Shown piece by piece: positions 1-64,000 of a DNA stretch of 64,000 nt. A program made the translations under genes and the position numbers. Below the pieces are notes generated by a model. The model saw nothing but the letters and a program-made list of their open reading frames with translations, was not told where the DNA came from and made no database searches. This stretch comes from Geodermatophilus sp. DSM 44513 (GTDB taxonomy: Bacteria; Actinomycetota; Actinomycetes; Mycobacteriales; Geodermatophilaceae): assembly GCF_032460525.1 (NCBI RefSeq), contig NZ_CP135963.1, positions 434,001 through 498,000 on the forward strand, read 5' to 3'. The first letter of the stretch is position 1. Every line of letters begins with the position of its first letter.

Positions 1-50
1 CCGGGCGGTGGTCGGACCTGGTCAACGAGTGGGGCCACCTCGCCGGGTGA
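1..50 (+). CDS. C-terminal tail of a gene cut by the window edge
   Basis: The frame starting at base 3 reads GRWSDLVNEWGHLAG and stops at TGA 48-50. Only 15 codons are visible, so no family can be named. Codon use fits the neighbouring coding DNA, and the stop is followed by a dispersed palindrome, as at several other gene ends in this window. It could be a chance open frame. Confidence 0.35.
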   Translation, partial: GRWSDLVNEWGHLAG

Positions 51-356
51 GGCCGCGCGCTCGCCGGCGAGACGCCGGGGGCCGGTCGTGGTGGCGCGGG
101 TGCTCGTGCTCTGCCCACGGTGGTGGGCAGAGCACGAGTGTCCACGAGCAGGGGTGCTGGCCGCCGTCCCGACCCGGCATGGACGGCGCCGCCGTCCGCG
201 CGGGGTGGTGTGGGGGCGGGGGGCCGGTCCTGGCGGTCTGGCCGCGTTGGTCGATCCACCCAGCGTTGGGTGGCCACTCGTTGCCGGCTGCCCCCGCCCG
301 TGACCACTGTGACCCCGGTCACTCCCGCCGGTCAAGACCGGCCCCGGCGTGTCGGC
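51..356. other. Gene-free stretch holding one 36-bp palindrome
   Basis: No convincing coding region lies between the truncated upstream gene and the convergent oxidase gene that ends at 357. The only structure I see is the 36-bp palindrome at 103-138. The open frames that cross this stretch look like high-GC artefacts, without a plausible ribosome binding site or family resemblance. Confidence 0.6.
103..138. repeat. 36-bp dispersed palindrome, copy 1
   Basis: Left arm CTCGTGCTCTGCCCAC, 4-nt loop GGTG, and a perfect 16-bp complementary right arm. The same 36-bp element occurs at 10870, 23938, 24003, 50844, 62631 and 62697. Here it lies 53 bp downstream of a stop codon. Confidence 0.95.
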
Positions 357-1676
357 TCAGCCGACCCGCCGCAGCACGTCCGGGGTGAGCTGGCCGACGG
401 CGGTGTGCCCGGTGAGCCCCAGCGTCAGGTCGAACTCGCCCAGCACGTCGGACACCACCTGGCGCACGCCCTCCTCGCCGGCCAGGGCCAGCCCCCACGC
501 GTACGGCCGGCCGAGCAGCACCGCCCGGGCGCCGAGGGCCACCGCGGTGAGCACGTCGGCGCCGCTGCGCACCCCGCTGTCCAGCAGCACCGGTGCGCGG
601 TCGCCGACCGCGGCCACCACCTCGGGCAGGGCGTCCAGCGCGGCGATCGAGCGGTCCACCTGCCGGCCGCCGTGGGTGCTGACCACCACGCCGTCCACGC
701 CCTCGTCCACCGCCCGCCGCGCGTCGTCGGGGTGCAGCACCCCCTTGAGCACGATCGGCAGCCGGGTGCGGGCCCGAAGCCACGCCAGGTCGGCCCAGGT
801 GATCGAGGGCCGGGAGTAGATGGACAGGAAGGTCTCGACGGCGGCCCGGGGCAGCGGGGAGCGCAGGTTGTCCAGCAGCGGGCCCGGCCAGGCCCGCGCC
901 ATGCCGACCAGCGCCCGGACGGCGGACAGCGTCGGCCGGGGCTGGCGGTCCCGCCGCGCCGCGGCGCCCGGCTCGGTGGGTGCGGGGGCGGCGGCGCGCT
1001 CCCGGACCAGCCGCCGGAACACCGGGTCGGAGGTGTACTGCGCGATGCCCTTCCCCAGCGCGAAGGGCAGGTGGCCCAGGTCCAGGTCGCGGGGGCGCCA
1101 GCCGAGCATCGTGGTGTCCAGGGTGACCACCAGCGCGTCGCAGCCGCTGGCCTCCGCCCGCCCGACCAGGCTCTCCACCAGCTCGTCGGACGTCGACCAG
1201 TACAGCTGGGACCACCGCGGGGCGGGGTGGGGGGCCTGGTCCATCGCCGCGGCGCACTCCTCCATGGGCACCGAGGCCTGGTTGGAGAAGACCATCGGCA
1301 CCCCGAGGGACGCCGCGGCGCGGGCGACCGCGAGGTCGGCGGCCGGGTGCACCAGCTCCAGCGCCCCGACCGGGCCGAGCAGCAGCGGGGCGGGCAGCCG
1401 CCGGCCGAGGAGCTCCACCGAGGTGTCCCGGGCGCTGACGTCGCGCAGCACCCGGGGGACGAGGACCCAGCGGTCGAAGGCGGCGCGGTTGGCCCGCTGG
1501 GTGGCCTCCTCGCCGGCCCCACCCGCGACGTAGGCGTACGCCCGGGCCCCCAGCCGCGCGCGGGCGCGGCGCTGCAGCGCCCGCGCGGCGGTGGGCACGA
1601 GCGGCCGGCGCCCGTACACCCCCGCGCGGTAGACCTCGTCCTGCCGGCGGCGACCGGTGCCCGCTGCTGAGTCCAC
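357..1676 (-). CDS. FMN-dependent alpha-hydroxy-acid dehydrogenase (lactate 2-monooxygenase-like)
   Basis: A 439-aa TIM-barrel flavoprotein of the family that oxidises L-2-hydroxy acids such as lactate to 2-oxo acids. Visible marks are the N-terminal [14 protein letters not shown] stretch (around residues 45-60), [18 protein letters not shown] in the middle, and the active-site block STHGGRQVD. The His and Arg of that block are the family's catalytic base and substrate-binding residue. The FMN-phosphate segment [20 protein letters not shown] follows. The length and the long insert before the active-site block resemble lactate 2-monooxygenase more than the shorter lactate dehydrogenase LldD. 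The exact substrate cannot be read from sequence. The start is GTG; the gene is divergent from the secreted protein gene at 1861 and stands alone. Confidence 0.88.
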
Positions 1677-1860
1677 GGGGGCACCGTAGTGAGCGCGGGA
1701 TCACAGCCCGTCGCGCGGGGCGGCCCCGACTCTCCGCCGACACGCCGGGGCGACACGCGCCACCGGCGTGGGATCGGACCACCTCGGGCCCGGTCACCTG
1801 CATCATGGTCGGCACCGGGGCGCCGTCGGCACCTCGGCGCGGCAGCAGGGGGACGTGCAC

Positions 1861-2514
1861 GTGCAGGTGGCCACCAGGCCGGCACCCGTGGCGGTGCTCG
1901 GTGTCCTGTCCGCCGCGCTGTTCTGCGCCGGTGTCGCCCTGGCCGGCCCCGCGGCCGCCGTCGACCACGCGGCGCTCCCCGACGCCCGCGTCACCCACGG
2001 CCCCAGCTGCCGGCCGGGCGGGGTGGTCGTCGAGGTGACCGCCGGCACCGCCGGCTACGCGGTCACGCTGGCGACCGTGCGCCGTCCCGCAGGGGAGGAC
2101 GCCGCCGAGCTCGCCCCGGGTGCCGTGGTCGTGCTGCGCACGGGGCCGGTCGACTGGGGGGAGACCGTCGACCCGTACCTGGAGTACGTCCCGCTGGACG
2201 GTTCGGGCCCCGGCCACGTCGACGACCTGACCGGCTTCGACTTCACCCGCCCGGCGGCCGGGGAGTGCGCCGCCATCTCCGGTGCCGCGGTGGTGCCCGC
2301 GCTGGAGGGGCCGTCGGGCGGGGATCCCGCGGGGTCGCCGGTCGTCACCGTCGCCACCCAGCAGGTCTCTGCCGGGGAGGACGGCGAGAGCCGCTGGCCG
2401 CTGCTCGCCGCCGGCGGGGTGCTGCTCGCCGCGGGTGCCGGGGCCGCGGTCGTCTCCGGGAGCCGCCGGCCGGGTGGCCGCCCGCGGTCGTCGCCGCCCC
2501 TCGGGAGCGCCTGA
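1861..2514 (+). CDS. Secreted, C-terminally anchored protein of unknown function
   Basis: A 217-aa protein I do not recognise. It opens with a typical Sec signal peptide (about residues 1-33, hydrophobic LGVLSAALFCAGVALAG, then a PAAA cleavage region). A polar extracellular domain of about 140 residues with two cysteines (in SCRPG and GECAA) follows. It ends with a hydrophobic segment (WPLLAAGGVLLAAGAGAAVV) and an arginine-rich tail, so it is probably membrane-anchored with the domain outside. The cysteines may form a disulfide. I chose GTG 1861 because a purine-rich AGGGGGAC lies about 8 nt upstream; GTG 1855 and an ATG further up are less well placed. The MarR gene follows 25 bp downstream on the same strand. 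Confidence 0.7.
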   Translation: MQVATRPAPVAVLGVLSAALFCAGVALAGPAAAVDHAALPDARVTHGPSCRPGGVVVEVTAGTAGYAVTLATVRRPAGEDAAELAPGAVVVLRTGPVDWGETVDPYLEYVPLDGSGPGHVDDLTGFDFTRPAAGECAAISGAAVVPALEGPSGGDPAGSPVVTVATQQVSAGEDGESRWPLLAAGGVLLAAGAGAAVVSGSRRPGGRPRSSPPLGSA

Positions 2515-2539
2515 GCGCGCCGTCGGCGACGATGGACCG

Positions 2540-3055
2540 GTGGCCCGCCCCGACGACGTCCCGGCGCTCGACGTGACCGCCGGGCCGGTCCCCGGGGACG
2601 TGGCCGACGTCCCCGGCGTGGCGCCGACCCCGGCCGAGACGTGGCTGCGCATCGTGCAGGTGCACGACCGGATCACCCGCCGCGTCGACTCCGCGCTGCA
2701 CCGGCGGCACGACCTCTCCCTCACCGGGTACGAGGCACTGCGGCGGATCGCCGAGGCGCCCGGCGAGCGGGCCTCCATGGGCGAGGTGGCCGAGGCGCTC
2801 GGCATCTCGCGGGCCGGGGTGACCAGCACGGTGACCCGCCTGGTGGCCGGGGGCTACGTCGTCCGTGAGCGGTCCTCCGGCGACCGGCGGCTGCTGCACG
2901 CCCGGCTCACCCCCGCCGGCCGGGCCAAGGTCGAGGACGCCCGGCTGACCCACGACGGCCTGGTGGCCCACCTGCTCACCCTGCTGGGGGACGACGCCGC
3001 CGTGGTCACCGACGCCCTCGCCCGGGTGTCCGCCGCCGCCCGCACCCGCCGCTGA
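2540..3055 (+). CDS. MarR-family transcriptional regulator
   Basis: A 171-aa protein whose C-terminal 130 residues form a MarR winged helix-turn-helix. It has a recognition region MGEVAEALGISRAGVTSTV, then the wing residues VRERSSGDRRLLHARLT, which include the D-R-R turn typical of the family. Such proteins bind DNA as dimers and usually repress nearby or divergent genes, often releasing on small phenolic ligands. The acidic first ~35 residues are not part of the domain, and GTG 2600 or 2618 are possible later starts. It follows the secreted protein gene closely and may be cotranscribed. A hairpin of the second dispersed family sits directly after its stop. Confidence 0.85.
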   Translation: MARPDDVPALDVTAGPVPGDVADVPGVAPTPAETWLRIVQVHDRITRRVDSALHRRHDLSLTGYEALRRIAEAPGERASMGEVAEALGISRAGVTSTVTRLVAGGYVVRERSSGDRRLLHARLTPAGRAKVEDARLTHDGLVAHLLTLLGDDAAVVTDALARVSAAARTRR

Positions 3056-3059
3056 CGAA

Positions 3060-3115
3060 GGACCCCCCTGCCCCCCACCACTCGCACGCTCGCGGCGGGG
3101 CCCTGCAGGGGGGCC
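3060..3115 (+). terminator. Stop-proximal GC hairpin, family 2 copy A
   Basis: Arms CCCCCCTGC (3063-3071) and GCAGGGGGG (3105-3113) are extended by GG/CC and enclose a core CTCGCACGCTCGCGGCG. It begins 5 nt after the marR stop. Related hairpins follow recR (32609) and the oligopeptide ATPase gene (38875). It has no U-tract, so a terminator role is inferred from position and structure. Confidence 0.6.
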
Positions 3116-3187
3116 ACCTGCAGACGGGTGGCGGTCACTTCAAGCCCGTAGTGTTTCCGCTACACCCGGGGCGGGCAGGACGCGATC

Positions 3188-4687
3188 ATGCAGGGAGGGC
3201 TCGCGCAGTGCTCGGTGGTCGTGCCGACGGTCGGCCGGCCGTCGCTCGACGTGCTGCTCGACGCCCTCGCCCGGGCCCCGGGTCCGCGCCCGGCCGAGCT
3301 GGTGCTGGTCGACGACCGGCCCGCCGGTGGGCCGCTGAGCCCGGAGCGCCCCGGGCTGCCGCCGGTGCGGGTGCTGCGCACCGGCGGCGGCGGTCCGGCC
3401 CGCGCCCGCAACCTCGGCTGGCGGAGCGTGCGCACCGCCTGGGTGGCCTTCCTCGACGACGACGTGGTCCCCGACCCCGACTGGTACCAGCGGCTGGCCG
3501 CTGACCTCACGGCCCTCGCTCCGGACGTGGCCGGCAGCCAGGGCCGGGTGCGGGTGCCCCTGCCGGCCGACCGCCGCCCCACCGACTGGGAGCGCGGCAC
3601 CGCCGGGCTGGCCACCAGCTCCTGGATCACCGCCGACCTCGCCTACCGGCGCAGCGCGCTGGCCGCGGTCGGCGGCTTCGACGAGCGCTTCCCCCGCGCC
3701 TTCCGCGAGGACTCCGACCTGGCGCTGCGGGTCATGGACACCGGCGCCCGGCTGGTCCGCGGGCAGCGGTGGATCACCCACCCGGTCCGCCCGGTCGACC
3801 GCTGGGTGAGCCTGCGCGTGCAGGCGGGCAACGCCGACGACGTCCTCATGCGCCGGCTGCACGGCCGCGACTGGCGGGAGCGCGCCGACGCCCCGCTGGG
3901 CCGCCGCCCCCAGCACCTGGCGGTGACCGCGGCCGCGCTGGCCGCGGTCGGGCTCGCCGTGGCCCGCCGGCCGCGCGCCGCCGCGCTGGCCGCGCTCGCC
4001 TGGGCCGCCGGCACCGCCGAGTTCGCCTGGGCCCGGATCGCCCCCGGCCCGCGGGACCGCGCCGAGGTGACCACCATGCTGGCCACCAGCGCGCTCATCC
4101 CGCCGCTGGCCACCGGGCACTGGCTGCGCGGCGTCGTCCGGCACGTCGGCGTGCGCCCCTGGCGGGGGCTGCCCGACCTGGTGCTGTTCGACCGCGACGG
4201 CACCCTGGTCCGCGACTACCCGTACAACGGCGACCCGGAGTTCGTGCGGCCGGTGCCCGGCGCGCGGGAGGCCGTCGACGCGCTGCGCGCCCGCGGCGTG
4301 CGGCTCGGCGTGGTGAGCAACCAGTCCGGCGTGGCCCGGGGGCTCATCACCCGCGCGCAGGTGGACGCCTGCATGGCCCGGCTCGAGGAGCTGCTCGGCC
4401 CGTTCGAGACGATCCAGGTCTGCCCGCACGGCCCGGACGACGGCTGCTCGTGCCGCAAGCCCGCCCCCGGCATGGTCAAGGCCGCCTGCGCCGAGCTGGA
4501 CGTCGACCCGGCGCGCACCGTGGTCGTCGGCGACATCGGCGCGGACGTCGAGGCGGCCGCCGCGGCCGGGGCGGTCGGTGTCCTCGTCCCGACCCCGGTC
4601 ACCAGGACGGCGGAGATCGCCGCCGCCCCGCTCGCGGTGCGCTCGCTCGCCGAGGCCGTGGACCTCGTCCTGGCGGGGGAGTGGTGA
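3188..4687 (+). CDS. Fusion: family 2 glycosyltransferase + GmhB-type heptose bisphosphate phosphatase
   Basis: A 499-aa two-enzyme protein. Residues about 1-210 are a GT2 (GT-A fold) transferase: CSVVVPT strand, LVLVDDRP, the DxD-like FLDDDVVPDPDWY, and FREDSDLALRV near its end. Hydrophobic stretches at about 240-310 suggest membrane association. Residues about 330-499 are a HAD-IIIA phosphatase of the GmhB type: nucleophile motif LFDRDGTLV, VSNQSGVARG, the zinc-loop cysteines and histidine in CPHGPDDGCSCRKPAPGM, and VVGDIGADVEAA. GmhB removes the C7 phosphate from D-glycero-D-manno-heptose 1,7-bisphosphate. This is the first gene of a run of seven with 4-nt overlaps, so the phosphatase fits with GmhA and HldE downstream. 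The two domains are normally separate proteins. The acceptor of the GT2 domain is unknown. Confidence 0.88.
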   Translation: MQGGLAQCSVVVPTVGRPSLDVLLDALARAPGPRPAELVLVDDRPAGGPLSPERPGLPPVRVLRTGGGGPARARNLGWRSVRTAWVAFLDDDVVPDPDWYQRLAADLTALAPDVAGSQGRVRVPLPADRRPTDWERGTAGLATSSWITADLAYRRSALAAVGGFDERFPRAFREDSDLALRVMDTGARLVRGQRWITHPVRPVDRWVSLRVQAGNADDVLMRRLHGRDWRERADAPLGRRPQHLAVTAAALAAVGLAVARRPRAAALAALAWAAGTAEFAWARIAPGPRDRAEVTTMLATSALIPPLATGHWLRGVVRHVGVRPWRGLPDLVLFDRDGTLVRDYPYNGDPEFVRPVPGAREAVDALRARGVRLGVVSNQSGVARGLITRAQVDACMARLEELLGPFETIQVCPHGPDDGCSCRKPAPGMVKAACAELDVDPARTVVVGDIGADVEAAAAAGAVGVLVPTPVTRTAEIAAAPLAVRSLAEAVDLVLAGEW

Positions 4688-5685
4688 CCGGCACCGTCCT
4701 GGTCGCCCGGCTGGACTCCGTCGGCGACGTGCTGGTCCAGGGCCCCCTGGTGCGCGCGGTCGCGCACGGCGCCGACCGGGTCGTCTTCCTGGCCGGCCCG
4801 GCCGGGGCCGAGGCGGCCCGCCTGCTGCCCGGGGTCGACGAGGTGTGGACGTGGGCCTGCCCGTGGATCCTCGGCGACCCCCCGACGGTCGACGCCGACG
4901 ACCTGGCCGCGCTGACCGGGCGGGTGCGGGCGTTGGCGCCCGACGCGGCGGTCATCAGCACGTCGTTCCACCAGTCGCCGCTGCCGCTCGCGCTGCTGCT
5001 GCGCGCCGCCGGGGTGCCGCGCATCTCGGCGACCAGCGTCGACTACCCCGGCGCGCTGCTCGACGTCCGCCACCGGGTCGACGACGACGTCCCGGAGCCC
5101 GAGCGGGCGCTGTCCCTGGCCCGCGCCGCCGGCTTCGACCTGCCGGCCGGCGACGACGGCCGGCTCGCCGTCCGCCGGCCCCTGCCGCCGGTGCCGCAGG
5201 AGCCGGGCTACGTCGTCCTGCACCCGGGGGCCAGCGTCCCGGCCCGGGCCTGGCCGGCGCACCGCTGCGCGGAGGCGGTCGAGGCGCTGGCCGACGCCGG
5301 CCACCGGGTGCTGGTCACCGGCGGGCCGGGGGAGCGGGCGCTCAGCGCGGCCGTCGCCGGCACCCGGGGCGTCGACCTCGGCGGTGCCCTGGACCTCGCC
5401 GGGCTGGCCGCCGTGCTCGACGGTGCCGCCGCGGTCGTCGTCGGCAACACCGGCCCGGCGCACCTGGCCGCCGCCGTCGGGACGCCGGTCGTCTCGCTGT
5501 TCTCCCCGGTCGTCCCGGCCGCGCGGTGGGCCCCGTACGGCGTGCCCACGGTGCTGCTCGGCGACCAGGACGCCCCCTGCCGGCTGACCCGGGCCCGCGC
5601 GTGCCCGGTGGCCGGCCACCCGTGCCTGACGTCGGTGACCGCGGCCGACGTCGTGGCCGCAGTCGAGAAGGTGGTCGCCGCGTGA
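4684..5685 (+). CDS. Family 9 glycosyltransferase (heptosyltransferase-like)
   Basis: A 333-aa GT-B enzyme of family GT9, which contains the LPS heptosyltransferases that use ADP-heptose. Visible are the N-terminal VARLDSVGDVLVQGPLVRAV, the mid-protein VVLHPGASVPARAWP that opens the donor-binding domain, and VVVGNTGPAHLAAAVGTPVVSLF, the family's D/N-TG-xx-HLA-A signature. A cysteine-containing C-terminal segment (CRLTRARACPVAGHPCL), common in heptosyltransferases, follows. GTG 4684 overlaps the upstream stop by 4 nt. This organism type has no LPS, so the acceptor is unknown. Linkage to heptose synthesis genes supports a heptose donor. Confidence 0.85.
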   Translation: MTGTVLVARLDSVGDVLVQGPLVRAVAHGADRVVFLAGPAGAEAARLLPGVDEVWTWACPWILGDPPTVDADDLAALTGRVRALAPDAAVISTSFHQSPLPLALLLRAAGVPRISATSVDYPGALLDVRHRVDDDVPEPERALSLARAAGFDLPAGDDGRLAVRRPLPPVPQEPGYVVLHPGASVPARAWPAHRCAEAVEALADAGHRVLVTGGPGERALSAAVAGTRGVDLGGALDLAGLAAVLDGAAAVVVGNTGPAHLAAAVGTPVVSLFSPVVPAARWAPYGVPTVLLGDQDAPCRLTRARACPVAGHPCLTSVTAADVVAAVEKVVAA

Positions 5686-6662
5686 GGGTCCTGCTCTGGC
5701 ACGTGCACGGCTCGTGGACGACGGCGTTCGTCCAGGGCCGGCACGAGTACCTGCTGCCCGTCGTCCCCGGCCGGGGCCCCGACGGGCTCGGCCGGGCGCG
5801 CACCTGGGACTGGCCGGCGTCCGCCCGCGAGGTGACGCCGGAGCAGCTGCGCGACGAGCACGTCGACGTGGTCGTCCTGCAGCGGACCCGCGACCTGCAG
5901 TTGGTGCGGCAGTGGCTGGGCCGCGAGCCCGGCCGCGACCTGCCCGCGGTCTTCCTGGAGCACAACGCGCCGGGGCTGGAGCCCGACGACGGGCCGGTGC
6001 CGCACACCCGCCACCCGCTGGCCGACCAGGACCGCATCCCGATCGTCCACGTCACGCACTTCAACGAGCTGTTCTACGACAACGGCCGCGCCCCCACGAC
6101 GGTGGTCGAGCACGGCGTCGTTGACCCCGGCGAGCGCTGGACCGGTGAGCTGGCCCGCGCCGCCGTCGTCACCAACGACCCGGTCCGCCGGGGCCGCACC
6201 GTGGGCGCCGACCTGCTGCCCGGCCTGGCCGCGGTCGCGCCGGTCGACGTCTTCGGCATGGGGCTGGCCGGGCTGCACGAGCGCCACGGCCTGGACCCCC
6301 ACCGGGTCGTGCTGCACGACGACCCGCCGCAGGCGGCCATGCACGCCGAGCTGGCCCGCCGCCGGGTCTACGTGCACCCGGTCCGGTGGACCTCGCTGGG
6401 GCTCTCGCTGATCGAGGCGATGCAGCTGGGCATGCCGGTGGCCGCGCTGGCCACCACCGAGGTGGTCGAGGCGGTGCCGGCCGAGGCTGGTGTCGTCTCC
6501 ACCCGGCCGGCCGTCCTGTGGGACGCCGTCCGCACCTGGCTGCACGACGAGGACGCCGCCCGATCAGCAGGCGAGGCGGCCCGCGCTGCCGCGCTGGAGC
6601 GGTACGGGCTGCTGCGGTTCCTCGCCGACTGGGACGCGCTGCTGGAGGAGGTGGTCCGGTGA
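5682..6662 (+). CDS. Family 4-type glycosyltransferase
   Basis: A 326-aa GT-B glycosyltransferase with a recognisable C-terminal donor half: VDVFGMGLAGL, then VHPVRWTSLGLSLIEAMQLGMPVAALATTEVVEAVP, the E-x7-E region that grips the nucleotide sugar in GT4. The N-terminal half is less typical, with short elements such as VFLEHNAPGLEP where other GT4 enzymes have longer acceptor domains. It starts at GTG 5682, overlapping the GT9 stop by 4 nt, and is overlapped in turn by the next GT4 gene. It presumably adds one sugar to the same heptose-containing glycan. Donor and linkage cannot be predicted. Confidence 0.8.
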   Translation: MRVLLWHVHGSWTTAFVQGRHEYLLPVVPGRGPDGLGRARTWDWPASAREVTPEQLRDEHVDVVVLQRTRDLQLVRQWLGREPGRDLPAVFLEHNAPGLEPDDGPVPHTRHPLADQDRIPIVHVTHFNELFYDNGRAPTTVVEHGVVDPGERWTGELARAAVVTNDPVRRGRTVGADLLPGLAAVAPVDVFGMGLAGLHERHGLDPHRVVLHDDPPQAAMHAELARRRVYVHPVRWTSLGLSLIEAMQLGMPVAALATTEVVEAVPAEAGVVSTRPAVLWDAVRTWLHDEDAARSAGEAARAAALERYGLLRFLADWDALLEEVVR

Positions 6663-7861
6663 TCGTGGACCTGGTCAGCGAGCACGCCAGCCCGCTCGCC
6701 GCCATCGGCGGGGTGGACGCCGGCGGGCAGAACGTGCACGTCGCCGCCCTGGCCGCGGGCCTGGCCCGCCGCGGGCACACGGTGACCGTGCACACCCGCC
6801 GGGAGGACCCGGACGCCCCCGACCGGGTGACCACCGCCGACGGCTACGACGTCGCACACGTCGCCGCGGGCCCCGAGCGGGTGCTGCAGAAGGACGCGCT
6901 CCTGCGGCACATGCCGGAGTTCGCCTCCGTGCTGCGCCGGGAGTGGGCGCGGCGGCCCCCGGACTTGGTGCACGCGCACTTCTGGATGAGCGGGCTGGCC
7001 GCGGTCGCCGCCGCGGGGCCGGTGCCGGTCCTGCAGACCTTCCACGCGCTGGGCTCGGTCAAGCGCCGCCACCAGGGCGTCGCCGACACCTCCCCGCCGA
7101 ACCGCGTCGAGCTGGAGCGGTCGCTGTGCCGCACCGTCGCACACGTGGTGGCCACCTGCTCCGACGAGGTCTTCGAGCTGCGCCGGCTGGGCCTGGACAG
7201 CGACCGCGCCTCGATCGTGCCCTGCGGCGTGGACACCGCGGTGTTCACCCCGCGCGGCCCGGTGGCCCCCCGCGGGGAGCGGGCGCGGCTGCTGGTCCTC
7301 GGCCGGCTGGTCGAGCGCAAGGGCCAGGAGGACGCCGTCCGCGCGCTGGCCGCCGTCCCCGGTGCGGAGCTGGTCGTCGTCGGCGGCCCGCCGGCCGGCC
7401 GGCTGGACGACGACCCGGAGGTGCGCCGGCTGCGCGCGGTCGCCGCCTCCCTCGGTGTCGCCGACCGGCTCGTGTTCACCGGCGCCGTGGCCCGGGCCGA
7501 CGTCCCGGCCTGGATCCGCTCGGCCGACGTGGTGCTCGCCGTGCCCTGGTACGAGCCGTTCGGCATCACCCCGCTGGAGGCGATGGCCTGCGGCCGCCCC
7601 GTGGTCGCCACCGCGGTCGGCGGGCTGCAGGACTCCGTCGCCGACGGCGTCACCGGCGAGCTGGTGCCGCCGCGGGACCCCGTCCGGCTGGGCGCGGTGC
7701 TCTCGGCGCTGCTCGCCGACGACGCCCGCCGCGCCGTGTACGGCGCGGCCGGCGTCCGGCGCGCCCGCGCCCGCTACCGGTGGGCCCGCGTGGTCGCCGA
7801 CACCGAGTCCGTCTACCGGCAGGTCCTGGCCCGCCGCACCCCCGTGGAGGTCGCCCGATGA
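6659..7861 (+). CDS. Family 4 glycosyltransferase (MshA/sucrose-synthase-like)
   Basis: A 400-aa GT4 enzyme. The N-terminal domain has GGVDAGGQNVHVAALAAGLARRGH, close to the donor-loop pattern of MshA and sucrose-phosphate synthases. It is followed by DLVHAHFWMSG and TFHALGSVKRRHQG. The C-terminal donor domain has IVPCGVDTAVFTP, VLGRLVERKG and WYEPFGITPLEAMACGRPVVATAVGG with the E-x7-E residues. Similar enzymes transfer sugars from UDP or GDP donors with retention. Its place between another GT4 and gmhA, with 4-nt overlaps on both sides, argues for work on the heptose glycan rather than on mycothiol. Confidence 0.85.
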   Translation: MIVDLVSEHASPLAAIGGVDAGGQNVHVAALAAGLARRGHTVTVHTRREDPDAPDRVTTADGYDVAHVAAGPERVLQKDALLRHMPEFASVLRREWARRPPDLVHAHFWMSGLAAVAAAGPVPVLQTFHALGSVKRRHQGVADTSPPNRVELERSLCRTVAHVVATCSDEVFELRRLGLDSDRASIVPCGVDTAVFTPRGPVAPRGERARLLVLGRLVERKGQEDAVRALAAVPGAELVVVGGPPAGRLDDDPEVRRLRAVAASLGVADRLVFTGAVARADVPAWIRSADVVLAVPWYEPFGITPLEAMACGRPVVATAVGGLQDSVADGVTGELVPPRDPVRLGAVLSALLADDARRAVYGAAGVRRARARYRWARVVADTESVYRQVLARRTPVEVAR

Positions 7862-8505
7862 GTCTCGAGTCCGTGTCGCCCGAGACCTGCACCCACCTGA
7901 CCGGCGCCGACCACGTCGCCTCGCTGACCGCCGCGCTGCGCTCGCTGGACGGCCAGCTCGACGTCCTGGACCGGTGGGGCCGGCAGGTCGCCGACGTGCT
8001 GTGCGCCCCGGAGCGGGGCCGGCTCCTGGCTGCCGGCAACGGCGGCAGCGCGGCGCAGGCGCAGCACCTGACCGCGGAGCTGGTCGGCCGCTACCGGGCC
8101 GACCGGCCGCCGTTCTCCGCGATCTGCCTGACCGCGGAGACCTCCTCGCTGACCGCGATCGCCAACGACTACCCGGCCGACGAGCTGTTCGCCCGCCAGG
8201 TCGAGGCGCACGGGCGGGCCGGGGACGTGCTGGTGCTGCTGTCCACCTCCGGGCGCAGCCCCAACGCCGTCGCCGCCGCCCGGCGGGCCCGCGACTGCGG
8301 CATCACCGTGCTGGCGATGACCGGCCCGGCGCCCAACCCGCTGGCCGCGGCGTGCGACGACGCGGTGTGCATCGACTCCCCGTGGACGGCGACGGTGCAG
8401 GAGTGCCACCTGGTCGCGCTGCACCTGCTCTGCGCGGCCTTCGACGCCGCCGTGCTCGCCGAGCCCGCCCGGGTACCGCAGAGCCGGCTCGGGGTCGCCC
8501 CGTGA
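7858..8505 (+). CDS. gmhA: Sedoheptulose-7-phosphate isomerase GmhA
   Basis: A 215-aa SIS-domain isomerase that converts sedoheptulose 7-phosphate to D-glycero-D-manno-heptose 7-phosphate, the first step of heptose nucleotide synthesis. Key blocks are LAAGNGGSAAQAQHLTAELVGRYR, with the phosphate-binding Gly/Ser residues, the His and the glutamate of TAEL, then VLLSTSGRSPNAV, and QECHLVALHLL with the second active-site histidine. GmhA is cytoplasmic and usually tetrameric. The ATG at 7858 overlaps the upstream stop (ATGA), and hldE follows with another 4-nt overlap. About 20 extra residues at the N-terminus precede the usual family start. Confidence 0.92.
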   Translation: MSLESVSPETCTHLTGADHVASLTAALRSLDGQLDVLDRWGRQVADVLCAPERGRLLAAGNGGSAAQAQHLTAELVGRYRADRPPFSAICLTAETSSLTAIANDYPADELFARQVEAHGRAGDVLVLLSTSGRSPNAVAAARRARDCGITVLAMTGPAPNPLAAACDDAVCIDSPWTATVQECHLVALHLLCAAFDAAVLAEPARVPQSRLGVAP

Positions 8506-9884
8506 GCGGCACCGGTCCGCTGGTCGTCGTCGGTGACGCGCTGCTCGACGTCGACCTGGTCGGGACGGCGTCCCGGCTGACCCCCGACGCCCCCGTGCCG
8601 GTGGTCGAGGACGTCGAGACCCGCGAGCGGCCCGGCGGCGCCGCCCTGGCCGCCGTCGTCGCCGCCCGGGCCACCCGGCGCGAGGTCGTGCTGGTCACCC
8701 CGATGACCGACGACGCGGACGCGGGCCGGCTGCGCGCGCTGCTGGCCGGCCGGGTGCGGCTGGTGGAGGTCCCGGCGACCGGGGGGACGGCGGTCAAGCG
8801 CCGGGTCCGCGTGGGCGACCACTCGGTGGTCCGCATCGACAGCGGCGCCCCGGTGGCCGGCCTCGGCGCGCTGCCCGCCGCCGCGGCCGAGGTGATCCGG
8901 TCGGCGGCGGCCGTGCTGGTGGCCGACTACGGCCGGGGGACGACGGCCGACCCCGCCGTCCGCACTGCGCTGGCCGCGGCCGGCGGGCCGGTGGTCTGGG
9001 ACCCGCACCCCCGCGGCGCGGACCCGGTGCCCACCGCCCGGCTGGTGACCCCCAATGGTGCCGAGGCGACCCGGGTGGCCGCGGCCGCCGGGGTGACGGC
9101 CGCCGGCGACGGCCTGGCGGCGGTCGGTGCCCGTGCCGAGGCGCTCATCCGGCACTGGGGTGTCGGCGCGGTCGCGGTGACCCTCGGCGCCCGGGGCGCG
9201 CTGCTGTCCTACGGCGAGGGCGCGCCGATGGTCGTGCCCGCGGCGCCGGTGACCGGCGGGGACCCCTGCGGGGCCGGTGACTCCTTCGCCGCCGCCGCTG
9301 CCCTCGCGCTGGCCGACGGCGCGGTGACCGGCGAGGCGGTGGCCGCCGCGGTGGCGTTCGCCGGGGACTTCGTCGCCCGCGGCGGGGCGTCGGCGTGGGA
9401 CGCGCAGGCCCCGGCCGGCCCGGACGTCGTCGCCGAGCCGGGGGCGGACCAGGTGATCGCCCGGGTCCGTGCCGGCGGCGGCACCGTCGTGGCCACCGGC
9501 GGCTGTTTCGACCTGCTGCACCCCGGTCACGTCGCCACGCTGCGGGCCGCCCGCGGGCTGGGCGACTGCCTGGTGGTGTGCATCAACTCCGACGAGTCGG
9601 TGCGCCGGCTGAAGGGGCCCTCGCGGCCACTGGTGACGGCGGCCGACCGGGCCCGGGTGCTGGAGGCGCTGGAGTTCGTCGACGCCGTCGTCGTCTTCGA
9701 CGAGGACACCCCGGCGGAGGTGCTCGGCCGGCTGCGCCCGGACGTGTGGGCCAAGGGCGGCGACTACGCCGGCGCGGACCTGCCCGAGGCCGCGGTGCTG
9801 CGGCGCTGGGGCGGCCAGGCCGTCGTGCTGCCCTACCTGGACGGGCACTCCACGACCGCCCTGGTCCAGCGCTCCCGCGTGTGA
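8502..9884 (+). CDS. hldE: Bifunctional heptose 7-phosphate kinase / heptose 1-phosphate adenylyltransferase HldE
   Basis: A 460-aa two-domain enzyme. Residues about 1-310 are a PfkB/ribokinase-type kinase: VVGDALLDVDLVGTASRLTPDAPVPVVE, RPGGAA, and the GGDPCGAGDSF anion-hole motif with the catalytic aspartate. This domain makes heptose 1,7-bisphosphate. Residues about 330-460 are a cytidylyltransferase-fold domain with TGGCFDLLHPGHVATL (HxGH motif), INSDESVRRLKGPSRP and WAKGGDY. It transfers AMP to heptose 1-phosphate, giving ADP-heptose. Together with GmhA and the GmhB domain at 3188 the pathway to ADP-D-glycero-D-manno-heptose is complete here. I see no HldD epimerase in the window. GTG start with 4-nt overlap. 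Confidence 0.93.
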   Translation: MSGTGPLVVVGDALLDVDLVGTASRLTPDAPVPVVEDVETRERPGGAALAAVVAARATRREVVLVTPMTDDADAGRLRALLAGRVRLVEVPATGGTAVKRRVRVGDHSVVRIDSGAPVAGLGALPAAAAEVIRSAAAVLVADYGRGTTADPAVRTALAAAGGPVVWDPHPRGADPVPTARLVTPNGAEATRVAAAAGVTAAGDGLAAVGARAEALIRHWGVGAVAVTLGARGALLSYGEGAPMVVPAAPVTGGDPCGAGDSFAAAAALALADGAVTGEAVAAAVAFAGDFVARGGASAWDAQAPAGPDVVAEPGADQVIARVRAGGGTVVATGGCFDLLHPGHVATLRAARGLGDCLVVCINSDESVRRLKGPSRPLVTAADRARVLEALEFVDAVVVFDEDTPAEVLGRLRPDVWAKGGDYAGADLPEAAVLRRWGGQAVVLPYLDGHSTTALVQRSRV

Positions 9885-10864
9885 AGCCGCCCCCGGACCG
9901 CCCTTGTCGCGATATTGGCGCCCGGGAGGGGCGCCCCGTCGCGGTGGTGCTGCGGCCGTTGGGGCTGGGCGACCTGCTGACCGGCGTCCCGGCGATCCGG
10001 GCGGTGCGGGCCGCGGTGCCCGGCCACCGGCTGGTGCTGGCCACCACCGCGGCCCTGGCGCCGCTGGCCGGGCTGGTCGACGCCGTCGACGAGGTGCTGC
10101 CCGCCCGGGAGCTCGAGCCGCTGGACTGGCCCGGCCCGCCCCCGGAGCTCGCCGTCGACCTGCACGGCAGGGGCCCGGCCTCGCACGTCGTCGTCGCCGA
10201 CCTGCACCCCGAGCGGCTGCTCACCTTCGCCAGCCCCGGCTGGCCGGGACCGGAGTGGCACCCCGACGAGCACGAGGTGCAGCGCTGGTGCCGGCTGGTG
10301 GCCGAGGGGCTGGGGGTCGACGCCGACCCGGACGCACTCGACCTCGCCGTGCCCGACGTGGGCCCGCCGGCGCCGGCGGGCGTGGCCCTGGTGCACCCGG
10401 GGGCGGCGTTCTCCTCCCGGCGCTGGCCGGCCGACCGGTTCGCCGCCGTCGCCCGGCACCTCGCCGACCGCGGTCTGGACGTGCGCGTCACCGGGAGCCC
10501 GGCCGAGGTGCCGCTCGCCCGCTCGGTGGCAGACGGCGCCGGGCTGGGGGAGGACGCCGTCCTGGCCGGGCGGACGACGACCCTCGAGCTGGCCGCCGTC
10601 GTCGCCGGCGCCCGCGTCGTGGTCAGCGGCGACACCGGCCTGGCCCACCTGGCGACCGCCTACCGCCGCCCGTCGGTGGTGCTGTTCGGACCGGTGTCAC
10701 CGGCGCTGTGGGGGCCCCCGCCGAGGGCCTCGCGGCACGGACCACTGCACGTCGTCCTCTGGCACGGGGACGGCACCGGCGACCCCTGGGGCACCGCGCT
10801 GGACCCCGCGCTGGCCCGGGTCACCGTCGCGGAGGTGACCGCCGTGCTGGACGGGTTGCTCTGA
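9881..10864 (+). CDS. Second family 9 glycosyltransferase (heptosyltransferase-like)
   Basis: A 327-aa GT9 enzyme and the last gene of the heptose operon. Marks are VVLRPLGLGDLLTGVPAIRAV near the N-terminus, VALVHPGAAFSSRRWPADRFAAV at the domain boundary, and VVVSGDTGLAHLATAYRRPSVVLFGPVSPALWG, the GT9 donor signature with the aspartate present. GTG 9881 overlaps the hldE stop by 4 nt, which is why I prefer it to GTG codons near 9940, although the first ~18 residues are outside the conserved domain. Six bases after the stop lies a 36-bp palindrome. The protein probably adds a second heptose or ends the glycan. Confidence 0.85.
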   Translation: MKPPPDRPCRDIGAREGRPVAVVLRPLGLGDLLTGVPAIRAVRAAVPGHRLVLATTAALAPLAGLVDAVDEVLPARELEPLDWPGPPPELAVDLHGRGPASHVVVADLHPERLLTFASPGWPGPEWHPDEHEVQRWCRLVAEGLGVDADPDALDLAVPDVGPPAPAGVALVHPGAAFSSRRWPADRFAAVARHLADRGLDVRVTGSPAEVPLARSVADGAGLGEDAVLAGRTTTLELAAVVAGARVVVSGDTGLAHLATAYRRPSVVLFGPVSPALWGPPPRASRHGPLHVVLWHGDGTGDPWGTALDPALARVTVAEVTAVLDGLL

Positions 10865-10869
10865 GCACG

Positions 10870-10905
10870 CTCGTGCTCTGCCCACCACCGTGGGCAGAGC
10901 ACGAC
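10870..10905. repeat. 36-bp dispersed palindrome, copy 2
   Basis: The element is in the orientation with loop CACC; the last base of the right arm is C instead of G, so 15 of 16 pairs remain. It begins 6 nt after the stop of the heptose operon and precedes a convergent gene. A terminator-like role is possible by position. Confidence 0.93.
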
Positions 10906-11006
10906 TCTCCCAGGGCGGAACAGGCCGGCCGGGACGCCACCCGGCCGAGGTGGACCGATCGCGGGGACCGGAACGATCGTGATGTGGGCAACGGCTCACC
11001 GCTGGC

Positions 11007-12635
11007 TCAGCGCTGGCGGAGGGCGTCGAACAGCACGGTCTGCAGGTCGGTCGGGTCGACCGCGGAGTAGGCCTCGCCGCCGGTCACCTCGGCGACCTGC
11101 TCCAGCACGGAGAGGTCGGCGTCCGGGCCGAGGGCGACCCCGATGACCTTGACCGGCCGGTCGGGGTCCGCCTCGTCGCGCAGCGTGGACAGCAGCTCCT
11201 CGAGCCCGATGCCCCGGCTGTCCTCGTTGGCGCCGTCGGTGACCAGGAGCACGCTGTTGACCGCGGTCGGGTCGAAGTCCGCGCGGGCCGCCCGCACGGC
11301 GTCCAGCGTGGTGTCGTAGAGGCCGGTGCCGCCGGGGTCCAGCCGGTCGGGGATCGCGGCGAGCTGCTCGTCGAGCAGGTCGCGCTGCACGCTGCCCTCG
11401 GCCTCCGCGGCGAGCTCGCGGGTGGGCACCACCTCGGTCCAGTCCCGCTCGCCGTCGAGCTCGGCGGCGAAGAACCACAGCCCCAGCGCGAACCCGTCCG
11501 GCACCAGGGTGAGCGTGCTGCGCGCGGCGTCGCGGGCGAGGGTGGCGCGGGTGCCGTCGCCGGCCGGTGCCTCCATGGACAGCGAGACGTCGAAGACGGT
11601 GAGGATCCGGGACGGCGCGGCCAGCTCGGCCAGCTGGGCGAGCAGCGCCTGCACCTCGGCGGGGTCCAGCTGCAGCGTCCCGGGGCTCTGCTCGGCGACG
11701 CCGGCCGGCGCGGCGCCGCCGGGGTCGCGGAAGCCGGCCTCGACGACGGCGGACCGCGCCGCGTCGGAGGTCAGCGCCCGGACCACGGCGTCGACCGCCG
11801 CGGCGTCCGGGGCCGGCGCGGAGCCGACCCGCACCAGCGGGTGGTCCAGCACCGGCGACCCCTCCGCCGGGTGGACGGCGACCAGCTGCGCGTCCTCACC
11901 GCCGGCGCCGGCCGCCCACACCTGCTGCTCGCTGACCGGCACCAGCGGCGCGTCCGCGTCGCCCGCGCTGCCGGCGGCCAGCGCCTCGGCGGGGGAGACC
12001 GACGGCCCGCGCTCGGCGGCGAGCACCGTCTGCACCACGGCGTTGTCCGCGTCCTCGTCCCCGCCCAGGGCGGTCCGCACCGCGCCCAGCGCGGCGATCG
12101 CCTCAGCGCTGGCGGCGAGGTCGGGGACGGCGATCGCCTGCGGGCCGCCCATGGCCTCGGCCCACCCCGGTGCCCCGTCGCGCCAGCCGAGCTCGTCGAC
12201 CGCCGCCGCGCTGGTGGCCAGCACCACGGGGGAGGAGGCGACCTGACCCACGGTCTGCAGGTCCGCCCCCTCGGCGCGCGCGGTCCACAGCGAGGAGTCC
12301 GGCACCCACACGTGCGGCAGGGACGCGGCGTCCAGCGCGCCGAGGTCGCCCACCGTCTGCACCGGCTCCTGGGCGGTGACCTCGGCGGCGGCGCAGTCCG
12401 CGGGACGCAGGCCCTCGGCGTCGGTGAGCACCCGCTCGGCGACGGGGGCGAGCTCGGGGGCGACGGTGACCCGCACGACCGTGGTCCGCTCGCACCCGCC
12501 GCCCGCGGCGTCGACGGCCCACACGGTGAGTCCGGCGGCGAGCAGGACGACCGTGGCCACCGCGAGGGCGATGAGGAGCTGCGGCGTCAGCTGCACCGGC
12601 CGGCGGCCGGCAGCGGTGGCGGCGTGGCGGCCCAT
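11007..12635 (-). CDS. Membrane-anchored substrate-binding and von Willebrand factor A domain protein
   Basis: A 542-aa protein with an N-terminal membrane segment (LTPQLLIALAVATVVLLAAG, about residues 16-40), then an extracytoplasmic part. Residues about 50-320 resemble an ABC-type solute-binding fold (for example PHVWVPDSSLW and VLATSAAAVDEL). Residues about 340-542 are a VWA domain with a metal-ion adhesion motif DVSLSM (DxSxS) and later GTGLYDTT and LLVTDGANED. This pairing of solute-binding and VWA domains is common in actinobacteria but its role is not established; VWA domains usually mediate protein contacts through a divalent cation. It lies 91 bp downstream of the UDP-glucuronate decarboxylase gene on the same strand and converges on the heptose operon. 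Confidence 0.82.
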   Translation of the reverse strand: MGRHAATAAGRRPVQLTPQLLIALAVATVVLLAAGLTVWAVDAAGGGCERTTVVRVTVAPELAPVAERVLTDAEGLRPADCAAAEVTAQEPVQTVGDLGALDAASLPHVWVPDSSLWTARAEGADLQTVGQVASSPVVLATSAAAVDELGWRDGAPGWAEAMGGPQAIAVPDLAASAEAIAALGAVRTALGGDEDADNAVVQTVLAAERGPSVSPAEALAAGSAGDADAPLVPVSEQQVWAAGAGGEDAQLVAVHPAEGSPVLDHPLVRVGSAPAPDAAAVDAVVRALTSDAARSAVVEAGFRDPGGAAPAGVAEQSPGTLQLDPAEVQALLAQLAELAAPSRILTVFDVSLSMEAPAGDGTRATLARDAARSTLTLVPDGFALGLWFFAAELDGERDWTEVVPTRELAAEAEGSVQRDLLDEQLAAIPDRLDPGGTGLYDTTLDAVRAARADFDPTAVNSVLLVTDGANEDSRGIGLEELLSTLRDEADPDRPVKVIGVALGPDADLSVLEQVAEVTGGEAYSAVDPTDLQTVLFDALRQR

Positions 12636-12726
12636 CGAGCAGTTCCCCCGTCGGAGTGGTCAGGCGCTCCGGCGACCCCGGCGACCGCCCGCTCCAGGGT
12701 AGGTGCGGGTGCTGACCCTCCGTGGA

Positions 12727-13692
12727 TCAGGCAGCGGCCCGCAGGTGCTCGGCGAACCACGCCACCGTGCGCCGCAGACCCTCCTCCGACGGCACCGTCG
12801 GCCGCCAGCCGAGCAGCCGCTCGGCCCGGGTGGTGTCCGGGCGGCGGACCCTCGGGTCGTCCACCGGCAGGTCGATGAAGGAGATCGGCGAGGAGGAACC
12901 GGTGAGCTCGACGATCCACTCGGCCAGCCGCAGCATGGACAGCTCGTCGGGGTTGCCGATGTTGACCGGCCCGGCCTCCCCGGAGAAGGCCATCGCGAGG
13001 ATGCCGCGCACGGTGTCGTCGACGTAGCAGATGGACCGGGTCTGCGAGCCGTCGCCGGCGACGGTCAGCGGGCGGCCGGACAGCGCCTGCCCCACGAAGG
13101 CGGGGATGGCGCGGCCGTCGTCCGGGCGCATCCGCGGGCCGTAGGTGTTGAAGATCCGGACGATGCCGGTGTCGGTGCCCTTCGACGTCCGGTAGGCCGT
13201 GGTCATGGCCTCGCTGAACCGCTTGGCCTCGTCGTAGACCCCGCGCGGGCCGACCGGGTTGACGTTGCCCCAGTACTCCTCGTCCTGCGGGTGCACCAGC
13301 GGGTCGCCGTAGACCTCCGAGGTGGAGGCGAGCACGTACCGGGCGCCCTTCTCGTGGGCCAGCCCGAGGGTGTGCAGGGTGCCCAGGCTGCCGACCTTGA
13401 GCGTCTCGATGGGCATCTTCAGGTAGTCCAGCGGGCTGGCCGGCGAGGCGAAGTGCAGCACCAGGTCGACCTCGCCGGGCACGTGCACGTAGTCGGTGAC
13501 GTCGCAGCGCACCAGCCGGAAACCGGGGTGCTCCAGGAGGTGGACGACGTTCTGCGGGGACCCGGTGAGGAAGTTGTCCAGGCAGACGACCTCGACGTCC
13601 CGGGCGAGCAGCTGCTCGCAGAGGTGCGAGCCGAGGAACCCGGCCCCCCCGGTCACCACCGCCCGCCGGATCGTCCGTGCCGCGCGCACCAT
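12727..13692 (-). CDS. UDP-glucuronate decarboxylase (UDP-xylose synthase)-like NAD-dependent enzyme
   Basis: A 321-aa extended short-chain dehydrogenase. It shows the NAD-binding [19 protein letters not shown], the [14 protein letters not shown] block characteristic of the UDP-xylose synthase group, the catalytic serines in [11 protein letters not shown], the YDEAKRFSE Tyr-x3-Lys pair, and [10 protein letters not shown]. The family oxidises UDP-glucuronate at C4, decarboxylates it and reduces it back, giving UDP-xylose. I start at ATG 13692, which has GGGAG 5 nt upstream; longer starts exist at 13704 and 13773. Placed just beyond the heptose operon, it may supply xylose to one of the glycosyltransferases, but that is inference. 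It does not look like the HldD epimerase. Confidence 0.87.
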
Positions 13693-13813
13693 GCCTGCTC
13701 CCATCCGTACCGGGCACGCGGCCGTGCGCGCCGCCGCGCCTCCTACCCGGTGATCACCGCGGCACACACTCAACCGGTGAAGTGTCCACCGGCCGGTCGT
13801 GAGGTCGGGGCCC

Positions 13814-13853
13814 CCGCCGGGTCCGGCCGCGGGTGGACGGCAGGACCCGGCGG
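13814..13853 (-). terminator. Probable terminator of the liv-type operon
   Basis: Perfect 11-bp arms CCGCCGGGTCC (13814-13824) and GGACCCGGCGG (13843-13853) with an 18-nt loop. It lies 9 bp downstream of the substrate-binding protein stop as read on the minus strand. No T-tract is visible. Confidence 0.6.
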
Positions 13854-13862
13854 AGGCTCAGG

Positions 13863-15203
13863 TCACCCGACCGGCTGGACGTCGGGGATGCCGCTCTCCG
13901 GCGGGGTCGTCGGCTCGGCGTCGGACTCCTCGATCGCCGCGTCGCCGTTGTCGGTGACCAGCACCGGGGTGAGGTCCTCGGCCGAGGTGCCGGTGATCCG
14001 CGCGATCTTCACGCCCCCGACACCGGCGTGCCGCTCGGCGGAGTAGCGGTAGGGCGCCAGCGCCGGGCCCTCGAACTCGGCACCGGCCTGCTCGACGGCC
14101 TCCACCAGCCCGTCCCGGGTCGGGTTCTGGCCGGCGGCCTGCAGTGCCTGGATCGTCGTGTAGGCCTGGGCCATGCCGTAGACCCGGTAGTTCGTCAGCT
14201 CCCCCTCAGCCGACTCGCACTCGTCCCACACCCGCTGCCACAGCTGCACCCACGGGTCGTCGGGGGTGTCGACGCCGGCGAGGTACTCCGTGGTCAGCGC
14301 GCCGTCGAGCAGGCTGGCGTCGCTGACCTGGCCCTGGGAGAAGTTGGCCAGCAGCGAGCCGACCAGCGCCGGGTCCGAGCCGACGTTGGAGTAGAACCAC
14401 TGCGGGTCGTAGCCCAGGCGCAGCGCGGTCAGCTGGGACAGCGCCGTGTAGCTGGGCACGTTGAAGCCGACGACGAAGTCCGCGCCGGCCGCCTGCAGCG
14501 CGGCCAGCTGCGGGCCGACGTCGGTGTTGCCCGGCACGTACCGCTCCGCGGCCACGATCTGGTCGTCGATGAACTGCCGGACGCCGGCCTCGCCGTCCTC
14601 GCCGAAGTCGTCGTCCTGCAGGAAGAGGCCCACTCGCGCCTCGGGGAAGTTCTCGGCGATGTACTGGCCGATGACCTTGCCCTCGATCTCGTAGTCCGGT
14701 TGCCAGCCGAACGTGTAGGGGTTCTCCTCCGGGTTGTCCCAGAGAAGCGAGCCCGAGGCGACGAACAGGTCGGGCACGCCCTCGCCGTTGAGGAAGTCCA
14801 GGACGGCGCTGTGCGTCGGGGTGCCCAGGCCGCCCATCAGCATGAACACCTCGTCCTGGAGGACGAGCTCGTTGACCACGGCGCTGGTGTTGGTGGGATT
14901 GTAGGCGTCGTCGCGGTAGACGTAGTCGATCTGCCGGCCGTTGACGCCGCCGGCGGCGTTGACGAAGTCGAAGTAGCAGTCCACTCCGGTGGGGATCTCG
15001 CTGTAGCCCGGGGCGGCCACACCGGTGAGCGGGTAGTGCGCGCCGATCTTGATGGCGTCCGCGGTGATGCCGGTGTCGGAGGCCTCGTTCTCGCCTCCGC
15101 CTCCGCCTGCGCCGCCACCGTCGCTGCCGCCGCAGGCGGCGAGCGCGGAGACGGCCGTGGCCGTGGCGATGAGCCGGGTCAGGCGTCGGGAGGATCTGGT
15201 CAA
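13863..15203 (-). CDS. Branched-chain amino acid-type ABC transporter substrate-binding lipoprotein
   Basis: A 446-aa periplasmic-binding-fold type I protein of the LivJ/LivK group that captures amino acids or related small molecules outside the cell. The N-terminus is a lipoprotein signal with lipobox LAAC (about residues 18-21), then a Gly/Ser linker. The mature part starts IKIGAHYPLTGVAAPG and continues with GGVNGRQIDYVYRDDAYNP, typical of the family. The start appears to be TTG 15203, preceded by a good AGAAGGAG 5 nt upstream; no ATG or GTG is better placed. It is the last gene of a five-gene operon (ATPase, ATPase, permease, permease, binding protein). The real ligand could be an amide, urea or an aromatic acid rather than leucine. 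Confidence 0.9.
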   Translation of the reverse strand: MTRSSRRLTRLIATATAVSALAACGGSDGGGAGGGGGENEASDTGITADAIKIGAHYPLTGVAAPGYSEIPTGVDCYFDFVNAAGGVNGRQIDYVYRDDAYNPTNTSAVVNELVLQDEVFMLMGGLGTPTHSAVLDFLNGEGVPDLFVASGSLLWDNPEENPYTFGWQPDYEIEGKVIGQYIAENFPEARVGLFLQDDDFGEDGEAGVRQFIDDQIVAAERYVPGNTDVGPQLAALQAAGADFVVGFNVPSYTALSQLTALRLGYDPQWFYSNVGSDPALVGSLLANFSQGQVSDASLLDGALTTEYLAGVDTPDDPWVQLWQRVWDECESAEGELTNYRVYGMAQAYTTIQALQAAGQNPTRDGLVEAVEQAGAEFEGPALAPYRYSAERHAGVGGVKIARITGTSAEDLTPVLVTDNGDAAIEESDAEPTTPPESGIPDVQPVG

Positions 15204-15268
15204 CGGTGCTCCTTCTCGCGTTCCCGGACGGCGGGACCGCCGGGGGTCGGTGGGGCGGGGCCGGTGGG

Positions 15269-16411
15269 TCAGCGCCGGGCGCGCGCGGCGAGCCAGCGCT
15301 GGCGGACCGTGCCGACGAAGCCGGCGGGGGCGAAGACCATCGCCAGGACCAGGACGACGCCGTAGACCAGCGGTGCCAGCTGGGCGGCCTCGGTGTTGTC
15401 CAGGCCGAGGTCGACGCCGAGGTTGGTGATGAACGGCGGCAGGAAGACCAGCAGGGCCGAGCCGAGCAGCACGCCGAGCAGGCTGCCCAGCCCGCCGATG
15501 ACGATGGCGGTGAGCAGGGCCAGGGAGAGCACGAGGGTGAAGCCGCTGGGTGCGGCCAGCCGGACGACGAGGGCCAGCACCGCACCGCCGAGCCCGGCAC
15601 ACGCGGCGCTCACCACGAAGGCGAGCACCCGCCACAGGCCCAGGTCGATGCCGGCCAGCTCCGCGGCCACCTCCTGGTCGCGCACCGCCCGCCAGGTGCG
15701 GCCGATCCGGCTGCGCACCAGATTGGCCAGCAGGAAGAAGGTGAGCAGCAGGCACATGGCGCCCACGTAGGCCAGCCACTTGGTGGTGGTGGCCGAGTTG
15801 CCCGACACCGCACCGATGAAGGCCTCGAACCACTCCGGTGCCCGCGGGGCCTGGACCGGCAGGCCCTGCTCGCCGCCGAGGGTCTCCCGGAAGTACAGGG
15901 CGAGACCGGGCAGGCCCACGGCCAGCGCCAGGGTCGCGCCGGCCAGGTAGGGGCCGTGCAGCCGGGCCGCGGCGACCCCGACCAGCGCGCCGACGAGCGT
16001 GGCGGTCACCACCGAGGCCAGCAGGACGACCGGGAGGGGCAGCGGCTCGCCGTCTCCTCCGAGCAGCAGCGCGGTCGTGTAGGCGCCGACGGCCATGAGC
16101 GCGCCGTGGCCGAGGGAGATCTGGCCGTTGAGCCCGGTCAGCACGGTCAGGCCGCCGGCGGCGATGGCGTAGTAGGACAGCTGGGCGAGCTGGGAGTTGC
16201 GGAACGGGTCGGTGGCCTCCAGCAGCACCACGGTGCCGACCGTGCACAGCAGCAGCACCAGCAGGTGGCGCAGCAGGGTGTTCCGCGGCAGCAGGGAGCG
16301 GCCCGGGCCGGCGCCGGACGACGGTGCGTCAGCCCCGACCGTGGCCTCGGTGGGGGAGTCGGAGCTCAGTTCGTCACCGCGGGTGGCGGCGGTGTCCTGG
16401 GGTCGGGTCAT
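15269..16411 (-). CDS. Branched-chain amino acid-type ABC permease, LivM group
   Basis: A 380-aa integral membrane protein with about nine or ten hydrophobic segments, after a 45-residue polar N-terminal extension rich in Ser, Glu and Asp. Family signs are GGLTVLTGLNGQISLGHGALMAVGAY near the second segment, and the cytoplasmic loop RIGRTWRAVRDQEVAAELAGIDLG, the EAA-like contact site for the ATPases. The C-terminus ends LVLAMVFAPAGFVGTVRQRW. It forms the membrane channel with the LivH-type permease whose gene ends 4 bp upstream. The acidic extension is longer than usual for LivM and its role is unclear. Confidence 0.9.
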   Translation of the reverse strand: MTRPQDTAATRGDELSSDSPTEATVGADAPSSGAGPGRSLLPRNTLLRHLLVLLLCTVGTVVLLEATDPFRNSQLAQLSYYAIAAGGLTVLTGLNGQISLGHGALMAVGAYTTALLLGGDGEPLPLPVVLLASVVTATLVGALVGVAAARLHGPYLAGATLALAVGLPGLALYFRETLGGEQGLPVQAPRAPEWFEAFIGAVSGNSATTTKWLAYVGAMCLLLTFFLLANLVRSRIGRTWRAVRDQEVAAELAGIDLGLWRVLAFVVSAACAGLGGAVLALVVRLAAPSGFTLVLSLALLTAIVIGGLGSLLGVLLGSALLVFLPPFITNLGVDLGLDNTEAAQLAPLVYGVVLVLAMVFAPAGFVGTVRQRWLAARARR

Positions 16412-16415
16412 CGGG

Positions 16416-17294
16416 TCACGCCCTCCGTGCCGTGCTGCTGGCGAACAGGCCGCCGGGTCGGACCAGGAGCACCACCATGAGGATCGCCAGCGCGGCCAGG
16501 TTGACCAGGGCCGGGTCGGCGTAGGCGCTGACGTAGGCCAGCGCCAGGCCGATGGTGAGCCCGCCGACGACGGCGCCGACGGGGGAGTCCAGCCCGCCGA
16601 GGACGGCGGCGACGAAGCCGAACACGATCAGGGCGTCCATGTAGGCCGGCCACACCAGCCCGCCGCCGGCGATGAGCAGCCCGGACAGCGAGCCGACGAC
16701 GGCGGCCAGCCCCCAGCCGAGGGTGAGCATCCGGCCCACCCGGACGCCGAGCAGCCGGGCGACCTCCTGGCCGAAGGCCGACGCGCGCATGGCCAGCCCG
16801 ACGCGGGTGAACCGGAACAGGGCGACCAGGGCGACCATCGTCACGAGCACCGCGACCAGCACGTAGACGCTGTTGGGGGTCAGCGCGATCGTCGTCCCCC
16901 CGACCTCGAACCCGCGCAGCCCGAACGGCGCGGGGAAGGAGTCGAAGGAGGACCCGAAGACGATGGCGATCAGGGCCTGGATGGCGATGAACAGCCCGAG
17001 GGTGACGATGACCGCGTTGAGCTCGGGCCCGCCCTCCACCGGCCGGATGACCACCCGCTCCACCACCGCGCCGAGCACGAAGCCCGCGGCCAGCGCCACG
17101 ACCAGGGCCAGCCAGTAGGACTGCCCGGCCTGGATGAGGGCGAGGGCGATGAAGCTGGTCGCCGCGGCCATCGAGCCCTGGGCGAAGTTGACGATCCGGG
17201 TGGACCGCCAGATCAGCACCAGGGCGAGGGCGAAGGCGGCGTAGACCGACCCCGAGATCAGCCCGGTGAGGGTGACGTTGACGAACTGCTGCAC
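16416..17294 (-). CDS. Branched-chain amino acid-type ABC permease, LivH group
   Basis: A 292-aa permease with about eight membrane segments, close to the usual LivH length. It opens with LTGLISGSVYAAFALALVLIWRSTRIVNFAQGSMA, which carries the family's N-F-A-Q-G motif. The EAA-like loop is at FTRVGLAMRASAFGQEVARLLGV, and GGLDSPVGAVVGGLTIG follows near the end. It pairs with the LivM-type subunit encoded 4 bp downstream. The two ATPase genes lie just upstream, so the transporter is complete in one operon. Confidence 0.92.
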   Translation of the reverse strand: MQQFVNVTLTGLISGSVYAAFALALVLIWRSTRIVNFAQGSMAAATSFIALALIQAGQSYWLALVVALAAGFVLGAVVERVVIRPVEGGPELNAVIVTLGLFIAIQALIAIVFGSSFDSFPAPFGLRGFEVGGTTIALTPNSVYVLVAVLVTMVALVALFRFTRVGLAMRASAFGQEVARLLGVRVGRMLTLGWGLAAVVGSLSGLLIAGGGLVWPAYMDALIVFGFVAAVLGGLDSPVGAVVGGLTIGLALAYVSAYADPALVNLAALAILMVVLLVRPGGLFASSTARRA

Positions 17295-17333
17295 GGAGGG
17301 GCGCCTTCCTGGCTGGTCGGGCGGGCTCGGGCG

Positions 17334-18092
17334 CTAGAAGCCGAGGTAGGCGTGCCGCAGGTCCTCGTCGGCCATCAGCCGGGAGGCCTGGTCGGTCACC
17401 ACCACCCGGCCGAGGTTGAGCACGACGCCGACGTCGGCGACCGACAGGGCGCTGCGGGCGTTCTGCTCGACCAGCAGGACCGACAGCCCCTCCTCGTCGA
17501 CCAGCCGGCGCACCAGGCCGAAGATCTGCGCGACGATCCGCGGGGCGAGCCCGAGGGAGGGCTCGTCGAGCAGCAGGACCCTCGGCCGGGCCAGCAGCGC
17601 GCGACCGATGACCAGCATCTGCCGCTCGCCGCCGGACAGCGTGTGCGCCGGGTTGTCGCGGCGCTCGGCGATCCGGGGGAACAGGTCGTACACCCGGTCG
17701 AACTCCTCCCGGCCGACCCTGCCCCGGAACAGCGCGCCGACGCGCAGGTTCTCGTCCACGGTCAGCTCGGCGATGACGCCGCGGCCCTCGGGCACGTGCG
17801 CCATGCCCCTGCCGACCATCGCCTCCACCGGTGCGCGGGTGATGTCGGTGCCGTCGAGCAGCACCGTCCCGGCGGTGCTGCGCACCAGGCCGCTGATCGT
17901 GCGCAGCAGCGTCGTCTTGCCCGCCCCGTTGGCCCCGAGGACGGCGGTCACCCGGCCGGCCTCCGCGCGCAGCGAGACCCCGTCCAGCGCCCGGACCGGG
18001 CCGTAGGAGGCCGAGAGGCCGGACACCTCCAGCACCGGGACGGTCGCCGTCGTCCCGCCGGCGGCCCCGGCCGCCCTCGTCGCGCCGGCCAC
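17334..18092 (-). CDS. Branched-chain amino acid-type ABC transporter ATPase, LivF group
   Basis: A 252-aa ATP-binding subunit. Motifs in order: Walker A GANGAGKTT (about residue 54), Q-loop region MVGRGMAHVPEGRGVI, signature LSGGERQML, Walker B LLLDEPSLGL and the H-loop region SVLLVEQNA. It ends HAYLGF, a typical LivF end. It powers import with the LivG-type ATPase encoded directly upstream; the GTG start lies one base after that gene's stop. A low-complexity Ala/Gly/Thr leader of about 20 residues precedes the domain. Confidence 0.92.
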   Translation of the reverse strand: MAGATRAAGAAGGTTATVPVLEVSGLSASYGPVRALDGVSLRAEAGRVTAVLGANGAGKTTLLRTISGLVRSTAGTVLLDGTDITRAPVEAMVGRGMAHVPEGRGVIAELTVDENLRVGALFRGRVGREEFDRVYDLFPRIAERRDNPAHTLSGGERQMLVIGRALLARPRVLLLDEPSLGLAPRIVAQIFGLVRRLVDEEGLSVLLVEQNARSALSVADVGVVLNLGRVVVTDQASRLMADEDLRHAYLGF

Positions 18093-18093
18093 C

Positions 18094-18975
18094 TCAGCCC
18101 TCCCGCCCGTCGGCCGCGGCCGTGCCGCTGGTCGACAGGGCCGCGGCGTCGGCGGCGACGTCGACCTCGTCGCCCAGGTAGGCCTCGGTGACGGCCGGGT
18201 CGGCCTGCACCTGCGCCGGGGTGCCCGCGGCGATCTGCCGGCCGGAGTCCAGGACGGTGATCTGGTCGCAGACCCGCATGACCAGGTCCATGTGGTGCTC
18301 GACCAGCAGCACGCTCATCCGCGCCGACAGCGCGCGGATGAGGTCGCCGAGCTCGCGCATCTCCTCCTCCGACAGGCCGCTGGCCGGCTCGTCGAGCAGC
18401 AGCAGGTCGGGGTCGGAGACCAGGGCGCGGGCCAGGGCCACGCGCTTCTGCACCGGGTAGGGCAGCGCGTCGGGGGGGCGGCCGGCGTAGGCGCCGGCGT
18501 CCAGCTCGTCGAGTGCCGCCTCGGCCCGCGCGCGCAGCCGGGCCTCGTCGCGGTCCGACGTCGGGACGGCGAACAGCGCCGACAGGAACCCCGCCCGCGC
18601 GTGCCGGTGCGCGCCGACCATGACGTTCTCCAGCACGGTCAGCCCGCGGAACAGCCCGACGCCCTGCAGGGTGCGCGCGATGCCCAGGCGGGCGAGCCGG
18701 CTGGGCCGCAGCCGGCGCAGCTCGGCGCCGTTCCACACGATCCGGCCCGCGTCGGGCCGGACCAGCCCGCAGGCGACGTTGAACAGCGTCGTCTTGCCCG
18801 CCCCGTTCGGGCCGATGAGCCCGTGCACCTGCCCGGGCTCGACGGTGAGGGAGACGTCGCTGAGCGCGGAGACGCCACCGAACGCGACGCTGATCCCGGT
18901 CATCTCCAGCCGTGCGGTGGGCGGCCGGTCGTGGTGCGGGGTGCTGCGGCCGGCGGTCGTCGGCGGCTGCGCCAC
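18094..18975 (-). CDS. Branched-chain amino acid-type ABC transporter ATPase, LivG group
   Basis: A 293-aa ATP-binding subunit. It shows Walker A GPNGAGKTT, the LivG-like GIARTLQGVGLFRGLTVLENVMVG, a degenerate signature YPVQKRVALARAL in place of LSGGQ, Walker B LLLLDEPASGL, and EHHMDLVMRVCDQITVLDSG. The weak signature sequence is worth noting. The C-terminus has about 25 extra Ala/Thr-rich residues. I take GTG 18975 as the start because GAGGAG lies about 10 nt before it; ATG 18903 would give a shorter protein beginning just before the first strand. First gene of the operon, divergent from the PucR-like regulator. Confidence 0.88.
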   Translation of the reverse strand: MAQPPTTAGRSTPHHDRPPTARLEMTGISVAFGGVSALSDVSLTVEPGQVHGLIGPNGAGKTTLFNVACGLVRPDAGRIVWNGAELRRLRPSRLARLGIARTLQGVGLFRGLTVLENVMVGAHRHARAGFLSALFAVPTSDRDEARLRARAEAALDELDAGAYAGRPPDALPYPVQKRVALARALVSDPDLLLLDEPASGLSEEEMRELGDLIRALSARMSVLLVEHHMDLVMRVCDQITVLDSGRQIAAGTPAQVQADPAVTEAYLGDEVDVAADAAALSTSGTAAADGREG

Positions 18976-19149
18976 GGGGCCACGTCTCCTCGGGGGTCGG
19001 GGAGGCCGCCCGGCGGGGGCGACGATCGGGGTGCGGATGCGTCTCCCCGGAGCCTGCGGCCCGGTGGGGACGGTCACAATGGGCGCTGCGCACAGCGATC
19101 GGTGCCCCGTGGTGTGCTGAGCGCGGTGCGACGTGCGGGAGGAGGCCCA

Positions 19150-20370
19150 GTGCAGCGTTTCTCGCCGGAGGTCGCCGCCCGCCTGGGCGAGTTCGCCCCG
19201 CACCTGCTCGGCCGGGTCGACGCCATGGCCGACCGGGTGCTCGAGGTGCTGCTGCGCACCGAGCCCGCCTACCGGGAGCTGACCGCCGCCGACGCCGCCG
19301 AGCTGGGCCGCTCGGCGCGGGCCGGCCTGGCACGCGGCGTGCACAGCCTGACCGGGGCCTCCTCGGCCCGTCCCGGGATGCTGCGGGCCCGGGCGCGCGA
19401 CGTCGGCGCCCGCCGGGCCCGGTGCGGCGTCCCGCTCGAGGTGGTGCTGCGCGCCTACCGGCTCGGTGGCCAGGTCCTGTGGGAGACGCTGCTGTCGGTC
19501 GCCCGGGACCGCGCCGCCGGTCACGACACCTGGCTGCTGGAGGTCGCCGGGTCGGTCTGGCGCACCAACGACGCCGAGTGCGCCGCGGTGGCCGACGGCT
19601 ACCGCGACGAGCAGCGCCGGCTGGCGGCGGCCGACGGGGCGGCCCGGCAGCGCGTGCTCGACGGGCTGCTCGACGGCCGCGGCGGTGACCCGGCGTTCGT
19701 CCGGGACGCCTCCGAGCTGCTCGGCGTTCCGCTGGCCGGCCCGCTGCTCGCGGCGGTCGCGCCGCCGGACCGGAATGGGGAGCCCACGCTGCCCCAGCCG
19801 GGCCCCGCGCTGGCCCGCCGCGGGGTGCGCTCGGTGTGGGGCTCCCGCTCGGGGGCGCAGGTGGGCGTGATCCTGACCGGCGCCCGGCCGAGGGCGGAGG
19901 TGCTCGACTGGCTCGCCGCGCTGGCGACCGGCCCGGTCGGGGTGTCCGACGTCGTCGAGGGAGCGTCGGCCGCGGCCGGGGCCTACCGGCTGGCCGAGAC
20001 CGCGGCGCGCACCCTGCCCTCGGGGGACTGCCGGGTCGTGACCATCGACGACCGGCTGCCCGAGGCGCTGCTGACCAACTCCCCGGAGATCAGCTCCCGG
20101 CTGGTCGACCGGTCACTGGGCCAGGTGCTCGAGCTGCCCCCCGACGAGCGGGAGGTGCTCCTGGACACGCTGGCGGCGTTCCTGGCCGCCGACGGGTCCC
20201 CCACCCGCGCGGCCGACGGGCTGTACTGCCACCGCAACACGGTCATGCACCGGCTGCGGCGGATCGAGGCCCTGACCGGGCACGAGGTGACCGACCCGCG
20301 CGCCCGGCTGATGTGGCAGCTCGCCCTGCTGGGTCAGGCCGCGCGACGCCCGGCCCGCCACCCCGTCTGA
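19150..20370 (+). CDS. PucR-family helix-turn-helix regulator
   Basis: A 406-aa regulator. The first ~170 residues are helical (RFSPEVAARLGEFAPHLL and further), resembling the N-terminal domain found in many actinobacterial PucR proteins. A GGDEF-like middle follows (about 200-300). The C-terminus is the PucR HTH: LLDTLAAFLAADGSPTRAAD, then LYCHRNTVMHRLRRIEALTG. PucR proteins often control purine or amino-acid catabolism or uptake next to their own gene. The gene is divergent from the liv-type operon with a 174-bp shared region (18976-19149), so it is the likely regulator of that transporter. GTG 19150 is chosen for its strong GGGAGGAGG site. Confidence 0.88.
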   Translation: MQRFSPEVAARLGEFAPHLLGRVDAMADRVLEVLLRTEPAYRELTAADAAELGRSARAGLARGVHSLTGASSARPGMLRARARDVGARRARCGVPLEVVLRAYRLGGQVLWETLLSVARDRAAGHDTWLLEVAGSVWRTNDAECAAVADGYRDEQRRLAAADGAARQRVLDGLLDGRGGDPAFVRDASELLGVPLAGPLLAAVAPPDRNGEPTLPQPGPALARRGVRSVWGSRSGAQVGVILTGARPRAEVLDWLAALATGPVGVSDVVEGASAAAGAYRLAETAARTLPSGDCRVVTIDDRLPEALLTNSPEISSRLVDRSLGQVLELPPDEREVLLDTLAAFLAADGSPTRAADGLYCHRNTVMHRLRRIEALTGHEVTDPRARLMWQLALLGQAARRPARHPV

Positions 20371-20389
20371 GCGGACCTGCCGGCTCAGC

Positions 20390-20623
20390 TCACTGCAGGT
20401 AGCCCTCGACCTGCTGCTCCGAGCGGGGCCGGGCCTCGTCGGGGTCCTCGCCGTACTGCCGCTTGGCGTCCCGCTGGCGCACCAGGTCCCAGAGCTGGTC
20501 GCGCTCCTCCTCGATCTCCCGGAGCCGGGCCCGGTCCTCGTCGGTGTGCTGGCCGCCGTCGCGCAGGCGGTGCTCCTCGGCCACCAGCTCCTCGATGCGG
20601 CCGCGGATCTCGCTGTCGTCCAT
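20390..20623 (-). CDS. DUF2630-family small protein
   Basis: A 77-aa, highly charged protein: MDDSEIRGRIEELVAEEHRL, then a run of Glu/Asp/Arg (EIEEERDQLWDLVRQRDAKR) and a tail with PRSEQQVEGYL. Length, the IEELVAEEH start and the WDLLRQR-like centre match the actinobacterial DUF2630 family, which has no known function. It is mostly helical and could form a coiled coil. ATG start. The gene is convergent with the PucR regulator and lies 44 bp downstream of tyrA, perhaps as the last gene of that unit. Confidence 0.85.
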   Translation of the reverse strand: MDDSEIRGRIEELVAEEHRLRDGGQHTDEDRARLREIEEERDQLWDLVRQRDAKRQYGEDPDEARPRSEQQVEGYLQ

Positions 20624-20667
20624 GCCGTCTCCCTGCCCGGACGCCGCGGCCGTCAACCGCCCCCGGG

Positions 20668-21585
20668 TCAACCGCCGGGGACGTGGCCCTCGACGAACGC
20701 GGCCAGCCGGCGGGTGACCGTGCCGCCGGCCCGGCCGAGCGCCAGCAGGGCGGCGCGTTCCAGCGGCACCCGCACCGGGCGCCGTCCGGCGGGGGCGGTC
20801 GCGCGCACCGCGTGCCCAGCGGCGACCAGCTCCGGCCACGGGCGGGTCAGCTGGTCCAGCACCCGGGCCAGCGCGGCCGTCGTCGGGCCGGCGTTGCCCT
20901 GCACCATCGCCAGGACGAACGCGGGGTCGCTGCCGGTGACCCGGGTGCCGTCCCGGAAGCTGCCCGCCGCCAGGGCCAAGGCCAGCGGGCCGGCGTCGGC
21001 GGCGGCGGCGGCCAGGGCCGCGGCCAGCAGGTGCGGGACGTGGCTGACCGCGGCGACCGCGTCGTCGTGCTCGGCGGCGGTCACCGGCACCACCTCCGCA
21101 CCCGCGTCCAGCGCGACCTCGGCGACCCGCAGCCAGCGCGGCAGCTCGGTCCCCGGCTCCAGGCAGACCGCCCACCGTGCGCCGGTGAACAGGCCGGGGT
21201 CGGTGGCGGCGTGCCCGGAGCGCTCGGTGCCGCACATCGGGTGCCCGCCGACGTAGCGGCTGCCCAGCGCCGGCCCCAGCTCGGCCAGCACCGGGGTCTT
21301 CACCGAGCCCAGGTCGGTCACGGTGGCGGCCGGGTCGACGTCGAGGCCGGCCAGCGCCTGGGCCATCGCCGGCAGCGGGACGGCGAGCATGACGACACCG
21401 CCGAGGTCCCGGCCGATCCGCACGCCGCGGGCCGCGGCGGCCTCCCGCGCGGCCGGGTCGACGTCCCAGCCGGTCACCTCCCGCCCGGCCGCCACCAGCG
21501 CGGCGGCCAGCGACCCGCCGAGCTGGCCCAGCCCGACGACGCCGACCGGGGGAGCGGGCAGCGTCGGCACGGGGAGGCGGCTCAC
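20668..21585 (-). CDS. tyrA: Prephenate dehydrogenase TyrA
   Basis: A 305-aa enzyme that oxidatively decarboxylates prephenate to 4-hydroxyphenylpyruvate in tyrosine synthesis. Visible are the NAD(P)-binding VGVVGLGQLGGSLAAALVAAG, then TDLGSVKTPVL, the substrate-binding GGHPMCGTERSG with its His, and HDDAVAAVSHVPHLLAAAL with the second active-site His. No C-terminal ACT regulatory domain is present. The start is taken as GTG 21585, which overlaps the thioesterase stop by 4 nt (GTGA); a longer start is possible at 21597. The pair with the thioesterase looks cotranscribed. Confidence 0.9.
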   Translation of the reverse strand: MSRLPVPTLPAPPVGVVGLGQLGGSLAAALVAAGREVTGWDVDPAAREAAAARGVRIGRDLGGVVMLAVPLPAMAQALAGLDVDPAATVTDLGSVKTPVLAELGPALGSRYVGGHPMCGTERSGHAATDPGLFTGARWAVCLEPGTELPRWLRVAEVALDAGAEVVPVTAAEHDDAVAAVSHVPHLLAAALAAAAADAGPLALALAAGSFRDGTRVTGSDPAFVLAMVQGNAGPTTAALARVLDQLTRPWPELVAAGHAVRATAPAGRRPVRVPLERAALLALGRAGGTVTRRLAAFVEGHVPGG

Positions 21586-22010
21586 ACCCCCTCCCACTCG
21601 CGGTCGGTGCGGAACACCCGCGCCAGCGCGGTGGCCACCAGCCGGCCGTCCTGGGCGCGCGCCTCGATCCGGTAGACCGCGGTGCGCCGGCTGCGGTGCA
21701 GCTCGGTGCCCTCGGCGGTGAGGACGTCACCGGGCCGGCCGGGGCTGAGGAACTCGGTGTGCACGTCCTGGGCCACCGCCAGGGTGCCGTGGCTGTTGCT
21801 GACCGCCGCGTGCACGACGTCGAGCAGGGCCATCGTCGCCCCGCCGTGCGCCGCCCCGGCCGCGTTCAGCAGCTGCGGGCCGACCGTCATCGCCGCTCGC
21901 GCGTACCCGGGCCGGACCTGCTCCAGCACGATCCCCAGCAGGCCGGCCAGCGGGTCGGCGGCCAGCCGCGCGAACAGCTCGGCCGGGACGTCGTCCTGCG
22001 GGTCCGCCAT
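21582..22010 (-). CDS. PaaI-type hotdog-fold thioesterase
   Basis: A 142-aa single hotdog domain. The family signature LLNAAGAAHGGATMALLDVVHAAV carries the conserved H-G-G, followed by DVHTEFLSPGRPGDVLTAEGTEL and the last strand DGRLVATALARVFR. Such enzymes hydrolyse acyl-CoA thioesters, often of phenylacetyl or hydroxybenzoyl type, as tetramers in the cytoplasm. The true substrate is unknown. It is cotranscribed with tyrA by a 4-nt overlap and divergent from the O-methyltransferase gene, with 76 bp between them. Confidence 0.88.
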   Translation of the reverse strand: MADPQDDVPAELFARLAADPLAGLLGIVLEQVRPGYARAAMTVGPQLLNAAGAAHGGATMALLDVVHAAVSNSHGTLAVAQDVHTEFLSPGRPGDVLTAEGTELHRSRRTAVYRIEARAQDGRLVATALARVFRTDREWEGV

Positions 22011-22086
22011 GATCGGACCCTATGACCCACGCCCTCCTCCGGCCCCCGGGCGCCGGGACCCCCGCGCTCCTCCCACCCCGCGCGCC

Positions 22087-22749
22087 ATGACCCCCCGGTC
22101 GTTCCTCCTCACCCCGGAGCTCGGCGACTACGTCCGCGCCAGCTCCGAGCCGCCGGACGACGTCGTCGCCGACCTGCTGGCCGAGACCGCTGCCCTCGCC
22201 GACCGCGGCGAGGCCTCGCCGACCTACCAGATCGCGCCGGAGCAGGGCACGTTCATGCAGCTGCTGACCCGCGCCCTCGGCGTCCGCCACGCGGTCGAGA
22301 TCGGCACGTTCACCGGCTACTCGGCACTGTGCGTGGCCCGCGGGCTGCCGGCGGACGGCTCGCTGCTGTGCCTGGACAGCAGCGCGGAGTGGACGGCGGT
22401 GGCCCGGCGGTACTGGGCGCGCGCGGGGCTGGCCGACCGCATCGAGGTGCGCCTCGGTGACGCGCACGACTCGCTGCGCGCGCTGCCCGCGGCGGAGACG
22501 TTCGACCTGGCCTTCGTCGACGCGGACAAGACCGGCTACGCCGACTACGTCGAGCAGCTGCACCCGCGGATGACCGGCAACGGCGTCGTGCTGCTGGACA
22601 ACACCCTGCGCGGCGGCCGGGTGCTCGACCCGCAGGGCGACGACGACCGCGCGCTCGCCGAGCTCAACGCCGCGCTGGCCGCCGACCCGCGCTGGGAGAC
22701 GGTGCTGCTGCCGCTGTCCGACGGCCTGACCCTGCTGCGGCGCCGGTGA
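22087..22749 (+). CDS. SAM-dependent O-methyltransferase (class III, CCoAMT-like)
   Basis: A 220-aa methyltransferase of the caffeoyl-CoA O-methyltransferase type common in bacteria. It has the SAM-binding VEIGTFTGYSALCVARGLP (motif I), LLCLDSS, then FDLAFVDADKTGYADYVEQLHP, whose D-A-D-K residues bind the divalent metal, and GVVLLDNTLRGGRV. The length is normal. The acceptor is a catechol-like compound in characterised members, but is unknown here. ATG start; its stop overlaps the next gene by 4 nt, which links it to the TadA-associated gene. Confidence 0.9.
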   Translation: MTPRSFLLTPELGDYVRASSEPPDDVVADLLAETAALADRGEASPTYQIAPEQGTFMQLLTRALGVRHAVEIGTFTGYSALCVARGLPADGSLLCLDSSAEWTAVARRYWARAGLADRIEVRLGDAHDSLRALPAAETFDLAFVDADKTGYADYVEQLHPRMTGNGVVLLDNTLRGGRVLDPQGDDDRALAELNAALAADPRWETVLLPLSDGLTLLRRR

Positions 22750-23249
22750 GCACCCCGGACACGCCGGGCAGCTGGACGGTGCGGGTGGCGCGGGTCGACG
22801 GCGCGTGGCGGGTGCAGCGGCTCGCGGCGGACGCCGACGTCGAGCTGCCGGCGCTGGAGCGGGCCCTCGGCGACCCCGGGGCGGGGGAGTGGCCCGGCCC
22901 GTTCGTGGTGGTCGTCGACTCGCGGCTGTACTTCGTCGTCCTGCGGCACGGGCCCGGCGGGCTGGTGCGCGCGCTGATCTCCGACGCCACCATGCAGGAG
23001 TGGCTGCTGGCCGCCGAGGTCGTGGAGCGCTACGGCATCGGGGTCGACGGGGGGAGCGCCTTCGACGACGACGACGACGAGACCGGCTGGCCCGGCGGCG
23101 ACCTGGACGTCCTCGCCGACGACGGGCTGCCCGCCGAGCAGCTGCGGCCGATCGTCACCGCCGACGACCTGTGGGCCGACGAGATGGTCGCCGCGATCGC
23201 CGCCCGGCTGGGCTTCGCCGACGAGCTGGCCGCGGCGGTGCGGCCGTGA
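22746..23249 (+). CDS. tRNA adenosine deaminase-associated protein
   Basis: A 167-aa protein of an actinobacterial family regularly found beside tadA and named for that link. Visible parts are an N-terminal alpha/beta region (VRVARVDGAWRVQRL), a central FVVVVDSRLYFVVLRHGPGG and ALISDATMQEWLLAAEV, a strongly acidic loop (FDDDDDETGWPGGDLD) and a C-terminal helix (ADEMVAAIAARLGF). No catalytic motif is apparent. GTG start overlapping the upstream stop (GTGA), and itself overlapped by the HAD gene. A role in tRNA modification is suggested only by gene neighbourhood. Confidence 0.8.
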   Translation: MSTPDTPGSWTVRVARVDGAWRVQRLAADADVELPALERALGDPGAGEWPGPFVVVVDSRLYFVVLRHGPGGLVRALISDATMQEWLLAAEVVERYGIGVDGGSAFDDDDDETGWPGGDLDVLADDGLPAEQLRPIVTADDLWADEMVAAIAARLGFADELAAAVRP

Positions 23250-23905
23250 GCGCCGTGGCGACCGCCGTCGTCTTCGACCTCGGCGGCGTCATCACCGAGA
23301 GCCCGATGACCGCCTTCACCGCCTACGAGGCCGAGGCCGGGCTGCCCGCGGGGCTCATCGTGCGGCTGAACAGCACCGACCCGGACACCAACGCCTGGGC
23401 GCGCTACGAGCGCAACGAGCTGGACGCCGCCGGGTTCACCGACGCCTTCGAGGCCGAGGCGCTGGCCGCCGGGCACCGGCTGGACGCCCGGCGGGTGCTG
23501 GCCGCGCTGGCCGGCGAGGTGCGCCCGGCGATGGTCGAGGCGGTGCGGCGGCTGCGCGCGGCCGGGCTGCCCCTGGCGCTGCTGTCGAACAACGTGGCGC
23601 CCATGGAGCGCACCGGCCGGCTCGGCGAGCTGCTGGACCTCTTCGACGTGGTGGTCGAGTCCTCGGTGGAGGGCGTGCGCAAGCCCGAGCCGGAGATCTA
23701 CCGCCGCGCGCTGACCCGGCTCTCCGACGCGGTGGGCCGGCCGATCGAGGCCGCCGACTGCGCCTACCTCGACGACCTGGGCATCAACCTCAAGCCCGCC
23801 CGTGCCATGGGGATGCACACGATCAAGGTGACCGACCCCACCGCCGCGCTGGCCGAGCTCTCCGCGCTGGTCGGGAGCGACCTCACCGGCGGCGCAGTCC
23901 CGTGA
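23246..23905 (+). CDS. HAD-superfamily hydrolase (IA/epoxide-hydrolase-N-like)
   Basis: A 219-aa haloacid-dehalogenase-fold hydrolase. Motif I is VVFDLGGVIT, where the usual DxD has become D-L-G as in the epoxide-hydrolase N-terminal-like group. Motif II is LLSNNVAP, motif III the lysine in GVRKPEPEIYRRAL, and motif IV YLDDLGINLKPARAMGMHTI. A helical cap (about residues 20-90) follows motif I. These enzymes act on small phosphoesters; with the second acidic residue missing, phosphatase activity is uncertain. The gene overlaps the TadA-associated gene by 4 nt and is followed by two 36-bp palindromes before tadA. Confidence 0.85.
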   Translation: MSAVATAVVFDLGGVITESPMTAFTAYEAEAGLPAGLIVRLNSTDPDTNAWARYERNELDAAGFTDAFEAEALAAGHRLDARRVLAALAGEVRPAMVEAVRRLRAAGLPLALLSNNVAPMERTGRLGELLDLFDVVVESSVEGVRKPEPEIYRRALTRLSDAVGRPIEAADCAYLDDLGINLKPARAMGMHTIKVTDPTAALAELSALVGSDLTGGAVP

Positions 23906-23937
23906 CCCGGTCTCCGGCCCACCTCTCCCGGTGGGAG

Positions 23938-23973
23938 CTCGTGCTCTGCCCACGGTGGTGGGCAGAGCACGAG
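23938..23973. repeat. 36-bp dispersed palindrome, copy 3
   Basis: Perfect 16-bp arms with loop GGTG, identical to copy 1. Flanks GGGAG and CTCCC extend the stem to 21 bp (23933-23978). It forms a doublet with copy 4, start to start 65 nt. Confidence 0.95.
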
Positions 23974-24002
23974 CTCCCCGGGACCAGGTCGGTGGCGGTC
24001 CC

Positions 24003-24038
24003 CTCGTGCTCCGCCCACGGTGGTGGGCATAGCACGAG
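24003..24038. repeat. 36-bp dispersed palindrome, copy 4 (degenerate)
   Basis: Two of 36 bases differ from copy 1 (position 10 T to C, position 28 G to T), giving two mismatched pairs in the stem. The element ends 18 bp before the tadA start codon, so in mRNA it could lie in the tadA 5' region. Confidence 0.93.
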
Positions 24039-24056
24039 CACCGCCGGGGTCACCTG

Positions 24057-24521
24057 GTGACCCCGGACGTCGACGCCGCGATGGGCCGCGCGTTGGAGCT
24101 GGCCGCCACCGCGGTCGGCTGGGGAGACACGCCGATCGGCGCGGTCGTCCTCGGACCGGACGGCGCCGTGCTCGCCGAGGCGGCCAACGAGCGGGAGCGG
24201 CGCGGCGACCCGACCGCGCACGCCGAGGTGCTGGCCCTGCGCGCGGCCGCCCCGGTGCACGGCGACGGCTGGCGGCTGACCGGGACGACGCTCGTCGTCA
24301 CCCTCGAGCCCTGCACCATGTGCGCCGGAGCGGCCGTGCTGGCCCGGGTCGGCTCCGTCGTCTACGGCGCCGACGACCCGAAGGCGGGCGCGGCCGGGTC
24401 GCTGTGGGACGTCGTCCGCGACCGCCGGCTCAACCACCGCCCGCAGGTCACCGGCGGCGTCCGGGCCGAGGAGTCCGCCACGCTGCTGCGCGCGTTCTTC
24501 CGCCGTCAGCGGGGCCTGTAG
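24057..24521 (+). CDS. tadA: tRNA-specific adenosine deaminase TadA
   Basis: A 154-aa zinc deaminase that converts A34 of tRNA-Arg(ACG) to inosine so that it reads three codons. The zinc site is complete: HAE within PTAHAEVLALR (His ligand and catalytic Glu) and LEPCTMCAGA with two Cys ligands. The C-terminal helix LLRAFFRRQR is typical. GTG start, placed 18 bp after a degenerate 36-bp palindrome; no strong Shine-Dalgarno site is visible. The TadA-associated gene lies two genes upstream, and tRNA-Ser(CGA) starts 10 bp after the stop, so the tRNA may be part of the same transcript. Confidence 0.94.
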   Translation: MTPDVDAAMGRALELAATAVGWGDTPIGAVVLGPDGAVLAEAANERERRGDPTAHAEVLALRAAAPVHGDGWRLTGTTLVVTLEPCTMCAGAAVLARVGSVVYGADDPKAGAAGSLWDVVRDRRLNHRPQVTGGVRAEESATLLRAFFRRQRGL

Positions 24522-24531
24522 TCTGGTCGAC

Positions 24532-24619
24532 GGTGGCGTGTCCGAGCGGCCGAAGGAGCACGCCTCGAAAGCGTGTGAGGTGCAAGCCTCCGTGGGTTCA
24601 AATCCCACCGCCACCGCCA
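24532..24619 (+). tRNA. tRNA-Ser (anticodon CGA)
   Basis: The acceptor stem GGTGGCG pairs with CGCCACC (24609-24615), discriminator G, and the CCA end is encoded. The anticodon loop CTCGAAA gives CGA, reading UCG. A long class II variable arm follows (GTGAGGTGCAAGCCTCC), and the T arm is GTGGGTTCAAATCCCAC. Confidence 0.97.
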
Positions 24620-24695
24620 TCGGGACCGTCACGGCGGCGTCCGCGCAGGGGCCTCCGCCCCGCCGGGCGCCGCCGTCGTCGTCCGGGGACCCAAC

Positions 24696-24731
24696 GACCG
24701 GGACCAGGTGACCGGGATCAGGTGACCGGGA

Positions 24732-24737
<6 letters not shown>
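24696..24737. repeat. Three tandem 14-bp units across the kinase gene end
   Basis: Units GACCGGGACCAGGT, GACCGGGATCAGGT and GACCGGGATCAGGT follow one another without a gap. The array contains the stop codon of the convergent kinase gene (TCA at 24732-24734 on the plus strand). It is probably a slippage-prone microsatellite-like array. Confidence 0.85.
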
Positions 24738-26462
<1,725 letters not shown>

Positions 26463-26490
26463 GCCGCGCACCCCCTGCCCGTGGTGCCGC

Positions 26491-26838
26491 TCAGACGCCG
26501 GTCGGGACGCCGTGGCGGCGGGCGTACTCCTCCTGCGCGCCCGCGGGGAGCACGTCGTAGAGCTCGCCGAGCTCACGGGTGGCGTCGGAGGACAGGTCGT
26601 CGAACAGCCGCTGCCAGGTCGGCGGCTCGTCGTAGCTGCGGGTCAGCAGCAGCTCCCACGCGCGGTTCTGCCGGTCGCGCTTGCTGCGCTCGGCGACGAA
26701 CTCCGACAGGTACCTGTCCTTCGCGGCGTCCTTCTCCTCCTTGGTGGCCGAGGCCGGCAGGTCGGCTTCGTCGGCGCCCTTGAGCACCGCGACGATGGCC
26801 TCCACGACGTCGGGCCGGAGCCGGTCGGTCTCGCTCAC
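26491..26838 (-). CDS. Small conserved-looking hypothetical protein upstream of the kinase
   Basis: A 115-aa soluble, charged protein I cannot assign. It opens MSETDRLRPDVVEAIVAVLK, continues with a Lys/Glu/Asp-rich helix (ATKEEKDAAKDRYLSEFV) and a segment containing ERSKRDRQNRAWELLLTRSY, and ends with YDVLPAGAQEEYARRHGV. No membrane segment or signal peptide is present, and it is predicted helical from composition. ATG start with a GAGAGCAGC stretch upstream. Placed 28 bp before the kinase gene on the same strand, it could be a kinase substrate or regulator, but only position suggests this. Confidence 0.7.
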   Translation of the reverse strand: MSETDRLRPDVVEAIVAVLKGADEADLPASATKEEKDAAKDRYLSEFVAERSKRDRQNRAWELLLTRSYDEPPTWQRLFDDLSSDATRELGELYDVLPAGAQEEYARRHGVPTGV

Positions 26839-27001
26839 GGGGGCTGCTCTCCTGTCCTCGGCGCGCGCCGTGTTCTCGACGCACGGGGCCAGGGTGCCCT
26901 AGACGGCGCGGGCCTGACCACCCGGCGCCGCCGTCCGGGGGACACCGCGCGGGGTGCCGCGGCCGGCCGGCCCGACCGGCCCGGTATCGTCGGGCCCCGT
27001 T

Positions 27002-27086
27002 GGAGGATTCGCCTAGTGGCCTATGGCGCTCGCTTGGAAAGCGGGTTGGGGGCAACCCCTCGGGAGTTCGAATCTCCCATCCTCCG
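27002..27086 (+). tRNA. tRNA-Ser (anticodon GGA)
   Basis: Acceptor stem GGAGGAT/ATCCTCC (27079-27085), discriminator G, no encoded CCA. The anticodon loop TTGGAAA gives GGA, reading UCC and UCU. The long variable arm is TTGGGGGCAACCCCTC, with T arm GGGAGTTCGAATCTCCC. Confidence 0.97.
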
Positions 27087-27092
27087 CCCGCT

Positions 27093-27120
27093 GAGGCCGG
27101 GCCCCTCGGGGCCCGGCCTC
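27093..27120. terminator. Strong GC hairpin after tRNA-Ser(GGA)
   Basis: Perfect 13-bp arms GAGGCCGGGCCCC and GGGGCCCGGCCTC with a minimal loop. It lies 6 bp after the tRNA and 13 bp from the convergent transporter stop, so it can serve both strands. Confidence 0.75.
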
Positions 27121-27133
27121 CGTCGTCCCCGAG

Positions 27134-28063
27134 TCAGCCCGGGCCCGCCACGGCCTCCCGCGGGGCACCGGCCGGCCGGCGCAGGTAGAGCCCGGCCACG
27201 GCGGCCAGTACGAGCAGCCCGCCAGCCAGCGCCCCGAGCGGCAGCCGCTCGCCGAGGAAGGCGGTCGCCAGCACCGTCGCGGTCACCGGTTCCAGCAGCG
27301 TGACGATGCCGGCCACCGCCCCGGGCAACGTCTGCAGCCCGCGGAAGAACAGCGCGTAGGCCGCGGCGCTGGGCACCGCCCCCAGGTAGAGCAGTGTCGC
27401 CAGGGCGACCGGCTCGGCGGTCAGGCGCAGGCCGGCGGTCAGGACCACCGGCGTCAGCAGCAGCGCGCCGCCGGTGAACCCGGCCAGTGTGACCGGGACC
27501 CCGGCCGGCAGGCCCCCGCCGGCCAGCGTGACCAGCGCGTAGCCGAGGGCCGAGCCGCAGGCCAGCAGCGCGCCGAGCAGCACCGCCGTCCCCGCCGACG
27601 CCCCGGCGGTCAGCCCGACGAGCAGGACCAGCCCGACCAGGGCCACGGCGAGGGCGAGCAGGGTGGCCCGGTCCGGGCGGCCGTGGCCCAGTGCTGCCGC
27701 CCCGAGGGCGATCAGCAGCGGCGCCAGGCCCAGCGCCACCAGCGTCGAGACGCTGACCCCGGCCAGGTCGACGGCGGCGAAGAAGGCGAGCTGGTAGGCG
27801 GCCAGGCCGGCAGCGACCAGGCCCAGCCGGACGGCGAGCGGCCGGTCCAGGGGGACGGCGGGCACCGTCCGGCGGCGCCGGGTGAGCAGGTGGGCGGCGA
27901 GCAGGACGGCGGCCCCGACGGCCATGCGGTGCCAGGCGACGTCCAGCGGGCCGAGGTCGGTGCGGTCGGTGACGATGCGCGCGCTGACGCCGGAGGTGCC
28001 CCAGCACAGGGCGGCCAGGACGACCAGCGGGAAGCCGCGCGCGGCGGCGGGAGAGGGGGACAC
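27134..28063 (-). CDS. EamA/DMT-family exporter (RhtA-like)
   Basis: A 309-aa inner-membrane protein with ten hydrophobic segments in two homologous EamA halves. The first begins FPLVVLAALCWGTSGVSARIV. The second contains LGALLACGSALGYALVTLAGG and ends with PVTATVLATAFLGERLPLGALAGGLLVL, where the P-x-E/T-A-T-x9-LGE pattern is the usual EamA signature. Members export amino acids, purines or other metabolites; this one resembles the threonine/homoserine exporter type, but the substrate is unproven. GTG 28063 has AGGAG 4 nt upstream. It converges on tRNA-Ser(GGA) and is divergent from the SRP RNA. Confidence 0.87.
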   Translation of the reverse strand: MSPSPAAARGFPLVVLAALCWGTSGVSARIVTDRTDLGPLDVAWHRMAVGAAVLLAAHLLTRRRRTVPAVPLDRPLAVRLGLVAAGLAAYQLAFFAAVDLAGVSVSTLVALGLAPLLIALGAAALGHGRPDRATLLALAVALVGLVLLVGLTAGASAGTAVLLGALLACGSALGYALVTLAGGGLPAGVPVTLAGFTGGALLLTPVVLTAGLRLTAEPVALATLLYLGAVPSAAAYALFFRGLQTLPGAVAGIVTLLEPVTATVLATAFLGERLPLGALAGGLLVLAAVAGLYLRRPAGAPREAVAGPG

Positions 28064-28264
28064 GACGCTCCTGGGACGGTTCCGGATCGGGACGGGGCGG
28101 TCCGGAGCACGGCGCAGCGTCCCGGCGTCGCACGCCGGGGGAGGTCGATCCGCGGGGCTCCGGGTCAGGAGCGGGGCGGGGGGAGCACTCGGGCGCACCG
28201 GGGCGTCATGGCCGCGAGCGTAGCCAGGGCAGCGGCCGACCGCGGCGACCTCTCCTCTACAGTG

Positions 28265-28363
28265 GGCGCAGACCCCTCGTGCGGCGTCACCCCGTGAACC
28301 TCCCCAGGGCCGGAAGGCAGCAAGGATAAGCGGGCTCTGGCGGGTGCGCGGGGGGTCCCTCGC
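28265..28363 (+). ncRNA. ffs: Small bacterial signal recognition particle RNA (4.5S)
   Basis: The conserved SRP apical domain is present: AGGGCCGGAAGGCAGCAAGG (GGAA tetraloop and asymmetric loop that bind Ffh), followed by CGGGCTCTGGCGGG pairing back. GACCCC (28271-28276) pairs with GGGGTC (28352-28357) to close the long hairpin. The ends are estimates. It guides Ffh to membrane-protein nascent chains. Position before dnaX is common in actinobacteria. Confidence 0.93.
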
Positions 28364-28438
28364 TTCCCCGGGCAGCGCACAGCTCCCTGCCAGCTCCGCG
28401 GTGTTCGCTGGACCCGTCGTCGAGCGGGGGGAGTGCAC

Positions 28439-29104
28439 GTGTCACGTCACGGGTGGGGGATCGCCGGAGCCGTCGCCGGGGTGGCGGCGCTCGGCGCCGT
28501 CGGGGGGCCGCTGGCCTACGCCGCCCTGCAGGAGGACGCCGCGCCGGCCGCCACCGTGCAGGCCCAGCCCTCCGACGTCGCCCTCGCGCCGGACACCGAC
28601 GGCACCTGGACCGTCGGCACGGGGTCGACCGCCGGGTACCGGGTCGAGGAGGTCCTCAACGGGGCCGACGTCACCGTGGCCGGCACGACCGACGAGGTCG
28701 ACGGCACCCTGGTGGTCGACGGTGGTGACCTCACCGCGGCCGAGGTCACCGTGGACGTCGCGAGCACCACCACCGACAGCGACCGGCGGGACGACTACTT
28801 CCGCGAGCAGGTCATGGACGTCGCCACCCACCCGACCGCGACCTTCGCCGTCACCGGGCCGGTCGACCTGCCCGAGCTCGGCGGCACCCCGGTCACCGTG
28901 CCGGTCTCCGGGGAGCTGACGCTGGCCGGCACGACCCGGCCGGTGGCGGCGGACCTGTCCGTCGTCCGGACCGCGGACGGCGTCGACGTCTCCGGGTCGG
29001 TCCCGGTGACCTTCGCCGACCACGGCATCGAGGCGCCGGACCTGGGGTTCGTCCGCGTCGAGGACGAGGGCTCGGTGGAGTTCCTGCTGCGCCTCGTGCG
29101 CTGA
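28439..29104 (+). CDS. YceI-family lipocalin-like exported protein
   Basis: A 221-aa protein with an N-terminal hydrophobic anchor or signal (WGIAGAVAGVAALGAVGGPLAYAAL, about residues 5-30), then a YceI beta-barrel: GTWTVGTGSTAGYRVEE, DVASTTTDSDRRDDYFREQVMDVATHPTATF, which carries the family's R-D-x(5-6) and H-P pattern, and VSGELTLAGTTRPV. YceI proteins bind isoprenoid or other amphiphilic molecules in the cell envelope. I use GTG 28439 because GGGGGGAG lies 6 nt upstream, while GTG 28433 touches it. It lies between the SRP RNA and dnaX and seems to be monocistronic. Confidence 0.88.
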   Translation: MSRHGWGIAGAVAGVAALGAVGGPLAYAALQEDAAPAATVQAQPSDVALAPDTDGTWTVGTGSTAGYRVEEVLNGADVTVAGTTDEVDGTLVVDGGDLTAAEVTVDVASTTTDSDRRDDYFREQVMDVATHPTATFAVTGPVDLPELGGTPVTVPVSGELTLAGTTRPVAADLSVVRTADGVDVSGSVPVTFADHGIEAPDLGFVRVEDEGSVEFLLRLVR

Positions 29105-29162
29105 CGCCCGAGGCCCCGTCCACGCGGGCGCACGAGGTGCCCGGAGCGTCGGCACCGGCGGT

Positions 29163-29168
29163 TAACCT
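29163..29168 (+). promoter_or_regulatory. Possible -10 box for leaderless dnaX
   Basis: TAACCT ends 8 nt before the GTG start at 29177 and fits a TANNNT -10 element. A transcription start at or near the first base of the start codon would leave no 5' leader. No clear -35 match is visible. Confidence 0.45.
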
Positions 29169-29176
29169 CAGCAGCC

Positions 29177-31468
29177 GTGGCACTGGCGCTCTACCGCAAG
29201 TACCGCCCGGCGACCTTCGCCGAGGTGGTCGGGCAGGAGCACGTCACCGCCCCGCTGGTCAACGCCGTCGACGGCGGGCGGATCAACCACGCCTACCTGT
29301 TCAGCGGCCCGCGCGGGTGCGGCAAGACCTCCTCGGCGCGCATCCTCGCCCGGTCGCTGAACTGCGAGCAGGGGCCGACCTCGACCCCCTGCGGCGTCTG
29401 CGGGTCCTGCGTGGCGCTGGCGCCCGACGGCCCCGGCTCGCTGGACGTCATCGAGATCGACGCGGCCAGCCACGGCGGCGTGGACGACGCCCGCGACCTG
29501 CGCGAGCGCGCCTTCTTCGCCCCTGTGAACAGCCGTTTCAAGGTCTACATCGTCGACGAGGCGCACATGGTCACCACGCAGGGCTTCAACGCCCTGCTCA
29601 AGCTGGTCGAGGAGCCGCCGGAGTTCCTCGTCTTCGTCTTCGCGACCACCGAGCCGGACAAGGTGCTGTCCACGATCCGCTCGCGGACGCACCACTACCC
29701 GTTCCGGCTGGTCCCGCCGACCACGCTGCGCGGTCTGCTGGAGCGGACCTGCCAGGCCGAGGGCGTCACCGTCGAGCCGACCGTCTTCCCGCTGGTCGTG
29801 CGCGCCGGCGGGGGCTCGGTCCGCGACTCGCTGTCCATCCTCGACCAGCTGCTGGCCGGCGCCGGCGACGAGGGGGTCACCTACCGCAGCGCCGTCGGCC
29901 TGCTCGGCGTCACCGACGACGCGCTGCTGGACGAGACGATCGACGCCCTCGCCGCGGCCGACCCGGCCGGGGTCTTCCGCGCCGTCGACCGGGTGGTGGA
30001 GGCCGGGCACGACCCGCGCCGGTTCGCCACCGACCTGCTCGACCGGCTGCGCGACCTGATCGTGCTCGACGCCGTGCCCGAGGCCGGGGGCAACGGCCTG
30101 CTGGACTGCCCGCCCGACCGGCTGGACCTGATGAGCTCCCAGGCCCGGGCGCTGGGCTCGGCCACGCTGTCGCGGATGGCCGACACCGTGCACGCCGGCC
30201 TGACCGAGATGCGCGGGACGACCGCGCCCCGGCTGCTGCTCGAGCTGGTCTGCGCCCGGATGCTGCTGCCCGCCACCGACGGATCCGCGGCGGCCACCCT
30301 GCAGCGGCTGGAGCGTCTCGAGCGCCGGATGTCGATCGCGGGTGAGCACGCCGGCCGGGCCCCGTCCGAGCCGGCCGCCCCGGCCGCTCGCGTCCCCGCC
30401 GCCCCGGGCACCGCCGCCCCGGGCACCGCCGCCCCGAGTGCAGCCGCCCCGGACACCGCCGCCCCGCCGCCGCAGGACCGGCCGGTGCCCGCGGCCGTGC
30501 CCCCCTCGGTGCCCGAGCAGCCGGCCCGCCTGGCGCGGGAGTTCGTGCGGCGGTCGCAGGCCGGCCCGTCGGCACCGTCGCAGCCGGCCTCGCGGCGGCC
30601 GACGCCGCCCGCGGCGTCCCAGCCCGCCGCCGGCCCGGCCGCGGCGCGTCCGCCCGCCGACGACGGGTGGCCGGAGACGACCCCGCCCGGGTCCGGCGCC
30701 GGGCCCCGCCCCGCGGTGTCCCCCGCCGCGCCGGCCGGCCCGGCCGGGTCCGGGGAGCCGCGCCGTGTCCGCGTCGCCGCCGGCGAGCCGGACGTCCCGC
30801 TGCCGCCCGAGCCGACCGACGACGAGGACTGGCCGCACCCCGCCCAGCCGGACGCCGTCGACGCGGCGGCCGCCCGGCTCGACCAGCCCCGTCCCGCTGC
30901 CACGTCCTCCCCCCGGGCCGCGGCCGAGTCCTCGCCGGCGCCGCGCGGTGCCGAGCCGACGCCGGTCGTGACGGCCAACCCGCCGGAGCAGGCCGCCGAC
31001 GGGGAGCTCACCACCAGCGACGTCCGCCGGGTCTGGCCGGAGCTGCTCAAGGTCGCCCGCGGTCACAAGCGCACGACCGAGGCCCTGCTGCGCAGCGCCC
31101 AGGTGCACGACCTGGCCGGCGGCGTGCTCACGCTGACGGCGACGTCACCGGCCCTGGCCAAGATGCTCGGTGAGGACCTCAACCGGGACGTCGTCCGCCA
31201 GTCGCTGCAGGAGCTGCTCGGCGTGCGCTGGAAGGTGCAGGTGGTCGTGGAGGGTGCGGCCGCCCGCGGCGGTGGGGCGCCGGTCGCACCCGAGGCGGCC
31301 CGGGAGGCCGCGCGGGCGGCCGAGGCCGCGGAGGCGCGCGAGCTCATGGCCGAGCGGGCCGCGGAGGGGCCTGGTGGCGACCGGGAGCCCGAGCCGGCCG
31401 TCGACCCCGAGCAGGCGGCGCTGTCGCTGCTGCGCACCCACCTCGGCGCCCGGCCCGTGGACGGCTGA
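29177..31468 (+). CDS. dnaX: DNA polymerase III subunits gamma/tau
   Basis: A 763-aa clamp-loader ATPase that opens and loads the sliding clamp at replication forks. N-terminal AAA+ module: YRPATFAEVVGQEHV, Walker A GPRGCGKTSSARILARSLNC, zinc cysteines in CEQGPTSTPCGVCGSC, Walker B IVDEAHMVT, and sensor 1 FATTEPDKVLSTIRSRTH. After about residue 390 there is a long Pro/Ala-rich linker, then a C-terminal domain (DVRRVWPELLKVARGHKRTTEALLR and further) as in tau. No A-rich slippery site is visible, so a separate gamma form by frameshifting is not supported. GTG start, probably leaderless. First gene of the dnaX-ybaB-recR set. Confidence 0.96.
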   Translation: MALALYRKYRPATFAEVVGQEHVTAPLVNAVDGGRINHAYLFSGPRGCGKTSSARILARSLNCEQGPTSTPCGVCGSCVALAPDGPGSLDVIEIDAASHGGVDDARDLRERAFFAPVNSRFKVYIVDEAHMVTTQGFNALLKLVEEPPEFLVFVFATTEPDKVLSTIRSRTHHYPFRLVPPTTLRGLLERTCQAEGVTVEPTVFPLVVRAGGGSVRDSLSILDQLLAGAGDEGVTYRSAVGLLGVTDDALLDETIDALAAADPAGVFRAVDRVVEAGHDPRRFATDLLDRLRDLIVLDAVPEAGGNGLLDCPPDRLDLMSSQARALGSATLSRMADTVHAGLTEMRGTTAPRLLLELVCARMLLPATDGSAAATLQRLERLERRMSIAGEHAGRAPSEPAAPAARVPAAPGTAAPGTAAPSAAAPDTAAPPPQDRPVPAAVPPSVPEQPARLAREFVRRSQAGPSAPSQPASRRPTPPAASQPAAGPAAARPPADDGWPETTPPGSGAGPRPAVSPAAPAGPAGSGEPRRVRVAAGEPDVPLPPEPTDDEDWPHPAQPDAVDAAAARLDQPRPAATSSPRAAAESSPAPRGAEPTPVVTANPPEQAADGELTTSDVRRVWPELLKVARGHKRTTEALLRSAQVHDLAGGVLTLTATSPALAKMLGEDLNRDVVRQSLQELLGVRWKVQVVVEGAAARGGGAPVAPEAAREAARAAEAAEARELMAERAAEGPGGDREPEPAVDPEQAALSLLRTHLGARPVDG

Positions 31469-31623
31469 GCGTCGACCGCGCGCCGCGGGCTCGTCCGGCT
31501 CCGCGTGGCCGTCGCGGACGCCGACGTCCGTGCCGACGTCCGTGCCGGCGCGACGCCGTCCGGCTCGTCCCGTCGGTGGAGGTCAGCACGATCGGCGTCC
31601 CCGCGGATGTCGGCCGAGCGGCC

Positions 31624-31629
31624 TAGGCT
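31624..31629 (+). promoter_or_regulatory. Possible -10 box for leaderless ybaB
   Basis: TAGGCT ends 6 nt before the ATG at 31636, which fits a -10 element with transcription starting at the ATG. The 167-bp gap after dnaX makes a separate promoter reasonable. Confidence 0.45.
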
Positions 31630-31635
31630 CGGCGC

Positions 31636-31971
31636 ATGTTCCCCGGAGGCCAGCCCGACATGTCGGAGTTGCTGAAGCAGGCGCAGCAGATGCAGCAGCA
31701 GCTGGCTGCCGCGCAGGAGCAGCTGGCGCAGGAGGAGGTCACCGGCACCGCCGGCGGTGACCTGGTCAGGGTGACCATGACCGGGCAGGGCGAGGTGACC
31801 GCGGTGACCATCGCGCCGGCCGCCGTCGACCCCGACGACCTGGAGACCCTGCAGGACCTCGTGGTCGCGGCCTTCCGCGACGCCTCCCGCGCCGTCAACG
31901 AGCTCACCGCCGACCGCATGGGGCCGCTCGCCGGCGGCCTCGGCGGCGGCATGGGGCTGCCCGGCCTCTGA
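31636..31971 (+). CDS. ybaB: YbaB/EbfC nucleoid-associated protein
   Basis: A 111-aa DNA-binding protein with the family's long first helix ([27 protein letters not shown]) and central strands ([19 protein letters not shown]). A second helix ([22 protein letters not shown]) and a Gly/Met-rich tail follow. YbaB proteins act as dimers that clamp DNA and are coded next to recR in most bacteria. Two in-frame ATG codons exist; ATG 31636 is used because of the upstream -10-like TAGGCT, though the Met in [10 protein letters not shown] could also be a start. The gene lies 33 bp before recR and is probably cotranscribed with it. Confidence 0.93.
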
Positions 31972-32004
31972 GCCGGCGCCGACCCGCCCGACGAGAGGGA
32001 CACC

Positions 32005-32604
32005 GTGTACGAGGGGGCCGTCCAGGACCTCATCGACGAGCTCGGCCGGTTACCCGGCGTCGGGCCGAAGAGCGCCCAGCGCATCGCCTTCCACCTGCTG
32101 GCCGCGGAGTCCGCCGACGTGAGCCGGCTGGTCGCCGCGCTGCAGCGGGTGCAGGCCGAGGTCCGGTTCTGCAGCACCTGCCACAACGTCGCCGAGGGCG
32201 AGCAGTGCCGCATCTGCCGTGACCCGCGGCGGGTCGACGACGTCATCTGCGTGGTCGAGGAGCCCAAGGACGTCGTGGCCATCGAGCGCACCCGGGAGTT
32301 CCGCGGCCGCTACCACGTGCTCGGTGGCGCGATCAGCCCGATCGAGGGCGTCGGCCCCGACGACCTGCGGGTCAGGGAGCTGATGACCCGGCTGATGGAC
32401 GGCGCGGTCACCGAGCTGATCATCGCCACCGACCCGAACCTCGAGGGCGAGGCGACCGCCGCCTACCTGGCCCGGCTGGTCGCCCCGCTGGGGCTGGCGG
32501 TCTCCCGGCTGGCCAGCGGCCTGCCGGTGGGCGGCGACCTGGAGTACGCCGACGAGGTCACGCTGGGCCGGGCCTTCGAGGGCCGCCGCCGCATCGACGC
32601 CTGA
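32005..32604 (+). CDS. recR: Recombination mediator protein RecR
   Basis: A 199-aa protein that works with RecF and RecO to load RecA at single-strand gaps. It has the N-terminal helix-hairpin-helix [21 protein letters not shown], the C4 zinc finger [16 protein letters not shown] (residues about 57-72), the Toprim motif [14 protein letters not shown] strand and [16 protein letters not shown], and the C-terminal [21 protein letters not shown]. Length is standard. GTG start with AGAGGGAC about 5 nt upstream. A family 2 hairpin begins directly after the stop and probably ends the transcript. Confidence 0.96.
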
Positions 32605-32608
32605 AGCA

Positions 32609-32664
32609 GGACCCCGCTGCCCCCCGCCCCTCGCGCGCTCGCGGCGGGACCCTGCAGCGGGGCC
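32609..32664 (+). terminator. Stop-proximal GC hairpin, family 2 copy B
   Basis: Arms CCCCGCTGC (32612-32620) and GCAGCGGGG (32654-32662), extended by GG/CC, around the core CTCGCGCGCTCGCGGCG. Compared with copy A after marR, stem position 5 changes C-G to G-C on both sides, a compensatory change. It starts 4 nt after the recR stop. Confidence 0.65.
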
Positions 32665-32839
32665 ACCCACGGGCCTGCGCGTCTTCATCACAGGATGGTG
32701 TCGATGCCGGGCCGCGGCTCACGATCGCGCGCGCGCCCCGCCTAGGGTCCGACCCACGTCCGAGACGGCATGCGCCCTCCGGCCGCGAAGTCGCAGAACT
32801 CACCCGGCCCACAGCGGCCGAGAAGGCAGGTCGTCCGCG

Positions 32840-34549
32840 ATGCAGCGTCGTCCCTCCCGCGTGCTCGCCGCCTCGGCGGCCGCGCTCACCGCCGTCACGC
32901 TCTCCGCGTGCGCCTCCAGCGACCGGGACACCGGCGCCGGCGGCGGCGAGGGCGGTGAGGCGCAGTCCGGCGGCACCCTGGTCTTCGGCGCCGCCGGCGA
33001 CCCGAAGATGTTCGACCCGGCGTTCGCCAGCGACGGCGAGACCTTCCGCGTGGCGCGCCAGATCCACGAGGGGCTGCTCGGCAACGAGCTCGGCGGCACC
33101 GACCCCGAGCCCGAGCTGGCCGAGAGCTACGAGGTCAGCGAGGACGGGCTGGAGTACACCTTCGCGCTCCGCGAGGGCGTGACCTTCCACGACGGCACGG
33201 AGTTCAACGCCGAGGCGGTCTGCTTCAACTTCGACCGCTGGTACAACTTCGAGGGCCTGGCGCAGAGCCCCAGTGCCACGCCGTACTACCAGGACGTCTT
33301 CGGCGGCTTCGCCAGCACACCGGACACCCCGAACATCTACGAGAGCTGCGAGGCCACCGACGCGAGCACGGCGGTCATCCGGCTCACCCAGGTCACCTCG
33401 AAGTTCCCCGCGGCCCTGGCGCTGCCGGCCTTCTCCATCCAGAGCCCGACGGCCCTGCAGGAGTACGACGCCGACGACCTCTCCGGCAGCGAGGACGCGC
33501 TGACCTACACCGAGTACGCCCTGGAGCACCCGACCGGCACCGGGCCCTTCCGGTTCCAGGGCTGGGACCGCGGCAACGGCGAGGTCACCATCGTCCGCAA
33601 CGACGAGTACTGGGGCGAGCCGGCGCTGCTCGACGAGATCGTCTTCCGCACCATCCCGGACGGGAACACCCGCCGCCAGGAGCTGCAGGCCGGGGCGATC
33701 GACGGCTACGACTTCGCCGCGCCGGGGGACTACCAGACGCTGCAGGACGAGGGCTTCCAGGTCCTGGTGCGTGACCCGTTCAACGTCCTGTACCTGGGCA
33801 TCAACGGCGGTGGCGTGCCCGGCTCGGGCGCCAACCCCGCCCTGCAGGACCCGCGGGTGCGTCAGGCCATCGCGCACGCCATCGACCGCGACACGATCGT
33901 CAACTCCTTGCTGCCGGAGGGCGCGGAGGCGGCGACGCAGTTCATGCCCCCGACCGTCGACGGCTGGGCCGAGGACGTCACCACCTACCCCTACGACCCC
34001 GAGCGGGCGCGTCAGCTGCTGCAGGAGGCCGGCGCGGAGGGCACCACGCTGCGGTTCTTCTACCCGACCGACGTCACGCGGCCCTACCTGCCCGACCCGG
34101 CGGCGATGTTCCAGGTGCTCAGCCAGAACCTGACCGACGCCGGCTTCACCATCGAGGCCACCGCGCTGCCCTGGAACCCCGACTACCTCAACGTGGTGCA
34201 GGCCGGTGGCGCGGACGTCCACCTGCTCGGGTGGACCGGTGACTACAACGACGCCTACAACTTCATCGGTACCTTCTTCGCCGCCAAGGCCGACGGCCTG
34301 GCGAAGGCGGAGTTCGGCGCGTTCAACGCCCCGGAGATCTTCCAGGCGCTGGCCCGGGGTGACGCCGAGCCGGACCCGGACGCCCGCGCCGCGCTCTACC
34401 AGGAGGCGAACCGGCTGATCATGGACTACCTGCCGGGTGTGCCGATCTCCCACTCGCCGCCGGCGCTGGTGGTGGCGGACAACGTGTCGGGTCTGGAGCC
34501 CAGCCCGCTGACCGCCGAGGAGTTCGCCACGGTCTCCATCACCGAGTGA
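32840..34549 (+). CDS. Oligopeptide/dipeptide ABC transporter substrate-binding lipoprotein
   Basis: A 569-aa SBP family 5 protein. The N-terminus is a lipoprotein signal with lipobox LSAC (about residue 22), followed by a Gly/Glu linker. The mature start is GGTLVFGAAGDPKMFDPAFASDGETFRVARQI, typical of OppA/DppA, and further blocks are LAESYEVSEDGLEYTFALREGVTFHDGTEFNAEAV and GTGPFRFQGW. It collects peptides or other cationic or sugar-like ligands outside the cell for the permeases downstream. ATG start; a TAGGGT -10-like hexamer at 32743 suggests a promoter about 90 bp upstream. An 11-bp hairpin after its stop separates it from the permease genes. Confidence 0.92.
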   Translation: MQRRPSRVLAASAAALTAVTLSACASSDRDTGAGGGEGGEAQSGGTLVFGAAGDPKMFDPAFASDGETFRVARQIHEGLLGNELGGTDPEPELAESYEVSEDGLEYTFALREGVTFHDGTEFNAEAVCFNFDRWYNFEGLAQSPSATPYYQDVFGGFASTPDTPNIYESCEATDASTAVIRLTQVTSKFPAALALPAFSIQSPTALQEYDADDLSGSEDALTYTEYALEHPTGTGPFRFQGWDRGNGEVTIVRNDEYWGEPALLDEIVFRTIPDGNTRRQELQAGAIDGYDFAAPGDYQTLQDEGFQVLVRDPFNVLYLGINGGGVPGSGANPALQDPRVRQAIAHAIDRDTIVNSLLPEGAEAATQFMPPTVDGWAEDVTTYPYDPERARQLLQEAGAEGTTLRFFYPTDVTRPYLPDPAAMFQVLSQNLTDAGFTIEATALPWNPDYLNVVQAGGADVHLLGWTGDYNDAYNFIGTFFAAKADGLAKAEFGAFNAPEIFQALARGDAEPDPDARAALYQEANRLIMDYLPGVPISHSPPALVVADNVSGLEPSPLTAEEFATVSITE

Positions 34550-34559
34550 CCTCCGCGCC

Positions 34560-34597
34560 CGTCCCCGCCGTCGGCCTCCGGGTCGCCGGCGGGGACG
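34560..34597 (+). terminator. Intra-operon hairpin after the binding-protein gene
   Basis: Perfect 11-bp arms CGTCCCCGCCG (34560-34570) and CGGCGGGGACG (34587-34597) with a 16-nt loop, 10 bp after the stop. Such hairpins often shield the mRNA of the abundant binding protein or partly end transcription before the permease genes. Confidence 0.6.
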
Positions 34598-34642
34598 GTG
34601 TCGTGACCGACGCCGCACCCAGGGAAGGCTGACCAGCACGCC

Positions 34643-35647
34643 GTGCTCCGCTTCACCGTCCGCCGGCTGCTGCAGCTGGTCCCCATCCTGCTGGGGTTGT
34701 CGGTGCTGCTCTTCGCCTGGCTGCGCGCGCTGCCCGGCGGGCCGGCGCAGGCTGCGTTGGGGGAGCGGGCCACCCCCGAGGACATCGAGCAGTACAACCG
34801 GCTGTTCGGCCTGGACCAGCCGATCTGGATCCAGTACCTCCGTTTCCTGCAGCGCGCGGTCACCCTGGACTTCGGCAACTCCACCCAGTACGGGCGGCCG
34901 GTCACCGACGTCTTCCTCGAACGGTTCCCGGGCACCATGGAGCTGACCCTCACCGCGATGGTCTTCGCCATCGGCGTGGGCATCCCGCTGGGCTACGTCG
35001 CGGCCCGCCGCTACGGCAGCCCCCTGGACTCCGCCTCGGTCGTCGGCTCGCTGCTCGGCGTGGCCATCCCGGTGTTCTTCCTCGCCTACCTGCTGCGGCT
35101 GCTGTTCGCCGTCGAGCTCGGCTGGCTGCCCGGCTCGGGAAGGCAGGACGTGCGCATCGACGCCACCCGGATCACCAACTTCTACGTGCTCGACGGCCTG
35201 CTGACCCGCGAGTGGGACGCCGCCTGGGACGCGCTGACGCACCTGGTGCTGCCGGCGCTCGCGCTGGGCACCATCCCGCTGGCGATCATCGTGCGGATCA
35301 CCCGGGCCTCGGTCCTGGACGTGGTCAACGAGGACTACGTGCGGACGGCGAACGCCAAGGGGCTGGCCGCGGCCACGGTGCGCCGTCGGCACGTCGTCCG
35401 CAACGCGCTGCTGCCGGTGTCCACGACGATCGGCCTGCAGACCGGCCTGCTGCTGTCCGGCGCCGTGCTGACCGAGACGGTGTTCGCCTTCGGCGGGGTG
35501 GGCCTGGCCCTGCGCGACGCGATCACCTACCGGGACTTCGCCGTCCTGCAGGGCTTCATCCTGCTGCTGGCGGTGGTGTACGTGCTGGTCAACCTGCTGG
35601 TGGACATCTCCTACGGGGTCCTGGACCCGAGGGTGAGAGTCCGATGA
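34643..35647 (+). CDS. Oligopeptide/dipeptide ABC permease, DppB/OppB group
   Basis: A 334-aa permease with six membrane segments, beginning LLRFTVRRLLQLVPILLGLSVLLFAWLRALPGG, the standard DppB start. It then has the EAA loop region YVRTANAKGLAAATVRRRHVVRNALLPV, where the ATPases dock, and TVFAFGGVGLALRDAITYRDFAVLQG. An insert of about 25 residues (RQDVRIDATRITNFYVLDGLL) in the outer loop is usual for this group. The start is GTG 34643. The stop overlaps the ATG of a 12-codon open frame that leads to the next permease gene. Confidence 0.93.
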   Translation: MLRFTVRRLLQLVPILLGLSVLLFAWLRALPGGPAQAALGERATPEDIEQYNRLFGLDQPIWIQYLRFLQRAVTLDFGNSTQYGRPVTDVFLERFPGTMELTLTAMVFAIGVGIPLGYVAARRYGSPLDSASVVGSLLGVAIPVFFLAYLLRLLFAVELGWLPGSGRQDVRIDATRITNFYVLDGLLTREWDAAWDALTHLVLPALALGTIPLAIIVRITRASVLDVVNEDYVRTANAKGLAAATVRRRHVVRNALLPVSTTIGLQTGLLLSGAVLTETVFAFGGVGLALRDAITYRDFAVLQGFILLLAVVYVLVNLLVDISYGVLDPRVRVR

Positions 35648-35682
35648 AGCTCGCGGAATCGAACCGGCAGGTGGAGCGGTGA
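35644..35682 (+). CDS. Possible 12-codon coupling ORF between the two permease genes
   Basis: ATG 35644 overlaps the DppB-type stop (ATGA), and the frame MKLAESNRQVER ends at TGA 35680-35682, which overlaps the GTG start of the next gene (GTGA). Both junctions have the 4-nt overlap seen between full genes here. It may let ribosomes carry over from one permease gene to the next. No homology can be judged at this length, and chance is not excluded. Confidence 0.35.
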   Translation: MKLAESNRQVER

Positions 35683-36620
35683 CCGCGGTGGGCGACGTCC
35701 GGCGCCGCCGGATCGACGAGCTGGCCGCCCGGGCCGGCCAGGTGCCCGAGGGCGAGGGCGGGGTCTCGCTCACCCGCAGCGCCGTCCGCCGGCTGCGCCG
35801 CGACCCGGTGGCCATCGCCGGCGCGGTCATCGTGGTGGTGTTCCTGCTGGTGGCCGCCTTCGCGCCGCTGCTGGCCCCGCGCGACCCGGTCGCGCAGTAC
35901 CTGCTCAGCGAGATCCGGCCCGGCTCCATCCCCGGCCCGCGCGAGGGCTTCCCGCTGGGCGTGGACAACCTCGGCCGCGACCTGCTGTCCCGGCTAGTCT
36001 ACGGCTCCCGGCAGTCGCTGCTCATCGGGTTCGTGTCCACGGTCCTGGGGGTCGTGGTCGGGATGGCGCTGGGCGTGCTGGCCGGTGGGCTCGGCGGCTG
36101 GGTGGACACCGTGGTCATGCGGTTCGTCGACATCCTGCTGTCCATCCCCGGGCTGCTCATGGCGATCACCGTCTCGGTGCTGCTCGGGCAGAACCAGTAC
36201 GCGCTGATGATCGCCATCGCCGTCGTCCAGGTGCCCGTCTTCGCCCGGCTGCTGCGCGGGTCGATGCTGGCCCAGCGCGGCAGCGACTACGCCCTGGCGG
36301 CACGGGCGCTGGGGGTGAAGCGGGGACGCATCGTGTTCGGTCACGTGCTGCCCAACTCGCTGTCGCCGGTGATCGTGCAGGCGACGCTGTCGCTGGCGAC
36401 GGCGATCATCGAGGCGGCCGCGCTGTCCTTCCTGGGCCTGGGCGACCCCGACATCGCCCGTCCGGAGTGGGGCGCGATGCTGGCCAACGCGCAGGACTTC
36501 CTGTCCATCCGCCCGGCCCTCGCCATCTGGCCCGCGCTGTGCATCATCGTCGTCGCGCTGGGCTTCACGCTGCTCGGGGAGCGGCTGCGCGAGGCGCTCG
36601 ACCCGAAGTTCCGGAGGTGA
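35679..36620 (+). CDS. Oligopeptide/dipeptide ABC permease, DppC/OppC group
   Basis: A 313-aa permease with a ~45-residue cytoplasmic N-terminal part and six membrane segments. Marks are LRRDPVAIAGAVIVVVFLLVAAFAPLLAPRDP, HPLG-like FPLGVDNLGRDLLSRLVYGSRQSLLIG, the EAA loop DYALAARALGVKRGRIVFGHVLPNSLSPVIV, and AALSFLGLGDPDIARPEWGAMLA. It pairs with the DppB-type subunit. GTG is the only possible start in frame; the short ORF before it has no gap. The next gene starts 5 bp after the stop, with an ideal GGAGGTGA ribosome site that overlaps this stop codon. Confidence 0.93.
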   Translation: MTAVGDVRRRRIDELAARAGQVPEGEGGVSLTRSAVRRLRRDPVAIAGAVIVVVFLLVAAFAPLLAPRDPVAQYLLSEIRPGSIPGPREGFPLGVDNLGRDLLSRLVYGSRQSLLIGFVSTVLGVVVGMALGVLAGGLGGWVDTVVMRFVDILLSIPGLLMAITVSVLLGQNQYALMIAIAVVQVPVFARLLRGSMLAQRGSDYALAARALGVKRGRIVFGHVLPNSLSPVIVQATLSLATAIIEAAALSFLGLGDPDIARPEWGAMLANAQDFLSIRPALAIWPALCIIVVALGFTLLGERLREALDPKFRR

Positions 36621-36624
36621 CCCC

Positions 36625-37736
<1,112 letters not shown>

Positions 37737-37740
<4 letters not shown>

Positions 37741-38870
37741 CCGCCGGGCCGGAGCCACTGCTGCAGGTCCGCGGCCTGCAGGTGCACTTCCCCATCAAGC
37801 GCGGGGTGTTCGTCGACCGCACGGTGGGTCACGTCCGCGCCGTCGACGGCGTCGACCTGGCCATCGACCGGGGCACCACCTACGGCCTGGTGGGGGAGTC
37901 CGGGTGCGGCAAGTCCACCCTCGGCCGCGCCGTCCTGCGGCTGGTCGAGCCCACCGCCGGGCAGGTGCTGTTCGACGGCACCGACGTCGCCTCGCTGCAG
38001 GGCGAGGCGCTGCGCACCATGCGCCGGCGGATGCAGATGGTCTTCCAGGACCCGCTGGGCAGCCTGGACCCGCGGCAGGACGTCGAGTCGCTGCTGTCCG
38101 AGCCGCTGCGCGCACACGGCCTGGGCGGGGGCAAGGCCGGCATCGCCGCGCGCATCCGCGAGCTGCTGGACGCCGTCGGGCTGCCGTCGGCGGCACTGCG
38201 CCGCTACCCGCACGAGTTCTCCGGCGGGCAGCGGCAGCGCATCGGCATCGCCCGCGCGGTGTCGCTGGAGCCGGACCTGCTCATCGCCGACGAGCCGGTG
38301 TCCGCGCTGGACGTCAGCGTGCAGGCCCAGGTGGTCAACCTGCTCGAGGAGCTGCAGCAGCGGCTCGGCCTGACCTACCTCGTCATCGCCCACGACCTGG
38401 CGGTGGTGCGGCACATCAGCGACGTCGTCGGCGTCATGTACCTGGGCTCGCTGGTCGAGCAGGCCCCCTCCGGTGAGCTCTACGACACCCCGCTGCACCC
38501 CTACACCCGGGCGCTGATGAGCGCCGTCCCGGTGCCCGACCCGGTCGTCGAGGAGCGGCGGGAGCGGATCCTGCTGGCCGGCGACCTGCCCTCACCGGCG
38601 GACCCACCCAGCGGCTGCCGCTTCCACACCCGCTGCCCGTGGCGGCAGGAGACCCGCTGCGACGACGAGGTGCCGGTGCTGCGCGAGCTGGCGCCCGGCC
38701 ACCTGGTGAGCTGCCACTGGGCCGAGCCCATCCGGGACGGCCTGCTGGCACCGCGGTCACCGGAGGAGGTCGCCGCCACCCAGGGGGTGTCGGTGCGTGG
38801 CACCGGCGCGGACGGCTACGAGACCGACGCGCTGGTGCAGGGCGTCGACGAGCCGGTCGAGCGCCGCTGA
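37737..38870 (+). CDS. Oligopeptide/dipeptide ABC transporter ATPase, DppF/OppF group
   Basis: A 377-aa ATP-binding subunit. It begins [34 protein letters not shown], typical of OppF, then Walker [34 protein letters not shown], signature [14 protein letters not shown], Walker [19 protein letters not shown] and [21 protein letters not shown]. The peptide-transporter C-terminal segment [15 protein letters not shown] follows, with cysteines as in DppD. About 50 further residues (from [12 protein letters not shown] on) are acidic and less conserved. GTG 37737 overlaps the upstream stop by 4 nt. A family 2 hairpin follows the stop. Confidence 0.93.
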
Positions 38871-38874
38871 AGCA

Positions 38875-38937
38875 CCCCGCTGCCCTCGCCACTCGCAGGC
38901 TCGCGGCGAGCCCCGGGCGGGCCGGCGCAGGACGGGG
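38875..38937 (+). terminator. Stop-proximal GC hairpin, family 2 copy C (imperfect)
   Basis: Left arm CCCCGCTGC (38875-38883); right side GCAG-ga-CGGGG (38927-38937) with a 2-nt bulge. The inner core CTCGCAGGCTCGCGGCG matches copies A and B. It begins 4 nt after the ATPase stop. Confidence 0.5.
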
Positions 38938-38957
38938 TCACCCGTCACTCTCGCGGT

Positions 38958-39005
38958 GTTCCTGCTGCTCTCGCGCGGGTGCACCGGCGTAGGAGCAGCA
39001 GGAAC
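38958..39005. terminator. Large palindrome between convergent genes
   Basis: Perfect 13-bp arms GTTCCTGCTGCTC (38958-38970) and GAGCAGCAGGAAC (38993-39005), extended imperfectly outwards to about 38947 and 39016. It sits between the ATPase gene and the convergent Rieske gene and could end transcription from both sides. Confidence 0.6.
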
Positions 39006-39053
39006 CGCGCGGGAGTCGGTCGTCGGGCACAGAGCGCTCGGTGCGCAGGGCCC

Positions 39054-39410
39054 TCACTCCAGGACGACGTCGTCCCCGCGGCGGACGGCGCGACGGACCC
39101 GCAGCCGCAACCGGCGGGCGTAGGCCCGCACGAACTGCGTGTAGCCGGGCGTCGGTCCGTGGTAGCCGAGGATGCCGCGCGGGCCCTCGACCATCTCGCC
39201 GGTGCGCACGTCGTAGCGGGCTCCGTGCCACGGGCAGACCAGGCACCCGTTCCTGTCGATGGACCCCTTCGACATGTCGGCGAGCTGGTGCCGGCAGCGG
39301 CGGGAGACGGCGAAGTACTCGCCGTCCCGGTTGCCGACGGCCCACTTCCCGACGCGGCGGACCGCTCCCGGCGGCAGGTCGGCGGCGGGGATGCGGTCGG
39401 GGTCGGGCAC
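39054..39410 (-). CDS. Rieske [2Fe-2S] ferredoxin-like protein
   Basis: A 118-aa single-domain Rieske protein. The cluster ligands are complete: C-x-H in SRRCRHQLADMSKGS and C-x2-H in NGCLVCPWHGARYDVRTGEM. The N-terminal part (GAVRRVGKWAVGNRDGEYFAVS) forms the usual beta sandwich, and the tail is arginine-rich (ARRLRLRVRRAVRRGDDVVLE). Such proteins pass electrons to oxygenases or other redox enzymes. No oxygenase gene is adjacent, so its partner is unknown. The gene is convergent with the peptide transporter operon and divergent from the TPM-domain gene. Confidence 0.9.
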   Translation of the reverse strand: MPDPDRIPAADLPPGAVRRVGKWAVGNRDGEYFAVSRRCRHQLADMSKGSIDRNGCLVCPWHGARYDVRTGEMVEGPRGILGYHGPTPGYTQFVRAYARRLRLRVRRAVRRGDDVVLE

Positions 39411-39512
39411 GGTGCCTCCAGGAGTCGGGGACGTGCCCCTACCCCGGACGGCGGCGGGTCAGACGGCCGGGCGCGGGTAGGGTCCGGCGCACCCGATCCC
39501 CGGAGGTCCCCC

Positions 39513-41528
39513 GTGCGCCGGCTGACCGCCGTCCTCGTCCCGCTGGCCGCCGCGGTCCTCCTCGGCGGTGGCCCCGCGCTGGCCGAGGAGCCGTTCGACG
39601 TCCCGGAGCAGGTGACCGACCGCGCCGACGTGCTCGGCCCGGCGCAGGAGGCGCAGGTCGGGGACGTCCTCGTCCAGTTGCAGACCGAGGACCAGGTGCA
39701 GCTGTTCGTGGTCTACGTCGACACCTTCGACGGTGTGGCTCCGCGGGCCTGGGCCAACCGGACCGCAGAGCTGTCCGGGCTCGGCGGCAACGACGTGCTG
39801 TTCGCCGTCGCGGTCGACGACGGGCGCTACGCGTTCAACCCGCCCACGGACTTCGTTCTGTCGGACCAGGAGCTCGACCGGTTGGTCGCCTCCGACGTCG
39901 AGCCCGAGCTCCGCGCCGGCGACTTCGACGGGGCGGCGGTCGCCTTTGCGGAGGTCCTGCGCGACGGCGGAGACGGCAGTGGGGGGCTGGGCACGGCCGC
40001 CGTCGCCCTCGGTATCGCGGCGGTCGCCGGCGGCGCCTACCTCGTCACGCGCGCCCGCCGCCGCCGGGCGGAGGCTCCGCCGCCGACCCGGCGGATCGAG
40101 CGGCCGGACCCGCACGCCGGCGTCCCGACCGAGGAGCTCAACGCGCGGGCCAGCACCGCGCTGCTGGAGCTGGACGAGGCGGTGAAGACCTCCCGGCTGG
40201 ACCTGGACTACGCCCGGCTGCAGTACGGCGCCGACGCGGTCGCCGGCTTCACCGAGGCCCTGGCTGCCTCCGAGCAGGACCTCTCCCGGGCCTTCACGCT
40301 GCGCCAGCTGCTGGACGACGAGCACCCGGAGGACGAGCCCACGCAGCGGCGGATGCTGACCGAGATGCTGCAGCTGACCACCGCGGCCGACGCCCGCCTG
40401 GACGAGCAGGCCGAGGCGTTCGACCGGCTGCGCGACCTGGAGCGCACCGCCCCGCAGGCCCTCGACGCGCTGACCTCGCGGATCACCGCGCTGCGCGGCC
40501 GGCTGCCCGCCGACGAGGAGCGGTTCGCCGCGCTGCAGCGTCGCTACTCCGCGGCGGCGCTGGCTCCGGTCGCCGACAACCCGGCCCAGGCGCGGGCCCG
40601 GCTGGACGCCGCCGAGCAGGCGGTCGCCGAGGCACGCGAGGAGCTCGCGGCCGGGCAGGCGGGCGCCGCCGTCGGTGACATCCGGGTCGCCGAGGACGCC
40701 CTCGCGCAGACCGGCACGCTGCTGGACGCCGTCGCGCGGCTGGGCAACGACCTGCAGGCCGCGGAGGCCCGGGTGGCGTCGGTACGGGCGGAGACCGAGG
40801 CGGACCTCGCCGAGGCCCGCGCCCTGGTGGCCGGCGGCACGGGCCGCGGGCTGCGCCCGCAGGTGGCCCGCGCCGAGGCGGCGCTGACCGCGGCCGACGC
40901 CGCGCTGCACCCCGCGGACGGCGGCCGGCCCGACCCGCTGGCCGCGCTGCGGCAGCTGGAGGAGGCCGACATCGCCCTGGAGCAGGCCCTGACCGTCGCA
41001 CGGGACGCCGAGCAGCGGGCCCGGCGGGCCGCGGCGTCGCTGGACCAGGCGCTGCTCACCGCCCGGTCGGGCATCGCCGCCGCCGGCGACTTCATCGGCA
41101 CCCGCCGCGGTGCCGTCGGTCCGGAGGCCCGCACCCGGCTGGCCGAGGCGCAGCGGCACCTGGACCTCGCGGTCGCCCAGGGCCGCACCGACCCGGTCGG
41201 CGCGCTGCGCGAGGCACAGACGGCCGACGCGCTGGCCCAGCGGGCGCTGCAGCAGGCGCAGTCCGACGTCGCCGGGTGGGGCGGCGGTGGCTACGGCCCC
41301 GGCATCCCCGGCGGTTTCGCGGGCGGCTACGGAGGCGGCGGGTACGGCGGCCCGCGCGGCGGGGTGGACCTCGGCAGCCTGGTGCTCGGCGGGATCCTCT
41401 CCGGCGGGGGCGGCCGGGCCGGCGGTTACGGCGGTGGGTTCGGCGGTGGCAGCGGCGGGCGACGGCCGGGCAGCTTCGGCGGCTCGCGCAGCCGCGGTCG
41501 CGGCCGCTCCGGTGGCGGGCGCTTCTGA
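39513..41528 (+). CDS. TPM-domain membrane protein with coiled coil and Gly-rich tail
   Basis: A 671-aa protein. It has a signal peptide (RRLTAVLVPLAAAVLLGGGPALAEE, about 1-25), then a TPM domain (VPEQVTDRADVLGPAQEAQVGDVL and further, about 28-160) placed outside the cell. A membrane segment (GTAAVALGIAAVAGGAYLVTRARRRR, about 165-190) follows. A cytoplasmic region of about 390 residues rich in Ala, Glu, Arg and Leu has long helices likely to form coiled coils (for example RARLDAAEQAVAEAREELAAG). The last ~80 residues are Gly/Tyr/Arg-rich (GGYGGGGYGG, ending RGRGRSGGGRF). TPM proteins in other organisms include photosystem II repair factors and phosphatase-like proteins; the role here is unknown. 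GTG start with CGGAGG 7 nt upstream. It stands alone. Confidence 0.85.
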   Translation: MRRLTAVLVPLAAAVLLGGGPALAEEPFDVPEQVTDRADVLGPAQEAQVGDVLVQLQTEDQVQLFVVYVDTFDGVAPRAWANRTAELSGLGGNDVLFAVAVDDGRYAFNPPTDFVLSDQELDRLVASDVEPELRAGDFDGAAVAFAEVLRDGGDGSGGLGTAAVALGIAAVAGGAYLVTRARRRRAEAPPPTRRIERPDPHAGVPTEELNARASTALLELDEAVKTSRLDLDYARLQYGADAVAGFTEALAASEQDLSRAFTLRQLLDDEHPEDEPTQRRMLTEMLQLTTAADARLDEQAEAFDRLRDLERTAPQALDALTSRITALRGRLPADEERFAALQRRYSAAALAPVADNPAQARARLDAAEQAVAEAREELAAGQAGAAVGDIRVAEDALAQTGTLLDAVARLGNDLQAAEARVASVRAETEADLAEARALVAGGTGRGLRPQVARAEAALTAADAALHPADGGRPDPLAALRQLEEADIALEQALTVARDAEQRARRAAASLDQALLTARSGIAAAGDFIGTRRGAVGPEARTRLAEAQRHLDLAVAQGRTDPVGALREAQTADALAQRALQQAQSDVAGWGGGGYGPGIPGGFAGGYGGGGYGGPRGGVDLGSLVLGGILSGGGGRAGGYGGGFGGGSGGRRPGSFGGSRSRGRGRSGGGRF

Positions 41529-41644
41529 CCGACCGGGCACCCGTGCACACGCGGTCCGGTGAACACCACGCGAACGGGCGCCGGGCCCTGGGAACTGTCC
41601 CTGCCCGGTGCCAGGGTGGCCTCCCCACCCGACGAGGAGGAGTC

Positions 41645-42421
41645 ATGCCCACTCGGAACACCCCGTGGCCGGCCGGCACCCCGTGCTGGATCCACTACGG
41701 CGCTGCTGACGTCGACGCCGCCCGGGAGCTCTACGGCCGCCTGCTCGGCTGGGAGTACACCGGCGGGGAGGCGGAGTACGGCGGGTACCTCAACGCCACG
41801 CGCAACGGCGAGCCGGCCGCGGGCCTCGGCCCGCTGACGAGCCCGGGTGACTCCCCGGGCTGGACGACGTACTTCGCGACCGACGACGCCGCGGCCACCT
41901 GCGAGCGCATCCGCGAGGCCGGCGGCACCGTGGTCGTGGAGCCGATGGAGGTCGGGCCGCTGGGCACGATGGTCGTCGCCACCGACCCGCAGGGCAACGC
42001 CTTCGGGCTGTGGCAGTCCGGGCTGCACACCGGCTGCCGGGTGGTCAACGAGCCCGGCTCCCTGGTGTGGAACGAGGTGGCCGTCGACGACCCGGCCGCG
42101 GCCCGGGAGTTCTACTCGGCGGTGTTCGGCTTCACCTACGACGACGTCGACGGCGTCGAGGGGTACCAGACCTTCGCGCTCGGTGGCCACCCGCTCGGCG
42201 GGCTGGGCGGCTCCCAGCCGGGAGCGCCGAAGGGCTGGACGGTGTGCTTCGCGGTCACCTCCACCGACGACGTCGTCGCCGCCGTGGAGGCCGCCGGCGG
42301 GAAGGTGACCATGGCGCCGATGGACACCGAGTTCGGTCGCCTCGCCGTGGTCGACGACCCCTGGGGCGCCGCCTTCTCGGTCATGCAGGTGCCCGAGGGC
42401 ATGCCGGTGCCCGGCAGCTGA
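41645..42421 (+). CDS. Two-domain VOC (glyoxalase/bleomycin-resistance-like) protein
   Basis: A 258-aa protein with two VOC modules, about residues 10-125 and 137-252. The first has PCWIHYGAADVDAARELYGRLLGWEY; the second LVWNEVAVDDPAAAREFYSAVFGFTYDDV. Each ends with a strand carrying a possible metal-ligand acid or a G-N/G-A-x-F motif (DPQGNAFGLWQ; DPWGAAFSVMQ). Comparable two-domain proteins in actinobacteria are annotated as hydroxylase-like or glyoxalase-like, with unknown substrates. ATG with a strong GAGGAGGAG site. It converges on the oxidoreductase gene with a GC hairpin between. Confidence 0.87.
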   Translation: MPTRNTPWPAGTPCWIHYGAADVDAARELYGRLLGWEYTGGEAEYGGYLNATRNGEPAAGLGPLTSPGDSPGWTTYFATDDAAATCERIREAGGTVVVEPMEVGPLGTMVVATDPQGNAFGLWQSGLHTGCRVVNEPGSLVWNEVAVDDPAAAREFYSAVFGFTYDDVDGVEGYQTFALGGHPLGGLGGSQPGAPKGWTVCFAVTSTDDVVAAVEAAGGKVTMAPMDTEFGRLAVVDDPWGAAFSVMQVPEGMPVPGS

Positions 42422-42425
42422 GGTG

Positions 42426-42449
42426 CCCGGCCCCTGCGACGGGGCCGGG
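42426..42449. terminator. GC hairpin between convergent genes
   Basis: Arms CCCGGCCCC (42426-42434) and GGGGCCGGG (42441-42449), 6-nt loop, 4 bp after the VOC gene stop and 18 bp from the convergent oxidoreductase stop. It is usable from both strands. Confidence 0.65.
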
Positions 42450-42466
42450 GGCGAGGGGGTCCGCCG

Positions 42467-42895
42467 TCAGGCGCGGAGCTGGCCGTACGCGTGCTCGGGG
42501 CGCAGCCGGAGGACCAGCCGCCGGTCGGCGACCATGGCCGCGCGGTAGGCGTCCCAGTCGTCGTGCTCACCGGAGATGCCGCGGTAGTAGGTGACCAGCT
42601 CCTCGACCGTGGCGTCGTGCGGGTCGGCGGCCACGGGCGTCAGGTCGGCGCTGCCCTCGACCGCGACCCAGCTCCAGAAGTCCTGCGAGGAGACGTGCAG
42701 CGTGACCCGTGGGTCGCGCTGCACGTTGCGGGTCTTCGCCCGGTCGGCGGTGACCGACACCCGCACGAGCTGCGCCTCCGGGTCCCAGGCGTAGCCGACG
42801 TTGGACAGCTGCGGGCGGCCGTCGCGCTTGACGGTCGCGAGCACGCCCCACCGGTTGCGGGCGACGAACTCGAGCATGCGTGGGTCGACGGTCAT
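42467..42895 (-). CDS. PPOX-class (probably F420-dependent) oxidoreductase
   Basis: A 142-aa split-barrel protein of the pyridoxamine 5'-phosphate oxidase-like superfamily. It opens with LEFVARNRWGVLATVKRDGRPQLSNVGYAW, typical of the actinobacterial F420-dependent PPOX group, continues LVRVSVTADRAKTRNVQRDPRVTLHV, and has FWSWVAVEGSADLTPV, the strand next to the cofactor. Members use F420 or flavin to reduce varied substrates. The cofactor choice here is inferred from the overall pattern. ATG start. The gene is divergent from the AEC transporter gene, with 136 bp between. Confidence 0.86.
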   Translation of the reverse strand: MTVDPRMLEFVARNRWGVLATVKRDGRPQLSNVGYAWDPEAQLVRVSVTADRAKTRNVQRDPRVTLHVSSQDFWSWVAVEGSADLTPVAADPHDATVEELVTYYRGISGEHDDWDAYRAAMVADRRLVLRLRPEHAYGQLRA

Positions 42896-43031
42896 GCCGG
42901 CGACAACGCCGTCCGCCGGTCCGGTGTGCCCGGCCTCACCGGGGCGCGGGCGGCGACCTGCTTGGGTGTGCAGTCGTGACCGGGGAACCCGCTCGAGGCG
43001 TGGTGGGACAGGGCAGCCCGGGCCGCGGCCG

Positions 43032-43961
43032 GTGATCGACGTCGGACTCGTCCTGCCGGAGTTCGCCCTCCTCGTCCTGGGCGCCCTGCTGCGGCGCTGG
43101 GCCTGGCGCTCGCCGCAGTTCTGGGTGGACCTGGAGCGCCTGGTCTACCTGGTGCTGTTCCCGGTCCTGCTGGTGCGCACCACCCTGGCCGCCGACCTCG
43201 GCGCGGCCGGCGCCGGCACCGTCCTGCTGGCCGCCCTGGGGGCCACCGGTGCCGGCGCGCTCCTGGCCGCGGCCGTGTGGCTGCTGCCCGGCACCGACCG
43301 GTCGACCGCCGCCTCCGGCTGGCAGACGGCGTTCCGGTTCAACTCCTACCTGGCCCTCGCCCTCGTCGACGACCAGGGCCCGGCGGCCCTGGCGCTGATG
43401 GGGGTACTGCTCGGCGTCAGCGTCCCGGTGGTCAACGTGCTCGCCGTCAGCGCCCTCGCCCACGGCGCCCCCTCACCGGCGGACGGCGACCGGCGAACGA
43501 GCGCAGCCGTCCGGCTGCTGGGCGCGGTCGTCCGCAACCCACTCATCCTCGCCACCGCCGCCGGGCTCGCCGGCAACCTGGCCGGGGTCACGCTGCCGGG
43601 ACCGGTGGACGCCACCGCCTCCCGGCTGGCCGCGGCCGCGGTACCGCTCGGGCTGCTCACCGTGGGGGCGGCGCTGCGCGGGGGCTGGTTCCAGCGCGGC
43701 CGGCGACTGGTGTCGGCGTACCTGGCACTGGTCAAGCTGGTCGCGGTGCCCGCCGCCGCGCTCGGCCTGGCGACCGCCCTGGGCGTCGTCGGCGAGCAGC
43801 GGGCGGTGCTCATGGCCTTCGCCGCCGTGCCGCCGGCGACCGCCGCCTACGTGCTCACGGCCCGCATGGGCGGAGACGGGCCGTTCGTGGCCGCCCAGCT
43901 GTCCCTCACCACCGTCGCCGCGGTGCTGACCCTGCCACTGTGGCTCACCCTGACCGGCTGA
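43032..43961 (+). CDS. AEC-family (auxin efflux carrier-like) transporter
   Basis: A 309-aa membrane protein with about nine or ten hydrophobic segments. It begins VIDVGLVLPEFALLVLGALLRRW and has the conserved early YLVLFPVLLVRTTL and the later QTAFRFNSYLALALV. RNPLILATAAGLAGNLAG marks the second half, a typical AEC repeat start, and AAVPLGLLTVGAALRGG follows. AEC proteins move organic acids or auxin-like compounds. GTG 43032 is used; no strong ribosome site is visible, and a longer N-terminal form is possible but would add non-hydrophobic sequence unlike the family. Confidence 0.85.
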   Translation: MIDVGLVLPEFALLVLGALLRRWAWRSPQFWVDLERLVYLVLFPVLLVRTTLAADLGAAGAGTVLLAALGATGAGALLAAAVWLLPGTDRSTAASGWQTAFRFNSYLALALVDDQGPAALALMGVLLGVSVPVVNVLAVSALAHGAPSPADGDRRTSAAVRLLGAVVRNPLILATAAGLAGNLAGVTLPGPVDATASRLAAAAVPLGLLTVGAALRGGWFQRGRRLVSAYLALVKLVAVPAAALGLATALGVVGEQRAVLMAFAAVPPATAAYVLTARMGGDGPFVAAQLSLTTVAAVLTLPLWLTLTG

Positions 43962-44113
43962 CCGCGGCCACCACGGTCCGCGGCCGCCGCTGCCGCGACA
44001 CCCACGCCGGCCGCCGTCGAGGCGTTCCCGCGGGAACGCCGTCGGGGTGCGCCCGAGGTGCTCCCCCCGAGCCCGCGGGTGTGGGACGCCGGCCGCCGGG
44101 GGACCGGACGGAC

Positions 44114-45181
44114 ATGGGTGAGCAGCAGGCGGGCAGTGTCGTGGTGACCGGGGCCGGGGGCGTCATCGGGTCGCACGCGGCGGCCGAGTACGCCCGGCGA
44201 CCGGGGTGGCGGGTCCGCGGGGTCAGCCGCCGCACCCCGGGGCAGGCGACCTGGGAGCACCTGGCGGTGGACCTGGCGGACGCCGCGTCCGCCACGGAGG
44301 GGATGGCCGGCCTCGGCGACGTCACCCACCTGGTGGCCGGCGCCTACGCCGAGCGCCCGACCACCCGGGAGCTGTCGGAGGTCAACGTCGCGCTGCTGCG
44401 CAACACCCTCGACGCCCTGGCCGCCGCCGGCGCCCCGCTGGAGCACGTGACCCTCTACCAGGGCGGCAAGGCCTACGGCGCGCACATGGGGTTCTTCAAC
44501 ACCCCCGCCAAGGAGCGCGACCCACGGATCGTCCAGCCCAACTTCTACTACGACCAGGAGGACCTGCTGCGGTCGCTCGCCGCCGAGCGCGGCTTCCGGT
44601 GCACCGTGCTGCGGCCGGAGGGCGTGGTCGGCTACGCCGTCGGCAACCCGATGAACCTGCTGATGGTGATCGCGGTCTACGCAGCGATCAGCCGGGAGCT
44701 GGGCCAGCCGCTGCGGTTCCCTGGCACCCTGGCCGCCTACGACGCGCTCTACCAGGTCACCGACGCCGAGCTGCTCGCCCGCGCCACGGTGTGGGCCGGC
44801 GGTGCGCCCCACGCCGACGGGGAGGTCTACAACGTCACCAACGGCGACCAGCTGCGGTGGCGGCACCTGTTCCCGGTCCTCGCCCGCCACCTCGGCATGG
44901 ACCACGCCGAGCCGCAGCCGATACCCCTTGCCGAGGCGATGGCTGACCGCCGGGACGTGTGGGAGCGGCTGGCCGCCCGGCACGACTTGGTGCCGACGCC
45001 CTACGAGGACCTGGTGAGCTGGGACTTCGGCGAGTTCATCTTCCGGTCGGGCTTCGACAACGTCAGCTCCACCGTCAAGCTCCGGCAGGCCGGGTTCGCC
45101 GACTGCCTGGACACCGAGGACCGCTTCCTGGAGCTGTTCGACCGGCTCGCCGCCGACCGGGTCGTCCCGCCGGTGCCCTGA
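44114..45181 (+). CDS. SDR-family NAD(P)H-dependent reductase resembling PRISE enzymes
   Basis: A 355-aa atypical short-chain dehydrogenase. The dinucleotide site is VVVTGAGGVIGSHAAAEYARR. The active-site block is YQGGKAYGAHMG, where the lysine two residues before the tyrosine replaces the usual Tyr-x3-Lys order. QPNFYYDQEDLL supplies a further tyrosine. These are marks of the progesterone 5-beta-reductase/iridoid synthase-like (PRISE) enzymes, which reduce activated C=C bonds. TVLRPEGVVGYAVGNPMNLLMVIAVYAAISRELG follows in the same style. The natural substrate is unknown. ATG start. It converges on the pirin gene with only 6 bp between stops. Confidence 0.86.
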   Translation: MGEQQAGSVVVTGAGGVIGSHAAAEYARRPGWRVRGVSRRTPGQATWEHLAVDLADAASATEGMAGLGDVTHLVAGAYAERPTTRELSEVNVALLRNTLDALAAAGAPLEHVTLYQGGKAYGAHMGFFNTPAKERDPRIVQPNFYYDQEDLLRSLAAERGFRCTVLRPEGVVGYAVGNPMNLLMVIAVYAAISRELGQPLRFPGTLAAYDALYQVTDAELLARATVWAGGAPHADGEVYNVTNGDQLRWRHLFPVLARHLGMDHAEPQPIPLAEAMADRRDVWERLAARHDLVPTPYEDLVSWDFGEFIFRSGFDNVSSTVKLRQAGFADCLDTEDRFLELFDRLAADRVVPPVP

Positions 45182-45187
45182 GGGCGG

Positions 45188-46156
45188 TCAGCGCACCCGG
45201 CCGCGGGCCCTGAGCGGCACCGGCGGCAGCGGCGGGGCGGCCAGCCGGTCGCCGTCGTAGCCGACGACGGTGCCGAAGCGCTCGTCCTCGGCGTTCCACC
45301 GCTCGGCGTACTCGGCGATCTCCTCACCCGAGCGGCCGACGAAGTTCCACCACATGACGATCCGCTCCTCGAACGGCTCGCCGCCGAGCAGCAGCAGCCG
45401 CGCGTCCTGCCCGGCGCGGATCCGCACCGTGCGGCGGCCAGTGCCGAGGTACAGCATCGCGCCGACCTCCAGCGGCGCGTCCTCCACCTGCGCCGACCCG
45501 GACGAGGCCAGCACGGCGTACTCGAAGTCCGGCTCCAGCGGCAGCTCGACGTCGGCACCGGCGGACAGGGCCAGGTCGGCGCCGACCAGCGGGGTGTGCG
45601 CCGTGCCGGGGGAGGTGGCCCCGCCGAGGGAGCCCAAGAGCACGGTGGCGGTGAGCCCGTCGGAGGTGAAGCCGGGCAGGCCGGTGTGGTGGGCGAACGC
45701 CGGCGCGGTGTCGCGGGCGGCGTCGGGCAGCGCCACCCACAGCTGGGCGCCGTGCAGGTACCGGGGGTGGCTCGCCGGGGACTGCTCGGAGTGCGCGATG
45801 CCGTGGCCGGCCGTCATCAGCGCGAGCTCGCCGGGCCGGACGCGGGCGTCGCTGCCGAGGGAGTCACGGTGGTGGATCTCGCCCTCCAGCAGCCAGGACA
45901 CCGTCTGCAGACCGGTGTGCGGGTGCGGCGGCACCTGCATGCCGGCCGACGCGGTGACGTCGTCGGGGCCGTAGTGGTCGACGAACGCCCACGCGCCGAC
46001 CAGCCGCCGGCCCAGGGTGGGCAGCAGCCGCCGCACGCGCGTGCTCTCGCCGAGCAGCACCTCCTTGCCCGGCAGCAGCTCCAGCACCGGGCCGGCGGCG
46101 GTGCCCTCCAGCCCGCCGAGCTCGCGGGCCGGCGGGCGGCGCTCCAGGTTGCTCAT
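45188..46156 (-). CDS. Pirin-family bicupin protein (downstream copy)
   Basis: A 322-aa pirin. The N-terminal cupin has the family's VGAWAFVDHYGPDD and the metal-binding PPHPHTGLQTVSWLLEGEIHHRDS, where two His of PHPH and a later His and Glu hold iron. ALMTAGHGIAHSEQSP follows. The second cupin is less conserved. Ligands look complete, so quercetinase-like or redox-sensing roles known for pirins are possible. It is encoded 30 bp downstream of a second pirin gene on the same strand; the two are different (well below identical) and not a recent duplication. Confidence 0.9.
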   Translation of the reverse strand: MSNLERRPPARELGGLEGTAAGPVLELLPGKEVLLGESTRVRRLLPTLGRRLVGAWAFVDHYGPDDVTASAGMQVPPHPHTGLQTVSWLLEGEIHHRDSLGSDARVRPGELALMTAGHGIAHSEQSPASHPRYLHGAQLWVALPDAARDTAPAFAHHTGLPGFTSDGLTATVLLGSLGGATSPGTAHTPLVGADLALSAGADVELPLEPDFEYAVLASSGSAQVEDAPLEVGAMLYLGTGRRTVRIRAGQDARLLLLGGEPFEERIVMWWNFVGRSGEEIAEYAERWNAEDERFGTVVGYDGDRLAAPPLPPVPLRARGRVR

Positions 46157-46186
46157 CGGGTCCTCCTGTGCGCGGGGAGCCTGGAC

Positions 46187-47212
46187 CTACTGTGCGCCGG
46201 ACTGGCCGGTCTCGCCGCGGACGGCGGCGTGCGGGACGGCGGGGCGGGTGGGGGCGCTGGAGTGCTGGGCCGGGATGCTGCCGAGCCGGCCGGCCCGGAA
46301 GTCCTCGAAGGCCTCGACGACCTCCTGCCGGGTGTTCATCACGAACGGCCCGTACACGGCGATCGGCTCGCGGATGGGACGGCCGCCGAGGACGACGACG
46401 TCCAGCGCCGGCGTGCGGGACTCCTGGCGCCGCGCCCCGCTGACCGTGATCGTGTCGCCCGCGCCGAGGACGGCGAGCTGGCCGGTGCGCACCGGGTGCC
46501 CCTCGGGGCCCACCGAGCCGGCGCCGGACAGCACGTAGACCAGCGCGTTGAAGTCCGGCTGCCACGGCAGGTCCAGGGTCGCGCCGGGGGCGACCGTGGC
46601 GTGCACCATGGCCATCGGCGTGTAGGTGGAGCCCGGGCCGGTGTGCCCGGCGACGTCACCGGCGATCACCCGCAGCAGGGCGCCGGCGTCCGGGCTGGCC
46701 AACAGCACCGACTCGCGGGCCCGCAGGTCCTGGTAGCGCGGCTCCGCCCACTTGCGCGCCATGGGCAGGTTCACCCACAGCTGCAGGCCGTGGAACAGAC
46801 CGCCGCTCACGACCAGGTGCTCCGGGGGACGCTCGATGTGCAACACGCCACCGCCGGCGGTCATCCACTGGGTGTCGCCGTCGGTGATCGAGCCCCCGCC
46901 GCCGTGGGAGTCGGCGTGCTCGAAGGTGCCGTCGATGAGGTAGGTGACGGTCTCGAAGCCCCGGTGCGGGTGCCAGGAGGTGCCCCGCGGCTCACCCGGG
47001 GCGTACTCCACCTCGCCCATCTGGTCCATGTGGATGAAGGGGTCGAGCTCGCGCAGGTCCGCGCCGGCGAACGCGCGGCGGACCGGGAAGCCCTCGCCCT
47101 CGAAGCCCGACGGCGCGGTGGTCACCGAGCGCACCCGGCGGCGGACCGTCCCCGGGACCGGCAGCGGGACGCGCGGGAGCGTGGTGGTGTCCTCGACGGT
47201 GACGGCGGGCAT
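46187..47212 (-). CDS. Pirin-family bicupin protein (upstream copy)
   Basis: A 341-aa pirin. It has FAGADLRELDPFIHMDQMGEVEY and the metal-site block GTSWHPHRGFETVTYLIDGTFEHADSHGGGG, then TQWMTAGGGVLHIERPPEHL. The C-terminal cupin includes LPWQPDFNALVYVLSGAGSVG and is followed by a ~30-residue Pro/Ser-rich tail. The start is set at ATG 47212, preceded by GAGGAGGCC; a longer frame from 47275 lacks such a site. It lies 73 bp downstream of the MurE paralogue and 30 bp upstream of the other pirin, so the three genes may form one transcript. Confidence 0.9.
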   Translation of the reverse strand: MPAVTVEDTTTLPRVPLPVPGTVRRRVRSVTTAPSGFEGEGFPVRRAFAGADLRELDPFIHMDQMGEVEYAPGEPRGTSWHPHRGFETVTYLIDGTFEHADSHGGGGSITDGDTQWMTAGGGVLHIERPPEHLVVSGGLFHGLQLWVNLPMARKWAEPRYQDLRARESVLLASPDAGALLRVIAGDVAGHTGPGSTYTPMAMVHATVAPGATLDLPWQPDFNALVYVLSGAGSVGPEGHPVRTGQLAVLGAGDTITVSGARRQESRTPALDVVVLGGRPIREPIAVYGPFVMNTRQEVVEAFEDFRAGRLGSIPAQHSSAPTRPAVPHAAVRGETGQSGAQ

Positions 47213-47285
47213 GCCGGCCTCCTCGGTTGAACTCTCAACTGACGGAGGTCGTAACGGCGCGCCGGCCCCCGTCATTCCCCCCGCG

Positions 47286-48815
47286 TCAGGAGGCGCGCTC
47301 GCGCAGCCGGTCCCCGGGCTGCGGGTGCGCCTCGTCCAGCGCCTCCACGGCGACCTCGGCGTCGTCCAGGTGGACGGCGTCGCGCGGGTCGGTGGTGTCC
47401 AGCATCCGCGTCTCGTGGCCCCGGCCCACCACCAGGACGACGTCGGCCGGCCCGGCGGCCCGCACCGCGGCGGTGATCGCCGTCCGCCGGTCGGGCACCG
47501 TGCGCACGCCGGCCGCGGAGCCCAGCAGGCCCACGCGCAGCTCGGCGCGGATCGCGGCCGGGTCCTCGCCGTGGCTGCCCTCGTTGGTCAGCCACACGCA
47601 GTCCGCGGCCCGCGCGGCCTCGCCCAGCCCCTGGCGCTTGTAGCGGTCGCGCCGGCCGCGGGCGCCGAGCACCAGGTGCACCCGGCCGCTGGGGTGGGTG
47701 AGGTCGCGGGCCGTGACGAGGGCGGCGGCCAGCGCGCGGGGCGTGTGCGCGTAGTCGACGACGACCCGCGGCCGGCCCGACCCGCCGAGGACGGTGTTGC
47801 GCCCGCGGGGCGGGGCGACCGCGGCCAGCCCGGCGGCGATCCGGTCCGGCGGGACGCCGAGCACCCGGCCGGTGGCCCAGGCGGCGGCCAGGTTGGTGAC
47901 GTGCACCCGCCCCACCAGCGGGCTGCGCACCCGGTGCCCGCCGAGGTCGTCGCCGATGAGCAGTTCGGTGCCGCCGCTCCCGGTCCGCCACCCCAGCACC
48001 CGCACGTCGGTGTCGGTCCCCGAGCCGACCCGGGTCACCGGCACCTGCGCCTGGTCGGCCAGCCGCCGTCCCCAGGGCTCCTCGGTGACGACCACGGCGG
48101 CGGCGGTCCGCCCGGCCTCGAACAGCCGGGCCTTGCTGGCCCAGTACTGCTCCAGGGTGCCGTGGTGGTCGAGGTGGTCCTCCTCGAAGCCGGTGAAGAC
48201 CGACACCTGGAACCCCAGACCGTCCATGCGCCCCATGTCCAGCGCGATGGAGGAGGCCTCCACGACCGCGCTGTGCGCGCCGGCCTCGAGCATCCAGCCC
48301 AGCAGCTGGTGCAGCTCGGGGGCCTCGGGCGTGGTCAGGGCGGTCGTCCGCGCGTGCCTGCCGACCTCGGCGCCCAGCGTGCCCACCACGCCCGTGCAGT
48401 CGCCCCCGGCGTCCAGGACGCCGCGGAGCAGGGCGCTGGTGGTGGTCTTGCCGTTGCTGCCGGTGACCCCGACCAACCGCAGCGCCGCGGCCGGGTCACC
48501 GGCCAGCAGCGCGCCGAGCGGGCCGAGCTGGGCACGCACCGAGGGCACGCGCAGCTGCGGCAGGTCGCTGTCCACCGGCCGGTCGACGAGCAGTGCGACC
48601 GCACCGGCGGCCGCGGCCGCGGGAGCGTGGCGGTGACCGTCGCTGGCCGAGCCGCGGACGCAGGCGAACAGCGCGCCGGGGACGACGAGCCGGGAGTCCG
48701 TCACCAGGCCGCGCACCGTCAGGTCGTCGGTGCCCCCGACGCGGGTGACCGGGCCGCCGGGCACGGTGCGGGCGCGACGCTCGACCTCCGACCACGGGAC
48801 GGAGGGGAGACGCAC
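47286..48815 (-). CDS. Mur ligase family protein, MurE paralogue without the DNPR motif
   Basis: A 509-aa ATP-dependent amide ligase with the full MurE layout. Residues about 25-100 are the UDP-binding N-domain (GLVTDSRLVVPGALFACVRG). The central ATPase has VGVTGSNGKTTTSALLRGV, TTPEAPELHQLLGWMLEAG, DHLDHHGTLEQYWASKARLF with the lysine that is carbamylated in MurE, and the C-domain has RVVVDYAHTPRALAAAL and GRGHETRML. Where MurE carries the amino-acid-binding DNPR, this protein has EGSH (in WLTNEGSHGEDPAAI), and SSHAL has become SSIAL. So the added amino acid, or even the acceptor, probably differs from meso-diaminopimelate on UDP-MurNAc-dipeptide. GTG 48815 is preferred. It is away from any dcw cluster and upstream of two pirins. 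Confidence 0.88.
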   Translation of the reverse strand: MRLPSVPWSEVERRARTVPGGPVTRVGGTDDLTVRGLVTDSRLVVPGALFACVRGSASDGHRHAPAAAAAGAVALLVDRPVDSDLPQLRVPSVRAQLGPLGALLAGDPAAALRLVGVTGSNGKTTTSALLRGVLDAGGDCTGVVGTLGAEVGRHARTTALTTPEAPELHQLLGWMLEAGAHSAVVEASSIALDMGRMDGLGFQVSVFTGFEEDHLDHHGTLEQYWASKARLFEAGRTAAAVVVTEEPWGRRLADQAQVPVTRVGSGTDTDVRVLGWRTGSGGTELLIGDDLGGHRVRSPLVGRVHVTNLAAAWATGRVLGVPPDRIAAGLAAVAPPRGRNTVLGGSGRPRVVVDYAHTPRALAAALVTARDLTHPSGRVHLVLGARGRRDRYKRQGLGEAARAADCVWLTNEGSHGEDPAAIRAELRVGLLGSAAGVRTVPDRRTAITAAVRAAGPADVVLVVGRGHETRMLDTTDPRDAVHLDDAEVAVEALDEAHPQPGDRLRERAS

Positions 48816-48962
48816 CGGCCCGACGGTATGCGGCGCTGCCCGAAGCCGCAGGTCGGGGCTGTAGGCACTCCACCCGTCCGGCGCGCCCCTGACCGCGCGG
48901 AGCGCGCGGGACACACCCCGGCACCGGTCGCGGGCGCCTGCCGCGGCCGGACGCGCCGGGCG

Positions 48963-48968
48963 GATACT
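48963..48968 (+). promoter_or_regulatory. Possible -10 box for the ABC-F gene
   Basis: GATACT ends 8 nt before the ATG at 48977, which would give a start of transcription at or next to the ATG. CGGAG also lies 5 nt before the ATG, so a leadered mRNA from an upstream promoter is equally possible. Confidence 0.35.
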
Positions 48969-48976
48969 CGGAGCTG

Positions 48977-50785
48977 ATGAGCGCACCCGTCAACCTGGTC
49001 AACCTCGAGCGGGTGCACAAGGCACACGGCACCACCGTCCTGCTCGACGACGTCTCCCTCGGCATCGCCGCAGGCGAGCGCATCGGCGTGGTGGGGCGCA
49101 ACGGCAGCGGGAAGTCCACGCTGCTCGGCGTCCTGACCGGCGGTGAGGAGCCCGACTCCGGCCGGGTCACCCGGCGCGGCGACCTGGCCGTCGGCGTCCT
49201 CGACCAGTCCGGCACCCTGCCGCCCGGTGCGACGGTGCGGGACGTCGTCCTGCCCGCCAGCCTGTTCGCCGCCGAGCACGAGTGGGCCGCCGACCCGGCC
49301 GTGCGCAGCGTGCTCACCGGCCTGGAACTGGACCGGCTGGGCCTGGACAGCCCGGTCGCGCCGATGTCCGGCGGCGAGCGGCGCCGGGTCGCGCTGGCCG
49401 CGCAGCTCGTCCGGCCGCTGGACCTGCTGGTGCTCGACGAGCCGACCAACCACCTCGACGTCGAGGGCGTGGCCTGGCTGGCCGGCTACGTGCGGGAGCG
49501 GGTCGGCGCGCTGGTGGTCGTGACCCACGACCGGTGGTTCCTCGACGAGGTGTGCACGCAGACGTGGGAGGTCGCCGACGGCCGGGTGCACGCCTACGAG
49601 GGGGGCTACGCCGCCTACACGCTGGCCCGCGCCGAGCGCGCCCGGATCGCGGCGGCCGGCGAGGAGCGCCGCCTCAACCTGGTCCGCAAGGAACTGGCCT
49701 GGCTGCGCCGCGGCCCGCCCGCGCGCACCAGCAAGCCGAGGTTCCGGATCGAGGCCGCCCAGGCGCTCATCGCCGACGAACCCCCCGCGCGGGACCAGAT
49801 GGCGCTGGCCGGCTTCGCCGCCCGCCGCCTCGGCAGGACCGTCTACGACGTGGAGGACGTCACCTACGCGGTGCCCACGGACGACGGCCCCCGCACCCTG
49901 TTCCGGGACCTGAGCTGGCACGCCGGCCCGGGTGACCGGATCGGCGTCGTCGGCGTCAACGGGGCGGGCAAGACCTCGCTCCTGCGGCTGCTGGTCGGCG
50001 AGAGCGAGCCCGACCGCGGCCGGGTGGTGCGCGGGCAGACCGTGGCGCCGGCCTACCTCTCCCAGCACGTCACCGAGCTGCCGGGCCGGCTGCGGGTGCT
50101 GGAGGCGGTGCAGGAGGTCGCCCGGATCGCCCGCATCGGGAACCAGGAGATCTCCGCGTCGTCCCTGGCCGAGCGGTTCGGCTTCCCGGCGTCGCGGCAG
50201 TGGACGCCGGTGGGCGACCTCTCCGGCGGCGAGCGGCGGCGGCTGCAGCTGCTGCGGCTGCTGATGAGCGAGCCGAACGTGCTGCTGCTCGACGAGCCGA
50301 CGAACGACCTGGACATCGACACGCTGACCGCGCTGGAGGACCTGCTCGACGGCTTCCCCGGCACCGTGCTGGTGGTCAGCCACGACCGGTACTTCGTCGA
50401 CCGGGTGTGCGACTCCGTGGTCGCGCTCATGGGCGACGGCTCGCTGGCGGCCCTGCCCGGCGGGGTCGAGGAGTACCTGACCCGCCGCGCCGCGGGGGAG
50501 GCGGCGCTGCCCTCGGTGACGTCCACGGCGGCACCTGCTGCCGCCCCCTCGGCCCCCGCGCGTTCGTCCGGGGACGTGCGGGCAGCCCGCAAGGAGGCCG
50601 CGCGGCTGGAGCGGCGGCTGGAGAAGCTCACCGCCGACGAGGAGCGGCTGCACGGCGAGCTGGCCGCGGCGGCGACCGACCACGTCCGGGTCGGCGAGCT
50701 GGACGCGCGGCTGCGCACGGTGCTGGCCGAGAAGGAGCAGGTGGAGAGCGACTGGCTCGAAGCCGCCGAGGTCGCCGAGGGCTGA
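48977..50785 (+). CDS. ABC-F family ATPase
   Basis: A 602-aa soluble protein with two ATP-binding cassettes and no membrane part. First cassette: GRNGSGKSTLLGVLTGG, MSGGERRRVALAAQL, LLVLDEPTNHLDVEGV. Second cassette: GVNGAGKTSLLRLLVGE, LSGGERRRLQLLRLLM, LLLLDEPTNDLDIDTL, VVSHDRYFVDRVCDSVV. Between them is the linker, and the end is a charged coiled coil (RKEAARLERRLEKLTADEERLHGEL). ABC-F proteins bind the ribosomal E site to rescue stalled or poorly placed tRNAs, and some protect against antibiotics. The layout resembles the Uup/EttA-type housekeeping group, but the exact role is open. Divergent from the MurE paralogue. Confidence 0.92.
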   Translation: MSAPVNLVNLERVHKAHGTTVLLDDVSLGIAAGERIGVVGRNGSGKSTLLGVLTGGEEPDSGRVTRRGDLAVGVLDQSGTLPPGATVRDVVLPASLFAAEHEWAADPAVRSVLTGLELDRLGLDSPVAPMSGGERRRVALAAQLVRPLDLLVLDEPTNHLDVEGVAWLAGYVRERVGALVVVTHDRWFLDEVCTQTWEVADGRVHAYEGGYAAYTLARAERARIAAAGEERRLNLVRKELAWLRRGPPARTSKPRFRIEAAQALIADEPPARDQMALAGFAARRLGRTVYDVEDVTYAVPTDDGPRTLFRDLSWHAGPGDRIGVVGVNGAGKTSLLRLLVGESEPDRGRVVRGQTVAPAYLSQHVTELPGRLRVLEAVQEVARIARIGNQEISASSLAERFGFPASRQWTPVGDLSGGERRRLQLLRLLMSEPNVLLLDEPTNDLDIDTLTALEDLLDGFPGTVLVVSHDRYFVDRVCDSVVALMGDGSLAALPGGVEEYLTRRAAGEAALPSVTSTAAPAAAPSAPARSSGDVRAARKEAARLERRLEKLTADEERLHGELAAAATDHVRVGELDARLRTVLAEKEQVESDWLEAAEVAEG

Positions 50786-50843
50786 GCGGGCCCCGCCCGG
50801 GTCGCGGCCGGCCCTCCCTGGAGGCCACCTCTCCCCGCGGACG

Positions 50844-50879
50844 CTCGTGCTCTGCCCACCGTGGTGGGCAGAGCACGAG
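50844..50879. repeat. 36-bp dispersed palindrome, copy 5
   Basis: Perfect 16-bp arms with loop CGTG. Flanks GACG and CGTC extend the stem to 20 bp with bases different from those flanking copy 3, so the flanks change together. It lies between convergent genes, 58 bp after the ABC-F stop and 27 bp from the other stop. Confidence 0.95.
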
Positions 50880-50906
50880 CGTCGCGCGGGGGAGGGTCGC
50901 CGGGGG

Positions 50907-51608
50907 TCACGCGGCGACGGCGGCCTCCGCGCGGTTGCGCTGGAGCAGCCGCAGGCCGACCACGACCGCCGGGACGGCGCCCAGCAGCATGAGCCCGCCG
51001 TACAGCAGCGGGGAGAAGGTCAGCACAGTCGCCAGCACGAGCGAGACGACCGCGGGGGCCAGCAGCCACCAGCTGATCACGCCCGCCCGGGCCAGGCCGG
51101 CGTAACCGACCAGCGGACCGACCAGGCCGAGCAGCGTCACGGTGCCGACCACGGCCATCGCCGCGGAACCGTGGACGTCGGCGAACACCGCCTCCGCGGT
51201 GCTCGCCTCGAGCAGCCGCCCGACGGCGCCGGTCCAGAAGTCGAAGAGCACGTTCCCGGCGACGGTGACCATGCCCAGCGCGGCCATCAGCGCCCCCGCG
51301 ACGGCCAGGCCCGCGCCGCGACGGCCGCGCACCAGCGCGGGCGCCGCCAGCCAGGCCAGGCCGGTCAGCATCGTGCCGTAGTGCAGCAGCAACGCCGACA
51401 GGGTGGTCCGCGCCTCGTCGCGGGCGAGGGAGGCGATGTAGTCGGCGTCGGCCATCGAGTCCTGCGGCGGTGAGGTCACCATGCCGGCGACGAAGAGCAC
51501 CGAGCCGAGGACCAGGGCGCCCCCGGCGATCGGGAGCAGCAGCGAGCCGGCGGAGCGGCGGCCCGGCGCCGGAGTCGTGGTGGACGGGGTCTGGAGTTCG
51601 GTCGTCAT
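50907..51608 (-). CDS. Six-segment integral membrane protein of unknown function
   Basis: A 233-aa protein with six clear hydrophobic segments: LLLPIAGGALVLGSVLFVAGMV, LLHYGTMLTGLAWLAAPALV, GLAVAGALMAALGMVTVAGNVLF, AAMAVVGTVTLLGLVGPLVGY, WWLLAPAVVSLVLATVLTF and LLYGGLMLLGAVPAVVVGL. A Pro/Thr-rich cytoplasmic start precedes them. The pattern recalls DUF4386-like membrane proteins, but I cannot assign it firmly. ATG 51608. It is divergent from the sensor kinase gene with 145 bp between, so the two-component system may control it; that is inference. Confidence 0.72.
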   Translation of the reverse strand: MTTELQTPSTTTPAPGRRSAGSLLLPIAGGALVLGSVLFVAGMVTSPPQDSMADADYIASLARDEARTTLSALLLHYGTMLTGLAWLAAPALVRGRRGAGLAVAGALMAALGMVTVAGNVLFDFWTGAVGRLLEASTAEAVFADVHGSAAMAVVGTVTLLGLVGPLVGYAGLARAGVISWWLLAPAVVSLVLATVLTFSPLLYGGLMLLGAVPAVVVGLRLLQRNRAEAAVAA

Positions 51609-51740
51609 GGCCGGAACGCTAGGAACCCGCCCTCGACCTGGGCGTCCGTCGTGCCGCACCGACCTGGCTCCGTCCTGCGGCGGAACGACACGGGCGGCCG
51701 TTCGGCCGCGCGGGGGATGCCCGGCGCCCCGCGCGGCGCC

Positions 51741-51746
51741 TAGCGT
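51741..51746 (+). promoter_or_regulatory. Possible -10 box for the leaderless sensor kinase gene
   Basis: TAGCGT ends 7 nt before GTG 51754, matching TANNNT with a transcription start at the start codon. No Shine-Dalgarno site is visible, which agrees with a leaderless mRNA. Confidence 0.42.
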
Positions 51747-51753
51747 GCGCGTC

Positions 51754-52926
51754 GTGCCCCGCTGGACCGCCTCCCCGAGCGCGCGCCGCCTGTTCTGGCC
51801 GGCCGTGGGCGCCCTCATGGGGGCTCTCTCGGTCTTCGAGTGGTCCGTCGACGACTTCACCGGCCGCGACTGGCCGCTGCTGGTCCCCGGACTGCTGGTG
51901 GCCGCACTCGTCGCACTGTGCCGCTGGCTGTCGGCCACCGCACCCGTCCTGGGCATCCTCACCGTCCTGGTCAACCTCGCGGGGGGCGCCCCCGGCCCTG
52001 GCGGCGCCCAGCTGGTCGGCATGGGCCTGCTGGTCGGCCACGCCCTCGCCGTGCTGCCCCCGCGCCGCGGCGTCGTCTCGGCCGGTGTCTCCGGAGCGCT
52101 GGCCGCCGTGCTGGGCGCCGCCTTCGCGCCCAACCCGTGGGAGGCGGTGTTCTACCTGCTCGTGGTCGGTGCCTCCGCCGCCGTCGGGGCGCTGGTGGCG
52201 CAGTCGCGGCAGCGCGCCGCGCGGATGCAGCTGCTCGCCGCCCGGCTCGCCGAGCAGCAGGAGGCGGTCGCCGCCGCGGCCACGACCGCCGAGCGGGCCC
52301 GGATCGCCCGCGAGGTGCACGACTCCGTGGCGCACGCGGTGAGCGTGATGGTGCTGCAGATGGGCGGCCTGCGCCGGCTGCTGCCCGACCACCCCGAGGC
52401 GCAGGAGGTGCTGCTCGGCCTGGAGCGGCTGGGCCGGGACTCCGTCGACGAGATGCGCCGGGTCGTCGGAATCCTGAGGGAGCAGCGCGACGGGGCGCCG
52501 GCTCCCCGGCCGTCGCTGTCCCGGCTCGACGCCGTCCTCGACGAGCTGCGGACGGCGGGCATGCCGGTGGAGCTGACCGTCACGGGGGAGCCGGTCGAGC
52601 TGCCGCAGCTGGTCGACGTCTCCGCCGTCCGGGTGGTGCAGGAGGCGCTGTCCAACGTGGTCCGGCACGCCGGTGCCGCCGCGACGCGGGTGGAGGTCCG
52701 GTACGAGCCGGGGGCGGTGACGGTCACGGTGACCGACGACGGCCGCCCCCGCGTCCCGGCGCCGCCGCCGACCGGCGCCGGCGGGCACGGGCAGCTGCAC
52801 ATGCGCGAGCGGGTCGCCGTCGCCGGTGGGCGGCTGGAGGTCGGGCCGGTGCGCGGGGGCGGCTACCGGGTCCGCGCCACCTTCCCGGTGGCCGTCCCGA
52901 GCACCCCGGCGGGGGCGGTGGCGTGA
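51754..52926 (+). CDS. Sensor histidine kinase (NarL-type, HisKA_3)
   Basis: A 390-aa membrane kinase. The first ~140 residues hold about four or five hydrophobic segments with short loops, so the sensor is in or near the membrane. The dimerisation domain has the phospho-acceptor box ERARIAREVHDSVAHAVSVM (His about residue 189). The ATPase domain shows VVQEALSNVVRHAGAA (N box), VTVTDDGRPRVP (G1), and GGHGQLHMRERVAVAGG (G2). It phosphorylates the response regulator whose gene overlaps its end by 4 nt. The signal is not evident. GTG 51754 is used; GTG 51745 is possible. Confidence 0.9.
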   Translation: MPRWTASPSARRLFWPAVGALMGALSVFEWSVDDFTGRDWPLLVPGLLVAALVALCRWLSATAPVLGILTVLVNLAGGAPGPGGAQLVGMGLLVGHALAVLPPRRGVVSAGVSGALAAVLGAAFAPNPWEAVFYLLVVGASAAVGALVAQSRQRAARMQLLAARLAEQQEAVAAAATTAERARIAREVHDSVAHAVSVMVLQMGGLRRLLPDHPEAQEVLLGLERLGRDSVDEMRRVVGILREQRDGAPAPRPSLSRLDAVLDELRTAGMPVELTVTGEPVELPQLVDVSAVRVVQEALSNVVRHAGAAATRVEVRYEPGAVTVTVTDDGRPRVPAPPPTGAGGHGQLHMRERVAVAGGRLEVGPVRGGGYRVRATFPVAVPSTPAGAVA

Positions 52927-53582
52927 CCATCCGGGTGGTGCTCGTCGACGACCAGGCGATGGTGCGCACCGGGTTGCGCATGGTGCTGGCCGCCGAGCCC
53001 GACATCGAGGTGGTCGGCGAGGCCGCCGACGGGGCCGCCGGCGTCCGGGTGGTGACCGAGCAGCGGCCGGACGTCGTGCTGCTCGACGTCCGCATGCCGG
53101 GCGTGGACGGGCTCGAGGCGGCCCGGCGGATCGCCGCCGCGGACCTGCCGACCCGGGTCGTCGTGCTGACCACCTTCGACGAGGACGAGTACCTGGCCGC
53201 TGCCCTGCGGGCCGGGGTCAGCGGCTTCCTGCTCAAGGTGGCCCCGCCGGAGGACCTGGTCGCCGCCGTCCGCACCGTCGCCGCCGGGCACGGCCTGCTC
53301 GACCCGGCGGTCACCCTGCGGGTCATCGAGACCGTCGCCGCGGCGCCGGCGCCGGACCCGGAGCGGGTCGGGGCGCTGGCCCGGCTGACCGAGCGGGAGA
53401 CCGACGTGCTCGCGCTGGTGGCCGCCGGGCTGTCCAACGCCGAGATCGCCGCCCGGCTGTTCCTCGGCGAGGCGACGGTGAAGACCCACGTCAGCCGGGT
53501 GCTGCTCAAGCTGGGCCTGCGCGACCGCGTGCAGGCGGTGGCCTTCGCCTACGAGTCCGGGCTGGTCCGGCCCGGCCGGTGA
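52923..53582 (+). CDS. NarL/LuxR-family response regulator
   Basis: A 219-aa regulator. The receiver domain has VLVDDQAMVRTGL with the acidic pair, phospho-acceptor Asp in VVLLDVRMPG, the conserved Thr in VLTTFDEDEY, and Lys in GFLLKVAPPEDL. The DNA-binding domain (about 150-215) is a LuxR-type HTH: LTERETDVLALVAAGLSNAEIAARLFLGEATVKTHVSRVLLKLG. It pairs with the sensor kinase encoded upstream. The Mrp antiporter operon starts 118 bp downstream with its own TAGACT -10-like hexamer at 53628, so the pair could regulate ion homeostasis, but no operator can be seen. Confidence 0.92.
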   Translation: MTIRVVLVDDQAMVRTGLRMVLAAEPDIEVVGEAADGAAGVRVVTEQRPDVVLLDVRMPGVDGLEAARRIAAADLPTRVVVLTTFDEDEYLAAALRAGVSGFLLKVAPPEDLVAAVRTVAAGHGLLDPAVTLRVIETVAAAPAPDPERVGALARLTERETDVLALVAAGLSNAEIAARLFLGEATVKTHVSRVLLKLGLRDRVQAVAFAYESGLVRPGR

Positions 53583-53700
53583 GGGGCGGGCCCCAGCGAC
53601 GAGGCCGGGCCCACCGGGCCTGCCGGGTAGACTGATCACCGCGCCGGCCGTCGCCCGACCGACGTCCGGTGTCCCCGCGCCCTGCGACTCCCGGAGACAC

Positions 53701-56574
53701 GTGCTCGCTCTGCTGTCCCTCCACGTGCTCGCCGCGCTGCTGGCGCCCGTGCTCGTGCGGTGGTGGGGGCGGCAGGCCCTGCTGGTCCTCGCGCTGGTCC
53801 CCGCCGCCGCCTTCGCCTGGGTGCTGTCCCGGGTGGGCGCGGTGCTCGGCGGCCAGGAGCCGCGAGAGACGGTGCCGTGGGTGCCGGCGCTGCAGCTGGA
53901 CGTCGCGCTGCGCCTGGACGCGCTGTCGCTCACCTTCGCCGCCCTGGTCACCGGGGTGGGCGCGCTGGTGTTCGTCTACTGCGCCCGCTACCTCGACTGC
54001 GGCGACGAGGACACCGGCCGGTTCGCCGGCTGCCTGACCGCCTTCGCCGGCTCCATGCTCGGGCTCGTCCTCGCCGACGACCTGCTGCTGCTCTACGTGT
54101 TCTGGGAGCTCACCACCGTCTTCTCCTTCCTGCTCATCGGCGGGTCGGGGCGGCGGCTGGCCGCGCGGCGGGCGGCCGCGCAGGCGCTCGTCCTCACCAC
54201 CGCCGGCGGGCTGGCCATGCTGGTCGGGCTCATCCTCGTCGGCCAGGCCAGCGGCTCGTTCCTGCTGTCGGAGGTCGTCGCCGACCCGGGCAGCGGCACC
54301 GCCATGGTGTGGGGTGCCGCGCTGGTGCTGGTCGGGGCGGTGACCAAGTCCGCGCTGGTCCCGTTCCACTTCTGGCTGCCCGCGGCCATGGAGGCCCCGA
54401 CCCCGGTCAGCGCCTACCTGCACGCCGCGGCGATGGTGAAGGCCGGCGTCTACCTGGTCGCCCGCCTGGCACCGGGGCTGGCCGACGTCCCCGGCTGGCG
54501 GCCCGCCGTGCTCGGGCTGGGCGTGGCCACCATGCTCGTCGGCGGGTACCGCGCGCTGCGCCAGCGGGACCTCAAGCTGCTGCTGGCCTTCGGCACGGTC
54601 AGCCAGCTGGGCTTCCTGGTGACGCTCGCCGGCGCGGGCAGCTACGAGCTGGCGTCGGCCGCGCTGGCCATGACGGTGGCCCACGCGCTGTTCAAGTCCA
54701 CGCTGTTCCTCACCGTCGGCGTCATCGACCACGCCACGGGCACCCGCGACCTGCGCCGGCTGTCCGGCCTCGGCCGCCGGCTGCCGGTCCTCGCGGCCAC
54801 CGGCACCGCCGCCGCGGCGTCCATGGCCGGACTGCCGCCGCTGCTGGGCTTCGTGGGCAAGGAGGCGGCGTTCACCGCCCTGCTGGACGGCGGGCTGCCC
54901 GACCGGACCGCGGCCGTCGTCGTCCTCACCGGCCTGGTCGCGGGCTCGGTGCTCACCGCCGCCTACACGGCCCGCTTCGTCTGGGGCGCCTTCGCCCGCA
55001 AGCCCGGCGTCGAGGACACCGAGCCCGAGCACCCGCCGGGGCCGCTGTTGCTCACCGCCCCGGTCGTCCTCGCGCTGACCGGGTTGCTCCTCGGGCCGGC
55101 CAGCCCGCTGCTGGACCCGGTGGTCGCCGCCTACGCCGAGACGCTGCCGCTGCTGGCCCCGGAGGCGGAGCACCTGGCGCTGTGGCACGGTTGGCAGCCG
55201 GCGCTGCTGCTGTCCGCGCTGACGCTCCTCGGCGGGGCCGCGCTGTTCGCCGTCCGCGGGCGGGTGCAGGTCCTGCAGCGGCGGGTGGCCGTCGGGGCCT
55301 CCGCCGACGAGGGCTACTGGAACGTCCTGCAGGGTGTCGACCGGCTCTCCGTGCTGGTCACCGGCACCACCCAGCGCGGCTCCCTGCCGGCCTACCTGGG
55401 CACCATCCTGGTCACCCTGCTGGCGCTGTCCGGGACGCTGCTCATCACCCGCGCGCCCTGGCCGGACCAGTGGCGGGCCTGGGACACCCCGGTGCAGGCG
55501 ATCGTCGGCCTGGTCGTGGTCACCGCCGCGGTGCTGGCGCTGCGCATCCGCCAGCGGCTGTCCGCGGTGCTGGTCGTCGGGGTGACCGGCTACGGCAGCG
55601 CCGTGGTGTTCGCGCTGCAGGGCGCCCCCGACCTCGCGCTCACCCAGTTCCTGGTGGAGACCCTCACCCTGGTCGTGTTCGTCCTGGTGCTGCGCAAGCT
55701 GCCCAAGGACATCTCCGAGCGGCACCGGCCGCGCGAGCGTGCCGTCCGCGGGGCGATCGCGGTCGCCACCGGGGTGTTCATGGCCGCCGCCGGGGCCGTG
55801 GCGCTCTCGGCGCGCACCGCGACGCCGGTGTCGGAGGCCTGGCCCGGGCCGGCGTACGAGGTCGGCGGCGGCAAGAACATCGTCAACGTGACCCTGGTCG
55901 ACATCCGCGCCTGGGACACCCTCGGGGAGATCGCCCTGCTGGTCGTCGCCGCGACCGGCGTGGCCAGCCTGGTCTTCCTCCGGCGGCGCACCGGCGGCGT
56001 GGACCGCGTCCCGCGCTCCGCCCTGGACGAGCCGCAGCCCGGCCGGCGCGCGCCCCGCAACCGCTGGCTGGCCGCCACGGTCACGCTGGAGCCCGGCCGG
56101 CGCTCGGTCGTGCTCGAGGTGGTCACCCGGCTGCTGTTCCACACCATCATGGTGTTCTCCCTCTACCTGCTCTTCTCCGGCCACAACGAGCCCGGCGGCG
56201 GGTTCGCCGGTGGGCTGGTCGCCGGTCTCGCGCTGGTGCTGCGGTACCTGGCCGGCGGGCGCTACGAGCTGGGTGAGGCCGCCCCGGTCGCGCCGGGCCT
56301 GCTGCTGGGCGGCGGGCTGCTGTTCGCCGGCGGCACCGGCGTCGCCGGCCTGCTGGCGGGGGCCGCGGTGCTGCAGACGGCGATCGTGCAGACCACCCTG
56401 CCGGTGCTCGGCGACGTCAAGCTGGTGACCTCGCTGTTCTTCGACGTCGGCGTCTACCTGATCGTCGTGGGGCTGGTGCTGGACGTGCTGCGCAGCCTGG
56501 GTGCGGAGCTGGACCGCCAGGAGGACCAGGAGGACCCGATCGAGCTGACCCCCGGGGAGACGGTGCTGCGATGA
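53701..56574 (+). CDS. mrpA: Na+/H+ antiporter subunit MrpA fused to MrpB
   Basis: A 957-aa membrane protein. The first ~500 residues are the NuoL/MrpA proton-channel type: LLALLSLHVLAALLAPVLVRWW, KSALVPFHFWLPAAMEAPTPVSAYLHAAAMVKAGVYL with the key lysines and histidine, and LKLLLAFGTVSQLGFLV. Residues about 600-780 are the MrpA C-terminal part (GAPDLALTQFLVETLTLVVFVLVLRKLP, GKNIVNVTLVDIRAWDTLGE). The last ~140 are an MrpB domain (TRLLFHTIMVFSLYLLFSGHNEPGGGFAGGLVAGL). The MrpAB fusion is known in some bacteria. The complex swaps internal Na+ for H+. GTG with GGAG 6 nt upstream. Confidence 0.95.
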   Translation: MLALLSLHVLAALLAPVLVRWWGRQALLVLALVPAAAFAWVLSRVGAVLGGQEPRETVPWVPALQLDVALRLDALSLTFAALVTGVGALVFVYCARYLDCGDEDTGRFAGCLTAFAGSMLGLVLADDLLLLYVFWELTTVFSFLLIGGSGRRLAARRAAAQALVLTTAGGLAMLVGLILVGQASGSFLLSEVVADPGSGTAMVWGAALVLVGAVTKSALVPFHFWLPAAMEAPTPVSAYLHAAAMVKAGVYLVARLAPGLADVPGWRPAVLGLGVATMLVGGYRALRQRDLKLLLAFGTVSQLGFLVTLAGAGSYELASAALAMTVAHALFKSTLFLTVGVIDHATGTRDLRRLSGLGRRLPVLAATGTAAAASMAGLPPLLGFVGKEAAFTALLDGGLPDRTAAVVVLTGLVAGSVLTAAYTARFVWGAFARKPGVEDTEPEHPPGPLLLTAPVVLALTGLLLGPASPLLDPVVAAYAETLPLLAPEAEHLALWHGWQPALLLSALTLLGGAALFAVRGRVQVLQRRVAVGASADEGYWNVLQGVDRLSVLVTGTTQRGSLPAYLGTILVTLLALSGTLLITRAPWPDQWRAWDTPVQAIVGLVVVTAAVLALRIRQRLSAVLVVGVTGYGSAVVFALQGAPDLALTQFLVETLTLVVFVLVLRKLPKDISERHRPRERAVRGAIAVATGVFMAAAGAVALSARTATPVSEAWPGPAYEVGGGKNIVNVTLVDIRAWDTLGEIALLVVAATGVASLVFLRRRTGGVDRVPRSALDEPQPGRRAPRNRWLAATVTLEPGRRSVVLEVVTRLLFHTIMVFSLYLLFSGHNEPGGGFAGGLVAGLALVLRYLAGGRYELGEAAPVAPGLLLGGGLLFAGGTGVAGLLAGAAVLQTAIVQTTLPVLGDVKLVTSLFFDVGVYLIVVGLVLDVLRSLGAELDRQEDQEDPIELTPGETVLR

Positions 56575-57056
56575 CCCCGACGATCGTGCTGCCGCTGATG
56601 ATCGGCGGGCTCTACGCAGCGGGGGTCTACCTGCTGCTGGACCGCAGCCTGACCCGGGTCCTGCTCGGCTTCGTGCTGCTGGGCAACGCCACCAACCTGC
56701 TGCTGCTCTCCAGCGGCGGGCCGGCGGGCCTGGCGCCGATCCTCGGCTACTCCGACCCCGAGCAGATCAACGACCCGCTGCCGCAGGCCCTGGTCCTCAC
56801 CGCGATCGTGATCACCTTCGGCGTCTCGGCGTTCCTGCTGGCGATCATCCACCGCTCCTGGCGGCTGGCCCGCAACGAGGCCGTGGGGCTGGACGAGGAG
56901 GACCGCCGGGTCGCCGCCGGCCGGGCCACCGACGCCGACGAGGTCGACCCCGACGACCTGTCCCCGGAGGACCGCGCGGCCATGCACGTCGACACCCTGG
57001 CCGCCGACGGCGGGGTGCCGGCCGACGACGTCGACCTGCCCGCGGGTGCCCGGTGA
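56571..57056 (+). CDS. mrpC: Na+/H+ antiporter subunit MrpC
   Basis: A 161-aa NuoK-like subunit with three membrane segments: LPLMIGGLYAAGVYLLLDRSL, LLGFVLLGNATNLLLLSSGG and ALVLTAIVITFGVSAFLLAII. LTAIVITFG is a hallmark of MrpC. A ~50-residue acidic cytoplasmic tail follows (EEDRRVAAGRATDADEVDPDD and on), longer than in the Bacillus protein. The ATG overlaps the mrpA stop (ATGA), and mrpD overlaps in turn. Confidence 0.94.
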   Translation: MTPTIVLPLMIGGLYAAGVYLLLDRSLTRVLLGFVLLGNATNLLLLSSGGPAGLAPILGYSDPEQINDPLPQALVLTAIVITFGVSAFLLAIIHRSWRLARNEAVGLDEEDRRVAAGRATDADEVDPDDLSPEDRAAMHVDTLAADGGVPADDVDLPAGAR

Positions 57057-58735
57057 TCGACGTCCTCGCGCCGCTGCCGGTGCTGCTCCCGCTGCTGGGG
57101 GCGGCCGGGGCGCTGCTGGTCTCCGGGCACCCGGGGGTACAGCGCGCCCTGAGCACGACCGTGCTCGTCGCGGTGCTCGCCGTCTCGGTGGCCCTGCTGT
57201 TCGTCGCCGACGCCGAGGGTGCCGCCTCGGTGTCGGTCGGCGGCTGGCCGGTGCCGCTGGGCATCGTGCTGGTCGTCGACCGGCTGTCGGCGCTGATGCT
57301 GGTGGTCGCCTCGACCGTGGCGCTCGGCGTCCTGGTCTTCGCCGTCGGGCAGGGCTCCGCCGACGGGGACGAGGGCACCCCGGTGTCTATCTTCCACCCG
57401 ACGTTCCTGGTGCTGATCGCGGGCGTGGGCAACGCCTTCCTCGCCGGCGACCTGTTCAACCTCTACGTCGGCTTCGAGATCCTGCTGATGGCCTCCTACG
57501 TGCTGCTCACCCTCGGCGGCACCGCGGCGCGCATCCGCGGCGGCGTCACCTACATCGTCGTGAGCCTGACCAGCTCCCTGGTGTTCCTCGCCGCGATCGG
57601 CCTGGTCTACGCCGCCACGGGCACGGTGAACATGGCCCAGCTGGCGGTGCGGCTGGGCGAGCTGCCCGACGGCCTGCAGGTGCTGCTGCAGTCGATGCTG
57701 CTCATCGCCTTCGGCATCAAGGCCGCGGTCTTCCCGCTGTCGGCCTGGCTGCCCGACAGCTACCCGACCGCCCCCGCGCCGGTCACCGCCGTGTTCGCCG
57801 GCCTGCTCACCAAGGTCGGCGTGTACGCGATCATCCGGACGCAGACGCTGCTGTTCCCGGACGGCGCGCTGGACGACCTGCTGCTGTGGGCGGCGCTGGC
57901 GACCATGCTCATCGGCATCCTCGGGGCGGTGGCGCAGAGCGACCTGCGCCGGATGCTGTCGTTCACCCTGGTCAGCCACATCGGCTACATGGTGTTCGGC
58001 ATCGCCCTGGGGACGGCGGCCGGGCTGGCCGGCGCGGTCTTCTACGTCACCCACCACATCGCCATCCAGACCACGCTGTTCCTCGTCGCCGGGCTGGTGG
58101 AGCGCCAGGGCGGGACGACGTCGGTGGACCGCCTCGGCGGCCTGGCCCGGCGCTCCCCGCTGCTGGCGGTGCTGTTCCTGGTGCCCGCGCTGAACCTCGC
58201 CGGCATCCCCCCGATGTCGGGCTTCATCGGCAAGCTGGGACTGCTGCAGGCCGGCGTCGCCGACGGCAGCCCGGGGGCGTTCACCCTGGTGGCCGGCGGG
58301 GTGCTGACCAGCCTGCTCACGCTGCTGGCGGTCGCCCGCGTCTGGATCCGCGCCTTCTGGCGGTCCCCCAGCCAGCCCCCGGCCGAGGACACCGCCGCGG
58401 CCGCGGTCGCCGACGCGACGTCCCGACGGCGGCCGTCCGGCGACGGCGCGACACCCTCCGACGGGCCGCGCACCCCCCTGCAGGACGCGTGGCGCCGGCA
58501 CACGGCGGTGGCCACGGCCAGCCGGCCGGACCTGCCGCCGGCCGCGGCGGCGACCCGGGCGCTGCGCCCGCTGCCCCGGACGATGGTGGGTGCCACCGTG
58601 GCCCTGGTCTCCCTCACCGTGGCCCTCACCGGGCTGGCCGGGCCGCTGTACGGGCTGGCCGACCGGGCCTCGGGCGACCTCCTGGACCGCTCGCCCTACG
58701 TCACCTCGGTGTTCGGGACGGAGCCGATCCCGTGA
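57053..58735 (+). CDS. mrpD: Na+/H+ antiporter subunit MrpD
   Basis: A 560-aa NuoM/N-like subunit with about fourteen membrane segments. Signature pieces are LFNLYVGFEILLMASYVLLTLGG, IAFGIKAAVFPLSAWLPDSYPTAPAPVTAVFAGLLTKVGVYAIIRT with conserved lysines, and RMLSFTLVSHIGYMVFGI. A hydrophilic insert (about residues 445-510, Ala/Arg/Pro-rich) before the last membrane segment is unusual in length. GTG 57053 overlaps the mrpC stop by 4 nt. Confidence 0.94.
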   Translation: MIDVLAPLPVLLPLLGAAGALLVSGHPGVQRALSTTVLVAVLAVSVALLFVADAEGAASVSVGGWPVPLGIVLVVDRLSALMLVVASTVALGVLVFAVGQGSADGDEGTPVSIFHPTFLVLIAGVGNAFLAGDLFNLYVGFEILLMASYVLLTLGGTAARIRGGVTYIVVSLTSSLVFLAAIGLVYAATGTVNMAQLAVRLGELPDGLQVLLQSMLLIAFGIKAAVFPLSAWLPDSYPTAPAPVTAVFAGLLTKVGVYAIIRTQTLLFPDGALDDLLLWAALATMLIGILGAVAQSDLRRMLSFTLVSHIGYMVFGIALGTAAGLAGAVFYVTHHIAIQTTLFLVAGLVERQGGTTSVDRLGGLARRSPLLAVLFLVPALNLAGIPPMSGFIGKLGLLQAGVADGSPGAFTLVAGGVLTSLLTLLAVARVWIRAFWRSPSQPPAEDTAAAAVADATSRRRPSGDGATPSDGPRTPLQDAWRRHTAVATASRPDLPPAAAATRALRPLPRTMVGATVALVSLTVALTGLAGPLYGLADRASGDLLDRSPYVTSVFGTEPIP

Positions 58736-59295
58736 CCGTCGAACCGGCCGCCACCCGGCTGCGCCACCAGCTCCCGCTGGTCGTCTGGCTGGTCGTGGTG
58801 TGGATGCTGCTGTGGGGCACGCCGTCCTGGGCGAACCTGCTCTCCGGCGTGCTGGTGGCGCTCGTCGTGCTGACGGTGCTGCCACTGCCGCCGGTGGTCG
58901 GCGGTGCCCGCGTGCGCCCGCTGCCGCTGCTGGTCTTCCTCGGTCACTTCCTGGTCGAGCTGGTCGTCTCCGGCGCGCAGGTGGCCTGGCAGGCGCTGCG
59001 GCCCGGCGGGGTGTCCAGCACGGCCATCCTGCGGGTCCAGCTGCGCGTGGACTCCGACCTGCTGCTGACCATGGTCGCCGAGGCGATCTCGCTGGTACCC
59101 GGGTCGCTGGTGCTCGACCTGGACCGGGAGCAGCGGGTGATGACCCTGCACGTGCTGCCCGCGCGCGACCTGGACGACGTCCGGCGGAAGAAGGCGCACG
59201 TGCTGGTCGTCGAGGAGCGGCTGGTCCGGGCGTTCGGCTCGGCCGACGACCTGGCAGCCATCGAGCGGCGGGAGGATCGGGTGCAGGCGCCGTGA
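58732..59295 (+). CDS. mrpE: Na+/H+ antiporter subunit MrpE
   Basis: A 187-aa subunit with two membrane segments near the start (QLPLVVWLVVVWMLLWGTPSW and LLSGVLVALVVLTVLPL) and a third hydrophobic piece (LPLLVFLGHFLVELVVSGAQVAW). The cytoplasmic domain has DSDLLLTMVAEAISLVPGSLVLDLDREQRVMTLHVL, the usual MrpE core. It is the part of Mrp complexes not shared with respiratory complex I. GTG with 4-nt overlap. Confidence 0.93.
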   Translation: MTVEPAATRLRHQLPLVVWLVVVWMLLWGTPSWANLLSGVLVALVVLTVLPLPPVVGGARVRPLPLLVFLGHFLVELVVSGAQVAWQALRPGGVSSTAILRVQLRVDSDLLLTMVAEAISLVPGSLVLDLDREQRVMTLHVLPARDLDDVRRKKAHVLVVEERLVRAFGSADDLAAIERREDRVQAP

Positions 59296-59617
59296 TCGTG
59301 GTGGAGGTCGCGCTGTACGCGCTGATCGGCGGGGGAGCGCTGCTGGCGCTGGTCCGGCTGGCGCGCGGGCCCTCGCTGCTGGACCGGGTGGTCGCCACCG
59401 ACACCCTGCTGGTCATCATCGCGGCCGGCCTGGCGGTGCACGCCGCGCTGGTGCGGGACCCGACGCTGGTGCCGGTGCTGGTCGTGGTCTCGCTGCTGGC
59501 CTTCGTCGGGTCGGTGTCGGTCGCCCGCTACGTCGGCGGGATGATGCTGCGCTCGGGCACCGGCGACGGCCGGGACGTCGGCCGGCCGGTGGCGGCCGAG
59601 GAGGGGCAGGGCCGGTC

Positions 59618-59621
<4 letters not shown>
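59292..59621 (+). CDS. mrpF: Na+/H+ antiporter subunit MrpF
   Basis: A 109-aa small subunit with three membrane segments: VVEVALYALIGGGALLALVRLARGPS, DRVVATDTLLVIIAAGLAVHAAL and VPVLVVVSLLAFVGSVSVARYV. The RLxRGPSxxDRVVATDT stretch is the MrpF signature. A short polar tail follows. GTG start and 4-nt overlaps on both sides. Confidence 0.93.
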
Positions 59622-61862
<2,241 letters not shown>

Positions 61863-61884
<22 letters not shown>

Positions 61885-61910
61885 CGGGTAAGCAGGAGGC
61901 TGCCGCGCAC
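61863..61910 (-). CDS. leuL: leuA leader peptide
   Basis: A 15-codon frame, GTG start, reads VRGSLLLTRRGEALS and stops with TAG. It has three leucine codons in a row (CTC CTG CTT) and a fourth near the end, the hallmark of leucine attenuation. A TACGGT -10-like hexamer (61922-61917) is spaced so that transcription would begin at the GTG, so the leader is probably leaderless. Starvation for charged leucyl-tRNA would stall the ribosome on the leucine run and change folding of the hairpin at 61844-61884. Known actinobacterial leuA leaders have the same layout. Confidence 0.75.
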
Positions 61911-61916
61911 ACGGTC

Positions 61917-61922
61917 ACCGTA
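61917..61922 (-). promoter_or_regulatory. Possible -10 box of the leuA leader transcript
   Basis: Read on the minus strand, TACGGT ends 6 nt before the leader GTG (61910), fitting TANNNT with the start of transcription at the GTG. No convincing -35 element is visible 17 nt further up. Confidence 0.4.
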
Positions 61923-62026
61923 GCAGCGCGTCAGCCGAGGTCGCAGCCACACGGGCAGCCGGCGGCGTGCCGTGGCGGACCCGAGCCGTCGTCGACCTCG
62001 TCGCACGCCCCGGGACAGGCGCAGGT

Positions 62027-62572
62027 CTAGCCGTCCTCGACGTCCCGGGACTCCCCGGCCAGGAACCGCCGCCGCCGCTCCCGGGCGACGGCCAGCCAGC
62101 GCGCGTCCAGCCGGGCCTCGGCCCGTTCCCGGGGGGAGTCGCCGGGCTGCGGCCGCTGGTGGTCCTCCGGTGTGCCCTGCACCCGCCGGACGGCGTCGCG
62201 CAGGTCGCGGCGGCGGTCGAAGGTGTACCAGGGGTCCTGGGGGTCGCGGCCGTGCTGCCCGAGCGCGTACCACCACCGGTCGTCGCCGTGGCGGGTGTCG
62301 AGGTGGGCGGGGTAGAACCGGCCGCCCTCGTCGCGGACCGCGTCGGCGTCCATGCCGGCCGCCTCCCGGCCCTCGGCGTCCAGCAGCGCCAGCCGCAGCC
62401 CGGCCAGCTCCGCGGCCCGTGCCAGGACCCGCGCGTCCATCCCCGAGCGGCCGCTCTCGACTGCCGCGACGGCGGACTTCGACACGCCGACCCGGGCCGC
62501 GAGCTCCCGCTGGGAGAGGTCGGCGACCCGGCGGATGCGGCGCACCAGGCCGCTGAGCTGGTCGTCGGTCAC
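62027..62572 (-). CDS. XRE-type helix-turn-helix regulator
   Basis: A 181-aa protein. The N-terminal ~65 residues are a Cro/C1-type HTH: LVRRIRRVADLSQRELAARVGVSKSAVAAVESGRSGMD, in which helices 2 and 3 and the ESGR turn are clear. The rest is charged and unusual, rich in Arg, Asp, Trp and Tyr (DDRWWYALGQHGRDPQDPWYTFDRRRDLRDAVRR), and ends with a basic helix (RWLAVARERRRRFLAGESRDVEDG). I do not recognise the C-terminal part. GTG 62572 is the best start though no ribosome site is visible. Two 36-bp palindromes lie just upstream, between it and the phospholipase D gene. Confidence 0.8.
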   Translation of the reverse strand: MTDDQLSGLVRRIRRVADLSQRELAARVGVSKSAVAAVESGRSGMDARVLARAAELAGLRLALLDAEGREAAGMDADAVRDEGGRFYPAHLDTRHGDDRWWYALGQHGRDPQDPWYTFDRRRDLRDAVRRVQGTPEDHQRPQPGDSPRERAEARLDARWLAVARERRRRFLAGESRDVEDG

Positions 62573-62630
62573 CGCCCGAGCATCCGGGCCGGTGGCGGCG
62601 CGCGGGGGTCGGCGTGTCCACCTGGGGAAG

Positions 62631-62666
62631 CTCGTGCTCTGCCCACAGTGCTGGGCAGAGCACGAG
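62631..62666. repeat. 36-bp dispersed palindrome, copy 6
   Basis: Arms pair over 15 bp (CTCGTGCTCTGCCCA and its complement) around CAGTGC; the right arm starts TGGGC. It forms a doublet with copy 7, start to start 66 nt, much like copies 3 and 4 (65 nt). Confidence 0.95.
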
Positions 62667-62696
62667 CTGCCGGAGGTGGTAGATGGCCGGCCGCCC

Positions 62697-62732
62697 TTCG
62701 TGCTCTGCCCACGGTGCTGGGCAGAGCACGAG
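62697..62732. repeat. 36-bp dispersed palindrome, copy 7
   Basis: The first base is T instead of C, otherwise the arms pair over 14 bp around a 6-nt loop ACGGTG-like centre. Second member of the doublet upstream of the XRE-type gene. Confidence 0.93.
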
Positions 62733-62829
62733 CTCCCGGGAGGGGACACCGGGTGGGTGGGTCCGCGGCTCCCGGGGCGGCCCGCGGCTCCCGGGGCGTC
62801 AGCGGTGGTGCCGGTCGGGCCCGGGCGGG

Positions 62830-64000
62830 TCAGAAGTCGCCGCGCAGCCGCATGCCCAGCGAGCGGCCGTCGGGGTCGACCAGCAGCCGGTAGACCGGCG
62901 TGGCCCAGACCCGGTCCCGGCGGGACAGCCGCTCGGGGGTGTGCGGGCGCAGCCGCCCGGGTGGCCGGGGGCCGCGGCGGCCACCGTCGTGCCAGGCGTC
63001 CAGGGCCGCTGCGCTCGCGTCCAGCGCGGCCACGAACGCCCCCGGGTCGAGCAGGTCGTCGTCCTCGCTGCCGTCGGCGGCCCGGTCCAGGTGCTCGCGG
63101 GCCAGTCGCAGCCGCAGGTCGCGGGCGAAGACCCGGGCCCCGTCCCCGGCGCCGGTCGGGTCCCGGGGCTCGCGCGGGTCCCGCGTGCTGTCCAGCACCG
63201 CGGAGGACAACTCGCTGTCGTGCGTCCAGGAGCGCCGGTTGAAGTTGTCGCTGCCGACGCTGGCCCACACGTCGTCCACCACGCACACCTTGGCGTGCAC
63301 GTATACCGGCGTCCCCCGGTGGTTCTCCACGTCGAAGACGTGCACGCGGTCGGTCCCGGCCCGGCGGCACATCTCGATGGCCTGCCACCGCCCGACGTAC
63401 TGCGGCGTCACCGCGAAGGTGCCCTCCTGGTCGGGCACCCGGGGCACCACGACGACCAGGTGCAGGTCCGGGTTGTCCCGCAGCGCCTCGGCGAAGAGCC
63501 GGGCCACCTCGCCGGACCACATGTACTGGTCCTCCAGGTAGACCAGCCGGCGCGCCCGGGTGATCGCCTTGGAGTAGCCGCGGGCCACCGAGCGCTCCCC
63601 GCGCGGGGCAAAGTCGTACCCGGGCCGGAGGGCGGGGTAGGTCCGCAGCGACTGCACCAGGTGCGGCCCGGCCGGCGGGGGAGCGGGCAGCTGCGGCGGC
63701 AGGGGCTCGGCGACGAGGTCGGCCCCGCGGATGCGGTCGCGCACCCAGGCCAGCGGGTTGTGCGAGTCGGGACTGGTGGGGTCGTCCCACCGCTCGCGGA
63801 AGACGGTGTCCAGGACGCCGACGGCCGGTCCGCGGATCTCCAGCTGCACGTCGTGCCAGGGCGGGGTCGGCCCGTACTCCGCGGCCATCGGCACCGCCTG
63901 CGGGTCGCCCCCGTGGTCGGCGTCGTCGCGGCGGCTGTGGCACAGGTCGATGCCGCCGACGAAGGCGACGTCCCGGGTGGCGTCCTGGTCGTGGCGGAGC
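62830..64000 (-). CDS. Phospholipase D-like protein, N-terminus beyond the window
   Basis: At least 389 residues are visible, and the frame is open to the window edge, so the start and probably the first HKD motif are missing. The second HKD motif is complete: YVHAKVCVVDDVWASVGSDNFNRRS (H-x-K-x4-D, then GS-x-N). YLEDQYMWSGEVARLFAEAL and the VPYDNA-like VVVVPRVPDQEG precede it, and HDVQLEIRGPAVGVLDTVFRERW follows where the first motif should lie. Near the window edge VAFVGGIDLCHSRRD is typical just before or after HKD1. It hydrolyses phosphodiester bonds of phospholipids or moves phosphatidyl groups; the substrate is unknown. Confidence 0.88.
   Translation of the reverse strand, partial: LRHDQDATRDVAFVGGIDLCHSRRDDADHGGDPQAVPMAAEYGPTPPWHDVQLEIRGPAVGVLDTVFRERWDDPTSPDSHNPLAWVRDRIRGADLVAEPLPPQLPAPPPAGPHLVQSLRTYPALRPGYDFAPRGERSVARGYSKAITRARRLVYLEDQYMWSGEVARLFAEALRDNPDLHLVVVVPRVPDQEGTFAVTPQYVGRWQAIEMCRRAGTDRVHVFDVENHRGTPVYVHAKVCVVDDVWASVGSDNFNRRSWTHDSELSSAVLDSTRDPREPRDPTGAGDGARVFARDLRLRLAREHLDRAADGSEDDDLLDPGAFVAALDASAAALDAWHDGGRRGPRPPGRLRPHTPERLSRRDRVWATPVYRLLVDPDGRSLGMRLRGDF

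Follow-up and report, generated by a model that had tools for sequence, protein, structure and literature searches.

Seven near-identical palindromes of 36 bp occur within a 64,000-nucleotide stretch of DNA from Geodermatophilus sp. DSM 44513 (the window), and the question raised by this locus is what keeps their arms so nearly constant. An initial annotation had counted seven copies with almost identical arms, all outside genes and mostly just after stop codons, and had named three main options: spread in the manner of REP/REPIN elements, a site bound by a protein, and a mobile terminator. All seven copies were verified at the coordinates given below. Allowing up to three mismatches, the 16-bp arm matches the window 14 times, and these matches are both arms of the seven copies; dinucleotide shuffles of the window contain a mean of 2.26 such matches, and none of 100 shuffles reaches 14. 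Genes were called using our own codon-based caller and are uncurated. On these calls the seven copies do all lie outside genes, and five of them bear out the described proximity to stop codons.

Copies, distribution and placement

Weak symmetric conservation extends about 15 bp past the core on each side, giving a unit of approximately 65 bp. No strand is assigned to the copies. Copy 1 (103..138, unit ~88–153) lies in a convergent gap with a stop codon 54 bp away, and copy 2 (10870..10905, unit ~10855–10920) in a convergent gap with a stop codon ~6 bp away. Copies 3 (23938..23973, unit ~23923–23988) and 4 (24003..24038, unit ~23988–24053) form a doublet in a gap with a HAD hydrolase gene on one side and a deaminase gene on the other; copy 3 is 33 bp past the stop codon, while copy 4, which has one mismatch in each arm, is 99 bp from the stop with the next start 20 bp further on. 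Copy 5 (50844..50879, unit ~50829–50894) is in a convergent gap with stops at 28 and 59 bp. Copies 6 (62631..62666, unit ~62616–62681) and 7 (62697..62732, unit ~62682–62747) form another doublet. Copy 6 lies 164 bp past the stop of a minus-strand gene at 62830 and 59 bp ahead of the start of the minus-strand gene 62027–62572; for copy 7, the farther from this start, the distances are 98 and 125 bp.

The initial annotation had suggested counting the arm in the complete genome and mapping the copies relative to stop codons. The whole genome (4.63 Mb) contains 16 copies, of which eight are clustered within 150 kb (347–497 kb), and there are three doublets with members 62–66 bp apart. The arms in this genome occur as palindromes and not singly. 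Strong matches to a model of the palindrome were seen in the bacterium's own family only, Geodermatophilaceae according to the named records shown; per-genome counts from this model are lower bounds, at most 48 candidates being scored in each genome. The number of proposed operators is approximately 10 to 36 per genome.

A first placement count took 138 copies, from which 12 edge copies and one in-gene copy were removed. Among 116 loci, 49 are in convergent gaps against 18.2 expected from gap length, and seven are in divergent gaps against 42.2 expected, the background being derived from the same loci. For sites in tandem gaps the median distances to the stop and the start are 33 and 84 bp. 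The mapping bears out a preference for 3′ ends, with convergent gaps enriched and divergent gaps depleted. Copy 24003 is absent from the exact-arm counts (the first placement count and the comparison of spacers below) because exact arms were required.

The helix-turn-helix gene and the palindrome family

The minus-strand gene that adjoins copies 6 and 7 (62027..62572) encodes a 181-residue XRE-family helix-turn-helix (HTH) protein, which we propose as the cognate of the palindromes. It matches PF13560 and PF01381 above the cut-off and no other Pfam domain. The fold matches of its structural model are XRE proteins (best E 2.3e-3), with no Foldseek match at E ≤ 0.001. The model's C-terminal part is predicted with low confidence and has no fold match, and sequence matches to solved structures cover the HTH domain only. 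The protein does not have the conserved Cys-rich tail of its homologues of 211–216 residues, and the gene evolves fast among homologues.

An operator upstream of the regulator's own gene is a mark of XRE systems, and an upstream hairpin is common here: such a structure (stem of at least 11 bp, CTCTG-like core, no more than 320 bp upstream) precedes the HTH homologue at 79 of 90 loci, with exactly CTCTG at 67. Six syntenic stretches served as a control; 14 of their 417 genes have such an upstream hairpin (exactly CTCTG in 12), HTH genes and the 23938 locus being themselves among those counted. The scans for the HTH and HAD genes covered 108 genomes of the family. The 90 loci are the listed matches down to E ~1e-32, with two pieces in G043 counted as one and weaker partial matches left out (for example on G005 contig 7 and G020 contig 191).

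The gene and the palindromes also tend to occur together. In a set of 90 genomes of at least 90% completeness from genera other than g5–g7, six or more model matches are found in 68 of the 76 that have an HTH orthologue and in three of the 14 that lack one (Fisher p 4.9e-7, a test that ignores phylogeny, and with the HTH gene's own site adding to the count). The exceptions are eight genomes with the orthologue and fewer than six matches, and three without it (G054, G105 and G008, with 16, 9 and 8 matches). Two genomes carry two HTH paralogues, and each has two main palindrome families, each corresponding to the site upstream of one paralogue. In G087 the 25 pattern matches comprise nine of CCCCC type, 12 of CTGCC type, one CTCAC and three that are unpaired and chance-like; in G106 the 26 matches comprise 12 of CTC(C/A)C type, 10 of CCCAC type, two CGTAC, one CTGCC and one CCTCA. 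The reversed pattern gave four and five matches respectively.

The HAD-gene locus (copies 3 and 4 in the window) provides an unlinked comparison. Here G011 and G103, which gave no stop, were dropped; a hairpin was scored in 47 of the remaining 88. The arm at this locus agrees with the HTH-upstream arm of the same genome at 0.875, compared to 0.726 for orthologous arms from the same genus and 0.705 for those from different genera (40 genomes); none of 5000 within-genus permutations reaches the observed value. Unlinked copies in one genome are therefore more alike than orthologous copies, and these alignments show that the stem drifts species-wide. We consider it highly probable, from these comparisons of sequence, that the HTH protein pairs with the palindrome family. 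The identification of a probable cognate protein is the new finding here.

The recognition helix and the inner triplet

Across 78 HTH–site pairs (one of 79, from G033, was misaligned and was dropped before the covariation and code analyses), a single residue of the recognition helix tracks the inner triplet of the palindrome. This is residue 29 in the numbering of those two analyses, corresponding to Lys32 of the window protein. CCC is paired with Lys in 36 of 36 cases from seven genera; AGT with Gln in six of seven and His in the other; CTC or CTT with Ala, Thr, Pro, Ser or Val in 19 of 19; and GCG or GTG with Arg in five of five. Among about 2000 residue-by-base tests, the highest score is that of this recognition-helix residue (z 13.4 against 300 within-genus permutations). 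In the 434 repressor, as proposed here, the residues that contact DNA are at the start of the recognition helix. Residues beyond the recognition helix also score in the covariation tests, and shared ancestry may therefore supply part of the signal.

At the HAD-gene locus, the triplet predicted from this residue is present in 34 of 46 genomes, against a mean of 18.6 and a maximum of 28 in 5000 permutations; the other 12 break the code. The Arg class was extended by GCT once the data had been seen, and leaving out the four GCT genomes gives a count of 30. As in XRE regulators, whose recognition-helix residues set the operator sequence, the covariation, the code and the prediction at a second locus all connect the helix to the site, and across these genomes the residue-to-base code is shown.

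A proposed operator role and its alternatives

We propose that the palindromes are operators of an XRE-family, phage-repressor-like protein, and as a whole we regard this reading as probable; a roadblock or insulator role is a more tentative part of it. The palindromes look like landing sites of the protein, and not like common repeats or plain stop signals, because their letters change in step with a neighboring DNA-binding protein. Of the options in the initial annotation, it is the protein-binding site that gains strong support, from the paralogue families, the drift, the residue code, the prediction at the HAD locus and the upstream hairpins. Each palindrome would be occupied by a dimer of the 62027–62572 product, in which both recognition helices read the inner triplets CCC/GGG via Lys32; the central “loop” would be an uncontacted spacer of nearly fixed length, and the outer bases (TCGTG) are probably read by C-terminal residues. 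The HTH gene would control itself through the operators upstream of its own start. We infer this physical binding, the dimer geometry and the auto-control. On this reading the protein co-evolves with its sites as lock and key, and paralogues have diverged into separate families of this kind inside one genome. A dimer bound behind genes may block transcription from both directions: a roadblock or insulator seems the most likely role because the sites favor gene 3′ ends over divergent promoter gaps, and we suggest it tentatively from this placement. A fuller version, in which a fast-evolving repressor-like protein and its long operators form a genome-wide system of protein-gated two-way terminators, the operator set being recoded in each species with one helix and split into orthogonal sets when the gene duplicates, is speculative and rather doubtful.

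A different account is that these are REP/REPIN-like mobile palindromes with the HTH protein as their mobilizer, or part of one, in the fashion of RAYTs. RAYT genes are reported to have cognate REPs alongside, to co-evolve with them, to evolve fast and to have a presence tied to repeat number, and REPs usually exceed 100 copies per genome (PMC2817692). The pattern matches: here too intergenic palindromes stand beside a co-evolving, fast-evolving gene and the repeat number follows the gene; the doublet spacing of about one unit, the weakly conserved ~65-bp unit, and the lack of a hairpin in the adjacent-orthologue gaps for copy 10870 in G048, G062 and G051 point the same way. However, a search for Y1_Tnp (PF01797) that was positive in five of 14 control genomes gave no match in the bacterium's own genome, the protein beside the repeats is an XRE HTH protein with no other Pfam domain, and the copies number 16 rather than more than 100; the RAYT-type REP option of the initial annotation is not supported, given the transposase search and the copy number. 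In addition, at two loci the site and its flanking genes are conserved across genera, and central spacers differ freely among exact-arm copies, which copying of whole units would not give. REPs are also described in PMC3733652 as bearing a GTAG or CGTC tag at one end; none stands out in the consensus, taken by eye, of a 56-row alignment with 16-bp flanks. We judge mobile palindromes improbable. The same holds for two-way RNA hairpin terminators whose sequence is conserved by shared descent, with the HTH link secondary. Their 3′-end placement and the high predicted stability of the hairpins (for two copies, about −70 kcal/mol) fit the intrinsic-terminator pattern of a GC-rich hairpin just past stop codons, and unrelated hairpins occur in G047 at the site orthologous to copy 5 and near the neighbor gene of copy 1. 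The G062 counterpart of copy 5 (50844) has diverged in sequence with its pairing retained, so that a structural constraint is favored there. Pairing in the flanks exceeds within-genome permutation only at +1, +3 and +4 (p 0.02, 0.0015 and 0.04; 12 positions tested), which lends weak support to the earlier suggestion that folding is selected. The core argues against it: among copies prefiltered for pairing, 21 deviations are in a single arm and unpaired, compared to two with both arms changed and still paired and two with both changed and unpaired. There is also no T-rich tract after the stem, the maximum number of T per 8 nt downstream being not above a random control, and a stem required only to pair would have no reason to conserve ~13 bp of sequence in both arms, to drift species-wide, to split into two families by paralogue or to track an HTH residue. 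Two equal half-sites can explain much of the symmetry. The conserved ~15-bp flanks and some flank pairing go beyond what a simple operator explains.

Chromosome-organizing sites like those of SlmA, Noc and MatP, whose 3′-end placement would arise merely from avoidance of promoters, would account for the local clusters, such as the eight of 16 copies inside 150 kb, and for a depletion near the terminus: in five complete genomes, six of 84 loci are in the terminus-proximal quarter against 21 for a uniform distribution (KS p 1.7e-4 when pooled, with loci that are not independent because of common descent, and with 12 loci used from an incomplete list for G007). The KS p values of single genomes are 0.04–0.35 and the origin half is not enriched (47 of 84), so the origin–terminus bias is weak and a role of this kind seems quite unlikely. 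Other identities were considered and rejected. Against an origin from a phage, virus or plasmid, the exact-arm pattern gave no viral contig, and blastn of one copy gave no phage record and only two weak matches to Corynebacterium plasmids (E 0.3). The window's matches above gathering score to known RNA families are SRP RNA and one tRNA only, and PADLOC matches to defense systems cover just the HTH domain (best E 1.6e-7). Searches of the literature by title and abstract found nothing on these palindromes in Geodermatophilus and its relatives, and those for XRE proteins with co-evolving palindromes or for Geodermatophilus XRE proteins also found nothing.

Under the operator reading, the closest relatives are XRE regulators and phage repressors such as HipB, P22 c2 and C.AhdI, which share the XRE-like HTH, by Pfam and fold, and the proposed dimer on an inverted repeat whose spacer is not contacted. 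They differ in that here there are approximately 10 to 36 long operators, with half-sites of 13–16 bp, placed mainly at gene 3′ ends, and in that the C-terminal domain has no recognized fold and usually carries a Cys-rich tail. The family would be an apparent natural experiment, in which a DNA-binding protein and its dispersed sites jointly shift specificity; there are many solved versions in different species, and duplicated, apparently orthogonal pairs in single genomes. It also suggests that REP-like behavior, with intergenic palindromes and a co-evolving neighbor gene, is possible without a transposase. If the 3′-end role is true, it would amount to a protein-based marking of gene ends in very GC-rich bacteria, in which terminators are poorly understood.

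A last comparison is with the uptake-sequence terminators of Haemophilus and Neisseria, which, as described in PMC1852404, are a fixed sequence in inverted pairs at gene ends. The palindromes are alike in this. An uptake sequence was rejected because the copy number (16) is too low; it is far below that of uptake sequences, and the arms stand here in palindromes rather than singly.

Palindrome anatomy and distribution

All seven 36-bp palindromes (window positions 103, 10870, 23938, 24003, 50844, 62631 and 62697) were present exactly where the initial annotation had placed them. Both arms carry the core TCGTGCTCTGCCC around a central spacer, which in the 179 copies read is 8 bp long in 165, 9 bp in 12, and 5 bp and 7 bp once each; the flanks have a weak symmetric consensus of about 15 bp. 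A covariance model derived from an alignment of 56 copies found 16 palindromes in the 4.63-Mb genome of strain DSM 44513, each matched on both strands, the weakest scoring 44.6 bits on its better strand versus 17.7 bits for the next match. Half of the 16 (eight) fall within the interval 347–497 kb, and there are three doublets with copies 62–66 bp apart; doublet matches abut at about 65 bp in other complete genomes too. In G047 (G numbers denote genomes of the same family), the spacer measures 9 bp in 13 of 22 copies. In G024, two intact arms of one palindrome lie about 240 bp apart (locus L041, 1501–1754), which would fit an insertion of about 205 bp into the spacer.

Within Geodermatophilaceae the model matched 88 of 108 genomes. 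An order-wide search with stricter filters matched 50 of 298 genomes, 43 of them from this family, and the seven outside it have one or two matches each (best E-values 1.1e-5 to 9.7e-4). An exact-pattern scan of named genomes returned at least 120 stretches with the palindrome, and the matches listed (80 of these stretches) all belong to Geodermatophilus, Blastococcus, Trujillonella or Modestobacter.

Conserved loci and drift of the stems

The doublet 23938/24003, between HAD-hydrolase and deaminase genes (the HAD locus), and the doublet 62631/62697, between a PLD-domain gene and a helix-turn-helix (HTH) gene, are flanked by these genes in other species and genera as well; on this sequence comparison, both loci are old. 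Copies also come and go, since the gap corresponding to that of copy 10870 holds no hairpin in three related species. The counterpart of copy 50844 in G062 has an altered sequence yet remains paired. At the orthologous site in G047 there is an unrelated 15-bp hairpin.

The hairpin at the HAD locus persists in other species with different arms (TCGGCCTCTGCCC, TCCGTCTCTGCCC, TCGTGCTCTGCTT, TCGTGCTCTGAGT, TAGTGCTCTGGCT and more), of which CTCTG is the most stable part. With a search pattern that leaves the inner part of the arm free, the inner type is species-specific and common to unlinked places, for example AGTC in all seven copies of G025 and CCCGC in all five of G038. Within one genome, the HAD and HTH loci agree at 0.875 (40 genomes), a value reached by none of 5000 within-genus permutations; agreement between orthologous copies in genomes of one genus is lower, at 0.726. 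Among the copies of a single genome, spacer sequences vary freely. This speaks against plain duplication of whole units and in favour of a factor that recognises the arms.

The HTH protein as candidate factor

The HTH gene (62027–62572, minus strand) adjoins copies 62631 and 62697, and its product has an XRE domain and a conserved central part. At 181 residues it is without the Cys-rich tail conserved in most of the aligned homologues of 211–216 residues. In the same genomes, with genus g8 left out, evolution is faster in the HTH than in the HAD protein, at typical identities of 50–72% and 77–92%, respectively. A palindrome-type hairpin lies upstream of 79 of 90 HTH homologues, versus 14 of 417 control genes, and HTH orthologues and palindromes co-occur, with exceptions in both directions. 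In genomes with two HTH genes, the upstream palindrome types are unlike in most pairs seen, and in G087 and G106 nearly every palindrome in the genome matches one or the other of the types that precede the two genes. The second gene lies about 23–28 kb from the first in G087, G106, G092, G100, G101 and G102 (genus g9), in most cases with a different palindrome type upstream.

The highest-scoring of about 2000 covariation tests, run on 78 pairs of an HTH protein with the site upstream of its gene, linked one residue at the start of the recognition helix (Lys32 here; 29 in alignment numbering, where the reference begins at residue 4) to the inner triplet. CCC goes with Lys in 36/36 pairs from seven genera, AGT with Gln in 6/7, CTC or CTT with a small or non-polar residue in 19/19, and GCG or GTG with Arg in 5/5. 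It makes chemical sense for Lys to go with G-rich triplets and Gln with those containing A, and the residue presumably occupies the position of the base-contacting Gln28 of 434 repressor. Residue 34, which is 37 in the numbering of the window protein, likewise tracks the inner triplet, and C-terminal residues 101 and 106–108 track an outer base. For the HAD locus, the inner triplet expected from residue 32 (window numbering) was the one present in 34 of 46 genomes versus 18.6 by permutation, four of the 34 resting on a class member added post hoc to data already seen.

Placement and proposed mechanism

The palindromes would be operators read by an XRE dimer with its two recognition helices on one face of the DNA. 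Such an arrangement fits the geometry of the sites, where 8 bp separate the two triplets and their centres are about 11 bp from each other; it would leave the spacer free in sequence and fixed in length, as observed. Some pairing in the flanking bases and the altered but paired counterpart in G062 suggest that a pairing constraint, or a palindrome-correcting tendency, adds to the reading by protein. The initial annotation had offered REP/REPIN-like spread, and the palindromes and HTH protein do resemble REP-RAYT pairs (palindromes with a Y1_Tnp transposase) in behaviour, as described in PMC2817692. In the membership tests that were run, however, they differed from such a pair, and this REP-like family is better read as putative operators for an XRE protein that co-evolves with them.

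The window and 120 relatives' loci contain 138 exact-arm copies: 66 occupy tandem gaps, 51 convergent gaps and 8 divergent gaps, while 12 are at the edge of a locus and one is within a called gene. Counting each doublet once, the 116 loci comprise 60 tandem, 49 convergent and 7 divergent, versus 55.6, 18.2 and 42.2 expected by gap length from background gaps in the same loci. The stop is closer than the start for 54 of the 66 tandem-gap copies. This placement at 3′ ends suggests that the operators may act as a transcription roadblock or insulator; a role in chromosome layout is the weaker alternative. In five complete genomes, the terminus-proximal quarter is poor in palindromes (6 of 84 loci). 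The window also holds genes for SRP RNA (28268–28363) and two tRNA-Ser (24532–24619 and 27001–27089).
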